This document shows, piece by piece, positions 1 to 64,000 of a DNA stretch of 64,000 nucleotides (the first letter of the stretch is position 1; each line of letters opens with the position of its first letter). The position numbers and the translations under genes were made by a program. This DNA comes from Owenia fusiformis (taxonomy: Eukaryota; Annelida; Polychaeta; Sabellida; Oweniidae). The stretch spans positions 7,833,555-7,897,554 of the forward strand of contig CAIIXF020000002.1 in the NCBI GenBank assembly GCA_903813345.2. Direction: 5' to 3'. The notes beneath the pieces were generated by a model, which saw nothing but the letters and a program-made list of their open reading frames with translations, made no database searches and was not told the DNA's origin.

Positions 1-46
1 CGGTGCAATTCTGGCTCACTGCATGGGTCTTGGGAAGACTCTCTCG
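1..46 (+). CDS. ATRX: ATRX exon with Walker A motif (motif I), 5' incomplete
   Basis: Reads [15 protein letters not shown] from base 2; base 1 is the last base of the preceding codon. GLGKT is the ATP-binding P-loop. It ends on a whole codon before the donor gtgagt at 47. The exon begins upstream of the window. Confidence 0.93.
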
Positions 47-3000
47 GTGAGTATAAGGGTCTTAATGAGACTATAGTCTCCATTAGTAGCTGCTTAGAAT
101 CAGTTGCTCATCTTATAATGTACAACCCCTCCCATAAATTTAGCAACTGTAAGTCTCCATGGGGTAATGTGTAAAAACTTCTTTGTTTGATTTTGAATCA
201 TAATTTTCAAGTTTCTCAATTACGAGAGATCGGACTTTGCTGTTATTGGCTCACACAGTGAGCCTATGGGATCGACCAGGCGTCCGTCCGTCCGTTGGTC
301 CGTCCGTCCGTCCGTCAACATTGGCCGCACAAATTAAAACTGCTATTCGAATTGAGTCGTACCCAAATTCATTTTATGCATATCCATAATGCCTATTTGA
401 CCTATCATCGCCATTTCCCAAGTTCACCCGGTTTCCGGGAAATTGCGGATTTTGACGTCAAAAGGTCAAATTTTCTGTAAATACTAGACACTTTGTTGAA
501 GTAGAACTTTCAAATAACTTTTAGTAGTTGTTGTATATGCAACTTATGTCCTCTGAAGATTTCAAAGCTCTTGGAATTACAGTTTTTGGTGTTTACTCTA
601 TAAAATTTGGCAAAAAGTAGGACTTAGTCATTTTCAGGAAACTTTCTCATGTATAAAGTCAATGGCAGGTTTTGTGATTGACAAGTTTCTCAAAGTTTGC
701 CTTATACTAGATCATTTCTTGCAATGAATTACATCATTACTAGATTTAAGCATTCCCTACATATTGCTCAATATATGTCAGCATCAAATTTTTACAGTTT
801 TTGAGATATATGACGTCAAAAAAACAGTAAAAATAAGTTATTTTTCAACTTGCTTCAATTTGACCAAATGTTTTTTAAAATCATCTACAAGTTGCCAGGA
901 GCTCAAATCTGACATTAGTTTTAGGATTTGACCTTTACTTGACCTTCAGTTACCTTTGAAAGGTCAAAAAAGTTCATTTTTCAAATTGATTTTTGGATGT
1001 AAATTTTGGTCAGCTTAATCACAAAAGACCTTACTGAGCTCTGAATAAGTCAAATTTTCAAGGTAAAAGGTCATCAAACTAGGTCACACAACTGTGTTTA
1101 TTTCTCAAAGTTCAAGACTACAAATCCAAATCAATATTTTTGTTTTAAAGTCAGGATATACATTCCTCTGAAGGTTCCAAACTGTGTGAGCACAGGACCG
1201 TGGGTCCTATTTTTTTTGAAATTGGCTTACATCATCAAGCTATTTTACATGCGGTCCAAAAGTTTGAGTTTGGCAAGCCAGACTTTTTGTTGGGAGTGTT
1301 TTTTTAAATATATAAAAGACAACTGGCTAGAAATATAGTAAACCATTTGTAATATTAATATCTAAAAAATCACAGATAGAAAAATGAAAAATATGTGTAA
1401 TACTATTGAGAAATGATGAAGTATTAATTATTATTGCATTTTATATTCCAGAGTATAAGTCTAGTCCATACATTACTAAGTCATCAGAATCTTACTAAGA
1501 TGAAGACGTGTCTAGTTGTGTACCCCCTTAATACAATACTCAACTGATACAACTATGTTTTATATTCCAGAGTATAAGTCTAGTCCATACATTACTAAGT
1601 CATCAGAATCTTACTAAGATGAAGACATGTCTAGTTGTGTGCCCCCTTAATACTACACTCAACTGATACAACTATGTTTTATATTCCAGAGTATAAGTCT
1701 AGTCCATACATTACTAAGTCATCAGAATCTTACTAAGATGAAGACATGTCTAGTTGTGTGCCCCCTTAATACTACACTCAACTGATACAACTATGTTTTA
1801 TATTCCAGAGTATAAGTCTTGTCCATACATTACTAAGTCATCAGAATCTAACTAAGATGAAGACGTGTCTAGTTGTGTGCCCCCTTAATACTACAGTAGA
1901 ACCTGTATATCTGAACACCTGGCTAAACCGAACACCTTCCAATTTGAACACTTTTTTCAGTCCCATTTTTTCCTCCCATTGACTCCCATGTTAAAAAAAC
2001 CTTGAAATCTGAACAGTGAACAACCAGATTTGAAAAACTGACCTGTCTAATTTGAACATTTATATCAGAAATCAAATGTCTGAACATTTCAATAATAGCC
2101 ACATATTGAGTCAATGTTATAGTTGTTATTTATCTTTACATACAATGTAATCAAAGCACCAATATTGTCCTTACTAATTTATTTAGTCTCAGAGACATCC
2201 CTAATTTGTGGAAAACAACAGGATGTTTTGGAAAGGTGTGAGTACAGGAGTTAATTGGTTTATCCTATTAGAAAAAAAACTGAATGTTTTATGTTTAAAT
2301 TAAGAGAAAGGTGTGAATCAAGAAGATAATTGGTTTATCATTATTAGAAATTACCTGGATGTTTTTGATTTAGATTAAGAGAAAGGTGTGAATCTGGGAG
2401 ATAATTGGTTTATCCTTATTGTAAATGAATTGGATGTTTTTGATTTGGATTTTGAACAGGTCCTAACTGTTTTATATCCCATGGGTCTGTTATGATAGCT
2501 AAGATTCAATCAGAAAATGTTTTATAATCACAAAGATAACACAGACACATTTGCAGACAAGATTGTATCACGAGAAAGAGAAAAAATTCAACCATAATGT
2601 GAGATAAGTCATTTGATTAGCATAAGATTTCGTACGAGACTATCATATACTTCTACAGTGTACTTCAAAATATAAAAGTTATTTTTACTAAAATAGTGAA
2701 ATTGTTCAAAATGTAAATAAAACATAGCTTATAGACTATAGGCATATTGTAGAATAAACACATCAACAACATGTATTGTTTTCTGACTTAGTATTAAGTG
2801 TTCAATATAGTGTACTGAACAATGAAAATCCCCCCCCCCCCCCGACCAACAAAATCCTCGAAATTTGAGCACCTGCCAATTTGAACGCTTTTGGCTGGTC
2901 CCATGGGTGTTCGGATTAGACAGGTTTTACTCTATACTCAACTGATACAACTATGTTTTATATTCCAGAGTATAAGTCTAGTCCATACATTACTAAGTCA

Positions 3001-6000
3001 TCAGAATCTAACTAAGATTAAGACGTGTCTAGTTGTGTGCCCCCTTAATACGATACTCAACTGATACAACTATGTTTTATATTCCAGAGTATAAGTCTAG
3101 TCCATACATTACTAAGTCATCAGAATCTTACTAAGATGAAGACGTGTCTAGTTGTGTGCCCCCTTAACACAATCCTCAACTGGGTGAATGAATGGGAGAA
3201 GTGGTTTGATGAGGAGGACCAATTAGATGTAAGTAGAAAATATTAGTCATCAGAATATCAATGTTTTTGTGTCATGACCAGAAGTTGTGTTAAGTGGTTG
3301 GCATTTGGTGGTTGGTGGATGTCTATAACAAATGGCAGGTGGTGTCATTTTGCATATTCATGCCTTGTTTTGTTAATGTGATTTCATAATTTTTGAATCC
3401 CACCCTCATTTAATGTAACATTTTGTTGTTGTTGGTTTGCATTGTATTTGAAAATCAATATTTTACTCCTTGCCCACATAGGAAATTATTAACTCTCTTC
3501 TACCATTACTGTTGATAGAGGGACACTGATCCCTATACTCTATTATGTCCTTATTGCTATAGTCTCCAACATTTTTGTGGATGGTGGTTGGTGTTAGACA
3601 TTCAGCATCAGTTACAAATGGGAGGTAGTGACATTTTGCATATTAATGCCTTATACTCTATTTATTATATTCAGGTTTATGAGCTAGCCACTGCAAAAGA
3701 CAACAAAGAACGAGGGATAAGGCTCCGCAAGTGGACAAAGAGTGGGGGTGTCATGGTTATGGGCTACTCATTGTTTAGGATATTAGCCATGTCTAACACG
3801 AAGAGTAAAGCCCTAAAGAAAACGTTCGAAGAATCACTTATAAATCCAGGTATAGTTAGTCATGTGATTTTTTGGAAGAATGGTACCCTTTGCTTTCTTT
3901 TGTCACAGCTTTTTAAAAGATTCTACACTCTTTAAGTAAAAGAGAAACCTCTATGACTAGGAGTGTGATAGCCACCAACAGTGTTTGGAAGTGTTAAACT
4001 GTAAACATTGTCTCTACTATTGAGAGGTTAGTTTAAAACTGAACTCTGGGTTCAAAGCAAAAGAATGATTGAATTAAATGGTTTAAAAGGGTTTTTGTGG
4101 AATGACTTTTGAATCTGTTTGTTGCTTATGCCAGTTTTTAAGTCAAGTTTAAGCCAGATAATTTTAATGTTACATATTTTTAGGTCCAGATTTGGTGGTT
4201 TGTGACGAGGGTCACATATTAAAGAATGAGTCGTCTGCAATATCTCAGTGTATGAATAACATCAGGACTCGCAGGAGGATTGTCCTCACAGGAACACCAT
4301 TGCAGAATAACCTCATTGAATGTGAGTGTCCTCGTTTAAGAAATAACATGATCCTTATAATGGAGATTTTGAATAGGATTATTATATTGAACTGTAATTT
4401 ATTTTAAATAAAATTTTTTTTAACTTACTCTAGAGTTTAAATAAGCAATATTTTAAACACTAAAATAATTTTATAAATTATCGTTTTATTTTAAATGTTT
4501 TCATATTTAACTCTTTCTATCCTGTAGACCACTGCATGGTTAACTTCGTGAAGCCCAACCTACTTGGTACAACCAGAGAGTTCAAGAACAGATTTGTCAA
4601 CCCAATCAGCAATGGACAATGTGTTGATTCAACACCCAGAGATCACAAGATTATGAAACGCCGCGCCCATGTTCTTCATGAAATGTTGGTCGGATGTGTT
4701 CAGGTGAGCATAGTTCAGCTTCAACAGTTATTGAGGCCACCCTTTCAATTTTCAGTAATGTATCTATAGGAACTAGGGATCCCACGATTGCTCGATGCAT
4801 CGATATAATCGCTAGAAATCACCTCCGATTCGATTAATCGATATGGATCCTCTATTTTCGATATTATCGATAATCGTTTTTCAAACCAACTCACCCGTTA
4901 AGTAAGTAAAAGAGCTCAATTAAACCAAAATTGACACAGCAAAACTCCGCGAAAAATTAAAAATATTTTGAAGAGCTAACATGACACGCCACATATTTTC
5001 GTGATTCAAACCGAACATGAACTTTTTAGCAATAAATGGATTTTCAATAATTTTGCGAACATTTGTGATTTTAGATGCCCTTTGTTCATTTTCACACCAA
5101 ATATTATACCATAAATTATCTTAATACGTAATAAATGCGATAGGGCCCTAGACGTATCTTTATTTTAATGTTTTAAGATGTTATAGTATCTTTTCAATTT
5201 GCAATAAATGTGTATCGAATCGTTTGTATCGAATCGTTTTCATAATATCGAGATACGTATCGAAACGAAACAAAATGTATCGTGGGATCCCTAATAGGAA
5301 CCTTGCTGAATTTAATATTAGCTCAAAGAAGTTGTGACATCCACAAAGACGTGATGACATATTGTTATAGCTACCATTTTTCTCTCCACCACATAGGTGT
5401 CAGCCTTGGTACATCAATGTCCGTCTATCCATCCATCTGTTTGATTGTCCATCCGACAGTTTTCTTCAAAACCACGACATATATCATCTTCAAATTTTTC
5501 AATTATATCAACTCAGTACATTCTTCCTGTTGTTAAAAACTGCATGTTAATATAAGAAATGAAATTGTGTTTTTAGAGGAGGGATTATTCTGCATTGACC
5601 AAATTCCTACCTCCGAAACATGAGTATGTAATATCTGTGAGATTATCTGAAGCACAAATCAAATTATACGAGGAGTACCTTAGGATCAACTTGAACACAG
5701 GACCTGACGGCAAGATCATATCACATGGAGCAAGGTAAAATTGTTGTGAAATTATGGATACACTGTACCTTGAAGATGACATCATGTTTTTGTAATGAAA
5801 CTGTTTTTCTGTCACCACAACAAATGGGGACATTCTGTTATGGTACCTTTTTGTGGACAGTGTTCAGAGGTTGGTGTTTGGCATTCCATGTTTGGTGGTT
5901 GGTGTCTGTAACAAATGGCAGGTTGTGACATGTTAATGCTTTGTTGGTGTTTGTGCCGGTGTCAGCATTCAGAGTCTGTGACAAATTGTTTTATAATCGC

Positions 6001-9000
6001 AATTTTTTTATTTTAGATTGTTCAGTGACTACCAAGAACTAATGAGAATATGGACTCATCCATGGGTGCTACAACTCAATGAAGTCATCAGAGAGAAAAT
6101 CAGGGTAAGTTTCTAACCCCAGAAAATCACTTCTGGCTTAGCATTTAGAGAGATGCTGGGTAAATGGAGATTTGACTCTTGCTTCAATAGACTAGATGCG
6201 AGTAGAGTAGAAATAATTTTGGGTTATGTCATTAAATATTCAAAATCAGTCAGTGATGTCATATTTGAAATCTACATGTAAAACTACTTCAAGAAATTTG
6301 GTATCGAAAATTATTTATCAACTTGATTTTATCAAATTTGATTTTTTGAAAATATAACTACGAGTTTGGGGAGATTCCCCATGTTATAAAATCACAAAAT
6401 GTAAAATATCTTTTCTTGCATTGGACAGATAACATTTTCTTTTACTGGACATATTTTAATTTGTATAACTATAAGTGATATGAAAATTGAACCACTAAAG
6501 CAGATGAATATTTAAGTTAACTTTCTCCTATATCTGCCATGCTATCTTACCCAAACGAACCACCTGGTGGTGAAACTGGTAACTGCCTACTCTCATCTGA
6601 GTTATTACCAGTGAAGTCAAGTGTGCACATGAAAAAATACAATACTTGTATGGTAATCTAAACAATGAATTCTAAATATAAATCATTTTCTTCATTACTC
6701 TTGATATTTTGATGTTGATATTTTGATGTTCTAATGACGTAAAAATCATTTAACAGTTTTGTTAAGATTTTTAGATTTTGTTTTTTTTAGAATTATGAAA
6801 TATAACATTTGAAATTCTTAAAAGAAGAAAAGGATTCATAGTTAGGTAGTAGGTTAATGCGCTCTGGTGTTTACAATGTGATTCAGTCCTGAGTAGTTGC
6901 TTAATGATAACAGAGTACAGAATTTTGTAGGAAAAGAGAGAAGCAATTTGTTCATTTGGGCAATTAGTAGACTACAACTCAACTGCTATGTTTATAATTG
7001 ATGGTAATAGGTAAAATTGTGGTATTTTTTGTACTTAGAAAATAGAGGGGAATTTTCCATTCATAATCAGAATTGCTTTGCTTACAAGGGTAGCATATGT
7101 GATTGAGTAGGAATCTCTTCATACATTGGCATTGACCTACTGAACAGTGGGGGGGGGGGGCAAATTAAAACTGATGTGTGTATCCATGGTAACAAAAATA
7201 CAATGCAAAGTTGCAGAAGCTCTTTTCTCATCCATTAAAGTTAAACGTTATCATGAATAAACAAAAGAAAAATTAAAGCTATGTTATGTACAGAATCATT
7301 ATATTTCCATATTACTTGTAAATGTTATTTCATTTCCAAGTTTGTCAAACATATTACAAAATAAAAAAGTTCCATTTTAGAAGATTTACAAACTTTGATG
7401 CCAAAATATCAGGTGCATAAATTGATATTTAGTTTTCTAAACAACCTCATAGGTTGGTCAGCTACTGATGTTCTTGTTAGTGGAAGTCTAGGAGGCCTGT
7501 ATATGGTCCCTCAGAATTGATCCAATACAAAACTACAGCAAAATAGTTATACAAGACTAGGTGCCAAATTAGTTTCAGGTCACCTTAGCAAAATATAAAA
7601 AAAATTCTTTTTAAAAATGACCCCTGGGTAATCCCAAATAAATAAAAAATGGTGATGTTGTGTGATGCTCAACAAGCAACAATAGTACAGTGATATTAAA
7701 TCTATATTTAAAACAATATAGCTTCAACAGGAGGAAATTTCGTCAATTCCTTAGTACTAATAGCACTTCAACATAGATATCACTTTAAGTTGTTTGTACA
7801 TTGAAAGATGTCACCCTAGTTGGTTATAATATAAATGATCACTTTGAATTTCAGTATTACACTGTATATTACTTTGAATTTCAAATTGATAGTTTATATT
7901 GATTTTCGAATTTTGTTATTAAAAGTATGATTAAATTATTAAACAGCATTGATCAAAATAATAAGTATGTATGAAATTTTATATTAATTATTAAATATAT
8001 GTTATTTGTATAATTCGATTAAAATTATAGCTAACCTTTATAATCAGAACTCCTAATTATTATGCTTATGATCCTGAACACTATATTTGAAAAAGGATTA
8101 GTACCTATTAAACTTTCAGTGTTTGGTATGAAAGGGAAGGGCAAGTAAGGTATGATCAATGCTATTGCTATCATTGCTCATGACCTGTAATTACTGCTCT
8201 TGCTTCTGGGATGGCTTCGCTTTGGCCAACCTTTGCCAAAGGTTGCCGCATCTACGATGTAGTCGATGTAGTAGTTGTTGCCGCCGTAGTAGTTGCCGCC
8301 GTCGTTGCCGCCGTCGTCGTCCTCGATGTAGCTAAAGCTAATTGAGGGAGACTCTAGGGAGAGCATCCTATTTGAGGATGGATGTGTTTCTAGCTTAGCC
8401 TTTGTTGTAGAACTTGCAGTCTTTTGTTCCAATGAGACTATTCTTTGTTCTGCCTGCCTCAAGGTGTACTTTGTGTTCTCATGTTCAGATTCCATAGTTT
8501 CATATGCCATCTTACCCTTGGCTACATCTACTTCTAGTTGCTTATTTTGATTTTTTAGGTTATGTATCTGATCTCCTTGATATTGAATTTCTGCTTCCAT
8601 TTTCTTTATACTAGCTCCATGGTCCTTGCAATATTTATAATCTAGATGGGTTTTGGCACCAGCTATGTATGCTTCCACCATTTCTGCAAGATCAACTCTG
8701 CCCACCTCTTGATTTCTAAGAGCTTCAGCTAGTAATGGCATTTGGTTTGGTTGTCTTTGTGCCCATGTTGATAATATATCATATCCCCATTGTGCAGAAT
8801 TATGGGGATTATTCCCTTTTATGTAGAAAATATCGGCATTGTTGAGGCCTAGCTGGATGCCGAGAGCACTATACTTGTCACCTATCCTATTGCCAATCTT
8901 GAGTAGAAATTTATCTGAAAATGAAATTGAAGTATATTAGGTATATTTTACAATTAAATCGATGAGTCAGCTTAAGGGCAGTTGATTTATTTATACTTGT

Positions 9001-12000
9001 GTTTAATTAGATGATTTATTTTGCCTTTATTGTCTATACAGTCCGTTTAAAGATTTAATATTTTGTTTGAGGCCTGCTATTATGAGATATTTGGAGACTT
9101 TTAACTACTTATGAACATTTTTTACAAGCTTTTTACAATATTTCTGGATTTCCTCTTCAAAAATAATTTCCTCTTAGCAAGGAGTAAAACTTTTACATTT
9201 AAAAATAATTTCAGATTAAAACCAACCCTTAACATATTTATCACGCCCGTTGATCGGAAGAAATGAACGGAGGGGGAAGTTGATTGAAAATTCAAAAAAT
9301 CTTGAAGATTTATTTTTTCAAGAGAAAGTTTACAATTGAATGGCTAAATGAATAGGCGCAGTGCACAGGGAAATATGTTAGGTCTTCTTGGATTTTTTTG
9401 AACTGATGGAGTTCTAAGATAAAAGATCTATTAAAAAAGGCGCAGCATCACCAACAAGCAAATGTCAATGTTTTTGCTATAAATCATGCAACAATGGTCT
9501 GCACGACCTGTAATAAATATATATAAGCGACGTTTTTATCACAAAATTAATGTCATTGCCGTTTTTTTTAAATAATTTTCCAAACGATAGATAGAAAATA
9601 ATTGAAAATAAAATTGAATGGAGGGGGAATTTGTGTACTTGAAAAATGAACTCAGTTACTCAGTAACATCTTGATGTTACTACTCTGATAAGTGAAAAAT
9701 GGGGACATATGGTCGCCGGGTTAGCTTGGTGGTTAAGGCATTGGTCTGAAAAGCAGGAAGTCTGGCTTCAGGCTGAAAAGTCGAGGTCCTCGGTTCAAAC
9801 CCAGGTCACAGCACTTCTTGTGATTTGTCTTTGACCTATGACTGCTGACCTATACCGGTGATTACTAGAGTGCTGCTGACTCGATAAAAGGCCGGCGCTG
9901 GGTAGAATTGTCTATGGTTCTAGCCAGGATAAAGATACCAGTTCTTCAACTCGACAATGGGAAGAACTGCTCTACCTTAGTGACTAATATGTCATGATAT
10001 GACATCTAAAGAGTCAATAAAAGATATATTGGAAATAAAGTCAAGTTGCATCTCTTTTCAAATGTCTATAGACACATTACTCCTCCCCCCTCCGTTCATT
10101 CCCCCCTTTCGTTCAATTTTAATAATTTTTGATTATTATCCCATCGAACGAAGTTCAGGGGATATAGGGAAGACCTCCGTACGTATGTACGTACATATTT
10201 CCATCCAGGCAATAACTCAAATACTGTTGGCCCAATTTTGTTCATATTTTGTACACATATACCCTATGGGGGTAGAAGTTCTGCTCGAAAGCCGATTTTC
10301 AAAATGGCCACTCATCTAAAAATGGCGGCCATTTTAGTGCTGATTTTACAGTAATTTAGGTGCAGTATGTAGTAAAACTGTAATAGCAATATGTTTTAAA
10401 TGTAAAAAATTAAAGATATTAAAGAAGCACATGGCAGCCATCTTGAAAAATGGCGGCCTTAACTCATTTTTTTACGATTTTTGCTGTTACTCGAAAAGTA
10501 GCGGAGCAATTCTGTTCATATTTGGTGTGTGAATACTATAAGCATGGCACACTGTCTAATGACACTTTTGGTAGAAGGTGGCCATTTTGAAAAATGGCCG
10601 CCATTTTAACACATTTTACTATAACTCGAAAAGTAGTAGAGTTATTTTGTTCATATTTGGTATGTGAATACTATAAGCATGGCACACTGTCTAATAACAC
10701 TTTTGGTAGAAGGTGGCCATTTTGAAAAATGGCCGCCATTTTGACATATTTTGCTATAACTTGAAAAGTAGTGGAGCGATTTTGTTCATATCTGGTATGT
10801 AAATACTATAAGCATGGCACACTGTCTAATGACACTTTTGGTAGAAGGCGGCCATTTTGAAAAATGGCCACCATTTTAACGTATTTTACTTTAACTCAAA
10901 AAGTAGTGGAGCGATTTTGTTCATATTTGGTATGTGAATACTATAAGCATGGCACACTGTCTAATGACACTTTTGACACTAATGACATAAGAAGGTAGCC
11001 ATTTTGAAAAATGGCTGCCATTTTTGCTGTATACTTTGTAAAAATGCCAGCCATGGCTGTTCGATGGGATTTGCTACGCTTTGGCGTTGCTGTTGTCTAG
11101 TTTTTGATATAACGTATGGTATCATGTTTTACAAATCCAACGATGACAATAGTTTTGTTATAATTACTTCACTTACCAGTATTTATTACAGGTTGTGTAG
11201 ACCCATGTTGCTTGATTTATAGCAAAAACATTGGCATTTTCAAGTTGGCGACGTTGTACCTTTTTTAATAGATCTTTTATCTTAGAACTCCAAGAAGACC
11301 TAACATATCCCCATGAACTGCGCCTATTCATTTAGCCATTCAATTGTAAACTTTCTCTTGAAAAATAAATCTACAAGATTTTTTGAATTTTGTACCGAAA
11401 ATCAGCTACTCCCCTCCATTCATTTCTTCCGATCAACGGGCATGTTTATGGAAAAAGTCAATGTTTCCAGCAAAGTGAAATTGACTTCACCCCCTACCCA
11501 AACTTGATTGATTATATTTCTTGATGTACTTCAATATTCTGACATTGTTCCCAATACTGTAATAATACAATTATTATATTACCTTGTGATGTCATCTTTG
11601 AAAGTGACTGCTCATACCAGTATTACATTAGGCACTCCGGACTCTGAAAAGTTGAAAAATATATTATAATAAACTTACCTAAATTATAGAAAATCTTTTT
11701 TTTGGACCCTTGAACAAAAAACTGTTCTTTTAGGAGCCAACATCATAGCCTTTTTTAGCAGGTGTGGACCATGTAGTTAGACACCCTGATTTTTTAAAGA
11801 AACAAATTAGTCTTCCCCTGAACAGAGGTCACTATGTCAGAGAAAACAAGTTCTAGCCAGAGCTACACAGGTGGACTATTTGCATGTGTTAAATGCATGT
11901 AGCATATTAATCAGAGCGAGTCGGGGTCATTTGATAAGGGGTAAGGAAAATGCTCTTTCCTTTCCAGGAAGGCAGGCTATGTCCCCTGACACAGGGGAAC

Positions 12001-15000
12001 CATAGAATTTTTAATTTAAGTAGAATACTTCAGGAATTCTGATTTATGGTCAAATGTTACTTCCTGCGAAAGCTATGTGGATTTTGATATAATAGCTTTC
12101 CCACGGCGCACTTGGACAGCTAAATAATAGTGACCTATAAAACTTGAATAATGAGATCCGCGGCTTACTTTTGGTCTCTAACTGTGTCTTTCATCAGTAT
12201 CATCAATCCGTGCAAGTATTAGAGTGCTGAAATACTTCTTTTTCGATCAAGACTTGTAAATTGTTCATCAAGTGAATGTTTTTTCGACCCATTTCCAATA
12301 TGGCGGTTAGCTAGGAGCGAGATACGCAACGAACAAAATGAATTTTGAGAATGAGTAGCTTCAAGACACATTTACAAGGTGGGTATAGGTAACGCGGCGC
12401 AGTCAAGCATATCTGTTCAAAACGAGGCTGCAACGTGGTAAAGACACAAAATGGAGGCAACTCCAATTATCGGAGGCACTTCGTCCTCTGTTTCCTCGAA
12501 ACATAGGTAAGTTTTTGAAAACTCATGCTTCACACTCGGTGATCAACCCCTTAAGGTATGTAAAGCTATAAGAATTTCTGTTCAGGCATTGACCAGAGTA
12601 AAGAAATAGTCAACGCAGATATGATTTCCCGATCCTATTTCTCTTGACCTATCTTCTTATTCCAATTAGGAGGTATTTCGCCACTCATGAGCAAATTTAA
12701 CATTGACATTCAATAGCCTGATACTTATAGAATGTACAATACAAATTAAGATTGAAACTTTTGTTTATTTTCATCGCAATCTGCTTACAAAATTGAACTA
12801 GCCGGAAACCCGGCGCAGTCATTTTCAGCAATTATGGCGCCGCGTCGACAGCATAGATTAAATTGTATGGCAACGCGATGCAGGCATCAACTTTCTCTGT
12901 ATTGTAAAGTACAAAGAAGTTTTGCATTATGCTTTTCTGTCGAGGATTTTGATTTAATAAGGCATGTGACTTTTTTCAGAAAAAGATCAAGCAATACCAA
13001 TCTATCCCTATACAGAACGAAGAGACCAAGAATAGGGAGCAATTCTACAATAAACATAAATGTCGAGGGGAATAAACGGAAATTCATATCTGGTGCATAA
13101 TTATCTTGGTGTTTTTGTCTAGAAAAAAGCAGATAGAGAATGCTTTGATAATGTAATTATCGTACACGATAGAACATCAGCTGCATTGCTGTCACTGCGT
13201 TTCCAGTTTTGTCAAATATGTATGATGTCTGAACCCGCGTTGCCGAAGTGTCTGAACTGCGTTTCCAAAATATACCTGGTTTTCCACCCAGAATCGGTTA
13301 ACAGAAGGCAAACAGTTATGAAATAGAGATTACCGTGGTATATACGTGATTTAATAGATATGTGTCAAGTGACAAAGTCAAAAACATAGAATTTAAGCTA
13401 GAAAAATGCCACAATTGTCAAATTTCAGTAAGTGATTGACTTTGATTGACTTGGAATGTATTTCCCTGATTGACTTAATTTCAAGAAGCTTCACATAGAC
13501 ATACTCTGTAAAGTTCTCCACCGAATGGTGTATGCTATTATAACTGTAGCAGCCACAAACTAGTGTATGAAGCTTATGAATAAACTTACCGCCCTTTCGA
13601 CCTTCCACTGAGTGGCCATTTTGTGTCTTTGCCGCGTTGCAGCCTCGTTTTGAGCAGATATGCTTGACTGCGCCGCGTTACCTCTGACCACGGTGATTTA
13701 GGAATGACTCCTGTGTAAAATCCCCTCCCTATTCACCACAAAGTCAGCTCATGAATATTATAATGAGCTGCTTAAAAATCTGTGACGTCAATGAGAGAAA
13801 CTTTTTCCCGCGAAAAACAAATGCAATTGAGTTTACATGTAAATCCTCAGTTGATTGCTGTAAGTTTACCTCTTCAAATGTGCAAGTAATCGGTGAATTA
13901 TTAACGGATTTTTATTGAACGTCAAATTGACATTTATTCACGCCTTCTAAGCGATTTAGTATGGGATAAACATCGTGTTACAGGTACATAAAGCCGGTTT
14001 GTAAAAACTTATATTTTCATCAGTGGGCAGATATAGCTTTACCTCCCGCTCCGAACGGGCAGAACTATATCTGCCTGCTACATCATAATCGTGGCTCGCA
14101 TATTTTGTTCATAATTTGTTACGTTCGTGTAATGACTGTAAATGACAATGGAGAAAACACAGACAATCGGGATCTGTTTGATTGTTTAAAAAAGGGAAAA
14201 AGCATCCACTTAATCAATCAAATATTCGAGAAAATAAATATGGGAATGTTTGAGAGAACAGGAAAATCCGCCCAAGGCCAAGAAAACAAAACTGGACATG
14301 AATATTCTAAAATATTTCCACGATTGAACAATGTGAACCAGATTGGTATGGTATGGTATGGGATAAACATATTATCCTATAGTCGGTTCAGGATATTGGG
14401 ATTATCCCTTGGCCAATATAATATATTTTCCCTCGGGACCTGCGGCCCTCGGGCAGATATATTATATCGTGAACCTCATATAGGATAATCTCTATATATT
14501 ATATTCCAATGTATATTTCCCGCTGCGTATCTCCCGATCCAAATATTCCCGGGAAAATGTTTTTTATTCAGTGTAGAAACAGTCAATTTGTTAAAATATC
14601 TTGCTAAAGCAAAACTGTCAAAATAGATCCAGCAGACCGTAGAATTTTTCTTAACCAAAATGATGATGGATTTCTCGAAAATAATGAGAATAAGAACGCT
14701 TAATAGAAAACAAACCTGGATATGCAGGGTGTCCTGAAAACTTCACTTACGAAACCTTACTTTTCATAGGATAAATTAGTTATGTGATGATCGGTTTTGA
14801 ATAATGATCACTGGGAAGATTTCAGAGAAAGAGCATATAGCATATAATGTTTATTGATGATATGTTGACATTGCTGATCATTATTGACATCGCTGATGGC
14901 GAATAAATACCAAAAGGTAACGCTTTGCTCGAATGTCACTCATGGTGAATTTCTGATGGAACTTCTTACTACGACATAATAATTATACACCAATTTAACA

Positions 15001-18000
15001 GGATATTGTATACCACTATCAGATAATTTAACCGAGTTGTTTTTAATTTCACAATCACATTTTTTGTTTACAATCGCACAAGACATGTGAGCCCAGGTAT
15101 GTTAGGCTGATCTGAGAAGTCTTAATAAACAATAGTTATGTCAAAAAATTATTAAATTAAATAACATAAGATTCGGAATGAAAGTGCCCCTTCTATATTT
15201 CATATTTGATTAAAAATAATTAGTGCATCGGGCGAATAGAATCTTTTTTATTGAAGTTAATTCAAAATATTCCTATGCTGGCTGTACTAATTCTCCAAAA
15301 CTTTCAGGCATTGACGTCATTGATTTGACTCATTTGCATACAACCAATCAGCGCGCCAGAAATTATCGATTTTCTTTCCTATGTGGAAAGGTGAATAGTA
15401 AACACCTACCTACATTGGACACGTTTTATGGTTCCATAGGTATTTTTTTTTATTTTTTTTTATTATTTTTATTTGGTTCCATAGGTATAAACTATATACG
15501 GCGTTCAATAAGTATTGCTAATTTTGCTATAACTTTTGTTCTGTTTTCTTTTTCTTCATGAAACTTTCACAACATAAGGTACATATATCTGACTTTATTC
15601 TATGAAAGTTCCAAGACAATCAAATCAGTATTAACAAAGTTATGGTTACTAAGGTAACCAGTATCATGGATATGCGGGGCAAATTTCTGACGTCACTTTG
15701 GACGACATTTTGAGTGTTGAAAGCAGTATTATTTAATGCCGTTTAACTCAATTCACAGTTGCAGTCTGGTGACCCACTCGTGGTACACATTTTTGAAGCC
15801 ACCCTTAAAGTGTGTGGCTAGGGAGGTGTTCACTGCAGACATCCGCTGGTTGAGATTCTAGTGCGATATTCCTCTCAGATCTCTTTTCACCGCTGTTAGA
15901 TAATACATATAATTGAAACTGACAACATCAAGATTTGACCATATCAACAGTTTTTATTCATCAAAGTGTTTATTTGTTGTATAACAATAATTCATCATGT
16001 AAACCCTTAAGGTTGCCCCGCGTATCCGCGACAATGGTTACCCTAGTAACCATAACTTTGTCAATACTAAGTTGGTTGTCCAGAAATTTTGATAGAATAA
16101 GGTCAGATATGTGTTGCTTATGTTGTAAAAATTTCATGAAGAAATATGCAAGATAACAAACGTTATAACAAAATTAGCAATACTTATTGAACGCCCTGTA
16201 CATGTACAGATTTCACAGTATGTCATGAAGATGGCGGTTTCAAAATTTTCTAAAATCGCTTCAAATAATATTTATTTAATTTCTGGCGAGTTGGCCTTTA
16301 TTATAGCTTGTTGTTTCACAACAAGATAAAGAAATGTGTAAGGAATTTGTTTTTATCGATTAAAACTTTTATTGACATGTGGTATATGTAATTATCCCAC
16401 CGAACGAAGTTCGAGGGGGATATAGAGAAGCTGTCCATCCGTCCGTATAGTTTAAAATACTGAGTAAATGGTATAGATATATAAATAGAAAAATGAAATA
16501 AATAAAAAATGTTAACTATAAAAATGGAAAACAAATGAAAAATGTTAACTATAAAAATACACCGTACACTGAAGCGTTCATGGACTTGTTAATATAGTTC
16601 AGGGACCCAGTTATGTCTTATTTATTGAATCCATGCAGGGAAGGGAGTGTTTCCATGGACTAAAACGTTAAACCCACCTATGCCCAGTCACAAGCCTGAG
16701 GAACCTGCTTTTATATCAAATGTGGATTTTTATCTTACGAATCAATCATTGACTTAAATATTAATATGGGTATTTCCTATAATTAATATATACTGGATTT
16801 TAACTTACCAAATATGACTTCAATATTAATATGGGTTTAAACCTATAATAAATTAAATACTGGATATGACAAATAAATAATATCAATTTTAATCTACCTA
16901 CATGATGTAGATATCCAAATGTTGGTCTGAATTTATCTTTGTGGAAAGATTGTATGCTTCAGTTACTCTTTAACAAAACATGTGGGACAGTGTATGTATA
17001 TATTACAAGATGTCCGTCCGTCCGTCCGTGTGTCCGGGCAATAACTCCAATACCGGTTGACAGATTTGGTTCAAATTTTATAGGCTTATGCCTTATGAGT
17101 GTAGGACCTCTGCTCAAGAAGGAATTTTCAATATGGCCGCTCAATTCAAAATGGCCGCCATTTTTCGTAAAAAATGTAATCGTTGATAACTCAAATACAA
17201 GTTGACGGATTTGGTTCAAGTTTTATATGCTGATGCCTAGGGACAAAGGAGTTTTGCACAAAAAGAGCTTTTCAAGATGGCCGCTTAACTTTAAAATGGT
17301 GGCCATTTTTCGTAAAAATATGTAATCTTTGATAACTCAAATACCAGTGAACGGATTTGGTTCAAATTTTATATGATGATGCTTAGGGACAAAGTAGCTA
17401 TGTTCAACAAAATTTTCAAGATGGCTGCTTAATTTCAAAATGGCGGTAATTTTTCGTAAAAAAACGTAATCTTTGATAACTCAAATACCAGTAAACAGAT
17501 TTGGTTGAAATTTTATATGATTATGCCTAGGGACACAGTAGCTCTGTTCAAGAAGTAATTTTCAAGATGGTGGCTGAATTTTAAGATGGCGCCCAATTTT
17601 CGTAAAAAACGTAATCTTTGATAACTCATATACCAGTGAACGGATTTGATTCAAATTTTATATGATGATGCCTAGTTCACAATGGTATAAACTAACTTTG
17701 TGCCAAATGTCATGCTTCTATCACAAAGTGCACAAACATTTCAACATTTACACTAGCTATAATAAGCATAATATGTTTTGTTAGGTGGGATTTGCTACTC
17801 CGTGGAGTTGCTGTTTTTCTAGACTAAACACAGCAGGAGATCCAAAGGGCAAATTGTGCTTCGGTTAGCGACATTTCTATCTCCGCCGTGGACTGATCAC
17901 CGTAGATTACTACGCGATTTTGCCAAAAGAACAATGGAAATGACGTCTTGGATCTCCTGCTGAACAGTGAAAGTTACCAATGCGAGGGATTTGCGGTGAC

Positions 18001-21000
18001 GTCACTAATCAATTTAATCAAAAGGAATTTTCAACGAACCGTAGAACTGCATAGCAATTTTTCAATTTGTTTATTTCACAAAACACATACAATATACATA
18101 TACAATGAGTGGGTGACACAAGGGTTTGTGTATATTCCCAAGATGGAGTAAATTTACAAAGTATGTTAGAGTGGCGGGGATCTGCCATTGCATGTCTTAA
18201 ATAATATATATATAATTTGTGCCATCAAAGTGCCCCTAAATAGAATTAAAGTTGTAATAAATATTTTTTTGTCTGTTTTTTCATGAGTATGATGCTTCTG
18301 ATAGATTTAAAATGTGGGGGTAATTGGTTCCAAATATCAGGTATAGAATAAGATAGCATTGATTTTCCATAGTTTGTACGAATTTTGGGTTTGTCGAAAG
18401 TTTTCTTGTTTCTTGTATCATAATTATGTCTATTTTCAACTGTTTGGAAGAAATCTGGAAATATTTGTTTGTAATTATCCTTGTCATTGATCCATTTAAA
18501 CATGAATATATATCTTTGTTGCTTATTTATCTGAAATATGTTCAGGATTTTTAGATCATGAAAAAGAGGTAAAGAGTGAGCTCTAAAGTCGCTATTTGTT
18601 GCAATTCTTACAAATTGTTTCTGAGAACGATGAAGAGTATTAAGCAATGTACAGCCTGCTTCGCCCCAGATTATATTTCCATAAATAAGATATGAGTAAA
18701 TTAGAGAGTAATATATACTAAGTAAGCTTTTGGCATTCAATAAATGTTTAACTTTGTATAATATACCAATGGTTCTTGATATTTTCATGTTTACTGCTGT
18801 AATGTGATTCTTCCAGGTAAGATTCTGATCAATTATAATTCCTAAAAAGTTTATATGTGTCACTTGCTCAAGTATTTTATTATTCACAATGACTGATATA
18901 TCATTTTTATTATATTGCTTTTGTCTAGAAGAAAATATGATATATTTAGTTTTCTTTGCATTTAACGAAAGTTTATTTGTGGCTATCCATTTCTCAATTA
19001 GTTTCAATTCAGCATTCAAAGCATTGGTAATATCATTAAGATTTTTTCCTTGTATTAACAGATTCGTATCATCTGCAAATAGTACAAAAAATAGTCAAGG
19101 AGAAGATAGGTAGATGTCATTGATGTATATGATAAAAAACAAGGGACCTAGCACAGAGCCCTGAGGAATTCCACATGTGATTGACTCGGGATCTGAAATA
19201 GTGTCTATATAACAAGTTTTTTGAATTCTTTTAGAAAAGTAACTTTTTACCCATTCCAGCGCTACTCCTCGTATCCCATAGAAATCGAGTTTTTGAAAGA
19301 GGATATTATGGTCAATAGTATCAAAAGCTTTAGAAAAGTCAAGAAATACACCAATAGAGAATTCACCTTTGTCTATAGAATTTCTGATTTTTTCAACAAA
19401 TGTAAGTACTGCCATGAATGTTGATTTTTTTCCCGAAAGCCAAATTGATAAAGATACATTATTTCTATTTTATCAAGAAAAGAGGTCAGTCGATGGTGCA
19501 TAAGTTTCTCAAGTAATTTTGAGAAGACTGGTAAAATCGATATAGGTCTATAATTATTAAAAAGCTGTTTGTCCTCCTTTTTATGAATTGGTATTATCTT
19601 CCCAATTTTTAATTTGTCAGGAAAAACACCATTTGTTAGAGATAAATTGAAAATATGTAATAATGGTAATTGGAATTCCTTACCACAATGCTTAATTATG
19701 GAAGGTTTGAAATCGTCAAAACCGGCCGCAGAGTTTTTCAATTTTGATAATTCCACGTTTAATTCATTGGAGTCGATCGGATTCAAAAATAAAGTTGAAG
19801 CTTGTCTACCAATATTATTCATGTAGTCTAAAGGACTTTTGTTTGAAGGAGGAATCTTTGCTGCCAGGGTCTCACCTACCCTTGAAAAGAAAGAATTAAA
19901 CTGATTAGCAATGTCTAATTTATTTGTTATTTCAGTATTATTATCCCATCGAACGAAGTTCGGAGGGATATAGGGAACGCCTCCGTCCGTCCGTCCGTCC
20001 GTCCGTCCGGACGTCCGTCCGTCTGTCCGTCCGTACGTCCGTCCGGGCAATAACTCAAATACCGTTGGCCCGATTTTGTTCATATTTTGTACACATATAC
20101 CTTATGGGGGTAGAAGTTCTGCTCAAAAGCCGATTTTCAAAATGGCGGCCATTTTAGTGCCGATTTTACAGTAATTTAGGTGCAATATGTAAAACTGTAA
20201 TAGCAATATGTTTTAAATGTAAAAAAATTATAAAGGACATTAATAAAGCTACAAATGTAGATATTAAAAAGCACATGGCAGCCATCTTGAAAAATGGCGG
20301 CCTTTACTCGTTATTTTACGATTTTTGCTGTAACTTGAAAAGTAGTGGAGCGATTTTGTTCATATTTGGTATGTGAATACTATAAACATTGCACACTCTT
20401 TAAAGACAATTTTGGTAGAAGGCGGCCATTTTGAAAAATGGCCGCCATTTTAACATATTTTACTATAACTCGAAAAGTAGTGGAGCGATTTTGTTCATAT
20501 TTGGTATGTGAATACTATAAGCATGACACACTGTCCTATGACACTTTTGGTAGAAGGCGGCCATTTTGAAAAAAAAATTGAAAAATGGCCGCCATTTTAA
20601 CGTATTTTACTATAACTCGAAAAAAGTAGTGAAGCGATTTTGTTCATATTTGGTATGTGAATACTATAAGCATGGTCTAATAACACTTTTGGTAGAAGGT
20701 GGTCATTCTGAAAAATGGCCGCCATTTTAACGTATTTTACTATAACTCGAAAAGTAGTACAGCGATTTTGTTTATATTTGGTATGTGAATACTAAAAGCA
20801 TGTCTGATGACACTTTTGGTAGACGGTGGCCATTTTAGAAAATGGCCCCATTTTAACGTTTTTTACTATAACTTGAAAAGCAGTTCAGCGATTTTGTTCA
20901 TATTTGGTATGTTTCATATTTTATATGCGAAAACTATAATCATGGCACACTGTCTAATGACACTTTGGGTAGTAGGCGGCCATTTTGAAAAATGGCCACC

Positions 21001-24000
21001 ATTTTTACGTTTTTTACTATAACTTGAAAAGTAGTGAAGCGATTTTGTTCATATTTGATATGTGAATACTCATGAGCCTTGCACACTGTCTCATGACACT
21101 TCGGATAGTAGGCGGCCATTTTAAAAAATGGCTGTCATTGTTACATTTTTTACTATAACTCGAAAAGTAGTGGAGCGATTTTGTTCATATTTGATATGTG
21201 AATACTCTAAGCATGGCACATTGTTTAATAAAACTTTGGGGAGTAGTCGGCCATTTTGAAAAATGGCCACCATTTTTACGTGTGTTATTTTACAAGTATA
21301 TGAGTGCGATTTTTCAAAAATTTTATAGGTGGCTACTTAAAAGAATATTATTTTTTCTGATGACAACTTGGCTAGTGAGCAACCATTTTGAAAATGGTGG
21401 CCTTTCTGGTGTGTTGTTTTATGATATTTGCTATATATTTCGTTTGTAAAACTGCCAGCCATTTCTGTTCGATGGGATTCGCTACGCTTCGTCGTTGCCG
21501 TTGTTCTGGTTATGGAAGAATGTGTCTGGGATATTGTGATTTTTATTTTTCCTTTGAAGAATTTCATTAATAATTTCCCAATTAGCTTTAATGTTTCCTT
21601 GATTTTCCTCAAATTTTCTGTTAAAGTAATGCTTATGGGCTGATCTTATGATATTTTTTAACATTTTAGAATAAACTTTATAATTTGCCTTATTTTGATT
21701 TGTTGGTGTACGAAGATATTTTTTATATAATTTACTTTTTTGTCTCACCGATACAAGAATAGCTGAAGTAATCCAGGGTTTTTCATTATTATTATAGGAC
21801 TTAAAAGATACCAATTTGATTGGAAAACTTTCATCATAAATTTCTTTCAGGCGTTCTTCAAAAAAATTGTAGGAAGTATTTGTATCATCGCTATTCATTG
21901 TATCTGCCCATGATTAAATGGTAATGGTGTTAATAAACAATTTCTGGTCAATTCCTTGCAAAATCCTAATATGTATTCACTTATTTCTAACAGTTCGTTA
22001 TGAATTACTTAATATTTTTCTTACGAATGAATTCTTATTACATTAGAAATTAACTCATAAAATATGGTGAATTAAATCAGTAGCAAACAAAAAGAAACAT
22101 TTTTTTTAAAGTAGGTCAAAAGTAGTTTGCGGGAATTTGAAGATTTGCATGAGGTAAGGTAGAGGAGGCACGGATATATTTGGACACATATTCAAGATTT
22201 TTTGTGTGACTCAATTGCCATGTTGGATCTAATATTACCTGGTTCTGAATAAACAGAATCTAAAATAATTCCTCAGTTCAACCTACATACTCGTAATTGA
22301 ATATGAATATCAAACATGAACAATTATATCCCCTATTAATATTTCAACAAATTACCAGAGAGAAGATAAATTTCTGTTAACATAATGCTTACCTATTAAA
22401 ATGGTGGTGACCTTGTAATATAAGCAATAAAGTCAATCAAATAATTTTGATTCTATATAATTTTCTATATAATATTAATTCTGTAATATATTAGACTGAT
22501 AGCAGGTAGAAAATATATATTTATATCACTGATAGATATAAATAGTCTAAGTTCCGTTTTTAAAAGAACTAAGCTAACCTAGGATCAGGGGCGCCATTTT
22601 GGAATTCAAGAAATTGAAAATGATATTAATTTCTACTATTGTTTTCCTGCTAGACAGCCTCATTGAACATTGGACAACTTTATTTTTCAGGTAAAATTTG
22701 AACTATGATATTCATAATGATGTATATTTCATCTAATTATAATTTAAATAGCTTCTCACCTTTAATTTTGGCGTAAGGTTGTACCTATAATCTCCTATAC
22801 GTTCACATAATGGAATCTAAAAATTCCAAGAACAAAAGGGGGATTCCCCTGATTCTGAAAATAAATCTCTATGTCACGGGAAGGAAGAGGGATACCTCAT
22901 GTAAGACATGCATATATCTTTTTTACTGGTAAAACCTTTTAACTATATTCAATCTCATCCAAAAACATAGTTAGCCAAAATATGACTAGCTTTAACTATA
23001 TAAATCTGAGTACATGTATTTGTTTTAGTGTTATACCTTCCAACACTCGAAGAGTCGATCAATATTAATATGTATTACCTTAACATGCAGACTATTCAGG
23101 TTCACTTTTGTAAAAGCTTTTCAAGAAGATTGCTTACATAGGGTGCTTTAGAGGGTCACAATAATAAGGTTTTAGTAGGCAAACATTTGTTAAATATATA
23201 AATGTAGGATAGATTTGAATTCTGAATTCCGTTTCACTTTTTTTGCACATATTCCTGAGAATTGATAACCTAAAAGTTTCTACCTTTTTATTAGGTCTTA
23301 TTTTATCAGTTTTATAATTGAGCAGACCTGTAACCATGTTTTTATGAAAAATAACAAGAATATAAAAAGATACAATGTTTGCTACAAATCAGTTTGACTC
23401 ATTATTTCTGATTTTTTCATCTTGTCAGGAAAAAATCGAAAATTTGTTTATGTACAGTTGTTGAGCTTTTATATGGAAATGTATCGGTATGTAGAATATA
23501 GTGTAATTAATCTTAAAAAGTTACATACATTACTACATTACTTTAGGTGAGAACAGAAGAAAAGAGAATGGTAACAAACTAATATTTAATAAAGGTCAAT
23601 TTAGTTTGTTCATCTTCATTTGAAAGTGTTTATTCCTCTAAAAACATTGTTTTATCTTAAAGGGATATTCCTTACCATACCATTTCACTCCAGATATGGT
23701 AGCTATAATCATTTATATACTTTCCATACTAAGCAAAACACTGGAAAATGTTTTCATATGGTCACTATTGATCATTTAAAAATGAAGTACTCATTTTCCA
23801 TAAGCTGCCATCTTTTAAGATTCCATTCAGGAAGTGATGTCATAGACTCTCAACTCTAATAACCCTGCCTTAAACAAGACATTTTATTTTATCACAACAA
23901 AGGTGATTTTGGGAACAAATGCCATAGAAACCAACTAGTGTTTCAAACAAATTTGAAAAGACCACGGGCAGTATGGCAAGTGATTTTAGACGGTCATATC

Positions 24001-27000
24001 TTTCACCATGAGTACTTTCTGGGCATATTGTTTATTGTTTATTGTTTCTTTTATTCCCGAAAATTAATCGGAGCAACAAACATAATAATTACAATTATAC
24101 AGTTACTTTATACAATAGGGAATAATCATGAAATGTAAGAATAATATTTACATGAAATAGTGCTGCACAAATTGCAGCTTATTTGCAATAGTTAGTAAAA
24201 AATTACAAAATGTGTCATCTAATTGTTGGAGAACATCTGCCTGACTTCCTAGTATGGCATCAATAAAAACATGTGTGTCAGCAGAAAACAGCTTGACACC
24301 AGTATCTATGTCTAAAATTGAGACTAGCAAATTAAAAAGTTTGTCTCTCTCACAGATAATTCTGGTATTTTGGCAATGCAATAGGTAATGCACGATTATG
24401 AACTCATTGGTAATAATAATGGTGTCACACATTTTACACTTCTTTTCATATACATCAGGTAAGGATAAATGAATGAGATTGCCTAAATTCCAAGTGCATT
24501 TTGGGAATTGTCTACCCAATTCCCACATTATGCTTGGGCTGAGGTTTGTATGGACGTTACGAAAATATTGTAAAGAGACATTCTGTTGGCAGCTTTCTTG
24601 CCATTTTTTCTCCTCAAAAATATGAATTTGGGATTTAGTAAGCAGTCTCCACTTCTCCTTAATCAGATATTTGCCATTACAGATGAATTGTTGAATTTGG
24701 TCTGGTATATATTGTAACGTTTNNNNNNNNNNNNNNNNNNNNNNNATATTCATATTTTTCAGCCAGATTGTATAGATCATTGATAAACCCTTTCTGTTTA
24801 AAAGTTTCCCTGTTCGACAAATAACTTGCCAATCTTAAAATGAAGACTTTTTTAGTAATAAAATGTTTGCATCTACACAATCTGTTGAAAAACCCCAATT
24901 TAGCCTTATCGATCCTTTCTCATGCCAAAACGTTGAATTGCTTTTGTTACTTGACGTTGTGTAAGTTCTAGCAAATAAATGTCTTTTTTGGTTAGGTTTG
25001 ACCAAAGCTCACATCCAAATAACATGGCAGGTAATATTATGTTGATCCAGATTCTTAATGAAGTAAGAGGATTTGCATCCTTTACAATGCGGACATTGGC
25101 AATTGAGTAATACGAATTTTGGGCTTTTTTACATGCATTAACTACCATGTCTTTGCATTTAAAATCACTTCTCAAAGCGTTACCAACGTATTGTTGAGTA
25201 TTTGCGTTAGGAATAATATCACTGCCTAAGAAGTAACACACTTGATTTCTGGCTTTTGATGTCTCATTGAATGTGACCACGGCGCTTTTGCCGTCTTCCC
25301 CAGCATGGTACAGTAACCTCCACTTGCTACTATATTCAGATACAATGTTTAGTAGGGTCTGTAGGTCAGCAGGAGAAGACGCCAAAAGAGTTGTATCATC
25401 CGCCACTAAAATGCATGGGATTAGAGTATCACCGATAGTTACGCCGACACCTGAGTTACATAGGTCTTCAATAAGACCGTTGATAAAGACGTTAAAATAG
25501 ATGGCGCTACAGACCCGGCCCTGACCTGAGCCCTCTTTTATTTCAAAAGTTCTCGACATTTTTCCCATATATAATACGCTCGCCATTGTGTCGGTATAGC
25601 TATCTACTATTAACCCATGATGATAAAAATATCAATCAAACAATTCGAAAAATTAAGAATAGGGACCCCATGTCAACATTTTTTTCAAAATATTGAACCT
25701 ATTTACTCAAAAGAGGATCTCGCTTTTCTGATTTTAATTGCATGAAAATATTATTCAACAAATGGTCTAAAACATCTTCAAAAATATAATTGTATTGAAT
25801 GTCTAGTTTTGAAGATATTCATTTTCGATGACCAAAATGATGCTGAAAACAATGGATAGCACGAGTTTTCCCTATGGCAAAATAACATGGGATATGTGGT
25901 TTTTATTAGCTTTATTAACTTTAATGCATTTCAATACACATCCCCAGGGCTGTCAACTTGGGACCACCTAATATGAGTGACTCCAAAATGTTGGACACCT
26001 AAGTCCAAATCTGAACACTTTTGTCCAAATTTTGAACACCTTTGGCCAATTTTTAAACAGATATCGTCACCGGGGGGGGGGGGTAGGTACGAAAATTTCC
26101 AATGAACATGCGTGACATATACGGGATTCGCGTGACAAATCCGAACAAATTGCGTTCGGTTTTTTTCAGACGTTCGTATTTTTACCGTATCGTAAACATA
26201 TTTCGAAAAAATTTCTACAGAAATATTTTTGCTTGACATTTACCAGGTAAAATGCGTATTTGCGTGACATTTTCTGTCACGCAAAAAAAACTGGCGTGAC
26301 TTCAAATTCTTCAGCAAATGCGTGACAAATACGCAAATTGCGGGACAGTTGACAGGCCTGCATCCCCTTTTCAGAAATTGTTCATATAGTGTAGAAGAAA
26401 CTGTTGATATGTTTAAAGTGAAAAAAGCAAGATCCTCTTTTGAGAAAATAAGCCTAACATTTTTAAAAAAGTGCCAGGGTGGGGCCCTAATCCATAATTT
26501 TTCAGAGAGTTGGACTGATATTTTAATATCATGGGGACTTCACTTGATAGAAAACATATTGTTTTAATATAAACCATTGTTTTTATGGCCACAAAGTACT
26601 CCTGGTGAAAGATATGAATGTCTAAAATCACTTGCCATACTGCACATGGACCTTTGGAAACCAAGAAATAATAAAATTTATAACCAATGAGTTCTGTATA
26701 CCTGCTAGTACCATGTAATATTATGTAAAAATTGCATAAATGTTTTACGTAAATAAAGTTTATCAATATAAAAAACCTTGCCTATAACACAGGGAGATAT
26801 GCATGATTACTCAATTAGTACAAAATCAATGAAATTAGCGCTATTTTATCACTCATCATATGAGTACACATTTAGTACTAAAAATGCAATAAATCAGTAC
26901 TGTACTCATGTCATAAGTGCTCATTTAGTACTAATATTTACCGAAATGAGTACTCAGCTCTAAAGTGCCATGAGTACTATTTTAGTACTTGGCATATATC

Positions 27001-30000
27001 CCTGTGAATAGTATAGGAAAGTAGCACAAAATCACTTCACAGCAAAAATATTCTCAGAGGGTTTGCCAACATACACCCGGTCACATTTCCTACGGCGACC
27101 GTACGGTCTACCATTTCTGTGGTCAGTAATATTTCTACTCTTGCCGTGGAATTTCTGCGGTCGGATACTTTTGCAGTCACATTCTCTACGGCAGCCGAAC
27201 GGCGTGTTTTGATTTTCTGTTGATTAACGTTAATTCTTTTTTTTTTTTATTTCAGCTACATCAGTATAATTTATAAATGAAGTTTGAAGTGTTAGGATAA
27301 AGTATCAAATAAAAAGTGCAAGTGAAAAGTGCAAGTTGCTGTGGCATCAGTGACCTTACATCTTACAGTATATGTATTGTGTTGTGTTTACAGCAAAGAT
27401 ATGACTGAAAACTGACATAAAACTGTTTTCAAAGGTATATTACCCATCAAACTCTACAGCAGACGCAAGTCAACGGCAAACCCGACGTGTGACCACCTTG
27501 GACCTTGCTGTGGTCTGACAACGGCCTGTGGATTTCTACGGAGACCGTAGCAATGAACAATTATTATTACTCCGAGTTATAATTTCTACGGCTACCCTGC
27601 GGCCTGTAAAAAACTTGATACGCCGTATGGAGACCGCAAAGCGAGCATGGTTTTTTTACGCTCGCCGCAGAAATTCATTGATATAATTGATCTGCCGTCG
27701 ACGCATGGCCGCCGTACGACAAATGTGACTGGGATGTTAGAATAAAAGAAGATATCTCCGGAAGGATTAAATCAGACAGAATTTAAAATAATATTCAGCT
27801 GGTCTTGTAATTCTTGATAGCTGATGCTATGTGCAAAGTTGAGAGTCGGTGACATTAATTTATGAGTGAATTTTTAAAAGATGGTAGCCTACCGGAATTT
27901 AACACTACATTTTTAAGATCAATATTGACCATTATCAAAACATTTTTCCGTGTTTTGCTGAACATGGAAAGTATATACAGTACAAGTATATGGTTATAAC
28001 TACCATATTAGCAGAGAGATGGTCTGGCAAGGAATATCCCTTTAAGATACACAGAGAGACTGTTTCTATATTGGGGGGTAAAAGTGGGGAGTTACTAATC
28101 GTATACCTGTTATGCTGTTGCTTGAAATTACATAACATTTTGATGAGCTTGTTTTTTGTCAATCTTTTTACAGGTTTACTCTAAAACAGTTAAATTTATT
28201 TCCAAATACCTGAATTTTGAAGTCATATTATTTTGACATCTTTTTATCTGTAGAATTTGGAAACATTTTATTTTCAGGAATTTTTGTAGCCCATTTTTAC
28301 AGTTTATATCGACAACATTAAGATGTTATTTGCTATTTACTGAGTTGACATTTCTAGAGACTTTCTTCAAAATGTTATTCCATGAAATAAAATTGAAGTT
28401 AATTACATGAAATAATATTTTCCTAATTAAAATTTTAAAGGAAGAATTCAATATTTTAAAGTTAATTTCTGAAATTTCTGATTTTATAGCAAAAAGAGTT
28501 AGATGAAGAATCCGTTGACTCGTTTGACGAAGATGAAGAAGAAGATGAGGTTACATCAGATCAGACAACTACATCATCAGAGTCAATCTCTAGCAGCGAG
28601 GAATCAGATGACAGTGAAGATCAAACATCAAGGAAAAAACGAAGCAGGTAAAAGTGGAAAAATAATTTTTCTTTCTCTTAAATAATCAGTTGTTCCTCAT
28701 CAGTGAGCAAAATTCAGTTTTTCCTTTTGGTCTAATCTCCCTTAAGACAGAGTGCTAATCATTTCAATAGATTACCATATAATTTCCAAATTTTTAACAG
28801 GGTGCAGCATATAGTTGTCTAATCATGATGAGTTGTATTTTTCTTTATAAATAAGCATGGCTCTATCATTTCATCAAATTTTTACCTGTAATCTGTTTTT
28901 CCTTCAATAATATTTGTTGTGAATGTCTATATAGCTGACACACTATATTTGAGCATGAATGAAGGCATATTTCACGTCATAGTGACATGTATTACATACC
29001 TTTATTCCCATGGTTACTTTGTATCAATGACGTCAAACATCTGTGTGCAAGTAGAATTTAATCGAAATGGATCATGTTTATTAAAGAATCTAATATCAAA
29101 ACAAGGTAAGGGTGCTATATCAGGGTAATCGGGCAATATCGTTGGATATAGCCCGTCAACTTTCCCATTGACATCAGTATGAATGCTTCGCTAGGTACGT
29201 AATACAGCAAAATATAGCCATACAATGTGAAGGCTTCCTAGTCAACTCGTACCCAAGACAACTCGTACCCAAGACAACTCGTACCCAAGACAACTCGTAC
29301 CCAAGACAACTGGTACCCAAGACAACTCGTACCCAAGATTATTTTCAGTATTATGGGTGAATATTAGGGAAAAAATTGAGTTTGTAATGCTTTCATGTTA
29401 TCATGTGAATCAATAATAAGCCTCAATATTTTTTTGAATTTAGAAGACATTTTTTCTCAATGGATCAGTAAAGCATTTTTTTATTTAATAAAAGAAGTGC
29501 TTGAGGCGCTTGTTCTCAACATTTTTGTCAAACATATATATAAATAAATATAATTACAACATTAGATCTGACACTTGTTCCAAACACTCATAAACATACA
29601 ATATTTTGAAAAATGATTATGAGTATGTGGAATAAAATATTACTCTTCACTCGAATATCCTGAATCTGTGACCAATATAAAATAATAGTCAATATATATT
29701 GACACTCAGCTCAAAATGTCAAAAAATTAAATCAATTTCTTCCGAAAATTCTTCTTCAAACTTTATGTTACAATTATAATATCTATATCTATTCACATTC
29801 CCAGTCCAACGCTTGATTCAAAACAAAATATATACTTGGGTAAGAATTGTCTTGGGTACAAGTTGTCTTGGGTACCAGTTGTCTTGGGTACGACTTGTCT
29901 TGGGTACGAGTTGACCAGTTACCATGTGAAGATATGATTATGTCACCACAACATGTGGTAAGTTGGTGACATATCGTTATAGTTTTAAACTTTTTGTGGA

Positions 30001-33000
30001 TGGTGGTTGGTTTTTGATGGTCAGCGTTCATCATCTGTAACAAATGGCAGGTGGTGACATTTTGCATGTTATTGCCTTGTTACTACATAATAATGTTTCA
30101 ATTTCAGGAAGGCAAAACTGAAGCCTCGACAAGATGATGATGCCAGAGATATTATACATGGGGAAAGGGTGCGAGGCTGGAGGAACACAAGGTTGAATAA
30201 AGAGAAAAGTAAGTGAATATAAGAGATATACACGCATGTTCTATAATTGAAGCTGCTCAAAAGTACAGGTGCCCAAAGAACCTCTATATCTTTTAGAATC
30301 TTAGATTATGGAGCATTTTAACATATTTTGACATTTTTTAACATAATAACATACATATACAGTGAATAGATTGTCTATAATTTTTTAATTAAATTTAATC
30401 ATATTTGTAGAGTCTGATGATGAAATTGAGGAATTAAGAGAGAAGCCTCCCCCTCCATGGTGGGAAAAGTTTGTTAAAGAAGATGATGAATACAAGATGG
30501 AACTTAGTGGGAAGTTGATGCTTATGTTTGAGATTGTTAAACTGGCTGGAACCATGGGGGATAAAGTGTGAGTATAATACAAGATGGAACTTAGTGAGAA
30601 GTTGATGCTTATGTTTGAGATTGTTAAACTGGCTGGAGCCATGGGGGATAAAGTGTGAGTATAATACAAGATGGAACTTAGTGGGAAGTTGATGCTTATG
30701 TTTGAGATTGTTAAACTGGCTGGAGCCATGGGGGATAAAGTGTGAGTATAATACAAGATGGAACTTAGTGAGAAGTTGATGCTTATGTTTGAGATTGTTA
30801 AACTGGCTGGAGCCATGGGGGATAAAGTGTGAGTATAATACAAGATGGAACTTAGTGGGAAGTTGATGCTTATGTTTGAGATTGTTAAACTGGCTGGTGC
30901 CATGGGGGATAAAGTGTGAGTATAATACAAGATGGAACTTAGTGAGAAGTTGATGCTTATGTTTGAGATTGTTAAACTGGCTGGAGCCATGGGGGATAAA
31001 GTGTGAGTATAATACAAGATGGAACTTAGTGGGAAGTTGATACTTAAGTTTTAGATTGTTAAGCTTGCTGGTGCCATGGGGGATAAAGTGTGAGTATAAT
31101 AATAGATGGAACTTAGTGGGATAGTTGATGCTTATGTTTGAGATTGTTAAACTGGCTGGAGCCATGGGGGATAAAGTGTGAGTATAATACAAGATGGAAC
31201 TTAGTGGGAAGTTGATACTTAAGTTTTAGATTGTTAAGCTTGCACTGTGCAAAAAGCCAAATATAGTAGCGTATAAGTGGCAAACTATTTGTGAATATAG
31301 TTCAGTATGTCCTCACTATATTGTATTTGGTATGGGAAACAAACTATTCTTGCCTCAGAAGCGGAACATTTAGTATTGGTGGTATATACTCTACGATACT
31401 AAATATCGTTTGAACTATTCTCTGATTATTCTTAAGAGCCAGGAATAGTAGGATATAAGTACATAGAAAAGATGAGTATAGTATGTATTACGTAATCCAA
31501 AAACAAACTATACTCCTCTTATACGCGAGGCTATATATTCTTTGATGTGCCTTAATTTGCTTGGAGTTAATCCTATTTTATTTTTCAATTAAGCGCTAAT
31601 GTAAACAAATAGAATCATGCATTTCACTTAAGAAAGCTAAATCAAACTTAATGTCTGAGATCTCATTAAAAATTTTATGATGTTGAACTATATGATTTTA
31701 AATGAACTTTAAATGCATTTTAAAAATGTAAGTCAATACAAAAAGTGGAATGAAAAATTTGGGTATATTTCAAATATAAATCGGTAAATTATTCATTCTC
31801 CGTTTTGAGTAAAATAAGCGCATATTAATTTGAAGTTTGTTTTTAGTCTTACCAAAAATCAGCAGCAATTTCGGTGTAGTTAAAATTAAAATGAGGTAAA
31901 GCGTATCGTGATATCTTTCTTCTTTGTCAGTTTTAAATTGAGAAATCCTGACTTTCCTATGACAAATTAGACCCCTAGTCAGGGAGGGGGTTCGGAGGTT
32001 TAGAGTGAAGCCATCTTGAGCAAAATTAATTGTTGTATAATTATGTGGCAGAAGTTGATGATGAACTTGGAGCACATCACATACTATGTCCAATAGAAAC
32101 ATACTCATGAGCCAAGTTTAACCTTTCAATGTAAGGATGTACTTTGAACATCATAAATAATGCGCCAAATTGAACTATACTAATGCGCCAAATTGAACTT
32201 TTTAATATACTGATGAATTTGGAGCATATAACATACTATGTCCGATTGAAACATACTCATGAGCCAAGTTTAACCTTTCAATGTAAGGATGTACTTTGAA
32301 CATAACATCATAAATAACGCGCCAAATTGAACTATGATAATGCACCAAATTGAACTTTTGATAATTAATTATGTGGCAGAAGTTGATGATGAACTTGGAG
32401 CACATCACATACCATGTCCCATTGAAACATACTCATGAGCCAAGTTTAACCTTTCAATGTAAGGATTTACTTTGAACATCATAAATAATGCGCCAAATTG
32501 AACTATACTAATGCGCCAAATTGAACTTTTTAATATACTGATGAATTTGGAGCATATAACATACTATGTCCGATTGAAACATACTCATGAGCCAAGTTTA
32601 ACCTTTCAATGTAAGGATGTACTTTGAACATAACATCATAAATAACGCGCCAAATTGAACTATGATAATGCACCAAATTGAACTTTTGATAATTAATTAT
32701 GTGGCAGAAGTTGATGATGAACTTGGAGCACATCACACACCATGTCCCATTGAAACATACTCATGAGCCAAGTTTAACCTTTCAATGTAAGGATTTACTT
32801 TGAACATCATAAATAATGATGAACTATGAACTATGATAATGCGCCAAATTGAACTTTTTAATATACTGATGAACTTACAGCACATCACATACTATGTCCC
32901 AAATTGAAACATACTCATGAGCCAAGTTTAACCTTTCAATGCAAGGATGTTCTTTGAACATCATAAATAACGTGCCAAATTGAACAATGATAATGCACCA

Positions 33001-36000
33001 AATTGAACTTTTTAATATACTGATGAACTTACAGCACATCACATACTATGTCCCAATTTGAAACATACTCATGAGCCAACTTTAACCTTTCAATGTAAGG
33101 ATGTACTTTGAACATCATAAATAACGCGCCAAATTGAACTATGATAATGCGCCAAATTGAACTTTTGATAAATAATTATGTGGCAGAAGTTGATGAAGAA
33201 CTTGGAGCACATCACATACCATGTCCCATTGAAACATACTCATGAGCCAAGTTTAACCTTTCAATGTAAGGATGTACTTTGAACATCATAAATAATGCGC
33301 CAAATTGAACTATGATAATGCGCCAAATTGAACTTTTTAATATACTGATGAACTTGGAGCACATCACATACTATGTCCAATTGAAACATACTCATGAGCC
33401 AACTTTAACCTTTCAATGTAAGGATGTACTTTGAACATCATAAATAACACGCCAAATTGAACTATGATAATGCGCCAAATTGAACTTTTGATAAATAATT
33501 ATGCGGCAGAAGTTGATGATGAACTTGGAGCACATCACATACTATGTCCCATTGAAACATACTCATGAGCCAAGTTTAACCTTTCGATGTAAGGATGTAC
33601 TTTGAACATCATAAATAACACGCCAAATTGAACTATGATAATGCGCCAAATTGAACTTTTTAATATACTGATGAATTTACAGCACATCACATACTATGTC
33701 CCAAATAGAAACATACTCATGAGCCAAGTTTAACCTTTCAATATAAGGATGTACTTTGAACATCATAAATAACGCGCCAAATTGAACTATGATAATGTGC
33801 CAAATTGAACTTTATAATATACTGATGAACTTGGAGCACATCACATACTATGTATGTCCCATTGAAACATACTCATGAGCCAAGTTTAACCTTTCAATGT
33901 AAGGATGTACTTTGAACATCATAAATAACGCGCCAAATGAACTATACTAATGCGCCAAATTGAACTTTTTAATATACTGATGAACTTGGAGCACATCACA
34001 TACTATGTCCCATTGAAACATACTCATGAGCCAAGTTAAACCTTTCAATGTAAGGATGTACTTTGAACATCATAAATAACGCGCCAAATTGAACTTTGAT
34101 AATGCGCCAAATTGAACTTTTTAATATACTGATGAACTTGGAGCACATCACATACTATGTCCCATTGAAACATACTCATGAGCCAAGTTTAACCTTTCAA
34201 TGTAAGGATGCACTTTGAACATCATGAATAACGCATCAAATTGAACTATGATAATGCGCCAAATTGAACTTTTTAATATACTGACGAACTTAGAGCATAT
34301 AACATACTATGTCCCAAATTGAAACATACTCATGAGCCAAGTTTAACCTTTCAATATAATGATGTATTTTGAACATCATAAATAATGCGCAAAATTGATG
34401 TACTAATGCGCCAAATTGAACTTTTTAATATAATGATGTACTTGAAGCACATCACATACTATATCCCAAATTGAAGCATACTCATGAGCCAAGTTTAACC
34501 TTTCATTGTAATGATGTACTTTGAACATCATAAATAATGCGCCAAATTGAACTATACTAATGCGCCAAATTGAGCTTTTTAATATATTGATGTATTTGGA
34601 GCACATCACATACTGTGTCCCGTTGAAACATACTCATGAGCCAAGTTTAACCTTTCAATGTAAGGATGTACTTTGAACATCATAAATAACGCGCCAAATT
34701 GAACTATGATAATGCGCCAAATTGAACTTTTTAATATACTGATGAAGTTAGAGCACATCACATACTATGTCCCAAATTGAAACATACTCATGAGCCAAGT
34801 TTAACCTTTCAATGTAAGAATGTACTTTGAACATCATGAATAACGCGCCAAATTGAACTATGATAATGCGCCAAATTGTACTTTTTAATATACTGATGAA
34901 CTTAGAGCATATAATATACTATACTATGTCCCAAATATACCAATACGCGATAACGTTTAATTTCGTTCAGTTTAGCAACCTCTCGTTTGAAGAGCTCTCA
35001 TGTATGGTACACCTCCATCTACATCCGGGTTCTTTCCCATTGGATTACACAGGGGTGCTATTTTCAATGCCGCACTGCGGCTCTATTAAACATTTATGTA
35101 GAGTTTCATTTGCACAAACGATAGGTATGTATGTAATTAAGATATATGACAAAGCAATTTGAGCTATAATCCCCAAATCCGAAGTAATGTGTAGTTAAAA
35201 ATGCCGTCCAATTCCAGTGACGTCACAGATATCCCAGAAATTGCTCAGACGCCATCGAATATCGAAAAATATAAATAATGTTACTTTGAATCTCCGATTA
35301 TCTTTCTGATTATTGAATAGATTGGATTATATAACTATGTTTGAGGGCTGATGGAAGATCAGAAGCTGAGAAACGTTCAGAGTAATCGACTCGTTCGGCA
35401 GGCCAATGAAAATTTGTCCCTTCCAAAGCGATGCATCATGGGAGATATTTATGTAAATTACCACCTGAACTCTTATCGCGAATAGGAGTATTGAAACATA
35501 CTCATGAGCCAAGTTTAACCTTTCAATATAATGATGTATTTTGAACATCATAAATAACGCGCCAAATTGAACTATACCAATGCGTGCACCAAATTGAACT
35601 TTTTAATATACTGATGAACTTAGAGCATGTCACAGACTATTCCCAAATTGAAACATACTCATAAGCCAAGTTTAACCTTTCAATACAAGGATGAACTTTG
35701 AACATAATAAATAGCGTGCCACATTGATCTATACTAACGCGCCAAATTGAACTTTTTAAAATACTGATGTACTTGGAGCACATGACATACTATGTCCCAT
35801 TGAAATATACTCATGAGCCAAGTTTAACCTTTCAATATAAGGATGTACTTTGAACATCATAAATAACGCGCCAAATTGAACTATGATAATGCGCCAAATT
35901 GAACTTTTTAATATACTGATGAACTTGGAGCACATCACATACTATGTCCAATTGAAACATACTCTTTCACTGTAAGGATGTACTTTGAACTTCATAAATA

Positions 36001-39000
36001 ATGCGCCAAATTGAACTATACTAATGCGCCAAATTGAACTTTTTAATATACTGATGTACCTTGAGCATATCACATACTTTGTCTCAAATTGAAACATACT
36101 CATGAGCCTAGTTTAACCTTTCACTGTTTCTTTCAACATTTGGGTAATAACTGTGGATTAAAGGTAAAGAAAAGTCATTTGTTAAAAATCAAAAAAATTA
36201 CTATTCAATGAGTTAATCGATTAATTCCAAATTTTAACACAATATTAATCACAGCAAGAGGGACACTGAAGAATCAAATAAATTAGAAAAACTTAATTTG
36301 CAAATTATTTTTCTGTGGAAATCAGAACCATCGGCTGTAGATATTAATCCTTTATTTCATAACAAACGGATTAGTTATCAGTGAACAAAACTTATGTCAT
36401 AGAAATTAATTACTTGGGGATTAAAGTTTTATTTATATTGCTCTGACATGTCAATACATGTATGAGATGGTGAAAAACTGCATGATCTTGAAAGAATTGT
36501 TGGCCAAGGGGAGGGGGTCGCTAGGTACGGGCCTGTATAAAATGCGTAATGTATTTAGCTGAATATTGAGCATTTTTGTGTCAAGACTGTTTTTTGTGGC
36601 TGACAAAGTGAATACAGGTGGTTGTGCCTGTGTAATATAAGAGGGGGATTTAAATGTCGTTTATTGTAACCTTGATGTGACAGACTGAGAGAAACAATAG
36701 AGTAAACATGTGAGGAAAACTTATTAATCAGGAATTAAAAAAAATATTTTTCCAATGAATTGATCGATTGAATCCAAATTTTAACACAATGATAATCATA
36801 ACATGGGGGATAATATACAATCAAATAGATATAAAAAACTTAATTTGCAAATTATTTTTTGTGGAACTTAGAATCGTTGCAATTTGGCTGTAGGAAATTA
36901 ATCCATTGACTCTAACAAACAGATTAGTTATCAGTGTTAACGAAACTCATTTTATAGAAATTGAATAATTAGGGATTAAAGTCTTACATGTACTTATCAT
37001 ATTGCTCTGACATAGCTGTATGTCCATACTGTATGTTATTTGCATCAGTTTGTTCTTCCATGCACCAATTTGCTCAAAAACATAATCATCAATTTGTCAG
37101 ATGAAACATTTGCAATAAATGTAAAATGCGCCCGTTTCTTTATTTGCATTATTACATTATCAACTAAACATACCGAATCTTGCACCTTTTGTATATGTAT
37201 ATATTGAAACGGAAAACAAAGAATGATTAATAAAACCAGCTGTTATAAACAGAAATGGTCCAATTCTAATGGAAATAATTTTATTGCACGGACTAATCTC
37301 TGTTGTTTATCACGGGTGTTTATCTCAGATATCATATGGATAATAGAAAATACATGAATTGTGAAATGTGAAAGAATACAAGTTTTAACTTTGTTTTAAT
37401 ATGGCTTAATACTAATTGTATCATTTACATAATGCATGTTATTTCCTAATTTATTATAAGTGATTTGTCTTTTATATTTCTTTTATATTACAGGCTCATA
37501 ATAAGTTTGAGCACAGGGGGACAATTTTCAAAACGTACCAAGGGGGTCAAAATTGATAATGTTGGCCAACAGATTGGTGAAAACTGTATGATTTTAAAAG
37601 AATCTTGGCAAGGGGGTGGGGGATTCACATGAACCCAACGACCCTCCCCCATGGCCACAGACCTATATCAAATGCGTGATGTATTGAGCTGAATATTTTT
37701 GCAATTTTGTGTTATATACGTTTAGTGTGGTTTGCGAAGTGAATAGTGGTCTTTGTTTGTGTCTGTGTAAGAGATGGCTTTAAATGTTGTTTGTTGTATT
37801 AAACTTAATGTTACAGAGAAACAATGGAGTTAAATTGTGAGGAAACCCCATAATTAAAAATCAAGAAATTACTTCCCAATGAGTTAATCGATTGAATCCA
37901 AATTTTAACACAATGTTAATCATAGCACGAGGTACACTATACAATCAAATAAATATGAAAAACTTAATTTGTATTTTTTGTGGAAATTAGAGCCATAGGC
38001 TGTAGAAATTAATCCATTAACTCTAACAAACAGATTATTTATCAGGGTGAACAAAACTCAATTCATAGAAATTGAATACTTAGGGATTAAGGTTTTACTA
38101 ATAACATTGCTCTGACATGTCAATACATGTATGTGAAAAACTGCATTTCTTTAAAGAATTGTTGGCCAGGGGAAGGGGGTCCTTAGGTACGGGCTTGTAT
38201 AAAATGCGTAATATATTAATTGAAATTAAGCAGTTCCGTGTCATGACTGTTTTTGGTTGGCAAAGTGAATAGAACAGGTGGTTGTTCGTGCCTGTATAAG
38301 AGGGGGATTTAAATGTTGTTTGTTGTAAACCTGATGTGACAGAGAAACAATAGAGTAAAAATGTGAGGAAAACGCATTAATTAAGAATAAAAAATTAACT
38401 TTCCAATGGATTGATCGATTGAATCCCAAATTTAACACAATCTTAATCATAAGTCGAGGGACGTTATTCAATCTAATAAATATGTAAAAACTTAATTTGC
38501 AAATAATTTTTTGAGAAATAAGAACCATCAGCTGTAGAAATTAATCCTAACAAACGGATTAATTAGTGTGAATGAAACTCATTTCATAGGAATGGAATAC
38601 TTAGGGATTAACGGCTCAAAAATAAACGCATATAATCCGGTTTTGATTGCAAATGCCAACATATTATTTGCTCCTGACTAGAATATTATTCTATATTATA
38701 TGGCATTATATGTTGTTCCCTTCAAATAATACACGAATGATATTATTAAAGAAAAATTAATTTTTAAAAATAGTTATTATATCTTATTCCACTATAATAC
38801 AGGAAATAACTGCTTACCATACAGGAAAAAATATGCTCTACGATTCCCTCTTATTGCAACTATATTAAACTTTTGATTCTATATTATTTTTACTTCAATA
38901 CCAAGTGAATTAGAAAATGTAACTTTCCACAGACTTAATGAAATGAATCCAAATTTTAACACGGTGTTAATTATAATTCGACTGTCATTGTCCAATTTAG

Positions 39001-42000
39001 TAAAAGTAAAAAGCTTAATTTATAAATGACTTTTTGATGGAAATTAGAACCCTCGGTTATAGAAATGACCAGATTAATCTGAACAAGCGAATTAATTAGC
39101 ATTGAAAACAAAATACATTCAATGCTGGACTTTGCTTTTAATCTGTTAAAACAACAAACTCGGGAACTGAAGCTATTACGTAATATCGCGTATAAGACGC
39201 GTATAGTTTGTTTTGAGGTAGAATAAGAGAAGAATAAGTCAAGTATAGTTTGATATAGTCTGTTTTTATTTAATATAAGTTGTTTTTCACCGCATATAGT
39301 AGGTTTGATTCCTACTTTGAGGCGTATAAGTGGAAAATAGTTCAGTAAAGATATACACTCTGCAATGATATATGCAACTTATTTTAGTTTATATGGGCGT
39401 ACCGGAGAGTATATCAGGACTTATATTAAAGTGTTCCGTTTTAAGGAATATGGGAGAAACTATTCTCGCCCATATTTTAGGTGAAATTCAAACTATATGG
39501 GGGTTATTCTAAAAAATAGTTTGCTATAGTACAAACTATATTTGGCTTTTTTCACAGTGTTGCTGGTGCCATGGGGGATAAAGTGTGAGTATAATAATAG
39601 ATGGAACTTAGTGGGATAGTTGATGCTTATGTTTGAGATTGTTAAACTGGCTGGAGCCATGGGGGATAAAGTGTGAGTATAATACAAGATGGAACTTAGT
39701 GGGATAGTTGATGCTTATGTTTGAGATTGTTAAACTGGCTGGTGCCATGGGGGATAAAGTGTGAGTATAATAATAGATGGAACTTAGTGGGATAGTTGAT
39801 GCTTATGTTTGAGATTGCTAAACTGGCTGGTGCCATGGGGGATAAAGTGTGAGTATAATACAAGATGGAACTTAGTGGGAAGTTGATACTTAAGTTTTAG
39901 ATTGTTAAGCTTGCTGGTGCCATGGGGGATAAAGTGTGAGTATAATACAAGATGGAACTTAGTGGGAAGTTGATACTTATGTTTGAGATTGTTAAACTGG
40001 CTGGTGCCATGGGGGATAAAGTGTGAGTATAATACAAGATGGAACTTAGTGGGAAGTTGATACTTAAGTTTTAGATTGTTAAGCTTGCTGGTGCCATGGG
40101 GGATAAAGTGTGAGTATAATACAAGATGGAACTTAGTGGGTAGTTGATGCTTATGTTTTAGATTGTTAAACTGGCTGGAGCCATGGGGGATAAAGTGTGA
40201 GTATAATACAAGATGGAACTTAGTGAGAAGTTGATGCTTATGTTTGAGATTGTTAAACTGGCTGGAGCCATGGGGGATAAAGTGTGAGTATAATACAAGA
40301 TGGAACTTAGTGAGAAGTTGATGCTTATGTTTGAGATTGTTAAACTGGCTGGAGCCATGGGGGATAAAGTGTGAGTATGATACGAAATGAGTAGGAAGTT
40401 TGTTTATGCAGGCATGTGCCACATTAAATCTTGTCATCAAAATCCAATGAAAATCACTTATCTGTTTAACCTGAAATTTGCAGATATAATAGCAGACAAG
40501 TGCCAATATCTGATTTGGTTTTGTGCATCCTGGCTAAATTTCTTGATGGATTTTATTATTTCAGTCTGGGGTTCAGTCAGAGCTTGCTGTTTTTAGATCT
40601 CATTGAAAGTTTCCTTGACCACATGCACAATCAGTCAGAGGAGATCATTTAACACATAGATGTACATTGATCTTATTGTATTTCAGTCAGGTCTTCAGTC
40701 AGAGCTTGCTCTCTTTAGATGTCATTAAAAGTTTCCTTGAACACATGTACAATCAGGAAGTGGAGATCATTTAACACATAGATGTACATTGATTGCATTG
40801 TATTTCAGTTTGGTGTTCAGTCAGAGCTTGCTGTTTTTAGATCTCATTGAAAGTTTCCTTGACCACATGCACAATCAGTCAGAGGAGATCATTTAACACA
40901 TAGATGTACATTGATCTTATTGTATTTCAGTCAGGTCTTCAGTCAGAGCTTGCTCTCTTTAGATGTCATTAAAAGTTTCCTTGAACACATGTACAATCAG
41001 GAAGTGGAGATCATTTAACACATAGATGTACATTGATTGCATTGTATTTCAGTTTGGTGTTCAGTCAGAGCTTGCTGTCTTTAGATCTCATTGAAAGTTT
41101 CCTTGAACACATGCACAATAAGGCAGAGGGGATCATTTAACACATAGATGTACATTGATTGTATTGTATTTCAGACTCGTGTTCAGTCAGAGCTTGCTGT
41201 CTTTAGATCTCATTGAAAGTTTCCTTGAACACATGCACAATCAGGCAGAGGAGAAGAATAAGAAGAAAAAGAAGGTAAGAGTTAACTCTTTGTTAGAGTG
41301 ATTGACTGTCTCACACTCTTTACATCAGTGAAGAATCCCTGAATTTCCCTCCCAATGAAATCAATTAAAATTTTGTTAATGAGGTTGATGAAACAATTTA
41401 TTCTGAAGGAGTTTGCAGATTTAGTGGGCTAGGGTAGTGGATTGCTACAAGTTAGGTGGAACTACTGTAGCCTAGGAGGTCGTGAGTGCCAGTCAATAAA
41501 GCCTTGACATAGATCTGAAAATAAATATCACACCCTTAACTACTGGATTGTCTTAAATAATCCATTATGGTATAAACATTAAGTATTTAAGAAAAAAAAC
41601 GATGATAAGAACTAAAAAAAACTAAACATTTTTGAAATACTGGAAATTTGGAAATTGTCTTCAGTAAACTTTATCAATTTGTAGACTCCAGCAATGAACA
41701 TGGAGAAATGGGAAAAGGGTAAAGATTACTACAGGTTTGATGGCTCAACCAATGCCAAACTAAGGAAGAAATACCAGCAAGAGTTCTCTAAGAACAAAAG
41801 GTAACATTTGATTCCTCACAATTTTCTTTGTAATAGTAGTATCATATTTGTATTATAATACTTTTTATTTTGAGCTATTAAGAAAAATGAAAGTGGAATT
41901 AAATTGACCAAATTTGAAAAATTGTATGCGCGTTTTTGCAATGTACCCACACACACCAGCCTCAATTTGGCATTGCTTTCAGAATTAAAAGCATGCCAAA

Positions 42001-45000
42001 TTCTGGTGCCAAATTGTCCCGAAGTGTTGTGTAACCTGAGAGAACCTAGATGTCCAGTCCACCTTAATTTTAAATTTCTTATTTTGCAGGGCTAGGCTGT
42101 TCTTGATTTCTACTAAGGCAGGTTCTCTAGGAATCAACTTAGACAAGGCAAACAGAGTTATTATATTTGATGCATCTTGGAACCCCTCCCATGACGTCCA
42201 GTCAATATTTAGAGTCTATAGGTTTGGGCAGGTCAAAGATGTCTTTGTATACAGATTCTTAGCTCAGGTATTCTAAATGTACAATTGTTTAACTTCAAAA
42301 AGATTAATGAAAGTTCATTGTTCATATAGTAAAACTAAAACAAGTTTCAACTTTCATGCACATTTTATGTTCATTACCTTTTGAATAGAGTATGATTTTC
42401 ATACAAGTGGTGACATGTTGTTCTAGTCTCCAACTTATTTTTGAACAGGGGTCGGCAGTTTGTGTTCAGTGATTGGTGTTCGGTATCTGTAACACATAGC
42501 AGGTGGTGACACTTTGCATGTTCAATTCCTTGTATTTCATTAGAGAGAGCTTCAGTGCACTGTCATTTGTAATGAACCTTGTTCTTTATTTGCCAAGGGT
42601 ACAATGGAGGAAAAATTCTGTGAAAGGCAAATAGAGAAACTCTCATTGTCACAACGTGTTATAGACAAACTCGAGATTGGAGGTCACTTTAATTTTAATG
42701 AATCCTTGTTCTAATTCCTTATGTAGGGTACTTTGGCGGAAAAGATCTATGAAAGGCAAATAGAGAAACTCTCATTGTCACAACGTGTTATAGACAAACT
42801 CGAGATTGGAGGTCACTTTAATTCCAATGAACCTTGTACTTAATTTGCCATGTAGGGTACAATCGAGGAAAAGATCTATGAAAGGCAAATAGAGAAACTC
42901 TCATTGTCACAACGTGTTATAGACAAACTCAAGATTGGAGGTCACTTTAATTCCAATGAACCTTGTATTTTATTTGCAATGTAGGGTACAATGGAGGAAA
43001 AGATCTATGAAAGGCAAATAGAGAAACTCTCATTGTCACAATGTGTTATAGACAAACTCGAGATTGGAGGTCACTTTAATTCCAATGAACCTTGTACTTT
43101 ATTTGCAATGTAGGGTACAATGGAGGAAAAGATCTATGAAAGGCAAATAGAGAAACTCTCACTGTCACAATGTGTTATAGACAAACTCAAGATTGGAGGT
43201 CACTTTAATTCCAATGAACCTTGTACTTTATTTGCAATGTAGGGTACAATGGAGGAAAAGATCTATGAAAGGCAAATAGAGAAACTCTCACTGTCACAAC
43301 GTGTTATAGACGAACACCAGATAGAACGTCACTTCAACTCTAATGATCTCAAAGAACTCTACAACTTCCAACCAGACAGGTTAGAGGATAAGAAAGAAAG
43401 ACCAGCACCCAAGTTACCAAAGGTACATACTAAATATTGTACAAATACTAGATGATCAGAAGCTGCATATGGCAGAACTGCCCCGCCCAATATTTTTTGG
43501 AGTAATTCTCTGAAATATGTTGCAACTGGAAGTTCCATTTTCACATATTTAACCAGATGTTGAAGCTCATCAATTTGTGATAATTCATGTTAGGTACCTC
43601 CTTTTCAGTGTCGCATTGTTTCAGAAAGATATATACACTAGTTCTGTTCATTATGTTTTGTAAATATTTTGATATATGTGTATGTTTCTATAGGATGTGA
43701 TATTAACAGAGATCTTAAAGAGTAAGAAAGACCATATAGTCAGCTACCAAGAACACGACTCCCTGTTGGAACATCTTGTTGAAGAGGAACTTAATGAAGA
43801 TGAAAGGAAAGCTGCTTGGGAGGAATATGAAAATGAGAAGAAAGGAATGATGAGATATGGTGGCTTTGGTGGTGAGTACAATTGACATTTTTATTTTTTT
43901 TATTTAGAACTCTTTTCTAGCACATGATAGGTCTTTTATATGCCATTGTGGTATCGATTGTGACAAGTTGCATGTTTTGTATATATTTTTTATGATAAAC
44001 AGATAAAATGTGGTGACTTTTACCCTTTGTAAGAGCTGGAATTCATTGGAAATGTATGTCATATTTTAACAAGATTATGCCATGTAACAAATTCATACCA
44101 TATAGATAATGCTGTTTAATAGTGACATTTGGTTCATTTAGTAACACCTGTATGCCATATAGGAATTCGTATATGATATATATTAACAAGTTTATGTTAT
44201 ATAGTAACTAGTTTACATAATATAGTTATTTCGTAAATTGCAGCAATAGGACAGAATCTTTCATCTGGGAACTCAGCATTTGGACTTCAACAGCTTCCAA
44301 GAGTTGTACAGGAGATACTCAAATATGTAAGTACAAAAAGACTCAAGTACTGAACAAATGACTCGCGTACTGTACAAAATAGACTCATGTACTGTACAAA
44401 AAGACTCACATACTGTACAAAAGGACTCGCATACTGTACAAAAAGACTTGTGTACTGTACAAAAAGACTCACGCACTGTACAAAAAGACTCACGTACTGT
44501 ACAAAAAGACTCATGTACTGTACAAAAAGTTACTGTCTAGTAAAACTATTACAGGCTATGGCGACAAACAATGACTAAAATCAAACTCAAATATGAACCC
44601 TGAAATCCATGAACAAATCATTAATTAAGTCATTGCACTAGAAATTTTTGTAATAAACTGCAATATGTTGTATTTGTTTCTTATTGCCTTCAAATGTAAT
44701 TTATTTGATATTTCAGAATCCTAATATTCCACCCCAGGAACTTCAAACAAGACTTCAAGCATTCCTCAAGTTGCAGACCCCTCAGGTAATAGTGCTTAGT
44801 TAAAAGGTGAATATTATGGCTATATGCCCTATGATATTCCAATATGCAATACCACAGCCTTGTAATGTTGCATTATATTGTAATAGAATATCAAGCATTC
44901 CTCAAGTTGCAGACCCCTCAGGTAATAATGCTTAGTTAAAAGGTGAATATTATGGCTATATGCCCTATGATATTCCAATATGCAATACCACAGCCTTGTA

Positions 45001-46492
45001 ATGTTGCATTATATTGTAATAGAATATCAAGCATTCCTCAAGTTGCAGACCCCTCAGGTAATAATGCTTAGTTAAATGGTGAATATTATGGCTATATGCC
45101 CGATGATATTCCAATATGCAATACCACAGCCTTGTAATGTTGCATTATATTGTAATAGAATATCAAGCATTCCTCAAGTTGCAGACCCCTCAGGTAATAA
45201 TGCTTAGTTAAAAGGTGAATATTATGGCTATATGGCATATGATATTCCAATATGCAATACCACAGCCTTGTAATGTTGCATTATATTGTAATAGAATATC
45301 CTCAAGTTGCAGACCCCTCAGGTAATAATGCTTAGTTAAAAGTTGAATATTATGGCTATATGCACTATGATATTCCAATATGCAATACCACAGCCTTGTA
45401 ATGTTGCATTATGTTGTAATAGAATATCAAGCATTCCTCAAGTTGCAGACCCCTCAGGTAATAATGCTTAGTTAAAAGGTGAATATTATGGCTATATGCC
45501 TTATGATATTCCAATATGCAATACCACAGCCTTGTTATGTTACATTATATTGCAAAAGAATATCAAGCATTCCTCAAGTTGCAGACCCCTCGGGTAATAA
45601 TGCTTAGTTAAAAGGTGAATATTATGGCTATATGCCCTATGATATTCCAATATTCAATACCAATGTTGCATTATATTGTAATAGAATATCAAGATAACAT
45701 CTTTAAATGTATGCTAATCACAGAAATATCACTGAATATATACAACTTTTAAAATTTTGTCAATGTGAATGAATTTTTAGTGTTTATTTTTAATTTCCAA
45801 AAGACCATGGATTTTTCACCCTTTTTTACCAATCTAGTTTATTATTGTGTTTTCAGCAAGGACTACAACAACGTCCTGTCCAATCATCTGCCTTCCCTGG
45901 TGGAAACTACCTCCGTGGTCCTCAGACTCAGGGTTTAGCCATTCAACCCCACCCATTATATAATACCCGATGATACCACCCATCTAATAAATTATAATGT
46001 TTTCAGCAAGTACTACAATAACGTCCTGTCCAATCATCTGCCTTCCCTGGTGGAAACTACCTCCCTGGTCCACAGACTCAGGGTGTAGCCATTCAAACCC
46101 ACCCATCATATAATACCCTATGATACCACCTATCTAATAAACTAGTATGTTTTCAGCAAGGACTACAACAACGTCCTGTCCAATCATCTGCCTTCCCTGG
46201 TGGAAACTACCTCCGTGGTCCTCAGACTCAGGGTGTAGCCATTCAGCCGCGCCCATCATATGCCACCACTACAATACCAAACCCGAACCTCATTGGAAAC
46301 CCACCTGTGAGAATTGGACAACCTGCAGTGTATAATCCAAGCACCCAGAATATCCTTCGTGTCAGCCAACCAGGTTTGCCATCACGGCTTCCTGGGGTAG
46401 GGACTATTCCAGGATTAGGTGTGGGACCAATGAACGTGATACGTGTCAATGCAAGTAATGGAACTGTGCAAGTAAATGGTGCAAGCAAATAG
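1..46492 (+). CDS. ATRX: ATRX-type SNF2 chromatin remodeller, C-terminal half (18 exons, partial at 5' end)
   Basis: ATP-dependent nuclear chromatin remodeller of the SNF2 superfamily. In vertebrates ATRX works with DAXX to deposit histone H3.3 at repeats and telomeres. Coding exons: 1-46, 3088-3228, 3675-3849, 4184-4321, 4528-4703, 5577-5734, 6017-6104, 28490-28647, 30108-30208, 30411-30567, 41175-41274, 41685-41800, 42090-42267, 43243-43422, 43694-43871, 44244-44326, 44717-44785, 46157-46492. All have GT/AG borders and matching phases, giving 858 residues plus stop. Helicase motifs in order: I MGLGKT, Ia [62 protein letters not shown] and [19 protein letters not shown] fit ATRX better than its paralogue RAD54L2/ARIP4. 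The ADD domain and motif-I upstream region lie outside the window. An acidic Ser/Glu spacer (exon 8) separates the two ATPase lobes as in human ATRX. The tail after the EEEL...AAWEEYE region is Gln/Pro/Gly-rich and not recognisably vertebrate-like. Six exons are bordered by tandem decoy arrays (see separate entries). Confidence 0.93.
248..1208. repeat. Hairpin-capped interspersed element with (GTCC)n start
   Basis: Begins with a perfect 7-bp hairpin, GGCTCAC-ACA-GTGAGCC (248-264), followed by a GTCC microsatellite at about 280-317. It ends with a perfect 6-bp hairpin, AGGACC-GTG-GGTCCT (1194-1208). GCTCACACAG also occurs inverted near both ends (250-259 and 1183-1192). No coding capacity. Layout resembles non-autonomous rolling-circle elements, but no CTRR terminus is visible, so the class is left open. 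Confidence 0.6.
1894..2932. mobile_element. Tigger/pogo-like non-autonomous DNA transposon (TA target)
   Basis: Left end CAGTAGAACCTGTATATCTG and the inverted right end AGTAAAACCTGTCTAATC are pogo/Tigger-style termini. TA flanks both sides (1892-1893 and 2933-2934). Excising the element plus one TA restores the host 119-bp unit exactly, so the borders are firm. No transposase frame. Contains a poly-C run (about 2829-2843) and an internal tandem repeat. Confidence 0.82.
2221..2452. repeat. Internal 60-76 bp tandem repeat in the Tigger-like element
   Basis: Three diverged units beginning at 2221, 2281 and 2357, with a partial fourth at 2432. They share GAAAGGTGTGA and TAATTGGTTTATC. Confidence 0.75.
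3088..3228 (+). CDS. ATRX: ATRX exon with motif Ia; last and only complete copy of a 119-bp array
   Basis: 47 codons in phase 0, starting SISLVHT and including [15 protein letters not shown], which matches the ATRX region after the P-loop. The acceptor is tatattccag and the donor gtaagt is at 3229. Five upstream copies of its first ~94 bp, with the same acceptor, lie at 1452-3087 but lack a donor. Confidence 0.92.
3293..3376 (+). repeat. Intronic dispersed repeat, copy 1
   Basis: Holds GGTGGTTGGTG, AACAAATGGCAGGTGGTG and ATTTTGCATATTCATGCCTTG. Related copies lie at about 3553, 5838, 29982 and 42395, all in ATRX introns and in the same orientation. Confidence 0.6.
3553..3655 (+). repeat. Intronic dispersed repeat, copy 2
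   Basis: TGTGGATGGTGGTTGGTG ... ACAAATGGGAGGTAGTGACA ... GCATATTAATGCCTTA, ending 20 bp before exon 3. Confidence 0.6.
3675..3849 (+). CDS. ATRX: ATRX exon, SNF2 N-lobe (GGVMVMGY)
   Basis: 58 codons plus one base between acceptor atattcag and donor gtatag. [27 protein letters not shown] and FEESLINP align with the human ATRX N-lobe between motifs Ia and II. The reading frame also stays open into both flanking introns. Confidence 0.92.
4184..4321 (+). CDS. ATRX: ATRX exon with motifs II and III ([12 protein letters not shown])
   Basis: Reads [15 protein letters not shown], then [25 protein letters not shown] is the Walker B/catalytic box. It enters in phase 1 and leaves with one base before gtgagt, completed to Tyr by the next exon. 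Confidence 0.95.
4528..4703 (+). CDS. ATRX: ATRX exon, SNF2 insertion region (YHCMVNF ... NGQC)
   Basis: Starts after cctgtag and encodes [28 protein letters not shown] and [17 protein letters not shown], co-linear with human ATRX. It ends on a whole codon before gtgagc. Confidence 0.94.
4774..5293. mobile_element. hAT-type MITE with 8-bp target duplication
   Basis: Terminal inverted repeat TAGGGATCCCACGAT at both ends, flanked by the direct 8-bp duplication ATAGGAAC (4766-4773 and 5294-5301), diagnostic of hAT transposition. 520 bp, no coding capacity, rich in ATCGAT-like motifs near the ends. Sits in the intron between ATRX exons 5 and 6. Confidence 0.88.
5577..5734 (+). CDS. ATRX: ATRX exon ([11 protein letters not shown])
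   Basis: 52 codons plus two bases. [18 protein letters not shown] matches the conserved ATRX stretch after CVQR. Acceptor gtttttag, donor gtaaaa. Confidence 0.92.
5838..5941 (+). repeat. Intronic dispersed repeat, copy 3
   Basis: GTGGACAGTGTTCAGAGGTT ... GGTGGTTGGTGTCTGTAACA ... GGCAGGTTGTGACATGTTAA. Lies upstream of exon 7. Confidence 0.55.
6017..6104 (+). CDS. ATRX: ATRX exon ([11 protein letters not shown])
   Basis: Encodes [21 protein letters not shown]..., the end of lobe 1. The donor gtaagt at 6105 opens a 22.4-kb intron. Confidence 0.92.
6130..6640 (+). repeat. Interspersed repeat copy, inverted relative to 54200-54680
   Basis: Shares long stretches with the reverse complement of 54200-54680, including TCAATAGACTAGATGCGAGT, GGGGAGATTCCCC-like sequence and CCACCTGGTGGTGAAACTGG. 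Ends undefined; no coding capacity. Confidence 0.65.
6641..8177. other. Intron sequence without recognised feature
   Basis: AT-rich intron of ATRX. Only a G-run (about 7148-7160) and poly-A/T tracts stand out. Confidence 0.5.
8178..8914 (-). CDS. Death-domain plus coiled-coil protein, 3' exon or gene fragment
   Basis: Read on the minus strand, the frame opens after an acceptor-like tttcattttcag ending at 8915 and runs to TGA at 8178-8180. The first ~75 residues resemble a Death domain: [19 protein letters not shown], then [24 protein letters not shown] and [20 protein letters not shown]. The next ~75 residues ([15 protein letters not shown] to SLEQKTASS) form a heptad-rich coiled coil. The end is Gly/Asn/Tyr-rich then basic. 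Death domains mediate homotypic assembly in apoptotic and innate immune signalling. No initiator or upstream exon was found, so this is either the last exon of an antisense gene nested in ATRX or a transposed remnant. The downstream ATG at 8741 is internal to the domain. Confidence 0.62.
8915..9244. other. Intron sequence without recognised feature
   Basis: AT-rich. Would lie immediately upstream of the death-domain exon on the minus strand; no further exon seen. Confidence 0.45.
9712..10000 (+). mobile_element. tRNA-derived SINE
   Basis: Starts with a tRNA-like head: A box TTAGCTTGGTGGTTAAGG at 9721 and B box GGTTCAAACCC at 9792-9802, the internal RNA polymerase III promoter. The intervening part cannot fold as a normal anticodon arm. 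A non-tRNA body of about 180 bp follows. The 3' limit is approximate. Confidence 0.75.
10139..11100 (+). mobile_element. Helitron-like non-autonomous element, copy 1
   Basis: 5' end TCCCATCGAACGAAGTTC preceded by A. 3' end has hairpin GCtACGC-tttg-GCGTtGC, then a short spacer and CTAG at 11097-11100 followed by T. These are the hallmarks of Helitrons: 5' TC, subterminal hairpin, 3' CTRR, insertion between A and T. The interior is a ~135-bp tandem repeat with AAAATGGCCGCCATTTT palindromes. No Rep/helicase gene. Confidence 0.75.
11442..12386. other. Intron sequence without recognised feature
   Basis: No exon or transposon end recognised. Short local palindromes occur around 11950-12000. Confidence 0.4.
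12387..13683. mobile_element. DNA element with ~70-bp terminal inverted repeats
   Basis: AGGTAACGCGGCGCAGTCAA at 12387 recurs inverted ending at 13683, and the match continues about 70 bp through GAGGCTGCAACG and AAAGACACAAAATGG. The interior has only short frames (12834-13100) with no family resemblance. Target duplication not seen. Confidence 0.7.
13684..15498. other. Intron sequence; one small inverted repeat
   Basis: Contains an inverted repeat at 14369-14490 (ATTATCCTATA...GGTTCA...GATAT) surrounding CCTCGGGACCTGCGGCCCTCGG-type palindromes, and a T-rich tract at 15440-15475. No gene recognised. Confidence 0.5.
15499..16198. mobile_element. Mariner-type palindromic MITE (TA target)
   Basis: Termini CGGCGTTCAATAAGTATTGC and the inverted CAGGGCGTTCAATAAGTATT lie next to TA on both sides (15497-15498, 16199-16200). 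Arms extend roughly 200 bp and include GGTTACTAAGGTAACC-like sequence. No transposase. Confidence 0.8.
16395..17822 (+). mobile_element. Helitron-like non-autonomous element, copy 2
   Basis: 5' TCCCACCGAACGAAGTTCG after A, a GTCC microsatellite at about 17011-17035, and ~145-bp internal tandem units (ATAACTCAAATACCAG... AAAATGGCGGCCATTTTTCG). 3' hairpin GCtACTC-cgtg-GAGTtGC then CTAG at 17819-17822. The segment at about 16450-16980 lacks the family repeats and may be an insertion. Confidence 0.68.
17832..17965. repeat. Short inverted-repeat element
   Basis: CAGCAGGAGATCCAA recurs inverted as TTGGATCTCCTGCTG about 130 bp later. Probably a small MITE. Confidence 0.5.
18246..21898 (-). pseudogene. 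Non-LTR retrotransposon (Jockey/CR1-type LINE) reverse transcriptase, 5'-truncated and broken
   Basis: Minus-strand reverse transcriptase. The segment before the polymerase is at 21482-21898. Palm motifs include [15 protein letters not shown] with [41 protein letters not shown] and the catalytic FADD (about 19068-19079), with a long C-terminal part at 18246-19019. Breaks: a TGA at 19095 between IYLSSP and LFFVLFADD, a frameshift near 19400, and a 1566-bp Helitron-like insertion at 19944-21509. The endonuclease domain is absent, as in typical 5'-truncated copies. Inactive remnant. Confidence 0.88.
19944..21509 (+). mobile_element. Helitron-like non-autonomous element, copy 3, nested in the LINE
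   Basis: 5' TCCCATCGAACGAAGTTCGG after A at 19943. GTCC microsatellite at 19983-20044. About nine tandem units with GGCGGCCATTTTGAAAAATG palindromes. 3' hairpin (ACG...CGT in a GCt...tGC frame), then CTGG at 21506-21509 followed by T. Removing it rejoins the LINE reading frame (...TFFHN / [10 protein letters not shown]...), which fixes both ends. Confidence 0.82.
21899..23656. other. Intron sequence without recognised feature
   Basis: AT-rich; no exon, repeat end or RNA gene recognised. Confidence 0.45.
23930..24020 (+). repeat. Inverted repeat copy flanking the second LINE
   Basis: GCAGTATGGCAAGTGATTTT through TATCTTTCACCATGAGTACT recurs inverted at 26590-26665. It may be part of the same older element. 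Confidence 0.6.
24029..25610 (-). pseudogene. Second non-LTR retrotransposon remnant (reverse transcriptase C-terminal half, zinc knuckle)
   Basis: The minus-strand frame at 24906-25586 starts in the palm ([20 protein letters not shown], then catalytic VADD) and continues through [12 protein letters not shown] second frame at 24148-24898 ends with a Cys/His motif, KKCKMCD...HYLLHC, typical of LINE C-termini. The frame changes around 24900 and at an N-run. An AATAAAC-type microsatellite at 24029-24055 is probably the LINE 3' tail. 5'-truncated and inactive. Confidence 0.82.
24723..24745. other. Assembly gap (23 N)
   Basis: Run of undetermined bases inside the second LINE. True length unknown. 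Confidence 0.99.
25945..26360. mobile_element. hAT-type MITE (CAGGGCTGTCAACT ends)
   Basis: CAGGGCTGTCAACT at 25945 pairs with AGTTGACAGGCCTG ending at 26360. Flanks share CATCCCC, fitting a 7-8 bp target duplication. Ends resemble Charlie-group hAT termini. Interior has GCGTGACA repeats and a G-run; no transposase. Confidence 0.7.
26580..26700 (-). repeat. Inverted repeat partner of 23930-24020
   Basis: Reverse complement shares GCAGTATGGCAAGTGATTTT and ATATCTTTCACC with the left copy. Confidence 0.6.
26788..27006. mobile_element. Short MITE with CACAGGGA ends
   Basis: CACAGGGAGATATGC and inverted CACAGGGATATATGC terminate a 219-bp segment rich in GAGTAC/AGTACT palindromes. Confidence 0.55.
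27070..27735. mobile_element. Inverted-repeat element with CTACGGC motifs
   Basis: CCCGGTCACATTT at the left and the inverted CCCAGTCACATTT at the right bound a relatively GC-rich segment with many TACGGC/GCCGTA motifs and short inverted matches. No frame. Confidence 0.5.
28042..28489. other. Intron end before ATRX exon 8
   Basis: T-rich sequence leading to the acceptor gattttatag; nothing else recognised. Confidence 0.5.
28490..28647 (+). CDS. ATRX: ATRX exon, acidic Ser/Glu-rich inter-lobe spacer
   Basis: In phase with exon 7 and encodes [20 protein letters not shown] followed by Ser/Glu/Asp-rich sequence, ending RKKRS. Low-complexity acidic spacer as found between the ATPase lobes of ATRX. 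Supported by acceptor, donor and phase rather than residue identity. Confidence 0.82.
28648..29235. other. Intron sequence without recognised feature
   Basis: Starts at the exon 8 donor gtaaaa; no repeat identified before 29236. Confidence 0.45.
29236..29915. mobile_element. Foldback element whose arms are 16-bp tandem repeats
   Basis: The left arm (29238-29338) is about six copies of CAACTCGTACCCAAGA. The right arm (about 29836-29915) is about five inverted copies (TCTTGGGTACGAGTTG). The terminal TCAACTCGTACCC is shared inverted at both outer ends. The ~500-bp interior is AT-rich and non-coding. Confidence 0.75.
29982..30078 (+). repeat. Intronic dispersed repeat, copy 4
   Basis: TTTTTGTGGATGGTGGTTGG ... 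CATCTGTAACAAATGGCAGG ... ATTTTGCATGTTATTGCCTT, ending 30 bp before exon 9. Confidence 0.6.
30108..30208 (+). CDS. ATRX: ATRX exon, basic linker
   Basis: Acceptor atttcag, donor gtaagt. Reads [18 protein letters not shown] and [13 protein letters not shown], in frame with both neighbours. Weakly conserved; assigned by phase continuity and borders. Confidence 0.8.
30411..30567 (+). CDS. ATRX: ATRX exon (PPPPWWEKF ... [16 protein letters not shown])
   Basis: Starts lobe 2. [18 protein letters not shown] and MGDKV match human ATRX (LEHSGKMVLLFEIL...GDKV). The first donor, gtgagt at 30568, is the one that keeps the frame. About 17 further copies of its last ~75 bp plus donor follow. Confidence 0.9.
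30568..31242 (+). repeat. 87-bp donor-side tandem array of ATRX exon 10, left part
   Basis: Units of ~75 bp exon 3' end plus gtgagtataa intron start recur at 87-bp spacing (ACAAGATGG at 30493, 30580, 30667, 30754, 30841, 30928, 31015, then 31102 and 31190). Every copy has the donor GATAAAGT|GTGAGT, and passing it gives GTG-TGA, a stop. Two variants alternate: GATGCTTATG...AAACTGGC and GATACTTAAG...AAGCTTGC. The last unit is split by the CACTA-like insertion. Confidence 0.93.
32100..36130. repeat. 152-bp satellite array inside the CACTA-like element
   Basis: Units carry CATACTCATGAGCCAAGTTT, AACCTTTCAATGTAAGGATG, ACTTTGAACATCATAAATAA and CGCCAAATTGAACT. Spacing is 152 bp in the regular part (for example 33961, 34113, 34265). 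A higher-order period of 328 bp occurs at 32202-32736, where two 207-bp stretches match exactly. All short frames here are by-products of the repeat. Confidence 0.9.
34930..35490. mobile_element. Insertion interrupting the satellite array
   Basis: About 560 bp of unrelated sequence separates two halves of a satellite unit. Ends show a short imperfect inverted repeat (ATAC...CGCGATAA on both sides). Contains CCAGTGACGTCAC; no convincing protein. Confidence 0.5.
36180..39110. repeat. ~525-550 bp repeats inside the CACTA-like element
   Basis: CCAAATTTTAACACAA-type anchors at about 36227, 36774, 37898, 38425 and 38949 head diverged units that also share TTAATTTGCAAATTATTTTT, TTGCTCTGACATGTCAATAC and AAAGAATTGTTGGCCA. 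One unit position (around 37100-37480) is replaced by other sequence. Confidence 0.75.
39560..40377 (+). repeat. 87-bp donor-side tandem array of ATRX exon 10, right part
   Basis: About nine to ten more copies of the same unit (ACAAGATGG at 39685, 39861, 39948, 40035, 40122, 40209, 40296, and AATAGATGG variants near 39598 and 39773). Same variant types as the left part, so the array predates the transposon. Ends at GTGTGAGTATGATACG. Confidence 0.92.
40378..40564. other. Intron sequence between donor-side and acceptor-side arrays
   Basis: 187 bp unique-looking sequence ending in the first decoy acceptor ttattatttcag. Confidence 0.5.
40565..41174 (+). repeat. 122-bp acceptor-side tandem array: five decoys before ATRX exon 11
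   Basis: Decoy exon starts after tttcag at 40565, 40687, 40809, 40931 and 41053, true exon at 41175; spacing is exactly 122 bp. Copies 1-2 and 3-4 form near-identical 244-bp dimers. Decoys read (V)-L-x-FSQSLL...LDLIESFL, then reach GAG-ATC-ATT-TAA, and lack a donor. Confidence 0.94.
41175..41274 (+). CDS. ATRX: ATRX exon with motif IV ([14 protein letters not shown]); last copy of a 122-bp array
   Basis: With the two bases from exon 10 it reads [23 protein letters not shown], matching ATRX motif IV, then a Lys-rich end. Donor gtaaga at 41275. Five upstream decoy copies at 122-bp spacing lack the Lys-rich end and the donor. Confidence 0.93.
41275..42089. other. Introns 11 and 12 around exon 41685-41800
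   Basis: Two short AT-rich introns (41275-41684 and 41801-42089) with nothing recognisable apart from splice sites. Confidence 0.5.
41685..41800 (+). CDS. ATRX: ATRX exon (YYRFDGST)
   Basis: Encodes [20 protein letters not shown] and RKKYQQEF, matching the lobe-2 YYRLDGST element of ATRX. Acceptor tttgtag, donor gtaaca. Confidence 0.94.
42090..42267 (+). CDS. ATRX: ATRX exon with motifs V and VI
   Basis: Contains [16 protein letters not shown] (motif V), [19 protein letters not shown] and VYRFGQ (motif VI, with the arginine fingers), ending YRFLAQ. This is a complete helicase C-terminal core, so the protein is expected to be catalytically active. Confidence 0.95.
42395..42530 (+). repeat. 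Intronic dispersed repeat, copy 5
   Basis: GTGACATGTTGTTCTAGTCT ... GGTGTTCGGTATCTGTAACA ... AGGTGGTGACACTTTGCATG, ending ~70 bp before the first decoy of the 129-bp array. Confidence 0.55.
42598..43242 (+). repeat. 129-bp acceptor-side tandem array: five decoys before ATRX exon 14
   Basis: Decoy starts (GGTACAATGG after an AG) at 42598, 42727, 42856, 42985 and 43114, true exon at 43243; spacing is exactly 129 bp. Decoys keep [20 protein letters not shown] then read [13 protein letters not shown] and end at the TAG that is itself the next acceptor (gcaatgtag). The true exon reads [13 protein letters not shown] instead. Confidence 0.94.
43243..43422 (+). CDS. ATRX: ATRX exon ([11 protein letters not shown]); last copy of a 129-bp array
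   Basis: 60 codons in phase 0: [20 protein letters not shown], then [18 protein letters not shown], matching ATRX after motif VI. Five upstream partial copies diverge from it after VID. Confidence 0.93.
43694..43871 (+). CDS. ATRX: ATRX exon ([10 protein letters not shown] ... AAWEEYE)
   Basis: Encodes [24 protein letters not shown] and [15 protein letters not shown], near-identical in layout to human ATRX (GYHEHDSLLDH...ERKAAWAEYEAEKKG). Ends GFG plus one base before gtgagt. Confidence 0.94.
44244..44326 (+). CDS. ATRX: ATRX exon, C-terminal tail 1
   Basis: Acceptor attgcag, donor gtaagt. Reads [20 protein letters not shown] and VVQEILKY. In phase; conservation in the tail is low. Confidence 0.82.
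44338..44530. repeat. 21-bp minisatellite just after the exon 16 donor
   Basis: About nine copies of ACTGTACAAAAAGACTCACGT. The first unit begins within the donor region (gtaagtacaaaaagactc). Every short frame here is a repeat artefact. Confidence 0.9.
44717..44785 (+). CDS. ATRX: ATRX exon, C-terminal tail 2; first copy of a 136-bp donor array
   Basis: 23 codons, [20 protein letters not shown] then TPQ, flanked by tttcag and gtaata. Gln-rich. Its last ~30 bp plus donor recur downstream. Confidence 0.82.
44786..45690 (+). repeat. 136-bp donor-side tandem array after ATRX exon 17
   Basis: Units begin CAAGCATTCCTCAAGTTGCA at 44756 (true exon), 44892, 45028, 45164, 45300 (8-bp deletion), 45428 and 45564, spaced 136 bp (128 after the deletion). 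Each has the donor CCTCAG|GTAATA (GGGTAATA in the last). The frame stops at TTAGTTAA shortly after the donor. Confidence 0.93.
45857..46156 (+). repeat. 150-bp acceptor-side tandem array: two decoys of the ATRX terminal exon
   Basis: Exon starts after gttttcag at 45857 and 46007, true one at 46157, spacing exactly 150 bp. Decoy 1 reads [20 protein letters not shown] and further, then TGA. Decoy 2 has CAA-TAA after four codons. Confidence 0.93.
46157..46492 (+). CDS. ATRX: ATRX terminal exon with stop
   Basis: 111 codons then TAG at 46490. Gln/Pro/Gly-rich tail ([20 protein letters not shown] ... [15 protein letters not shown]). It is the third copy of a 150-bp repeat and the only one that stays open beyond QPRPSY. 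Confidence 0.86.
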   Translation, partial: QGLQQRPVQSSAFPGGNYLRGPQTQGVAIQPRPSYATTTIPNPNLIGNPPVRIGQPAVYNPSTQNILRVSQPGLPSRLPGVGTIPGLGVGPMNVIRVNASNGTVQVNGASK

Positions 46493-47656
46493 TGTTGCAG
46501 CCAAGCTTTTCAGTGCTCTAAGTGGGATGAAACTATCTTGTTGAAAATATTCTGTATTGTGGCTGTTTGGCTCATCACACTTGCTTTCACTTAACTTAGC
46601 ACTGATTTAGTCCATAGGCTATGCTATGGCGCTCATTGTTCACACCAAAGAATATGTTCACTCCCCTGCAAAGTTTGACTCCCCGGACTATTCACATCTG
46701 AAGTTTTTTCCTCAATAACCAAGGTCATCTATTTATGAGTTTTATGATGTTTGTAACACATGGTCTGAAGGTTTGTGATGCTAAACTTTTGGAGGGGAGT
46801 GTAAAACTGATACATAAAGTAAAAAATACAAGTGTGCAGCAACCTGTACAGTAATGGTTAAAATGGACAGAGTTTTTGTGTAAGCAAATTATGAAATTAA
46901 ATATAAAACGAATACTTTTAAAAAAGTACCACAGATTTGAAAATGTTAACAGCACAGGAAGACTGTGCAAGCAAGCAATGAAACTCTATAAACCAAATAT
47001 GCAAGTAAATTGAGGTATAGCCTAGTTAATATTAACAGTTATGTAATTAATATTTTAAATCATTTATTTTGTACTACAGTGACACATCGTTTATTGTGTT
47101 GTTTTAGTGTAAGGTTTGCGTGATGTTTAAAATTAGATGGTTATGAAGTCATAATACATTTGGAGCTTGTGATAGTACGATTGATCTGATTGGCCAAGAG
47201 GCCAATGTGATAGATGGTCAATGATTGGTCAATTAGACACATGTGACATATGGACTATGTCTATATTTTCCAATTAGAGGTGATATACAGTATAGACAAT
47301 GACCTGATTGGTCAAATTACCCGATCGATAATTGCGAGGTTTCTATAGTTGAGAACTCAAAATGGCTCAAACGGCCAAAAAATTTAGAATTCTGAGAAAG
47401 ATTATGGTGAAGATTATGAAGCATGAATGAATCAAATATCCATAATTGAATATAATTTTTCAATAATTAGTGTCAAAAGTTCCGCGGTAGCTTAATAATG
47501 GTGCGTCAGATGGATTGGGCAACCTAAAATTATAGATATTGTTAATATTATATTATGTTATGTCTAATAGGCACTTTAAATGAATTCTTATTTATTATTG
47601 TACTTTTTATAACATTTTGTTTACTTTTTAGTACTACTGTAGTTTGCTAATATGTA
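46493..47656 (+). other. ATRX 3' untranslated region and start of intergenic DNA
   Basis: Begins after TAG. ATTAAA at 46896-46901 is a possible polyadenylation signal, and AATAAA occurs later at 48703. The transcript end cannot be fixed from sequence. Confidence 0.45.
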
Positions 47657-47827
47657 CAGGTTGTCCCAAAAATAGAAACCTCTGATTATGAAATAACTTT
47701 TTCAGTTATATTGAATATTCTTGAATAACTAAAACATTTCCGTAATTTATAACTCAGTTCAAGAACATTACATTGATATTGAAAAAATAGTCAAAATTCA
47801 GATTGATTGCATTTTTGGGCCATCCTG
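47657..47827. mobile_element. Mariner-type MITE (TA target)
   Basis: CAGGTTGTCCCAAAAA and inverted CAGGATGGCCCAAAAA bound 171 bp, with TA on both sides (47655-47656, 47828-47829). The termini resemble the CAGGGTGTCCC... ends of mariner elements. Confidence 0.8.
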
Positions 47828-50058
47828 TAGTTATGAACCAACTACCAAAGCAGAGACTATGTAGAAAAATGTAGAAATATCCTGTACATACAACTCGTTG
47901 TATATAAAGTATTTGTATAGGTATAAACACCTATTATGTTATTTATAAATGTATGTGTAGGTATCAGATTTGGTGGTCATGAGAAATGTATATAGAAACT
48001 AAACAATTCATGAAATTTTGATTTTGACTTAATTTTTTGTCTCAAATAATGCTGATGTGTAATTGTGTTGAGGTGAAAGTGGTTTTATGAGAAAAATTAG
48101 AACAATACATGGTTCGCCACAAAAAGTTGTGTTTCAACAAAAAAAATTATTTAGGTCTTATCACATTGAGATTACAATTTTGATAATTATAAAGTTTAAT
48201 TAAATTTCATTATGGTTGAAATATCTTGTTACGACCAAGAAAATAGGATACGTTATTAGAGCCATCATTTTTGTGACAAAAGTTCAGTGTCATCACTTGA
48301 CACGTGTAGCATTTCAATAAGTTGGTGTTATTTTTGTATTAGGGTAGATCTGCAGCTGATAAGAATTACCAATGATTAATGAAATAATTAACAATTTATA
48401 TATTTTATGTAGATATTTGCACATCATATATCAAAATCAAATCATTTTGTGATGAAATGTTTTAATAACATAAACTCATATTTTTGTACAATTTCTTTGT
48501 ACTTAGCTATCCTGTTTCACTTGACAAAATTATCTGATTTTGCTTGACATATTTTTCTTGTTTAACTTGACCTCTTGTTTCACCTGACATAATGAAATTG
48601 TTTCACTTGACATAATTATGACACTGTAAATTACACTATGGTTTGTTGGACCAAATAATTGTACATATGAAATATATACTGGAATATTTGGAATTAGATT
48701 TTAATAAAATGATGAACACAAGGTAATCACCAATATTAATTGATTTTTGGAAAATAGAATTTAACATTCTCTCATTTACCCAATTACTGTATTTGTCTTT
48801 GATATGGCGACCTTTTTAAATCGGTGAATTTTGGCGAATTACAAAAATTGCCAAATTAAACAGTCGTCAAAATCACAGGGAATATGACATGTATTTCGTT
48901 CGGTGCACTTCCAGCTAGAAGAAAGATATCAAGATGGCCGGATCGTTTAAATTGATAGAAAGAACAAGAAATATTGAAGAAATTTATATAAATAACAAGA
49001 AATATTGAACAAATTGTTATCAACAACACTAACAATGAGTATATTGAATTGGGTTGGATGGGAGGATGTCTGGGACACATGAGAACTGCCAAATTTGATA
49101 GATGCCAATAGGCCAAAAAACACAAAATCGCCAAAGTGCCAAATCAAAGACAAAAATTAACTCAATACCCTCTTGTGGTTCTAGCTACAAATACAATACA
49201 TTACACTCAAAATATATGACAATCTGAATTTCAAGACCAAGATTTCAATCCTGTGCATGTTTGGCAATTTGCAACAATATTGAGATTCAATGATCAAAGC
49301 CGGTGGAACAGAAATAAGTGTCCATTATGGATGATTATACCACGGACCTATATCCTTAAGAAACCGAGTCCCTTGATTATTGATGATGTCATTGGTCGCA
49401 TGTTGCAATTTGTCCCAATCAAAATAATCAGTGCAGTGTATGAAATAGCCTTTATATTAGTACGACTTGAGGAATCTATCTGGTTCATGTCCCACGATGT
49501 GGTCTTAGCCTACTTATCAGATAACGTTAGGGATAAAGTATGAGTATTGGGGTTTATGATAACTAATAGCCGAGGGTTGCATAGGCCCAAGACTATAATT
49601 TATCCTTAAACCCAAAAGTTTCACATCATTTACATGATCAGGATCACGATAGCCATGGTCAGACTGACCCTTAACATGATGAAATAGCTTTTAATTAAGC
49701 CCTCTGAAAATGTGACTGAAAAATAGTTAAAAGTTGTACCTTCGGAAAGGCCAACGAACAGATTTTTTTGATTTTTTCAGAAAATGTACCCTATGTATTG
49801 CTTTAAATGATAACAGCTTTGAACATTTGAACATGCTGGGTAAATTACTTGGCGGCCATTTCGGATTTTTTTAATAAACATTGTCATCAAAATTCCTGGA
49901 AAACCACTTTTCTGTGCAACTTATGGTGATCATTTTGCTCTTCAAAGTGCTATATTAATCAGTGTATGTCTTGTTTCTATTTCTATGAATTAATATAAAT
50001 TTCAAAGCTCTCATCATTTGCCTAGCTTTGTGTTAGTACGTCATTTTTTCGTTTATTA
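47828..50058. other. Intergenic sequence; possible small inverted repeat at 48791-49157
   Basis: ATTTGTCTTTGAT near 48791 recurs inverted ending at 49157, perhaps a 370-bp MITE. A 96-codon frame at 49253-49543 has no recognisable family and is not called a gene. Confidence 0.45.
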
Positions 50059-51047
50059 TATCACTGTGGTTCAACTGGAAACGAAGAAGTGTTGCTTCGA
50101 TCAGCAGGGCCGGACTTCTTGTTGATAATAATTTTTGTTTTCTCGATTTATCACCTTTATCCTTCAAATTTCAACTAAATGTTTGGTCCGTATGTAGTGC
50201 GTAGGTTACGATCTCGAAATATATAGTTATACCCAACAAACCGTAAAACAATTCCCTTGCTCAGAAAACGAAGACAGTTTCTCAGAGAAACGAAGACAGG
50301 GCATAGGTTTCTGAAGCATGAAACGAAGACAGCTCATCTGAATGTACTAAGTAAACGCAGAGTAAAAAAGAGTTCAACCCCTCCAAGACACCTGTAATGG
50401 GCTTTCAAGTGCAAATGTATGGTGTTAAAACTGTATCAAAATTGGACATCTTATATGTATGTGATCTCTAACACATAGAATAGCGTTTTACATACACAAT
50501 CCGTGTGATTTCATACACGGTTTGTTTGAGTTTGCACACTCTATGTTTGTAAAATCACACTTGTACATGCGTATTTGTGTACGTATGCATTGTTTAAAAA
50601 TGACATCGAACAGGGTACACAAGTCGAACAAATGCTTATGCGGCTCGCACAAACGTTTTTCCCTTCACAAACCATGATGTGCCGATCGCACCAAGGGCGA
50701 ACGTAATACCCGGATCGTTCGCAAATTGGCGTTCGGTTTTTTACCGCATCCGATTTGAATTAGCCAATAAATGATCGGATGTCGTGTCGTTTCTCGTTTC
50801 GTTTGGTACACAACTATGCCCCGGGTATTAAATAAGCCCTTGATCACACTCCTTGATGTATATATATATCTTTTATTGACTCAATAACCATGTCATGTAA
50901 ATGACATATCAGTCACTACAGTGTACAAAAAACTACAAACTACAACTACATACTACAAAACTACTTTACATCAGTTTCACATGTCAGGGTATGATATCAG
51001 TGTGGTGTATCCATAATACACGTGTTTTAAAAAATGTTTACATAATA

Positions 51048-51872
51048 TTAATCATTTTCCAAATTTTTAAAAGAGTGATATACAAATTTGGCTAAATGTA
51101 AGTTAACATGAGAGCTTTTACTAGACATAATAGTTTCAAACAGTTTATCTGGATCTTTGCACTGTTTCAGATCAGATTCTAAAGTTTCAAACAAAAGTTC
51201 TCTGTGTTTTAAGTTCTTTGTACAGCTTGTGATAAAGTGAAACTCATCCTCAATTACCCCACATTCACTACACAACCTTTCACTTGTGGGTTTTGGCTTT
51301 GGTTTTGAGTACCGCCCAACTTCTATCTGTAATTTATGTGAACTCATCCTGAGCCTAGTTAATGCATGTCTATACTTTTTATTTTGAATGTTTAAATATA
51401 ATTCTTTGGTGAAAGTATTTTTGAATTTTATATAAGTTCTAAGAACAGGAAAAGTAAGAATATCCTGTTTCCATTGAAGTGCATAATTACTTTTTAATTT
51501 CTTTGTGATCATTTGAATAAATATATAATCATCTTCAACATTTTGAGTCAACCAATGAGAGAATAAATCACATTGTTTTAATATGTCAATAACTTTACTG
51601 GACCAAGTGCCAGAATAACCTAAACCATTCATTTCAAGGTCATACAAATATGATTTATTGAGCATATTTTCTTCAGGTAATTTCATTAAACGCAGCCAAT
51701 ATTTAATCAGCTTAATGTTGAAACGAATTTTTAAAGGATAACGTCCTAGCTCCCCATGTAACATAGATTGGTTTCTAGAGATGTTCGAGATTTTGTTCGC
51801 GATGTTTTTCGAAATCTCGCGTGACTTCTGACTTTCTTTGGAGGGCGCCGTATTGTAGAAACCAGGATGCAA
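51048..51872 (-). pseudogene. Third LINE remnant: C-terminal region with zinc-finger-like motif
   Basis: 275-codon minus-strand frame, GELGRYPLKIRFNIKLIKYW early and ERLCSECG...DEFHFITSC near the end. The CxxC...H...C motif after a helical region is characteristic of the C-terminus of many invertebrate LINE reverse transcriptases. The polymerase core is absent, so this is a 5'-truncated insert inside the CACTA-like element. An AT microsatellite at 50861-50872 may mark its 3' tail. Confidence 0.75.
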
Positions 51873-52211
51873 ATGTCACGTGACTTCAAATCTCGCACCC
51901 TGTGTGAAGTGCAACTTGTTTGTGACAGCCTATGCGAGCGGGAACCATCCTATGCGAGTTTGAACTCAATGCATGTGTAAAATTGACACGTTCGTTCGAA
52001 ATTTACTTTGATCCATGTGTAATTCTTTCAGTATTCTATGCAACTTATAACACAATCCGTGTGACATTTCAACATTTGCTTTTGGATTTTTGGAAAGTGA
52101 TTGGAGTTAGTGCTAACTCTTGTGTGACACTTGATACAACCAGTGCGTGTGTGAATGAAAATAAGTTATGTAAGAAAATTAACTGTTGGTATAACATGGA
52201 TTGAAAATGGC

Positions 52212-52312
52212 ATACGATGATGCGAGTTTCGCATAAAATGATGCGTATTTCGCATAGTATGATGCGAGTTTCGAATCATATAGTTCGAGTATCGCATCAT
52301 ATAGTTCGATTT
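52212..52312. repeat. ~24-bp tandem repeat
   Basis: Four diverged units of GATGCGAGTTTCGCATAAAAT type inside the second CACTA-like element. Confidence 0.7.
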
Positions 52313-52719
52313 TTCCCATAGGTCATGTAATGTCCAATTTTGATACAAAATAAATTCCATACAAATGTGACCCTCCGTAGGGATATTACAACGTTAATGT
52401 ATGTACAGTACTAGTAAAAAAGAATGTCTTCGTTGCAAATAAAATATGTCTTCATATCATTGCGGAAAACGGAAATGGCTTTCGTTTCCAAAGCGAGGGA
52501 ACTGATTTGTAAATATCGAAATGATTACTTTATATATTTCTGAGATGTAATCATATTTCAAAATCAGAATCTACGCACAACATACATGTCAAATATGAAG
52601 TTAAAATTTGATTGAAAATGTGACAAAATCAAGAAAACAAAAATTCTAACAAAGTTCGGCCATGTTGAAACGAAGACATCATGTCTTCGTTTCCAGTTGA
52701 TCATCAGTGTATAGAATCC

Positions 52720-52848
52720 ATGGCGGCAAGATTATTTCATGACTTCAAACAGGAAGACACAGTGCGATATATGAGGCAAATCAGATGGAACAGCGCTAAT
52801 GAAACTTTTACCAACGCCTCATTGTCGCTTCTGAAAATAAACGATATG
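52720..52848 (+). CDS. Candidate first coding exon of an unidentified gene
   Basis: ATGGCGGCAAG opens 43 codons (MAARLFHDFKQEDTVRYM, RQIRWNSANETFTN, LLKINDM) ending on a whole codon directly before the strong donor gtaaga at 52849. Composition is less AT-rich than its surroundings and the start context is animal-like. It begins only 11 bp after the CACTA-like element's right end. I do not recognise the family and found no second exon; a shadow frame cannot be excluded. Confidence 0.45.
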
Positions 52849-53070
52849 GTAAGATTATTTGATAGTTCTATATTTATTTTTATTTAGATTTTATTTATTC
52901 AGGGATATCTAAGAAGAACAACAAATGTTTCTTGTTTCCATTAGAACCCTGCAGACACACATGTAAACTACAATTAACAATAAAATATATAGGGGTTATG
53001 CACTGGGAGGTTTTGAATACAGGGAATATCCCGAGGGATATACAATATATCCAAACCGACCGTGCATAAC

Positions 53071-53410
53071 TGGTGTATCTCATACTTGAGTGGGTTTAGG
53101 GTAGATATAACCTTTTCCACCTTTTTCAGATGACAAGATATTTATATTGAACATTTTCGTAATATTCTTTTTGTTCAATACAATGAAATTGTAACATTTA
53201 AACTTAAAAAATTTTAATTTTAAAATTAAAAGATTAAAACTTTTGATATTTAAACTTTTGAAAAATTCCCGGGAGCGGGATGGATATATTATATCTGCCC
53301 GCATTTGGCCTGGAGCGGGACATATACAATATATCCTGCCCGCTCCTCAGATACGATATATATTCCCGGGTGATATCTACCCCAAACCCACTCAAGTATG
53401 AGATACGTGA
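53071..53410. mobile_element. ~340-bp MITE with ~36-bp inverted repeats
   Basis: GTATCTCATACTTGAGTGGG and the following TTTAGGGTAGATAT recur inverted at 53372-53407. Interior is palindromic, with GGAGCGGGA, TATATCCTGCCCGCTCC-type motifs and CCCGGG. Confidence 0.75.
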
Positions 53411-53589
53411 CAATACATATCATAAAATTAGAATTTGTAAACGGTACATTAATAGTTGTAAAAATAATATATGTCTAGACTAGGCTATAAAATAAACTTG
53501 ACTGTCAAACTTACATTATTACCACCTTGCCGGGCCAGTTCTAGGGGTTTTAGTGCTAGTTTAGAAGGCGTTCATTTTACTATATCGAC

Positions 53590-53900
53590 CCAAGGAGGAT
53601 TGGCTCCCAGGATCGAAACTCGATATTTTCCAACAATGAAAACGTCGAAATGTCGTTATTTTCTGAAATTAAAACCGACTATAAATTCAAAATAAACAGT
53701 TCAAAAGATTCGAACCAATATCTCGATCATTTCTTGTGAGTTTTGGAATTTTTCGTTTGGAAATAAGACCAAAATTCACGATTTAAATGTTGAAGTGAAC
53801 AAAATGGCGGCTGTTTGAATTCGAATTTTGTATTACGACATACCCATATATGGGACAGAATATCGGTGGTGCACTCTGGGAGCCAATCCTCCTTGATATC
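53590..53900. repeat. Inverted repeat pair
   Basis: GGAGGATTGGCTCCCAG near 53595 and inverted CTGGGAGCCAATCCTCC near 53876 bound about 300 bp. Confidence 0.55.
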
Positions 53901-54060
53901 GACCTGAGAAATATGTGACGTCATAGTGGTGGTCCATATGGACCGGTCTAGAATATATTCTGGACCGGCAATTTTCCCCGGGAAATTAGATATCGTTCAA
54001 TGCGTAAGATTTTCTTGCTGTTTCAGTCCTGGTCGTTAACGGTGGTAATAATACTAATAA

Positions 54061-54185
54061 TGTCATTTCTGCGAGCAATATAGTTAAATATTGGACCTTG
54101 GGCCTTCGGCCCTCGGTCCAAAATATTGGACCTTGGTCCTTCGGCCCTCGGTCCAATATTTCACTATATTGCCCTTAGAAATGAC
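54061..54185. repeat. Near-perfect palindromic element with GGCCTTCGGCC core
   Basis: Arms GTCATTTCT...GCAATATAG..AAATATTGGACC pair end to end. The centre holds two copies of TTCGGCCCTCGGTCCAA. It could form a long hairpin in RNA or DNA. Confidence 0.7.
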
Positions 54186-54199
54186 GTTATTGTACTATT

Positions 54200-54680
54200 T
54201 ATTAGAGCATTTAAAATGTATAATTGCAGTTAGTCACCAATGACTAAGATGCGAGAAGGTAGTTACCAGTTTCACCACCAGGTGGCGGGTCAGATAGCAT
54301 GGCGGGTATAGTAGAAAGTTCCCTTTTACTTTATATTCATCTGTTTTAGTGGTTCAATTTTTACATCACCCTTATGTATCTAATAGTTATGCAAATTAGA
54401 ATATGTCCAGTAAAAGAAAATGTTATAGGTCCAACACAAGAAAAGATATTTCACTTTTTGTGATTTTATAGCATGGGTGCTATGGGGATTCTCCCCGAAC
54501 TAGAAGTCACATTTTCAAAGTTGTTGATAAACAATTTTCAGAACCATATATCTAGATGTACTTTTACATGTAGATTTTAAATTATGACATCACTTTGACT
54601 GAATTTTGAAAATTTAATTATGTAAATCAAGATTATTTCTACTCGCATCTAGTCTATTGAAGCAAGAAATTTAGTCTTGC
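54200..54680 (-). repeat. Interspersed repeat copy, inverted relative to 6130-6640
   Basis: Shares CCAGTTTCACCACCAGGTGG, GGGGATTCTCCCC and ACTCGCATCTAGTCTATTGA with the reverse complement of the copy in ATRX intron 7. Confidence 0.65.
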
Positions 54681-55989
54681 TCAAGACTGTATCCACCCCC
54701 CCCCCCCGTCACCTTCACTCTCTTTACCTGGCAATATGGAGACACACAACTATTAGATCCTTCCGCCGAGTGGGAAGACGAATAGATGGCGTTATAAAAA
54801 CAAAAATATAGTCCAATTATTGTAATTACATTAGCATCATCAGTGGTTGGATTTTGGTAAGTACATGAATGAAAAAGTGTGTATGTGTGGACCAACTCTG
54901 AGACATGATTTGATATGATTAAGGTGCATTTTCTTTAAAAAAATTGACCTTTTTGACCTGCCTCCATCTGTCAAAATCAGAATGACATTTTTTGACATTT
55001 TCTATAGATGGCGTCTTCAACAGGTGAGATCTTTTGATTTTCGTGGGGAGTTTTGATTCAAACTTTTTTGACTGACAGAGGACATACTGGGGTATGATGC
55101 AATGATAGCAAAACATGTCCACAAATCTTCGTTTTCTCTGGAAGACAGATCGTTTGTATGGGAATACGCATGTTATAACAATTAGTTGGGTTAACCCTAT
55201 ACAGTCTTGTAACCACTGATTTTATGCAGGTGCTGCCACCTTCCTAAACGGATCCGGAAATCATGAATTATTAATGAGGTTGGAATTATTTGATATATCA
55301 ATACACCAGACATGCTTTCTTGTAGTGAGTTTTAGTTAGTAATACTTTATAGTTAGTAATATTTTATGCTTTTAAACCTTTGTTAAGAGAAGGATTTAAG
55401 TTTAGAAAAGTATTTCTATACATAACAAGATAAAATCATGGAAATATAAGTGCAAGTATGAGGAACTATTTTCTTGGCAGTGAAGAGGCAATTTTACTAA
55501 CATAGCCATGTGCTGCTCTAAGAACAACAAAGAATCTGATTGGCTGATCAAAAGGTGTTAAGAGATAACCATCTAGCATGAATAATTCATATCAGTGTCA
55601 ACTTACTGGTGGTTACAAGACACTCGAGAGAAGGATAAAGGGGGGGGGTACAGGGTCTTTTAAGCAAGACTACAAGAAATTGCTTTTTAGATGAGCTTTA
55701 AAAGATTGCACTGTGGCAGATTCCTTTAAATCTAAGGGTGCCTTGTTAAAAGGTAATATAATGATTGGATTACAAAATATTTTTATTAAAATACACCCTT
55801 CTGCACACTTTGTTATCTTTTCTTCTTCAATAACTAGGCTAGACTAACTATTTAGTCAGTTACAATTATTATCTTGTGTTTGTTAAAAATATTAATGAAT
55901 AATGTTTTTCACAATGTGTACTTGAACGTACATGGTAACTTAATGAGAGTCACTTCAAACATTTATCATATTAGTAACAAAAACATGCC

Positions 55990-56440
55990 CTATCTCACAT
56001 GCCCTATCTGATTACATCATGAAGATTTCATTGTTCTATGACATCATTATCCTATTATTTTTGTTACCATGGTAACCGATGATACAACAAGGTGGAGCTC
56101 AGAAAAAATGCCAAACTTCAAAAATCAACAGTAATTTTATATGATGTTTGGACACTGTATTCATTGCTGAATAATGTGACATACTGTAAGAGGTTGCATG
56201 TATTATTTCATTATAAGTATATTCATTAATGTTCATAGTAACTGACATTATTCTTCCATCAATTCTAATCCTTCAAAGTAGTTACCAGCATTTTGTAAGC
56301 ATTTGTTATGCCTTTTCACCCAGTCCTGAAAGACGTGATACAGACCATCTTTATGAGCTCCACCTTGTTGCGTCGCTTGTTACCATGGTAACAAATATAA
56401 TAGGATAATGATGGCATAGAACAATGAAATCCCCATGGTG
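55990..56440. repeat. Inverted-repeat element
   Basis: GATTTCATTGTTCTATGACA through TTGTTACCATGGTAAC and CAACAAGGTGGAGCTCA (56027-56102) recur inverted at about 56355-56430. Arms of ~80 bp around ~250 bp of AT-rich DNA. Confidence 0.7.
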
Positions 56441-57539
56441 TGATCCTATATATCTGGGTTATATTGTGTGAAAAATCACTAAGAAAGGATAAAAATGACA
56501 AAAAGAGAGCCACAAGTCCAGAAATTCCTGATCACCCCTCGTACAACAATTTTTCACATAACCCAGTTATATTTTGTATTATGTAAATACAGTACCTGGT
56601 GAGCAATACTTCTTCACTTCTTTCCTCATTTAAACAGGAAATCAAACCCGTCGAGATAAGATCCGCTGTATGTCATTTTTAACGTCTTTATTCGATATTT
56701 TCAATTTCATGTTTGAAATTTCAATTTTCTTGAATTTTCACTTATCAATTCAAATTTTCAAATTTTGTCCAATTTTTTCAATTCTATGTTTGATAATACA
56801 TATTTCTTGTTGATATTACACTTTTTAATTCAAACCTTCAAAGTTTTTATTCAATTTTAGTAATGTTGTTTAAGAATAAATCTTCAGTGATTGATATTTT
56901 AAATGAGCAATTACACATCTATCAAACTGCGAAAAACAGCTTCGAAAACAGCTTCGAAAATTAAACATCAAACACCAAAAATCAAGATGTCAAACACTGA
57001 AAAAATCTTCCATTGCAAGATCAACAATAGCTAATTCGATGTTCAATTTTTAGGATTCAAAAATATTAAACTAAAAATTCCAAATGTACTTCCTTCAATT
57101 TTCGATCCAAAAGTTCAAACCAAAATGATAAAATGCTCGAACCAAAATTGAACAAAAGTTCGAACTAAGAAATCGACACTTACAAGCTATTATTCTATTC
57201 AAACAGTTCGGCATTCTGGAGTTCGGCATTCCCGATATAATACCATTACACGTACGTAAATTCAAAAAAATAATAGAAAATCTAGTTCTCACATTCTTCC
57301 CGCTACAGTAGTAAAATATTGATATAATGCGCATGCGCAAAATAACTTGCGGAATGAACAATGAGGCATCAAGCTTTAAAATTAGGACCGCATTGACCAC
57401 ATTTTTTGAGTTACCATGAATTATATTTCTCCTAAAAAGGGATGCTTTTTTATTTATTATTTATCGTCAACTTGTATTTGAGCTGTCAAAGATTACATTT
57501 TTACTACTTATTTTTATGATGATTAATTACAAGTTTATG

Positions 57540-58195
57540 GTACCCCACACAGGTTTTTGATAATAACTTTGACCTGTGATTTGAACACTTCCCCCTATAC
57601 TATTTGTTATACATAAACTAGAGGCAATTTCCAACATTGGAAATTTTTTTTGAGCCATATGTTAAATAAAGATTAAATGTTAGTAATTTCAAAATGCTAA
57701 ACAATGGCCAATATTTTACCAAATTGCTACATTGTTTCAATGAATATGCCCTGTAGTACATTTTAACATTTATGATTATGACAACAACCGGATAACTATA
57801 TATCTAGGGCAAGTATATTTCCAAAATAAAACTTTGTTGATGGACCTGTCTTATAGACATTCAGACTACCCATAGACTATTCAAAAATACTATAAAGGCC
57901 TACTTTTCACGGAGTAACTATAGTATTGTTCAAATAAGTGATGAGTAAATGAAATTGTTAAAACAGCAATTCTTAATTTTAATCTTATGACGTCAAATTG
58001 GTTAAAACGCATTAATAACACCCTTGGTTCAGTTGCTTGTGTTTTTTGTTATTGAAGTAAAATAAAAACAAAAAAATTCCAATGTTGGAAATTGCCTCTT
58101 GTTTATGTATGCTAAATTTAATAACACATAGTTTAATGTTAAGTGTTCAAATCGCAGGTCAAAGTTATTATCAAAAGCTTGTGTGGGGTACTAAA
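57540..58195. mobile_element. Inverted-repeat MITE directly upstream of the fucosyltransferase gene
   Basis: TACCCCACACAGG..TTTTGATAATAACTTTGACCTG at the left recurs inverted at the right, and AGAGGCAATTTCCAACATTG is also inverted (57620 and 58080). Arms ~120 bp. TA at both outer edges would fit a TA duplication. Ends about 77 bp before the start codon, so it probably forms the promoter or 5' UTR. Confidence 0.72.
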
Positions 58196-58271
58196 CATAC
58201 TCATAATCAAATTGAGCTAAAGGTACTTCGCGGCACTGTGTGATTTAATCTTTCCGTGACGAATTAAAAAA

Positions 58272-59231
58272 ATGACATTATGTGCGAGGAACTACTGTTT
58301 CAGATTATTCTATATCTTAATACCATTTTGTATATTCCTTTTGGTATATTTATACGCAAGTTGCGAAGGAGGAGTGCACCTTTTGAACCCAAGAATGAAA
58401 CAGAAAAAATCAAGATTTTACATTTCGGGTGAATATATTGGTCGCCTTGGAAACCTCATGTTCGAACACGCAAGTACATTAGGAATTGCAAGATCCAACA
58501 ACTTAACTGTGCTGGTCAGTGTGCAGAATGAACTACATACGTATTTCAATCTTTCAGTCATGCGTACTGAGAATGGAATACCAGAAAAAGCTGATTACAT
58601 TGGTGAGAATGGATGTTGTAGGTTTGCAAGTAATCTTATGGACATTAATCCTAAGCGGAATGTTACAGTTCACACATTCCTCCAGAGTTTTAAATACTTT
58701 CAAATGATCTCAGACGTTATTCGCCAAGAGTTTAGATTCCACACTAATATTAGTGAAGCTGCAGATATGTTTATAACTAATTTTACAAAGAAAGAGAGAA
58801 ACGTAACACTCGTAGGAATTCATGTTCGGCGTGGAGATATTCTACGACAGGATAAAATTGATTTCGGATATACTGTTCCAAGTACTTTATACTTCATCAA
58901 AGCAATGGATTATTTCAGGAACCAGTTTTCTAATGTGAAGTTCATTATTTGCTCAAATGATGAAACTTGGTGGGAAGATAACATGAATTTGACAAATACT
59001 GTAATATCAAAGGGCAAGGAACCCGTGGAAGATTTGGCGATTTTGAGTAAATGTGACCATGTGATAATATCAACAGGGACCTTTGGTTGGTGGGCAGCAT
59101 TCTTAGCAAATGGGACAACTATATATTATAACAATTGGCCTAGGCCTAACACACCACTTGCTAGTCGAGTTGTTCATGAAGATTATTTTATGCCACATTG
59201 GATTCCAATGGATGACAAAGGTTCACTATAA
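58272..59231 (+). CDS. Galactoside alpha-1,2-fucosyltransferase-like protein (GT11), intronless
   Basis: 319-residue type II membrane enzyme. Predicted reaction: transfer of fucose from GDP-fucose to terminal galactose in the Golgi lumen. A short N-terminal tail precedes a signal-anchor helix at residues ~11-29. The catalytic part has the GT11 landmarks GRLGNLMFEHAS (57-68), the GDP-fucose-binding HVRRGD (184-189), FIICSNDETWW (224-234) and STGTFGWWAAFL (267-278), plus several N-glycosylation sequons (N77, N93, N130, N170, N177, N280). Length is normal for animal FUT1/FUT2 relatives. No intron interrupts it, as in many members of this family. It starts at the first ATG after the upstream MITE; the N-terminus fits a signal anchor. 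Exact acceptor specificity cannot be told from sequence. Confidence 0.9.
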   Translation: MTLCARNYCFRLFYILIPFCIFLLVYLYASCEGGVHLLNPRMKQKKSRFYISGEYIGRLGNLMFEHASTLGIARSNNLTVLVSVQNELHTYFNLSVMRTENGIPEKADYIGENGCCRFASNLMDINPKRNVTVHTFLQSFKYFQMISDVIRQEFRFHTNISEAADMFITNFTKKERNVTLVGIHVRRGDILRQDKIDFGYTVPSTLYFIKAMDYFRNQFSNVKFIICSNDETWWEDNMNLTNTVISKGKEPVEDLAILSKCDHVIISTGTFGWWAAFLANGTTIYYNNWPRPNTPLASRVVHEDYFMPHWIPMDDKGSL

Positions 59232-59315
59232 CGACCTGGTGGTCCAACGTTCAGTATTCGTTAGAACAATTAGTATTCCTTTAATTAATGAATCCTTATG
59301 GAGAGTGTTAAATCA

Positions 59316-59337
59316 AATAAAGTTTACATTCAATAAA
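59316..59337 (+). terminator. Tandem polyadenylation signals of the fucosyltransferase gene
   Basis: AATAAA at 59316-59321 and 59332-59337, 85-105 bp after the stop codon. Confidence 0.7.
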
Positions 59338-60029
59338 GATATTCTGAATTTGAAATAGAGTAAAAACTGGCAAGCGAGCACTTCTGAAATTGAAACACAT
59401 CGCAGGACTGGCATGCGACAGTTTTAAAGGCAGAATCAGATCTATAGGGGGCAAACAAAATTACAAGCAACGTGTATAATTGACCTACCAATCTATTCCT
59501 TACAATCTGAAATACAATATCTCCCAAAAGATCCGCGGAAACCCCATTAAACATGTTAAAGGCAGAATCAGATCTAGCAATTACTTTGGTGCTTCATCTT
59601 GGAAAATATGGGCATTAGGTCTACATTTTAGTAATAATACAAAACATGGTCATTTGGTCAACATATTGATATAATAATTCAGAAATATAGTCATAGGGTC
59701 GACACTTCGGAAATAATACAAAAATATGGTACTAGAGACAATAATTACAACAATCAATATACCGTTGAACGTCAAAGGATAAAGAGTTGACTGCTGTGCA
59801 TTTTTACTCTTGGCATGATTTTATTTTTTATGTTTACACGTCCCCCTTACTTTGTCACAGCCTGTGTATGTCGTAATATGAATATATCATTATTGAGTAA
59901 ATTTTCGTCCAACACACTGTTTATCAAATAAATGCATCGTCTAGAAATATGTTACGTGAACAATGGAGTGCAATATAACGTATTGGATACACCAAAAATT
60001 TCAACAAAAGACCTCTTAACGAATATACA
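59338..60029. other. Intergenic sequence
   Basis: Short direct repeat AAAGGCAGAATCAGATCTA at about 59429 and 59560; otherwise nothing recognised. Confidence 0.45.
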
Positions 60030-60290
60030 AAGATAAACAGGCATAAAAATGATCAAGATGCGTTTGTCAAATGGATATCAAGCCCGGTTTCCAGAACAAT
60101 ACAGCGTTCTTCAATTTATAGTTTATATATTAACGCATTGAATAATTGATAAGTAATCAATATAATTCATCCCAAAAAGACACACAGGCATAAAAATGAT
60201 CAAGATGCATAAGTCAAATGGATATCAAGCCCGGTTACAAGAACACTACAGTGTTCTTTAATTTACGGTTTACGCAACTTGCTTCAAGTG
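60030..60290. repeat. ~147-bp tandem duplication
   Basis: GGCATAAAAATGATCAAGAT, AAATGGATATCAAGCCCGGT and GAACA.TACAG.GTTCTT occur at about 60040-60120 and again at 60187-60270. Confidence 0.75.
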
Positions 60291-60508
60291 TAGTGTCAAC
60301 GTTCATAGCAAAGTGTTTATTCCTTCTTGATTTGGAGAAGGTATAAATAGTGGAGCCAGTTAAGGCAATAAAATCATTGAATTGCACTTGCTTTATATAA
60401 AGCACAATTTTTTGACCTAAGTATCATTAATGCAAATATTTTTGATATCTAACAAAGTGGTGTTGAAAATTGGCCCCAGTTGAAAAAAGCAGTCCTCGAA
60501 AAATTTGC

Positions 60509-61440
60509 ATATTTACATTGAGCCCCATGTTAATTTATCAATCTTCAAAAGACCCCCTGCAGTACAGTTTTAGAGTAATAATGCTCGTTCTCCTAGTATA
60601 TTACAATAACATGATTATCTTAAAAACAAGAAGGGTTAAATTTTTTCTTTTTCCTATTTCCAAAGATATTGGCGTTTGAATTTTGGAAATTCCCCATTGG
60701 CTGCCATTATAAACGGCTATCAATATGGCTTTACTAAAGTGTCCTTTTCTCAAAAAGTCCACTGTGGAATTCTCTAATATTGCAGATTTCTATAGTTAAT
60801 ATATTGATATATTGATACATTTCTAGGTACATATTGATAGGCGTTTACAATGGGAGCCAACGTTTTTTTCCCCAAAATTCAAACGTCAATATCTTTGGAA
60901 CTAGGCAAAAGAAAATTTAATCCTTTTTATATTGAAGAGAATTGTGTTAAAAAATCAAACAGGTACATTTCTAAAAATTTCTTATTTTTGATATATTTAG
61001 CCGTTAAAAACTATAAAAACCTATATTGAGCCCCATGTTAATTTATCAATCTTCAAAAGACCCCCTGCAGATTTAGAGTAATATTGCTCGTTCTCCTAGT
61101 ATGTTACAATAACATGATTATCTTCACATTAAGAATTGTTAAAGTTTTTTCTTTTACCTAGTTCCAAAAATATTTGCCTTTCAATTTTTGAAAATTCCCA
61201 TTGGCTGCCATTATAAACGGCTATCAATATGGCTTTACTAAAGTGTCCTTTTCTCAAAAAGTCCACTGTGGAATTCTCTAATATTGCAGATTTCTATAGT
61301 TAATATATTTATTTTGAAAAAATCAAACAGGTACATTTCTAAAAATTTCTTATTTTTGATATATTTAGCCGTTAAAAACTATAAAAAACTATATTGAGCC
61401 CCATGTTAATTTATCAATCTTCAAAAGACCCCCTGCAGAA
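60509..61440. repeat. Complex direct and inverted repeat cluster
   Basis: ATTGAGCCCCATGTTAATTT starts units at 60517, 61025 and 61393. The first two share about 300 bp (CTCGTTCTCCTAGTAT, GGCTGCCATTATAAACGGCT, AGTGTCCTTTTCTCAAAAAG). A partial inverted copy lies at 60835-60910. Looks like a transposon copied in tandem; class unknown. Confidence 0.75.
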
Positions 61441-63815
61441 CAGTTTTCCGTTTGCCGTCGGATTAAAATCGTATAATAATTGATTACGATGTGTTTAAGT
61501 TTGCAACATTGTTGATCTTAATCTTCAATTTTGTAAACCATTTTACTTAATTGAGAATCAGATCTAACGAGCATAGAAAACATAAACTGTTTCTAAGTTA
61601 GATGTTTTGCTCATATCATTCCTTAAAAAATCGGTAGAAAATTCGGATTTTTAGAAAGAAATTGGGAGAAAATCGGGGGTACAAAAACTATATCAACAAT
61701 TCCCAAAAATCGAGAGAAAATCTGGATTGCTTAAATATATCCGGAAAAATCGAGGTGTATACATACGGTAATTTGATTAATACGTTTTGGGCCTTTTACT
61801 ATCACTGTTTATTAATATATACATGAGATATCATCTGCATTAAACCAAGTAACACATCATAAAATTAATTAGTGTGAATACAACCTCACAACTTTAATCA
61901 TGGTTTTCCGTATCCATTTGGACCTACCACAGCACATCACTTGCAATAGTTAAATATCAGAAATAATTATGTAATCTACATTGAGTCCTCACATAATCAA
62001 TTATCTTTCTGATAAAGCAAACCAGATTGAAATCGCATGGATACGCGTTGTTATATCATGAAGTCAAACACTGTCAATAAAAACACAATTAATTGTCTTT
62101 GTGATAGAGCATGTTTACGTGTTTGTGTTGTACATGAAGTCAAAGAATACTGTCAATACAAACGTATCTATGCGTTGCGTTGATTATCTTAGTCCCAGAC
62201 CGATCGATAAAATTAAATTCTGGTTTCAAATAGTTTAAAGAAGGTTAAATAAGCAAACGGTATATTGGATGTGTTGTTGAAAATTAAGCATCAAAATGCG
62301 GCAAAATAATGGTATGACTCAACCATTGTTTTGCCGTTTTACTACTTGTCACAATCAACCTCACTGCCAGCATATCAAACCAGGCCCATTTTCCTTCAAA
62401 CTTGGCCCAACTACTATCAGGTGGATGTCCTTCAAAAATCAAGTTGGCATGGCTACCAAAGCCTTATAGTTGCCATGGCAACCGTAGAAATGGGGTAAAA
62501 AATGAGAGCAAAAAAAGCACCCAAAAGTCATTTCAAATAATATTTATCACCAACTTGTTCAACGTCAACGCCTTGCTTAAGTACCATTGAGAAAGTGACA
62601 TTTTACAATGTGCAAAAATTTTAAACGACTATAGCAAAGGTAAATCGACAAACTTACTGAAACAAGCCGTAAATCGTGCACAATAGTTGATTTTCACACT
62701 GAAGCATATACTTTATTCCCCTTATTTGTATTTTTTATGACTTTGTCCACAACGAATATCATTATAGATCAAAATCGCGTTCTGTCGAGGAGACAGGTGA
62801 TTGTTTTATTTCGTAATCGTGACAATATGTGATCTAGACAATTTTATTACATTGGAGTATGGGACTTTTGTTTTACTGATGATTTATACTTGACAATTCA
62901 CTTCATGAGAAAGATCACTTGATCCAAGTGTTAAACGTAACTAAATGATTAAAGACATAACATGTACATTCCGTGTATTTGCGAGGCAGCACACACTGTA
63001 TAAAATAAAGAATATTGCTTGCAAATCACGAGCAATTCTAGTGTTTATTTGCTTCGAATTGCATGTTATAACCAATAATCATCACTGACAGAACGCAGAC
63101 AATAACTGCATATAAGGAACACAAATATATGCAGCTGCATATACATAGAGGTTATTTCATGGGAGGTTTTTGAAACAGGGTATATCCGAGGGAAATACAA
63201 TATATCTACCCGAGGGACAGTAGGGACCGAGGGTTGATATATTTTATTTACCGAGGGATATACTCTGTATCAAAAATCGAGCATTTAATAACTGATTTAT
63301 CCTATACTTAGTAGATCATGAGAATGAAATATGCATTGAATGTTAGGGAACCCTAATGTAATAATTACAAACGAGCCAAAGTATATCCCGGGAATTTAAC
63401 AAGCACCGTAAGAAATTCTCGGGGATTGTTGATGAGCGGGTGATATATTTGTGATACTTCCTAGAACTGCTTGTTGTGAATTGAACAAAACGTATTCGTG
63501 TTGGATGTAAATAATATTATAATCTATATATTTCTATTCACACGCTCATCTCACCTTAGATATCGATTATATTCCCGTTATATATATATAATAATTTTCT
63601 GTCAGTTGCCTGAGGATTTGAACAAGAAACTAGTTGCAACGAAATAAAATCATCTTATGTTTTTATTTAAATTTTATTATATAAATAATATACTATATAT
63701 ATATATATTATAACGTTATACATTATACGTTATGCCTGTTATATATATAGCATGACGGTTACGTCACCTCTAAAAACGAGGTTGGACGGCTACGTTCACT
63801 GATTTATCCAATAAA
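61441..63815. other. Intergenic sequence; no gene recognised
   Basis: AT-rich. Contains a TATATCCGAGGGA / CCGAGGGATATA palindromic cluster at 63170-63260 and AT microsatellites at 63575-63740. Confidence 0.45.
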
Positions 63816-63842
63816 ATGGCCGCGATGGAACAGAAAGCTAAG
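63816..63842 (+). CDS. Possible short first coding exon (weak)
   Basis: ATGGCCGCGATGGAACAGAA gives MAAMEQKAK before a non-ideal donor gttggt. A CRE-like TTACGTCAC about 60 bp upstream and a TATATATATAG stretch fit a promoter. Too short to identify. Confidence 0.22.
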
Positions 63843-64000
63843 GTTGGTGCATTATTTTCTACTACTGTGTATCAATGAAAGGATGAACGATTTATGTAAG
63901 CGTCGCATTCGGTGAATCAGATGCATTAAGTAATGTATGTTTTGAACGTAGTCTTTGCAAATCGATGCCCGGGGATGACATGAAATAAGCGAAAAACTGA

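Follow-up and report, generated by a model that had tools for sequence, protein, structure and literature searches.

In amphioxus, tandem arrays whose unit spans an intron/exon boundary have been described under the name of mirages. They are reported from Adh3 and the globin genes BflGb6 and BflGb9, and also from PGBD5 and troponin C (PMC3087553, PMC3902484), with units of 150-160 and 157 bp in the globins and of 60 and 108 bp in PGBD5 (PMC3087553). RT-PCR on the globin genes is reported to suggest that the arrays leave regular splicing undisturbed (PMC3087553; also PMC3902484). Two further systems, as far as the available text of the papers goes, share some of these features. Human internal tandem repeats, described in connection with segmental duplications (PMC2812944), also lie at exon-intron boundaries and differ in copy number between paralogues, but their units measure 30 bp on average, they are often retained in transcripts or form new introns, and, of the repeats that vary, half are within coding sequence. 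In intron gain by tandem genomic duplication (PMC4974935) a duplication likewise copies a splice signal; there a new intron is made, whereas the ATRX introns described below gain extra copies of one end.

The arrays found here in the annelid Owenia fusiformis are judged to belong with the amphioxus mirages as the closest known kind. As in the available descriptions of those, they sit on the acceptor or the donor side of an exon, their units are of similar length, their copy number varies and some of their edge units appear to keep an identity of their own. They differ in occurring in an annelid, in having been met in 9 of 83 sampled regions, which provides a first rough frequency, and in being in excess at junctions; they are known from genomic sequence alone, whereas RT-PCR has addressed splicing in amphioxus. 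Among the matches listed in the open-licence literature none describes junction-spanning arrays in an annelid, and no paper that brings together Owenia, tandem repeats and splice sites was found there. As fits an annelid, the genome has three matches (best E 5e-7) to the annelid-specific family Eryth_link_C; a search for mitochondrial COX1 found no match.

The window, the whole stretch of 64,000 nucleotides that was analysed (contig CAIIXF020000002.1, positions 7,833,555 to 7,897,554), contains a gene identified as ATRX: among solved chains, 9l06_K, 'Transcriptional regulator ATRX', is the best match to a peptide assembled from the translations of eight exons (E 4e-158), and a Pfam SNF2 family match falls within the first 15 kb. 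A preliminary description had reported six arrays across splice junctions of this gene, and their unit lengths, copy numbers and acceptor or donor type are confirmed by TRF, by direct reading and by stepping from junction to junction: 119 bp x6, 87 bp x18, 122 bp x6, 129 bp x6, 136 bp x7 and 150 bp x3, all on the + strand. Both the 5' and the 3' boundaries of introns are thus affected. Four of the arrays repeat an acceptor, with the real copy last. The 119-bp array opens with copies 1-4, all decoys, at 1439..1895 (junctions 1452, 1571, 1690 and 1809) and closes with copies 5-6 at 2934..3182, which hold a decoy junction at 2969 and, at 3088, the real acceptor of the exon SISLVHTLL. The 122-bp array has six copies at 40557..41254 (real acceptor 41175), the 129-bp array six at 42571..43346 (real acceptor 43243) and the 150-bp array three at 45841..46261, where 46157 is the real acceptor of the last coding exon; the stop codon follows near 46490. 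The two donor arrays carry the real copy first. Copies 1-8 of the 87-bp array occupy 30489..31237, with the real donor at 30568 at the end of the exon closing in MGDK, and copies 9-18, all decoys, occupy 39562..40383; the seven copies of the 136-bp array lie at 44755..45662, with the real donor at 44786.

Each unit comprises one junction and part of one exon, not a whole exon with both splice sites, and alternative (mutually exclusive) exons were rejected on that ground. The statement that the outermost copy alone joins the rest of the exon is true but adds no evidence, because any tandem array with one junction per unit must look so. The window also holds an intronic 21-bp minisatellite of ATRX at 44331-44529, with about 9 copies here and about 20 in the second ATRX copy introduced below (L003:4828-5254). 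At 58260-59228 lies one open frame of about 323 codons, which we take to resemble an alpha-1,2-fucosyltransferase.

Two of the arrays are split by different inserts. In the 119-bp array the interruption, at 1896..2933, measures about 1 kb and ends in imperfect inverted repeats; in the 87-bp array, at 31238..39561, it measures about 8.3 kb, and its terminal inverted repeats start CACTGTG and are flanked on both sides by TTG. Inverted repeats beginning CACTG, with TTG on either side, are typical of CACTA elements. A 152-bp tandem array inside the larger insert belongs to a dispersed family whose unit has 550 genome matches, and the 75-, 135- and 144-bp arrays of the window also match further loci among the sequences compared. 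A weak array of 65 bp x2.0 is present at 16750-16879. Two 16-bp arrays at 29243-29338 and 29835-29913, mutual reverse complements about 500 bp apart, resemble the subterminal repeats of a small transposon.

The junction units are of local origin within the range of each search. The 136-bp unit, searched genome-wide, occurs at its ATRX sites only, in this gene and in its neighbouring copy. The remaining units, matched against the sequences compared, hit nothing beyond the locus they come from, the second copy of ATRX or a gene related to it. A dispersed satellite or transposon repeat as the source of the junction units was therefore rejected, genome-wide for the 136-bp unit and among the sequences compared for the others. 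The earlier view that the ATRX pattern exceeds chance holds up against the same comparison, in which the 152-bp array proves to be dispersed and the 75-, 135- and 144-bp arrays match elsewhere, while the 136-bp unit is confined to ATRX.

A second copy of the gene, ATRX A, lies directly upstream of the window copy, ATRX B, at about 7.806-7.832 Mb of C2 (the pair together at C2:7806000-7882000). Long BLAST stretches between the two are mostly 85-95% identical, and the exon with GLGKT is present in both. Five of the six arrays of B are arrays in A as well, while the 136-bp junction is single there. For units of 119, 87, 122, 129, 136 and 150 bp, A has 4, 6, 2, 2, 1 and 4 units and B has 6, 18, 6, 6, 7 and 3; copy number is unequal at all six junctions, so that the arrays are unstable in length. 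The preliminary description had attached meaning to three arrays with exactly six copies, a coincidence that dissolves in A, where those arrays have 4, 2 and 2 units. Both inserts are absent from the arrays of A, whose four 119-bp and six 87-bp units are contiguous. Instead of a true duplication, A and B may represent a pair of diverged haplotypes that stand next to each other in the assembly, and if so the copy-number differences are allelic. A third ATRX-like gene, L004 (C2:21.84 Mb), has a homologous exon, at which TRF calls no such array in the 10 kb read.

Comparison of the units of A and B places some of the arrays before the separation of the two copies. Trees of the units group the intron-edge unit of A with that of B for the 119-, 122- and 150-bp arrays, and they group the two real units likewise for 122 and 150 bp; for 119 bp the real units show no such pairing, and the pairing of the 87-bp edge units is weakly supported. 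At least the 119-, 122- and 150-bp arrays therefore predate the split of A and B. Distances between units are 0.054 within and 0.056 between gene copies for the 119-bp array, and are larger within than between for the 87-, 122- and 150-bp arrays. Units of one gene copy thus resemble each other no more than they resemble those of the other copy, and homogenisation is unsupported in these arrays, in contrast to the homogenisation of inner units described, in the available text, for amphioxus.

Junction arrays are not peculiar to ATRX. A search of the SNF2 family found a 137-bp array of five copies, four decoys and the real exon, in an ISWI-like gene that we take to be ISWI, and a search of the kinesin family found a 159-bp acceptor array of 18 copies in a kinesin gene. 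Frequency was estimated from exon-centred loci of four gene families picked blind to arrays, 97 in number; loci of one gene overlap, and the 97 were merged to 83 regions of 163,566 bases in all. From the match lists of SNF2, myosin and kinesin every fourth row was taken (66 loci, 700 bp each side), leaving out decoys, ATRX B, candidate alternative myosin exons and the ISWI array exon. From the kinase list about every third short row was taken from row 21 on (31 loci, 1000 bp each side), leaving out matches of at least 450 bp and two apparent near relatives of a taken row and swapping one overlapping row for its neighbour. Long-unit arrays were defined by a TRF period of at least 60 with a primitive unit of at least 50. 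Three loci (L025, L086 and L093) were dropped from the long-array count as multiples of 26-32 bp units, and L061, which only touches the edge of the kinesin array, was not counted.

The sample holds 15 long-unit arrays. Ten span a junction and fall in 9 of the 83 regions, or about 1 in 9: L034, L044, L047, L049 (the same as L070), L051, L066, L073, L097 and, with two arrays, one at each end of a single exon, L077. Those of L034, L047, L051 and L097 extend beyond the sequence examined. Among the other five, L072, L087 and L091 are dispersed repeats, while the intron-only arrays of L039 (83% match) and L075 (73%), both long, match nothing elsewhere among the sequences compared, the match of L039 to L029 being to the same genomic place. 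None of the shorter-period arrays that were read, a part of those in the sample, spans a junction. ATRX, with six arrays among about 30 junctions (an estimated total), was chosen because of its arrays, unlike the sampled loci, and represents the tail of the distribution. The process suggested by the preliminary description, gene-specific or genome-wide, is thus not specific to ATRX, given ten further arrays in 9 of 83 regions in addition to the ISWI-like and kinesin genes. The catalogue as a whole comprises 18 distinct junctions, 12 acceptors and 6 donors, always with one junction per unit and the real copy on the exon side.

Two other clusters of exon matches were encountered in these families. 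At C9:37986009-37994334 about a dozen exon matches to near-identical myosin head positions (about 18-84) lie hundreds of bases or more apart and form a candidate cluster of alternative exons. At C10:2256896-2257205 two kinase exon matches cover nearly the same profile range 178 bp apart, and TRF called no tandem array.

The decoys were followed in 22 arrays, which represent the 18 distinct junctions with A and B counted apart. All 99 of the 99 decoys examined keep AG or GT intact, although the stepping procedure misses copies that mismatch at over 11 of 32 positions around the junction, so that badly damaged decoys would escape this count; in amphioxus, according to the available text, the dinucleotides are intact in many but not all decoys. 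Translation that enters at the first decoy acceptor within the sequence examined, or that reads through the first donor, runs into a stop before the end of the array in all 22, in reading frames assigned from protein similarity by the analyst. The earlier statement that decoys soon reach a stop accordingly stands for all six arrays of ATRX.

A comparison with random placement, proposed in the preliminary description, was made on the sample of 97 loci and bears out an excess at junctions. Each array was collapsed to one unit and placed randomly in its locus, with junctions counted in the sequence for part of the loci and set at an assumed four (in one case six) for the remainder, most loci being incompletely annotated. 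With junction counts partly assumed in this way, 10 of 15 long arrays span a junction against 3.5 expected (P 3.5e-4), and 10 of 12 against 2.75 expected once the three dispersed arrays are removed (P 1.6e-5). When 2 to 5 junctions are assumed per region, P ranges from 4e-9 to 6e-4 and the rate ratio from 47 to 6. An intron-interior control covered 59.2 kb between exon matches in seven places, with exons unannotated, and left out composites of short units in L106 (80 bp), L108 (89 bp) and L109 (63 bp). Its long arrays match other loci or are composites of short units, except one in L109 (73 bp x2.1) and two of 159 bp in L110, whose dispersal was checked among the sequences compared. Local intron-only arrays therefore exist, yet they are rarer than junction arrays in the sample.

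Mirage-type minisatellites are probably the best explanation of these observations. A short tandem duplication would happen to include one exon/intron junction, and the resulting array would then grow and shrink through ordinary repeat turnover. The protein stays the same as long as splicing keeps to the copy next to the complete exon. Exon definition favours a splice site that has its partner on the far side of the exon. Only the copy beside the full exon has such a partner, so that exon definition would select it and the decoys would stay intronic; we infer that the mRNA is spliced normally for this reason. A duplicated exon, or a duplication confined to exon sequence, would alter the protein and be eliminated. 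Tolerance alone is insufficient for the excess at junctions, since arrays lying wholly in introns ought to be tolerated no less than junction arrays, and the simplest addition to it is that new duplications may be biased towards exons or splice junctions.

The excess could instead be left behind by arrays that arise uniformly along genes, if purifying selection purged those within exons and the remainder merely looked centred on junctions. No in-exon long-unit array was noticed in the array loci read, the real copy retains a complete splice site, as selection would require, and local long arrays do occur in introns. The preliminary description was right to give selection against in-exon arrays only part of the pattern, since it leaves the rarity of local intron-only arrays unexplained. 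A uniform origin predicts more intron-only than junction arrays in proportion to intron length, but the 83 regions hold ten junction arrays against two without sign of dispersal (five with the dispersed ones), the intron-interior control adds three more without sign of dispersal in 59 kb, and the probability of the observed excess stays between 4e-9 and 6e-4 over the range of assumed junctions, which makes a purely uniform origin unlikely. Quite improbable is a second form of selection, also raised in the preliminary description, by which decoys are retained because they serve as spare splice sites, or as poison sites through which nonsense-mediated decay adjusts expression. The intact AG and GT and the stop in every array agree with it, and inner decoys vary at 5 of 185 columns of the splice core against 174 of 1856 in the rest (p 9e-4). 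Without the 87-bp array of B, in which copies beside the insert misalign, however, the core differs from all other columns at p 0.02, from exon columns at p 0.15, and for AG/GT alone (0 of 36) at p 0.11. Of 101 columns that differ in the exon part of decoys, 42 are synonymous where 27.9 would be expected (p 0.0025), an excess that would follow from weak constraint but equally from renewed seeding of decoys by the real copy. In A, moreover, the 136-bp junction is single-copy. Selection on decoy splice sites is thus suggestive, not robust, as the conservation loses significance once one array is removed and exon columns serve as the yardstick.

Two other readings are less probable still. Intron gain in which a stretch of exon containing an AGGT proto-splice site is duplicated in tandem is the same class of event, and such a model was proposed for amphioxus mirages (PMC3087553) and a potato case reported (PMC4974935), as far as the available text of these sources shows. 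It is nevertheless highly improbable here: the ATRX unit brings in a single splice site, whose intron runs on past the array, and the homologous exon of L004 stands without a TRF-called array in the sequence read. False expansion of junction sequence during assembly might be suspected because the adjacent ATRX copies could be uncollapsed haplotypes, but an artefact of this kind is very unlikely when units differ from each other within most arrays, two different inserts lie inside arrays of B only, and 18 distinct junctions with different units are involved.

In a broader and more tentative proposal, small tandem duplications may in this lineage be made preferentially at exon edges, by a mechanism coupled to transcription or splicing such as the encounter of replication with a polymerase or spliceosome paused at splice sites. 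It is possible, though we would not yet call it likely, that splice junctions form a genome-wide mutational hotspot common to amphioxus and Owenia, of which the decoys are the visible record. Consistent with such a proposal, units of the 12 acceptor arrays include a short stretch of intron, about 13-54 nt and never above half the unit (KS against uniform, p 0.003, a post hoc test on values estimated by reading). The six donor arrays lack this pattern, the unit minus its exon part running from about 8 to 105 nt. If arrays of this kind are this common in an annelid and present in amphioxus, they are no cephalochordate oddity and represent rather a recurrent way in which animal genes vary. They would then offer a large natural experiment in the choice between near-identical splice sites, might give rise to new introns and would be a pitfall in annotating genes, and the excess at junctions would speak for a mutational process connected with transcription or splicing.
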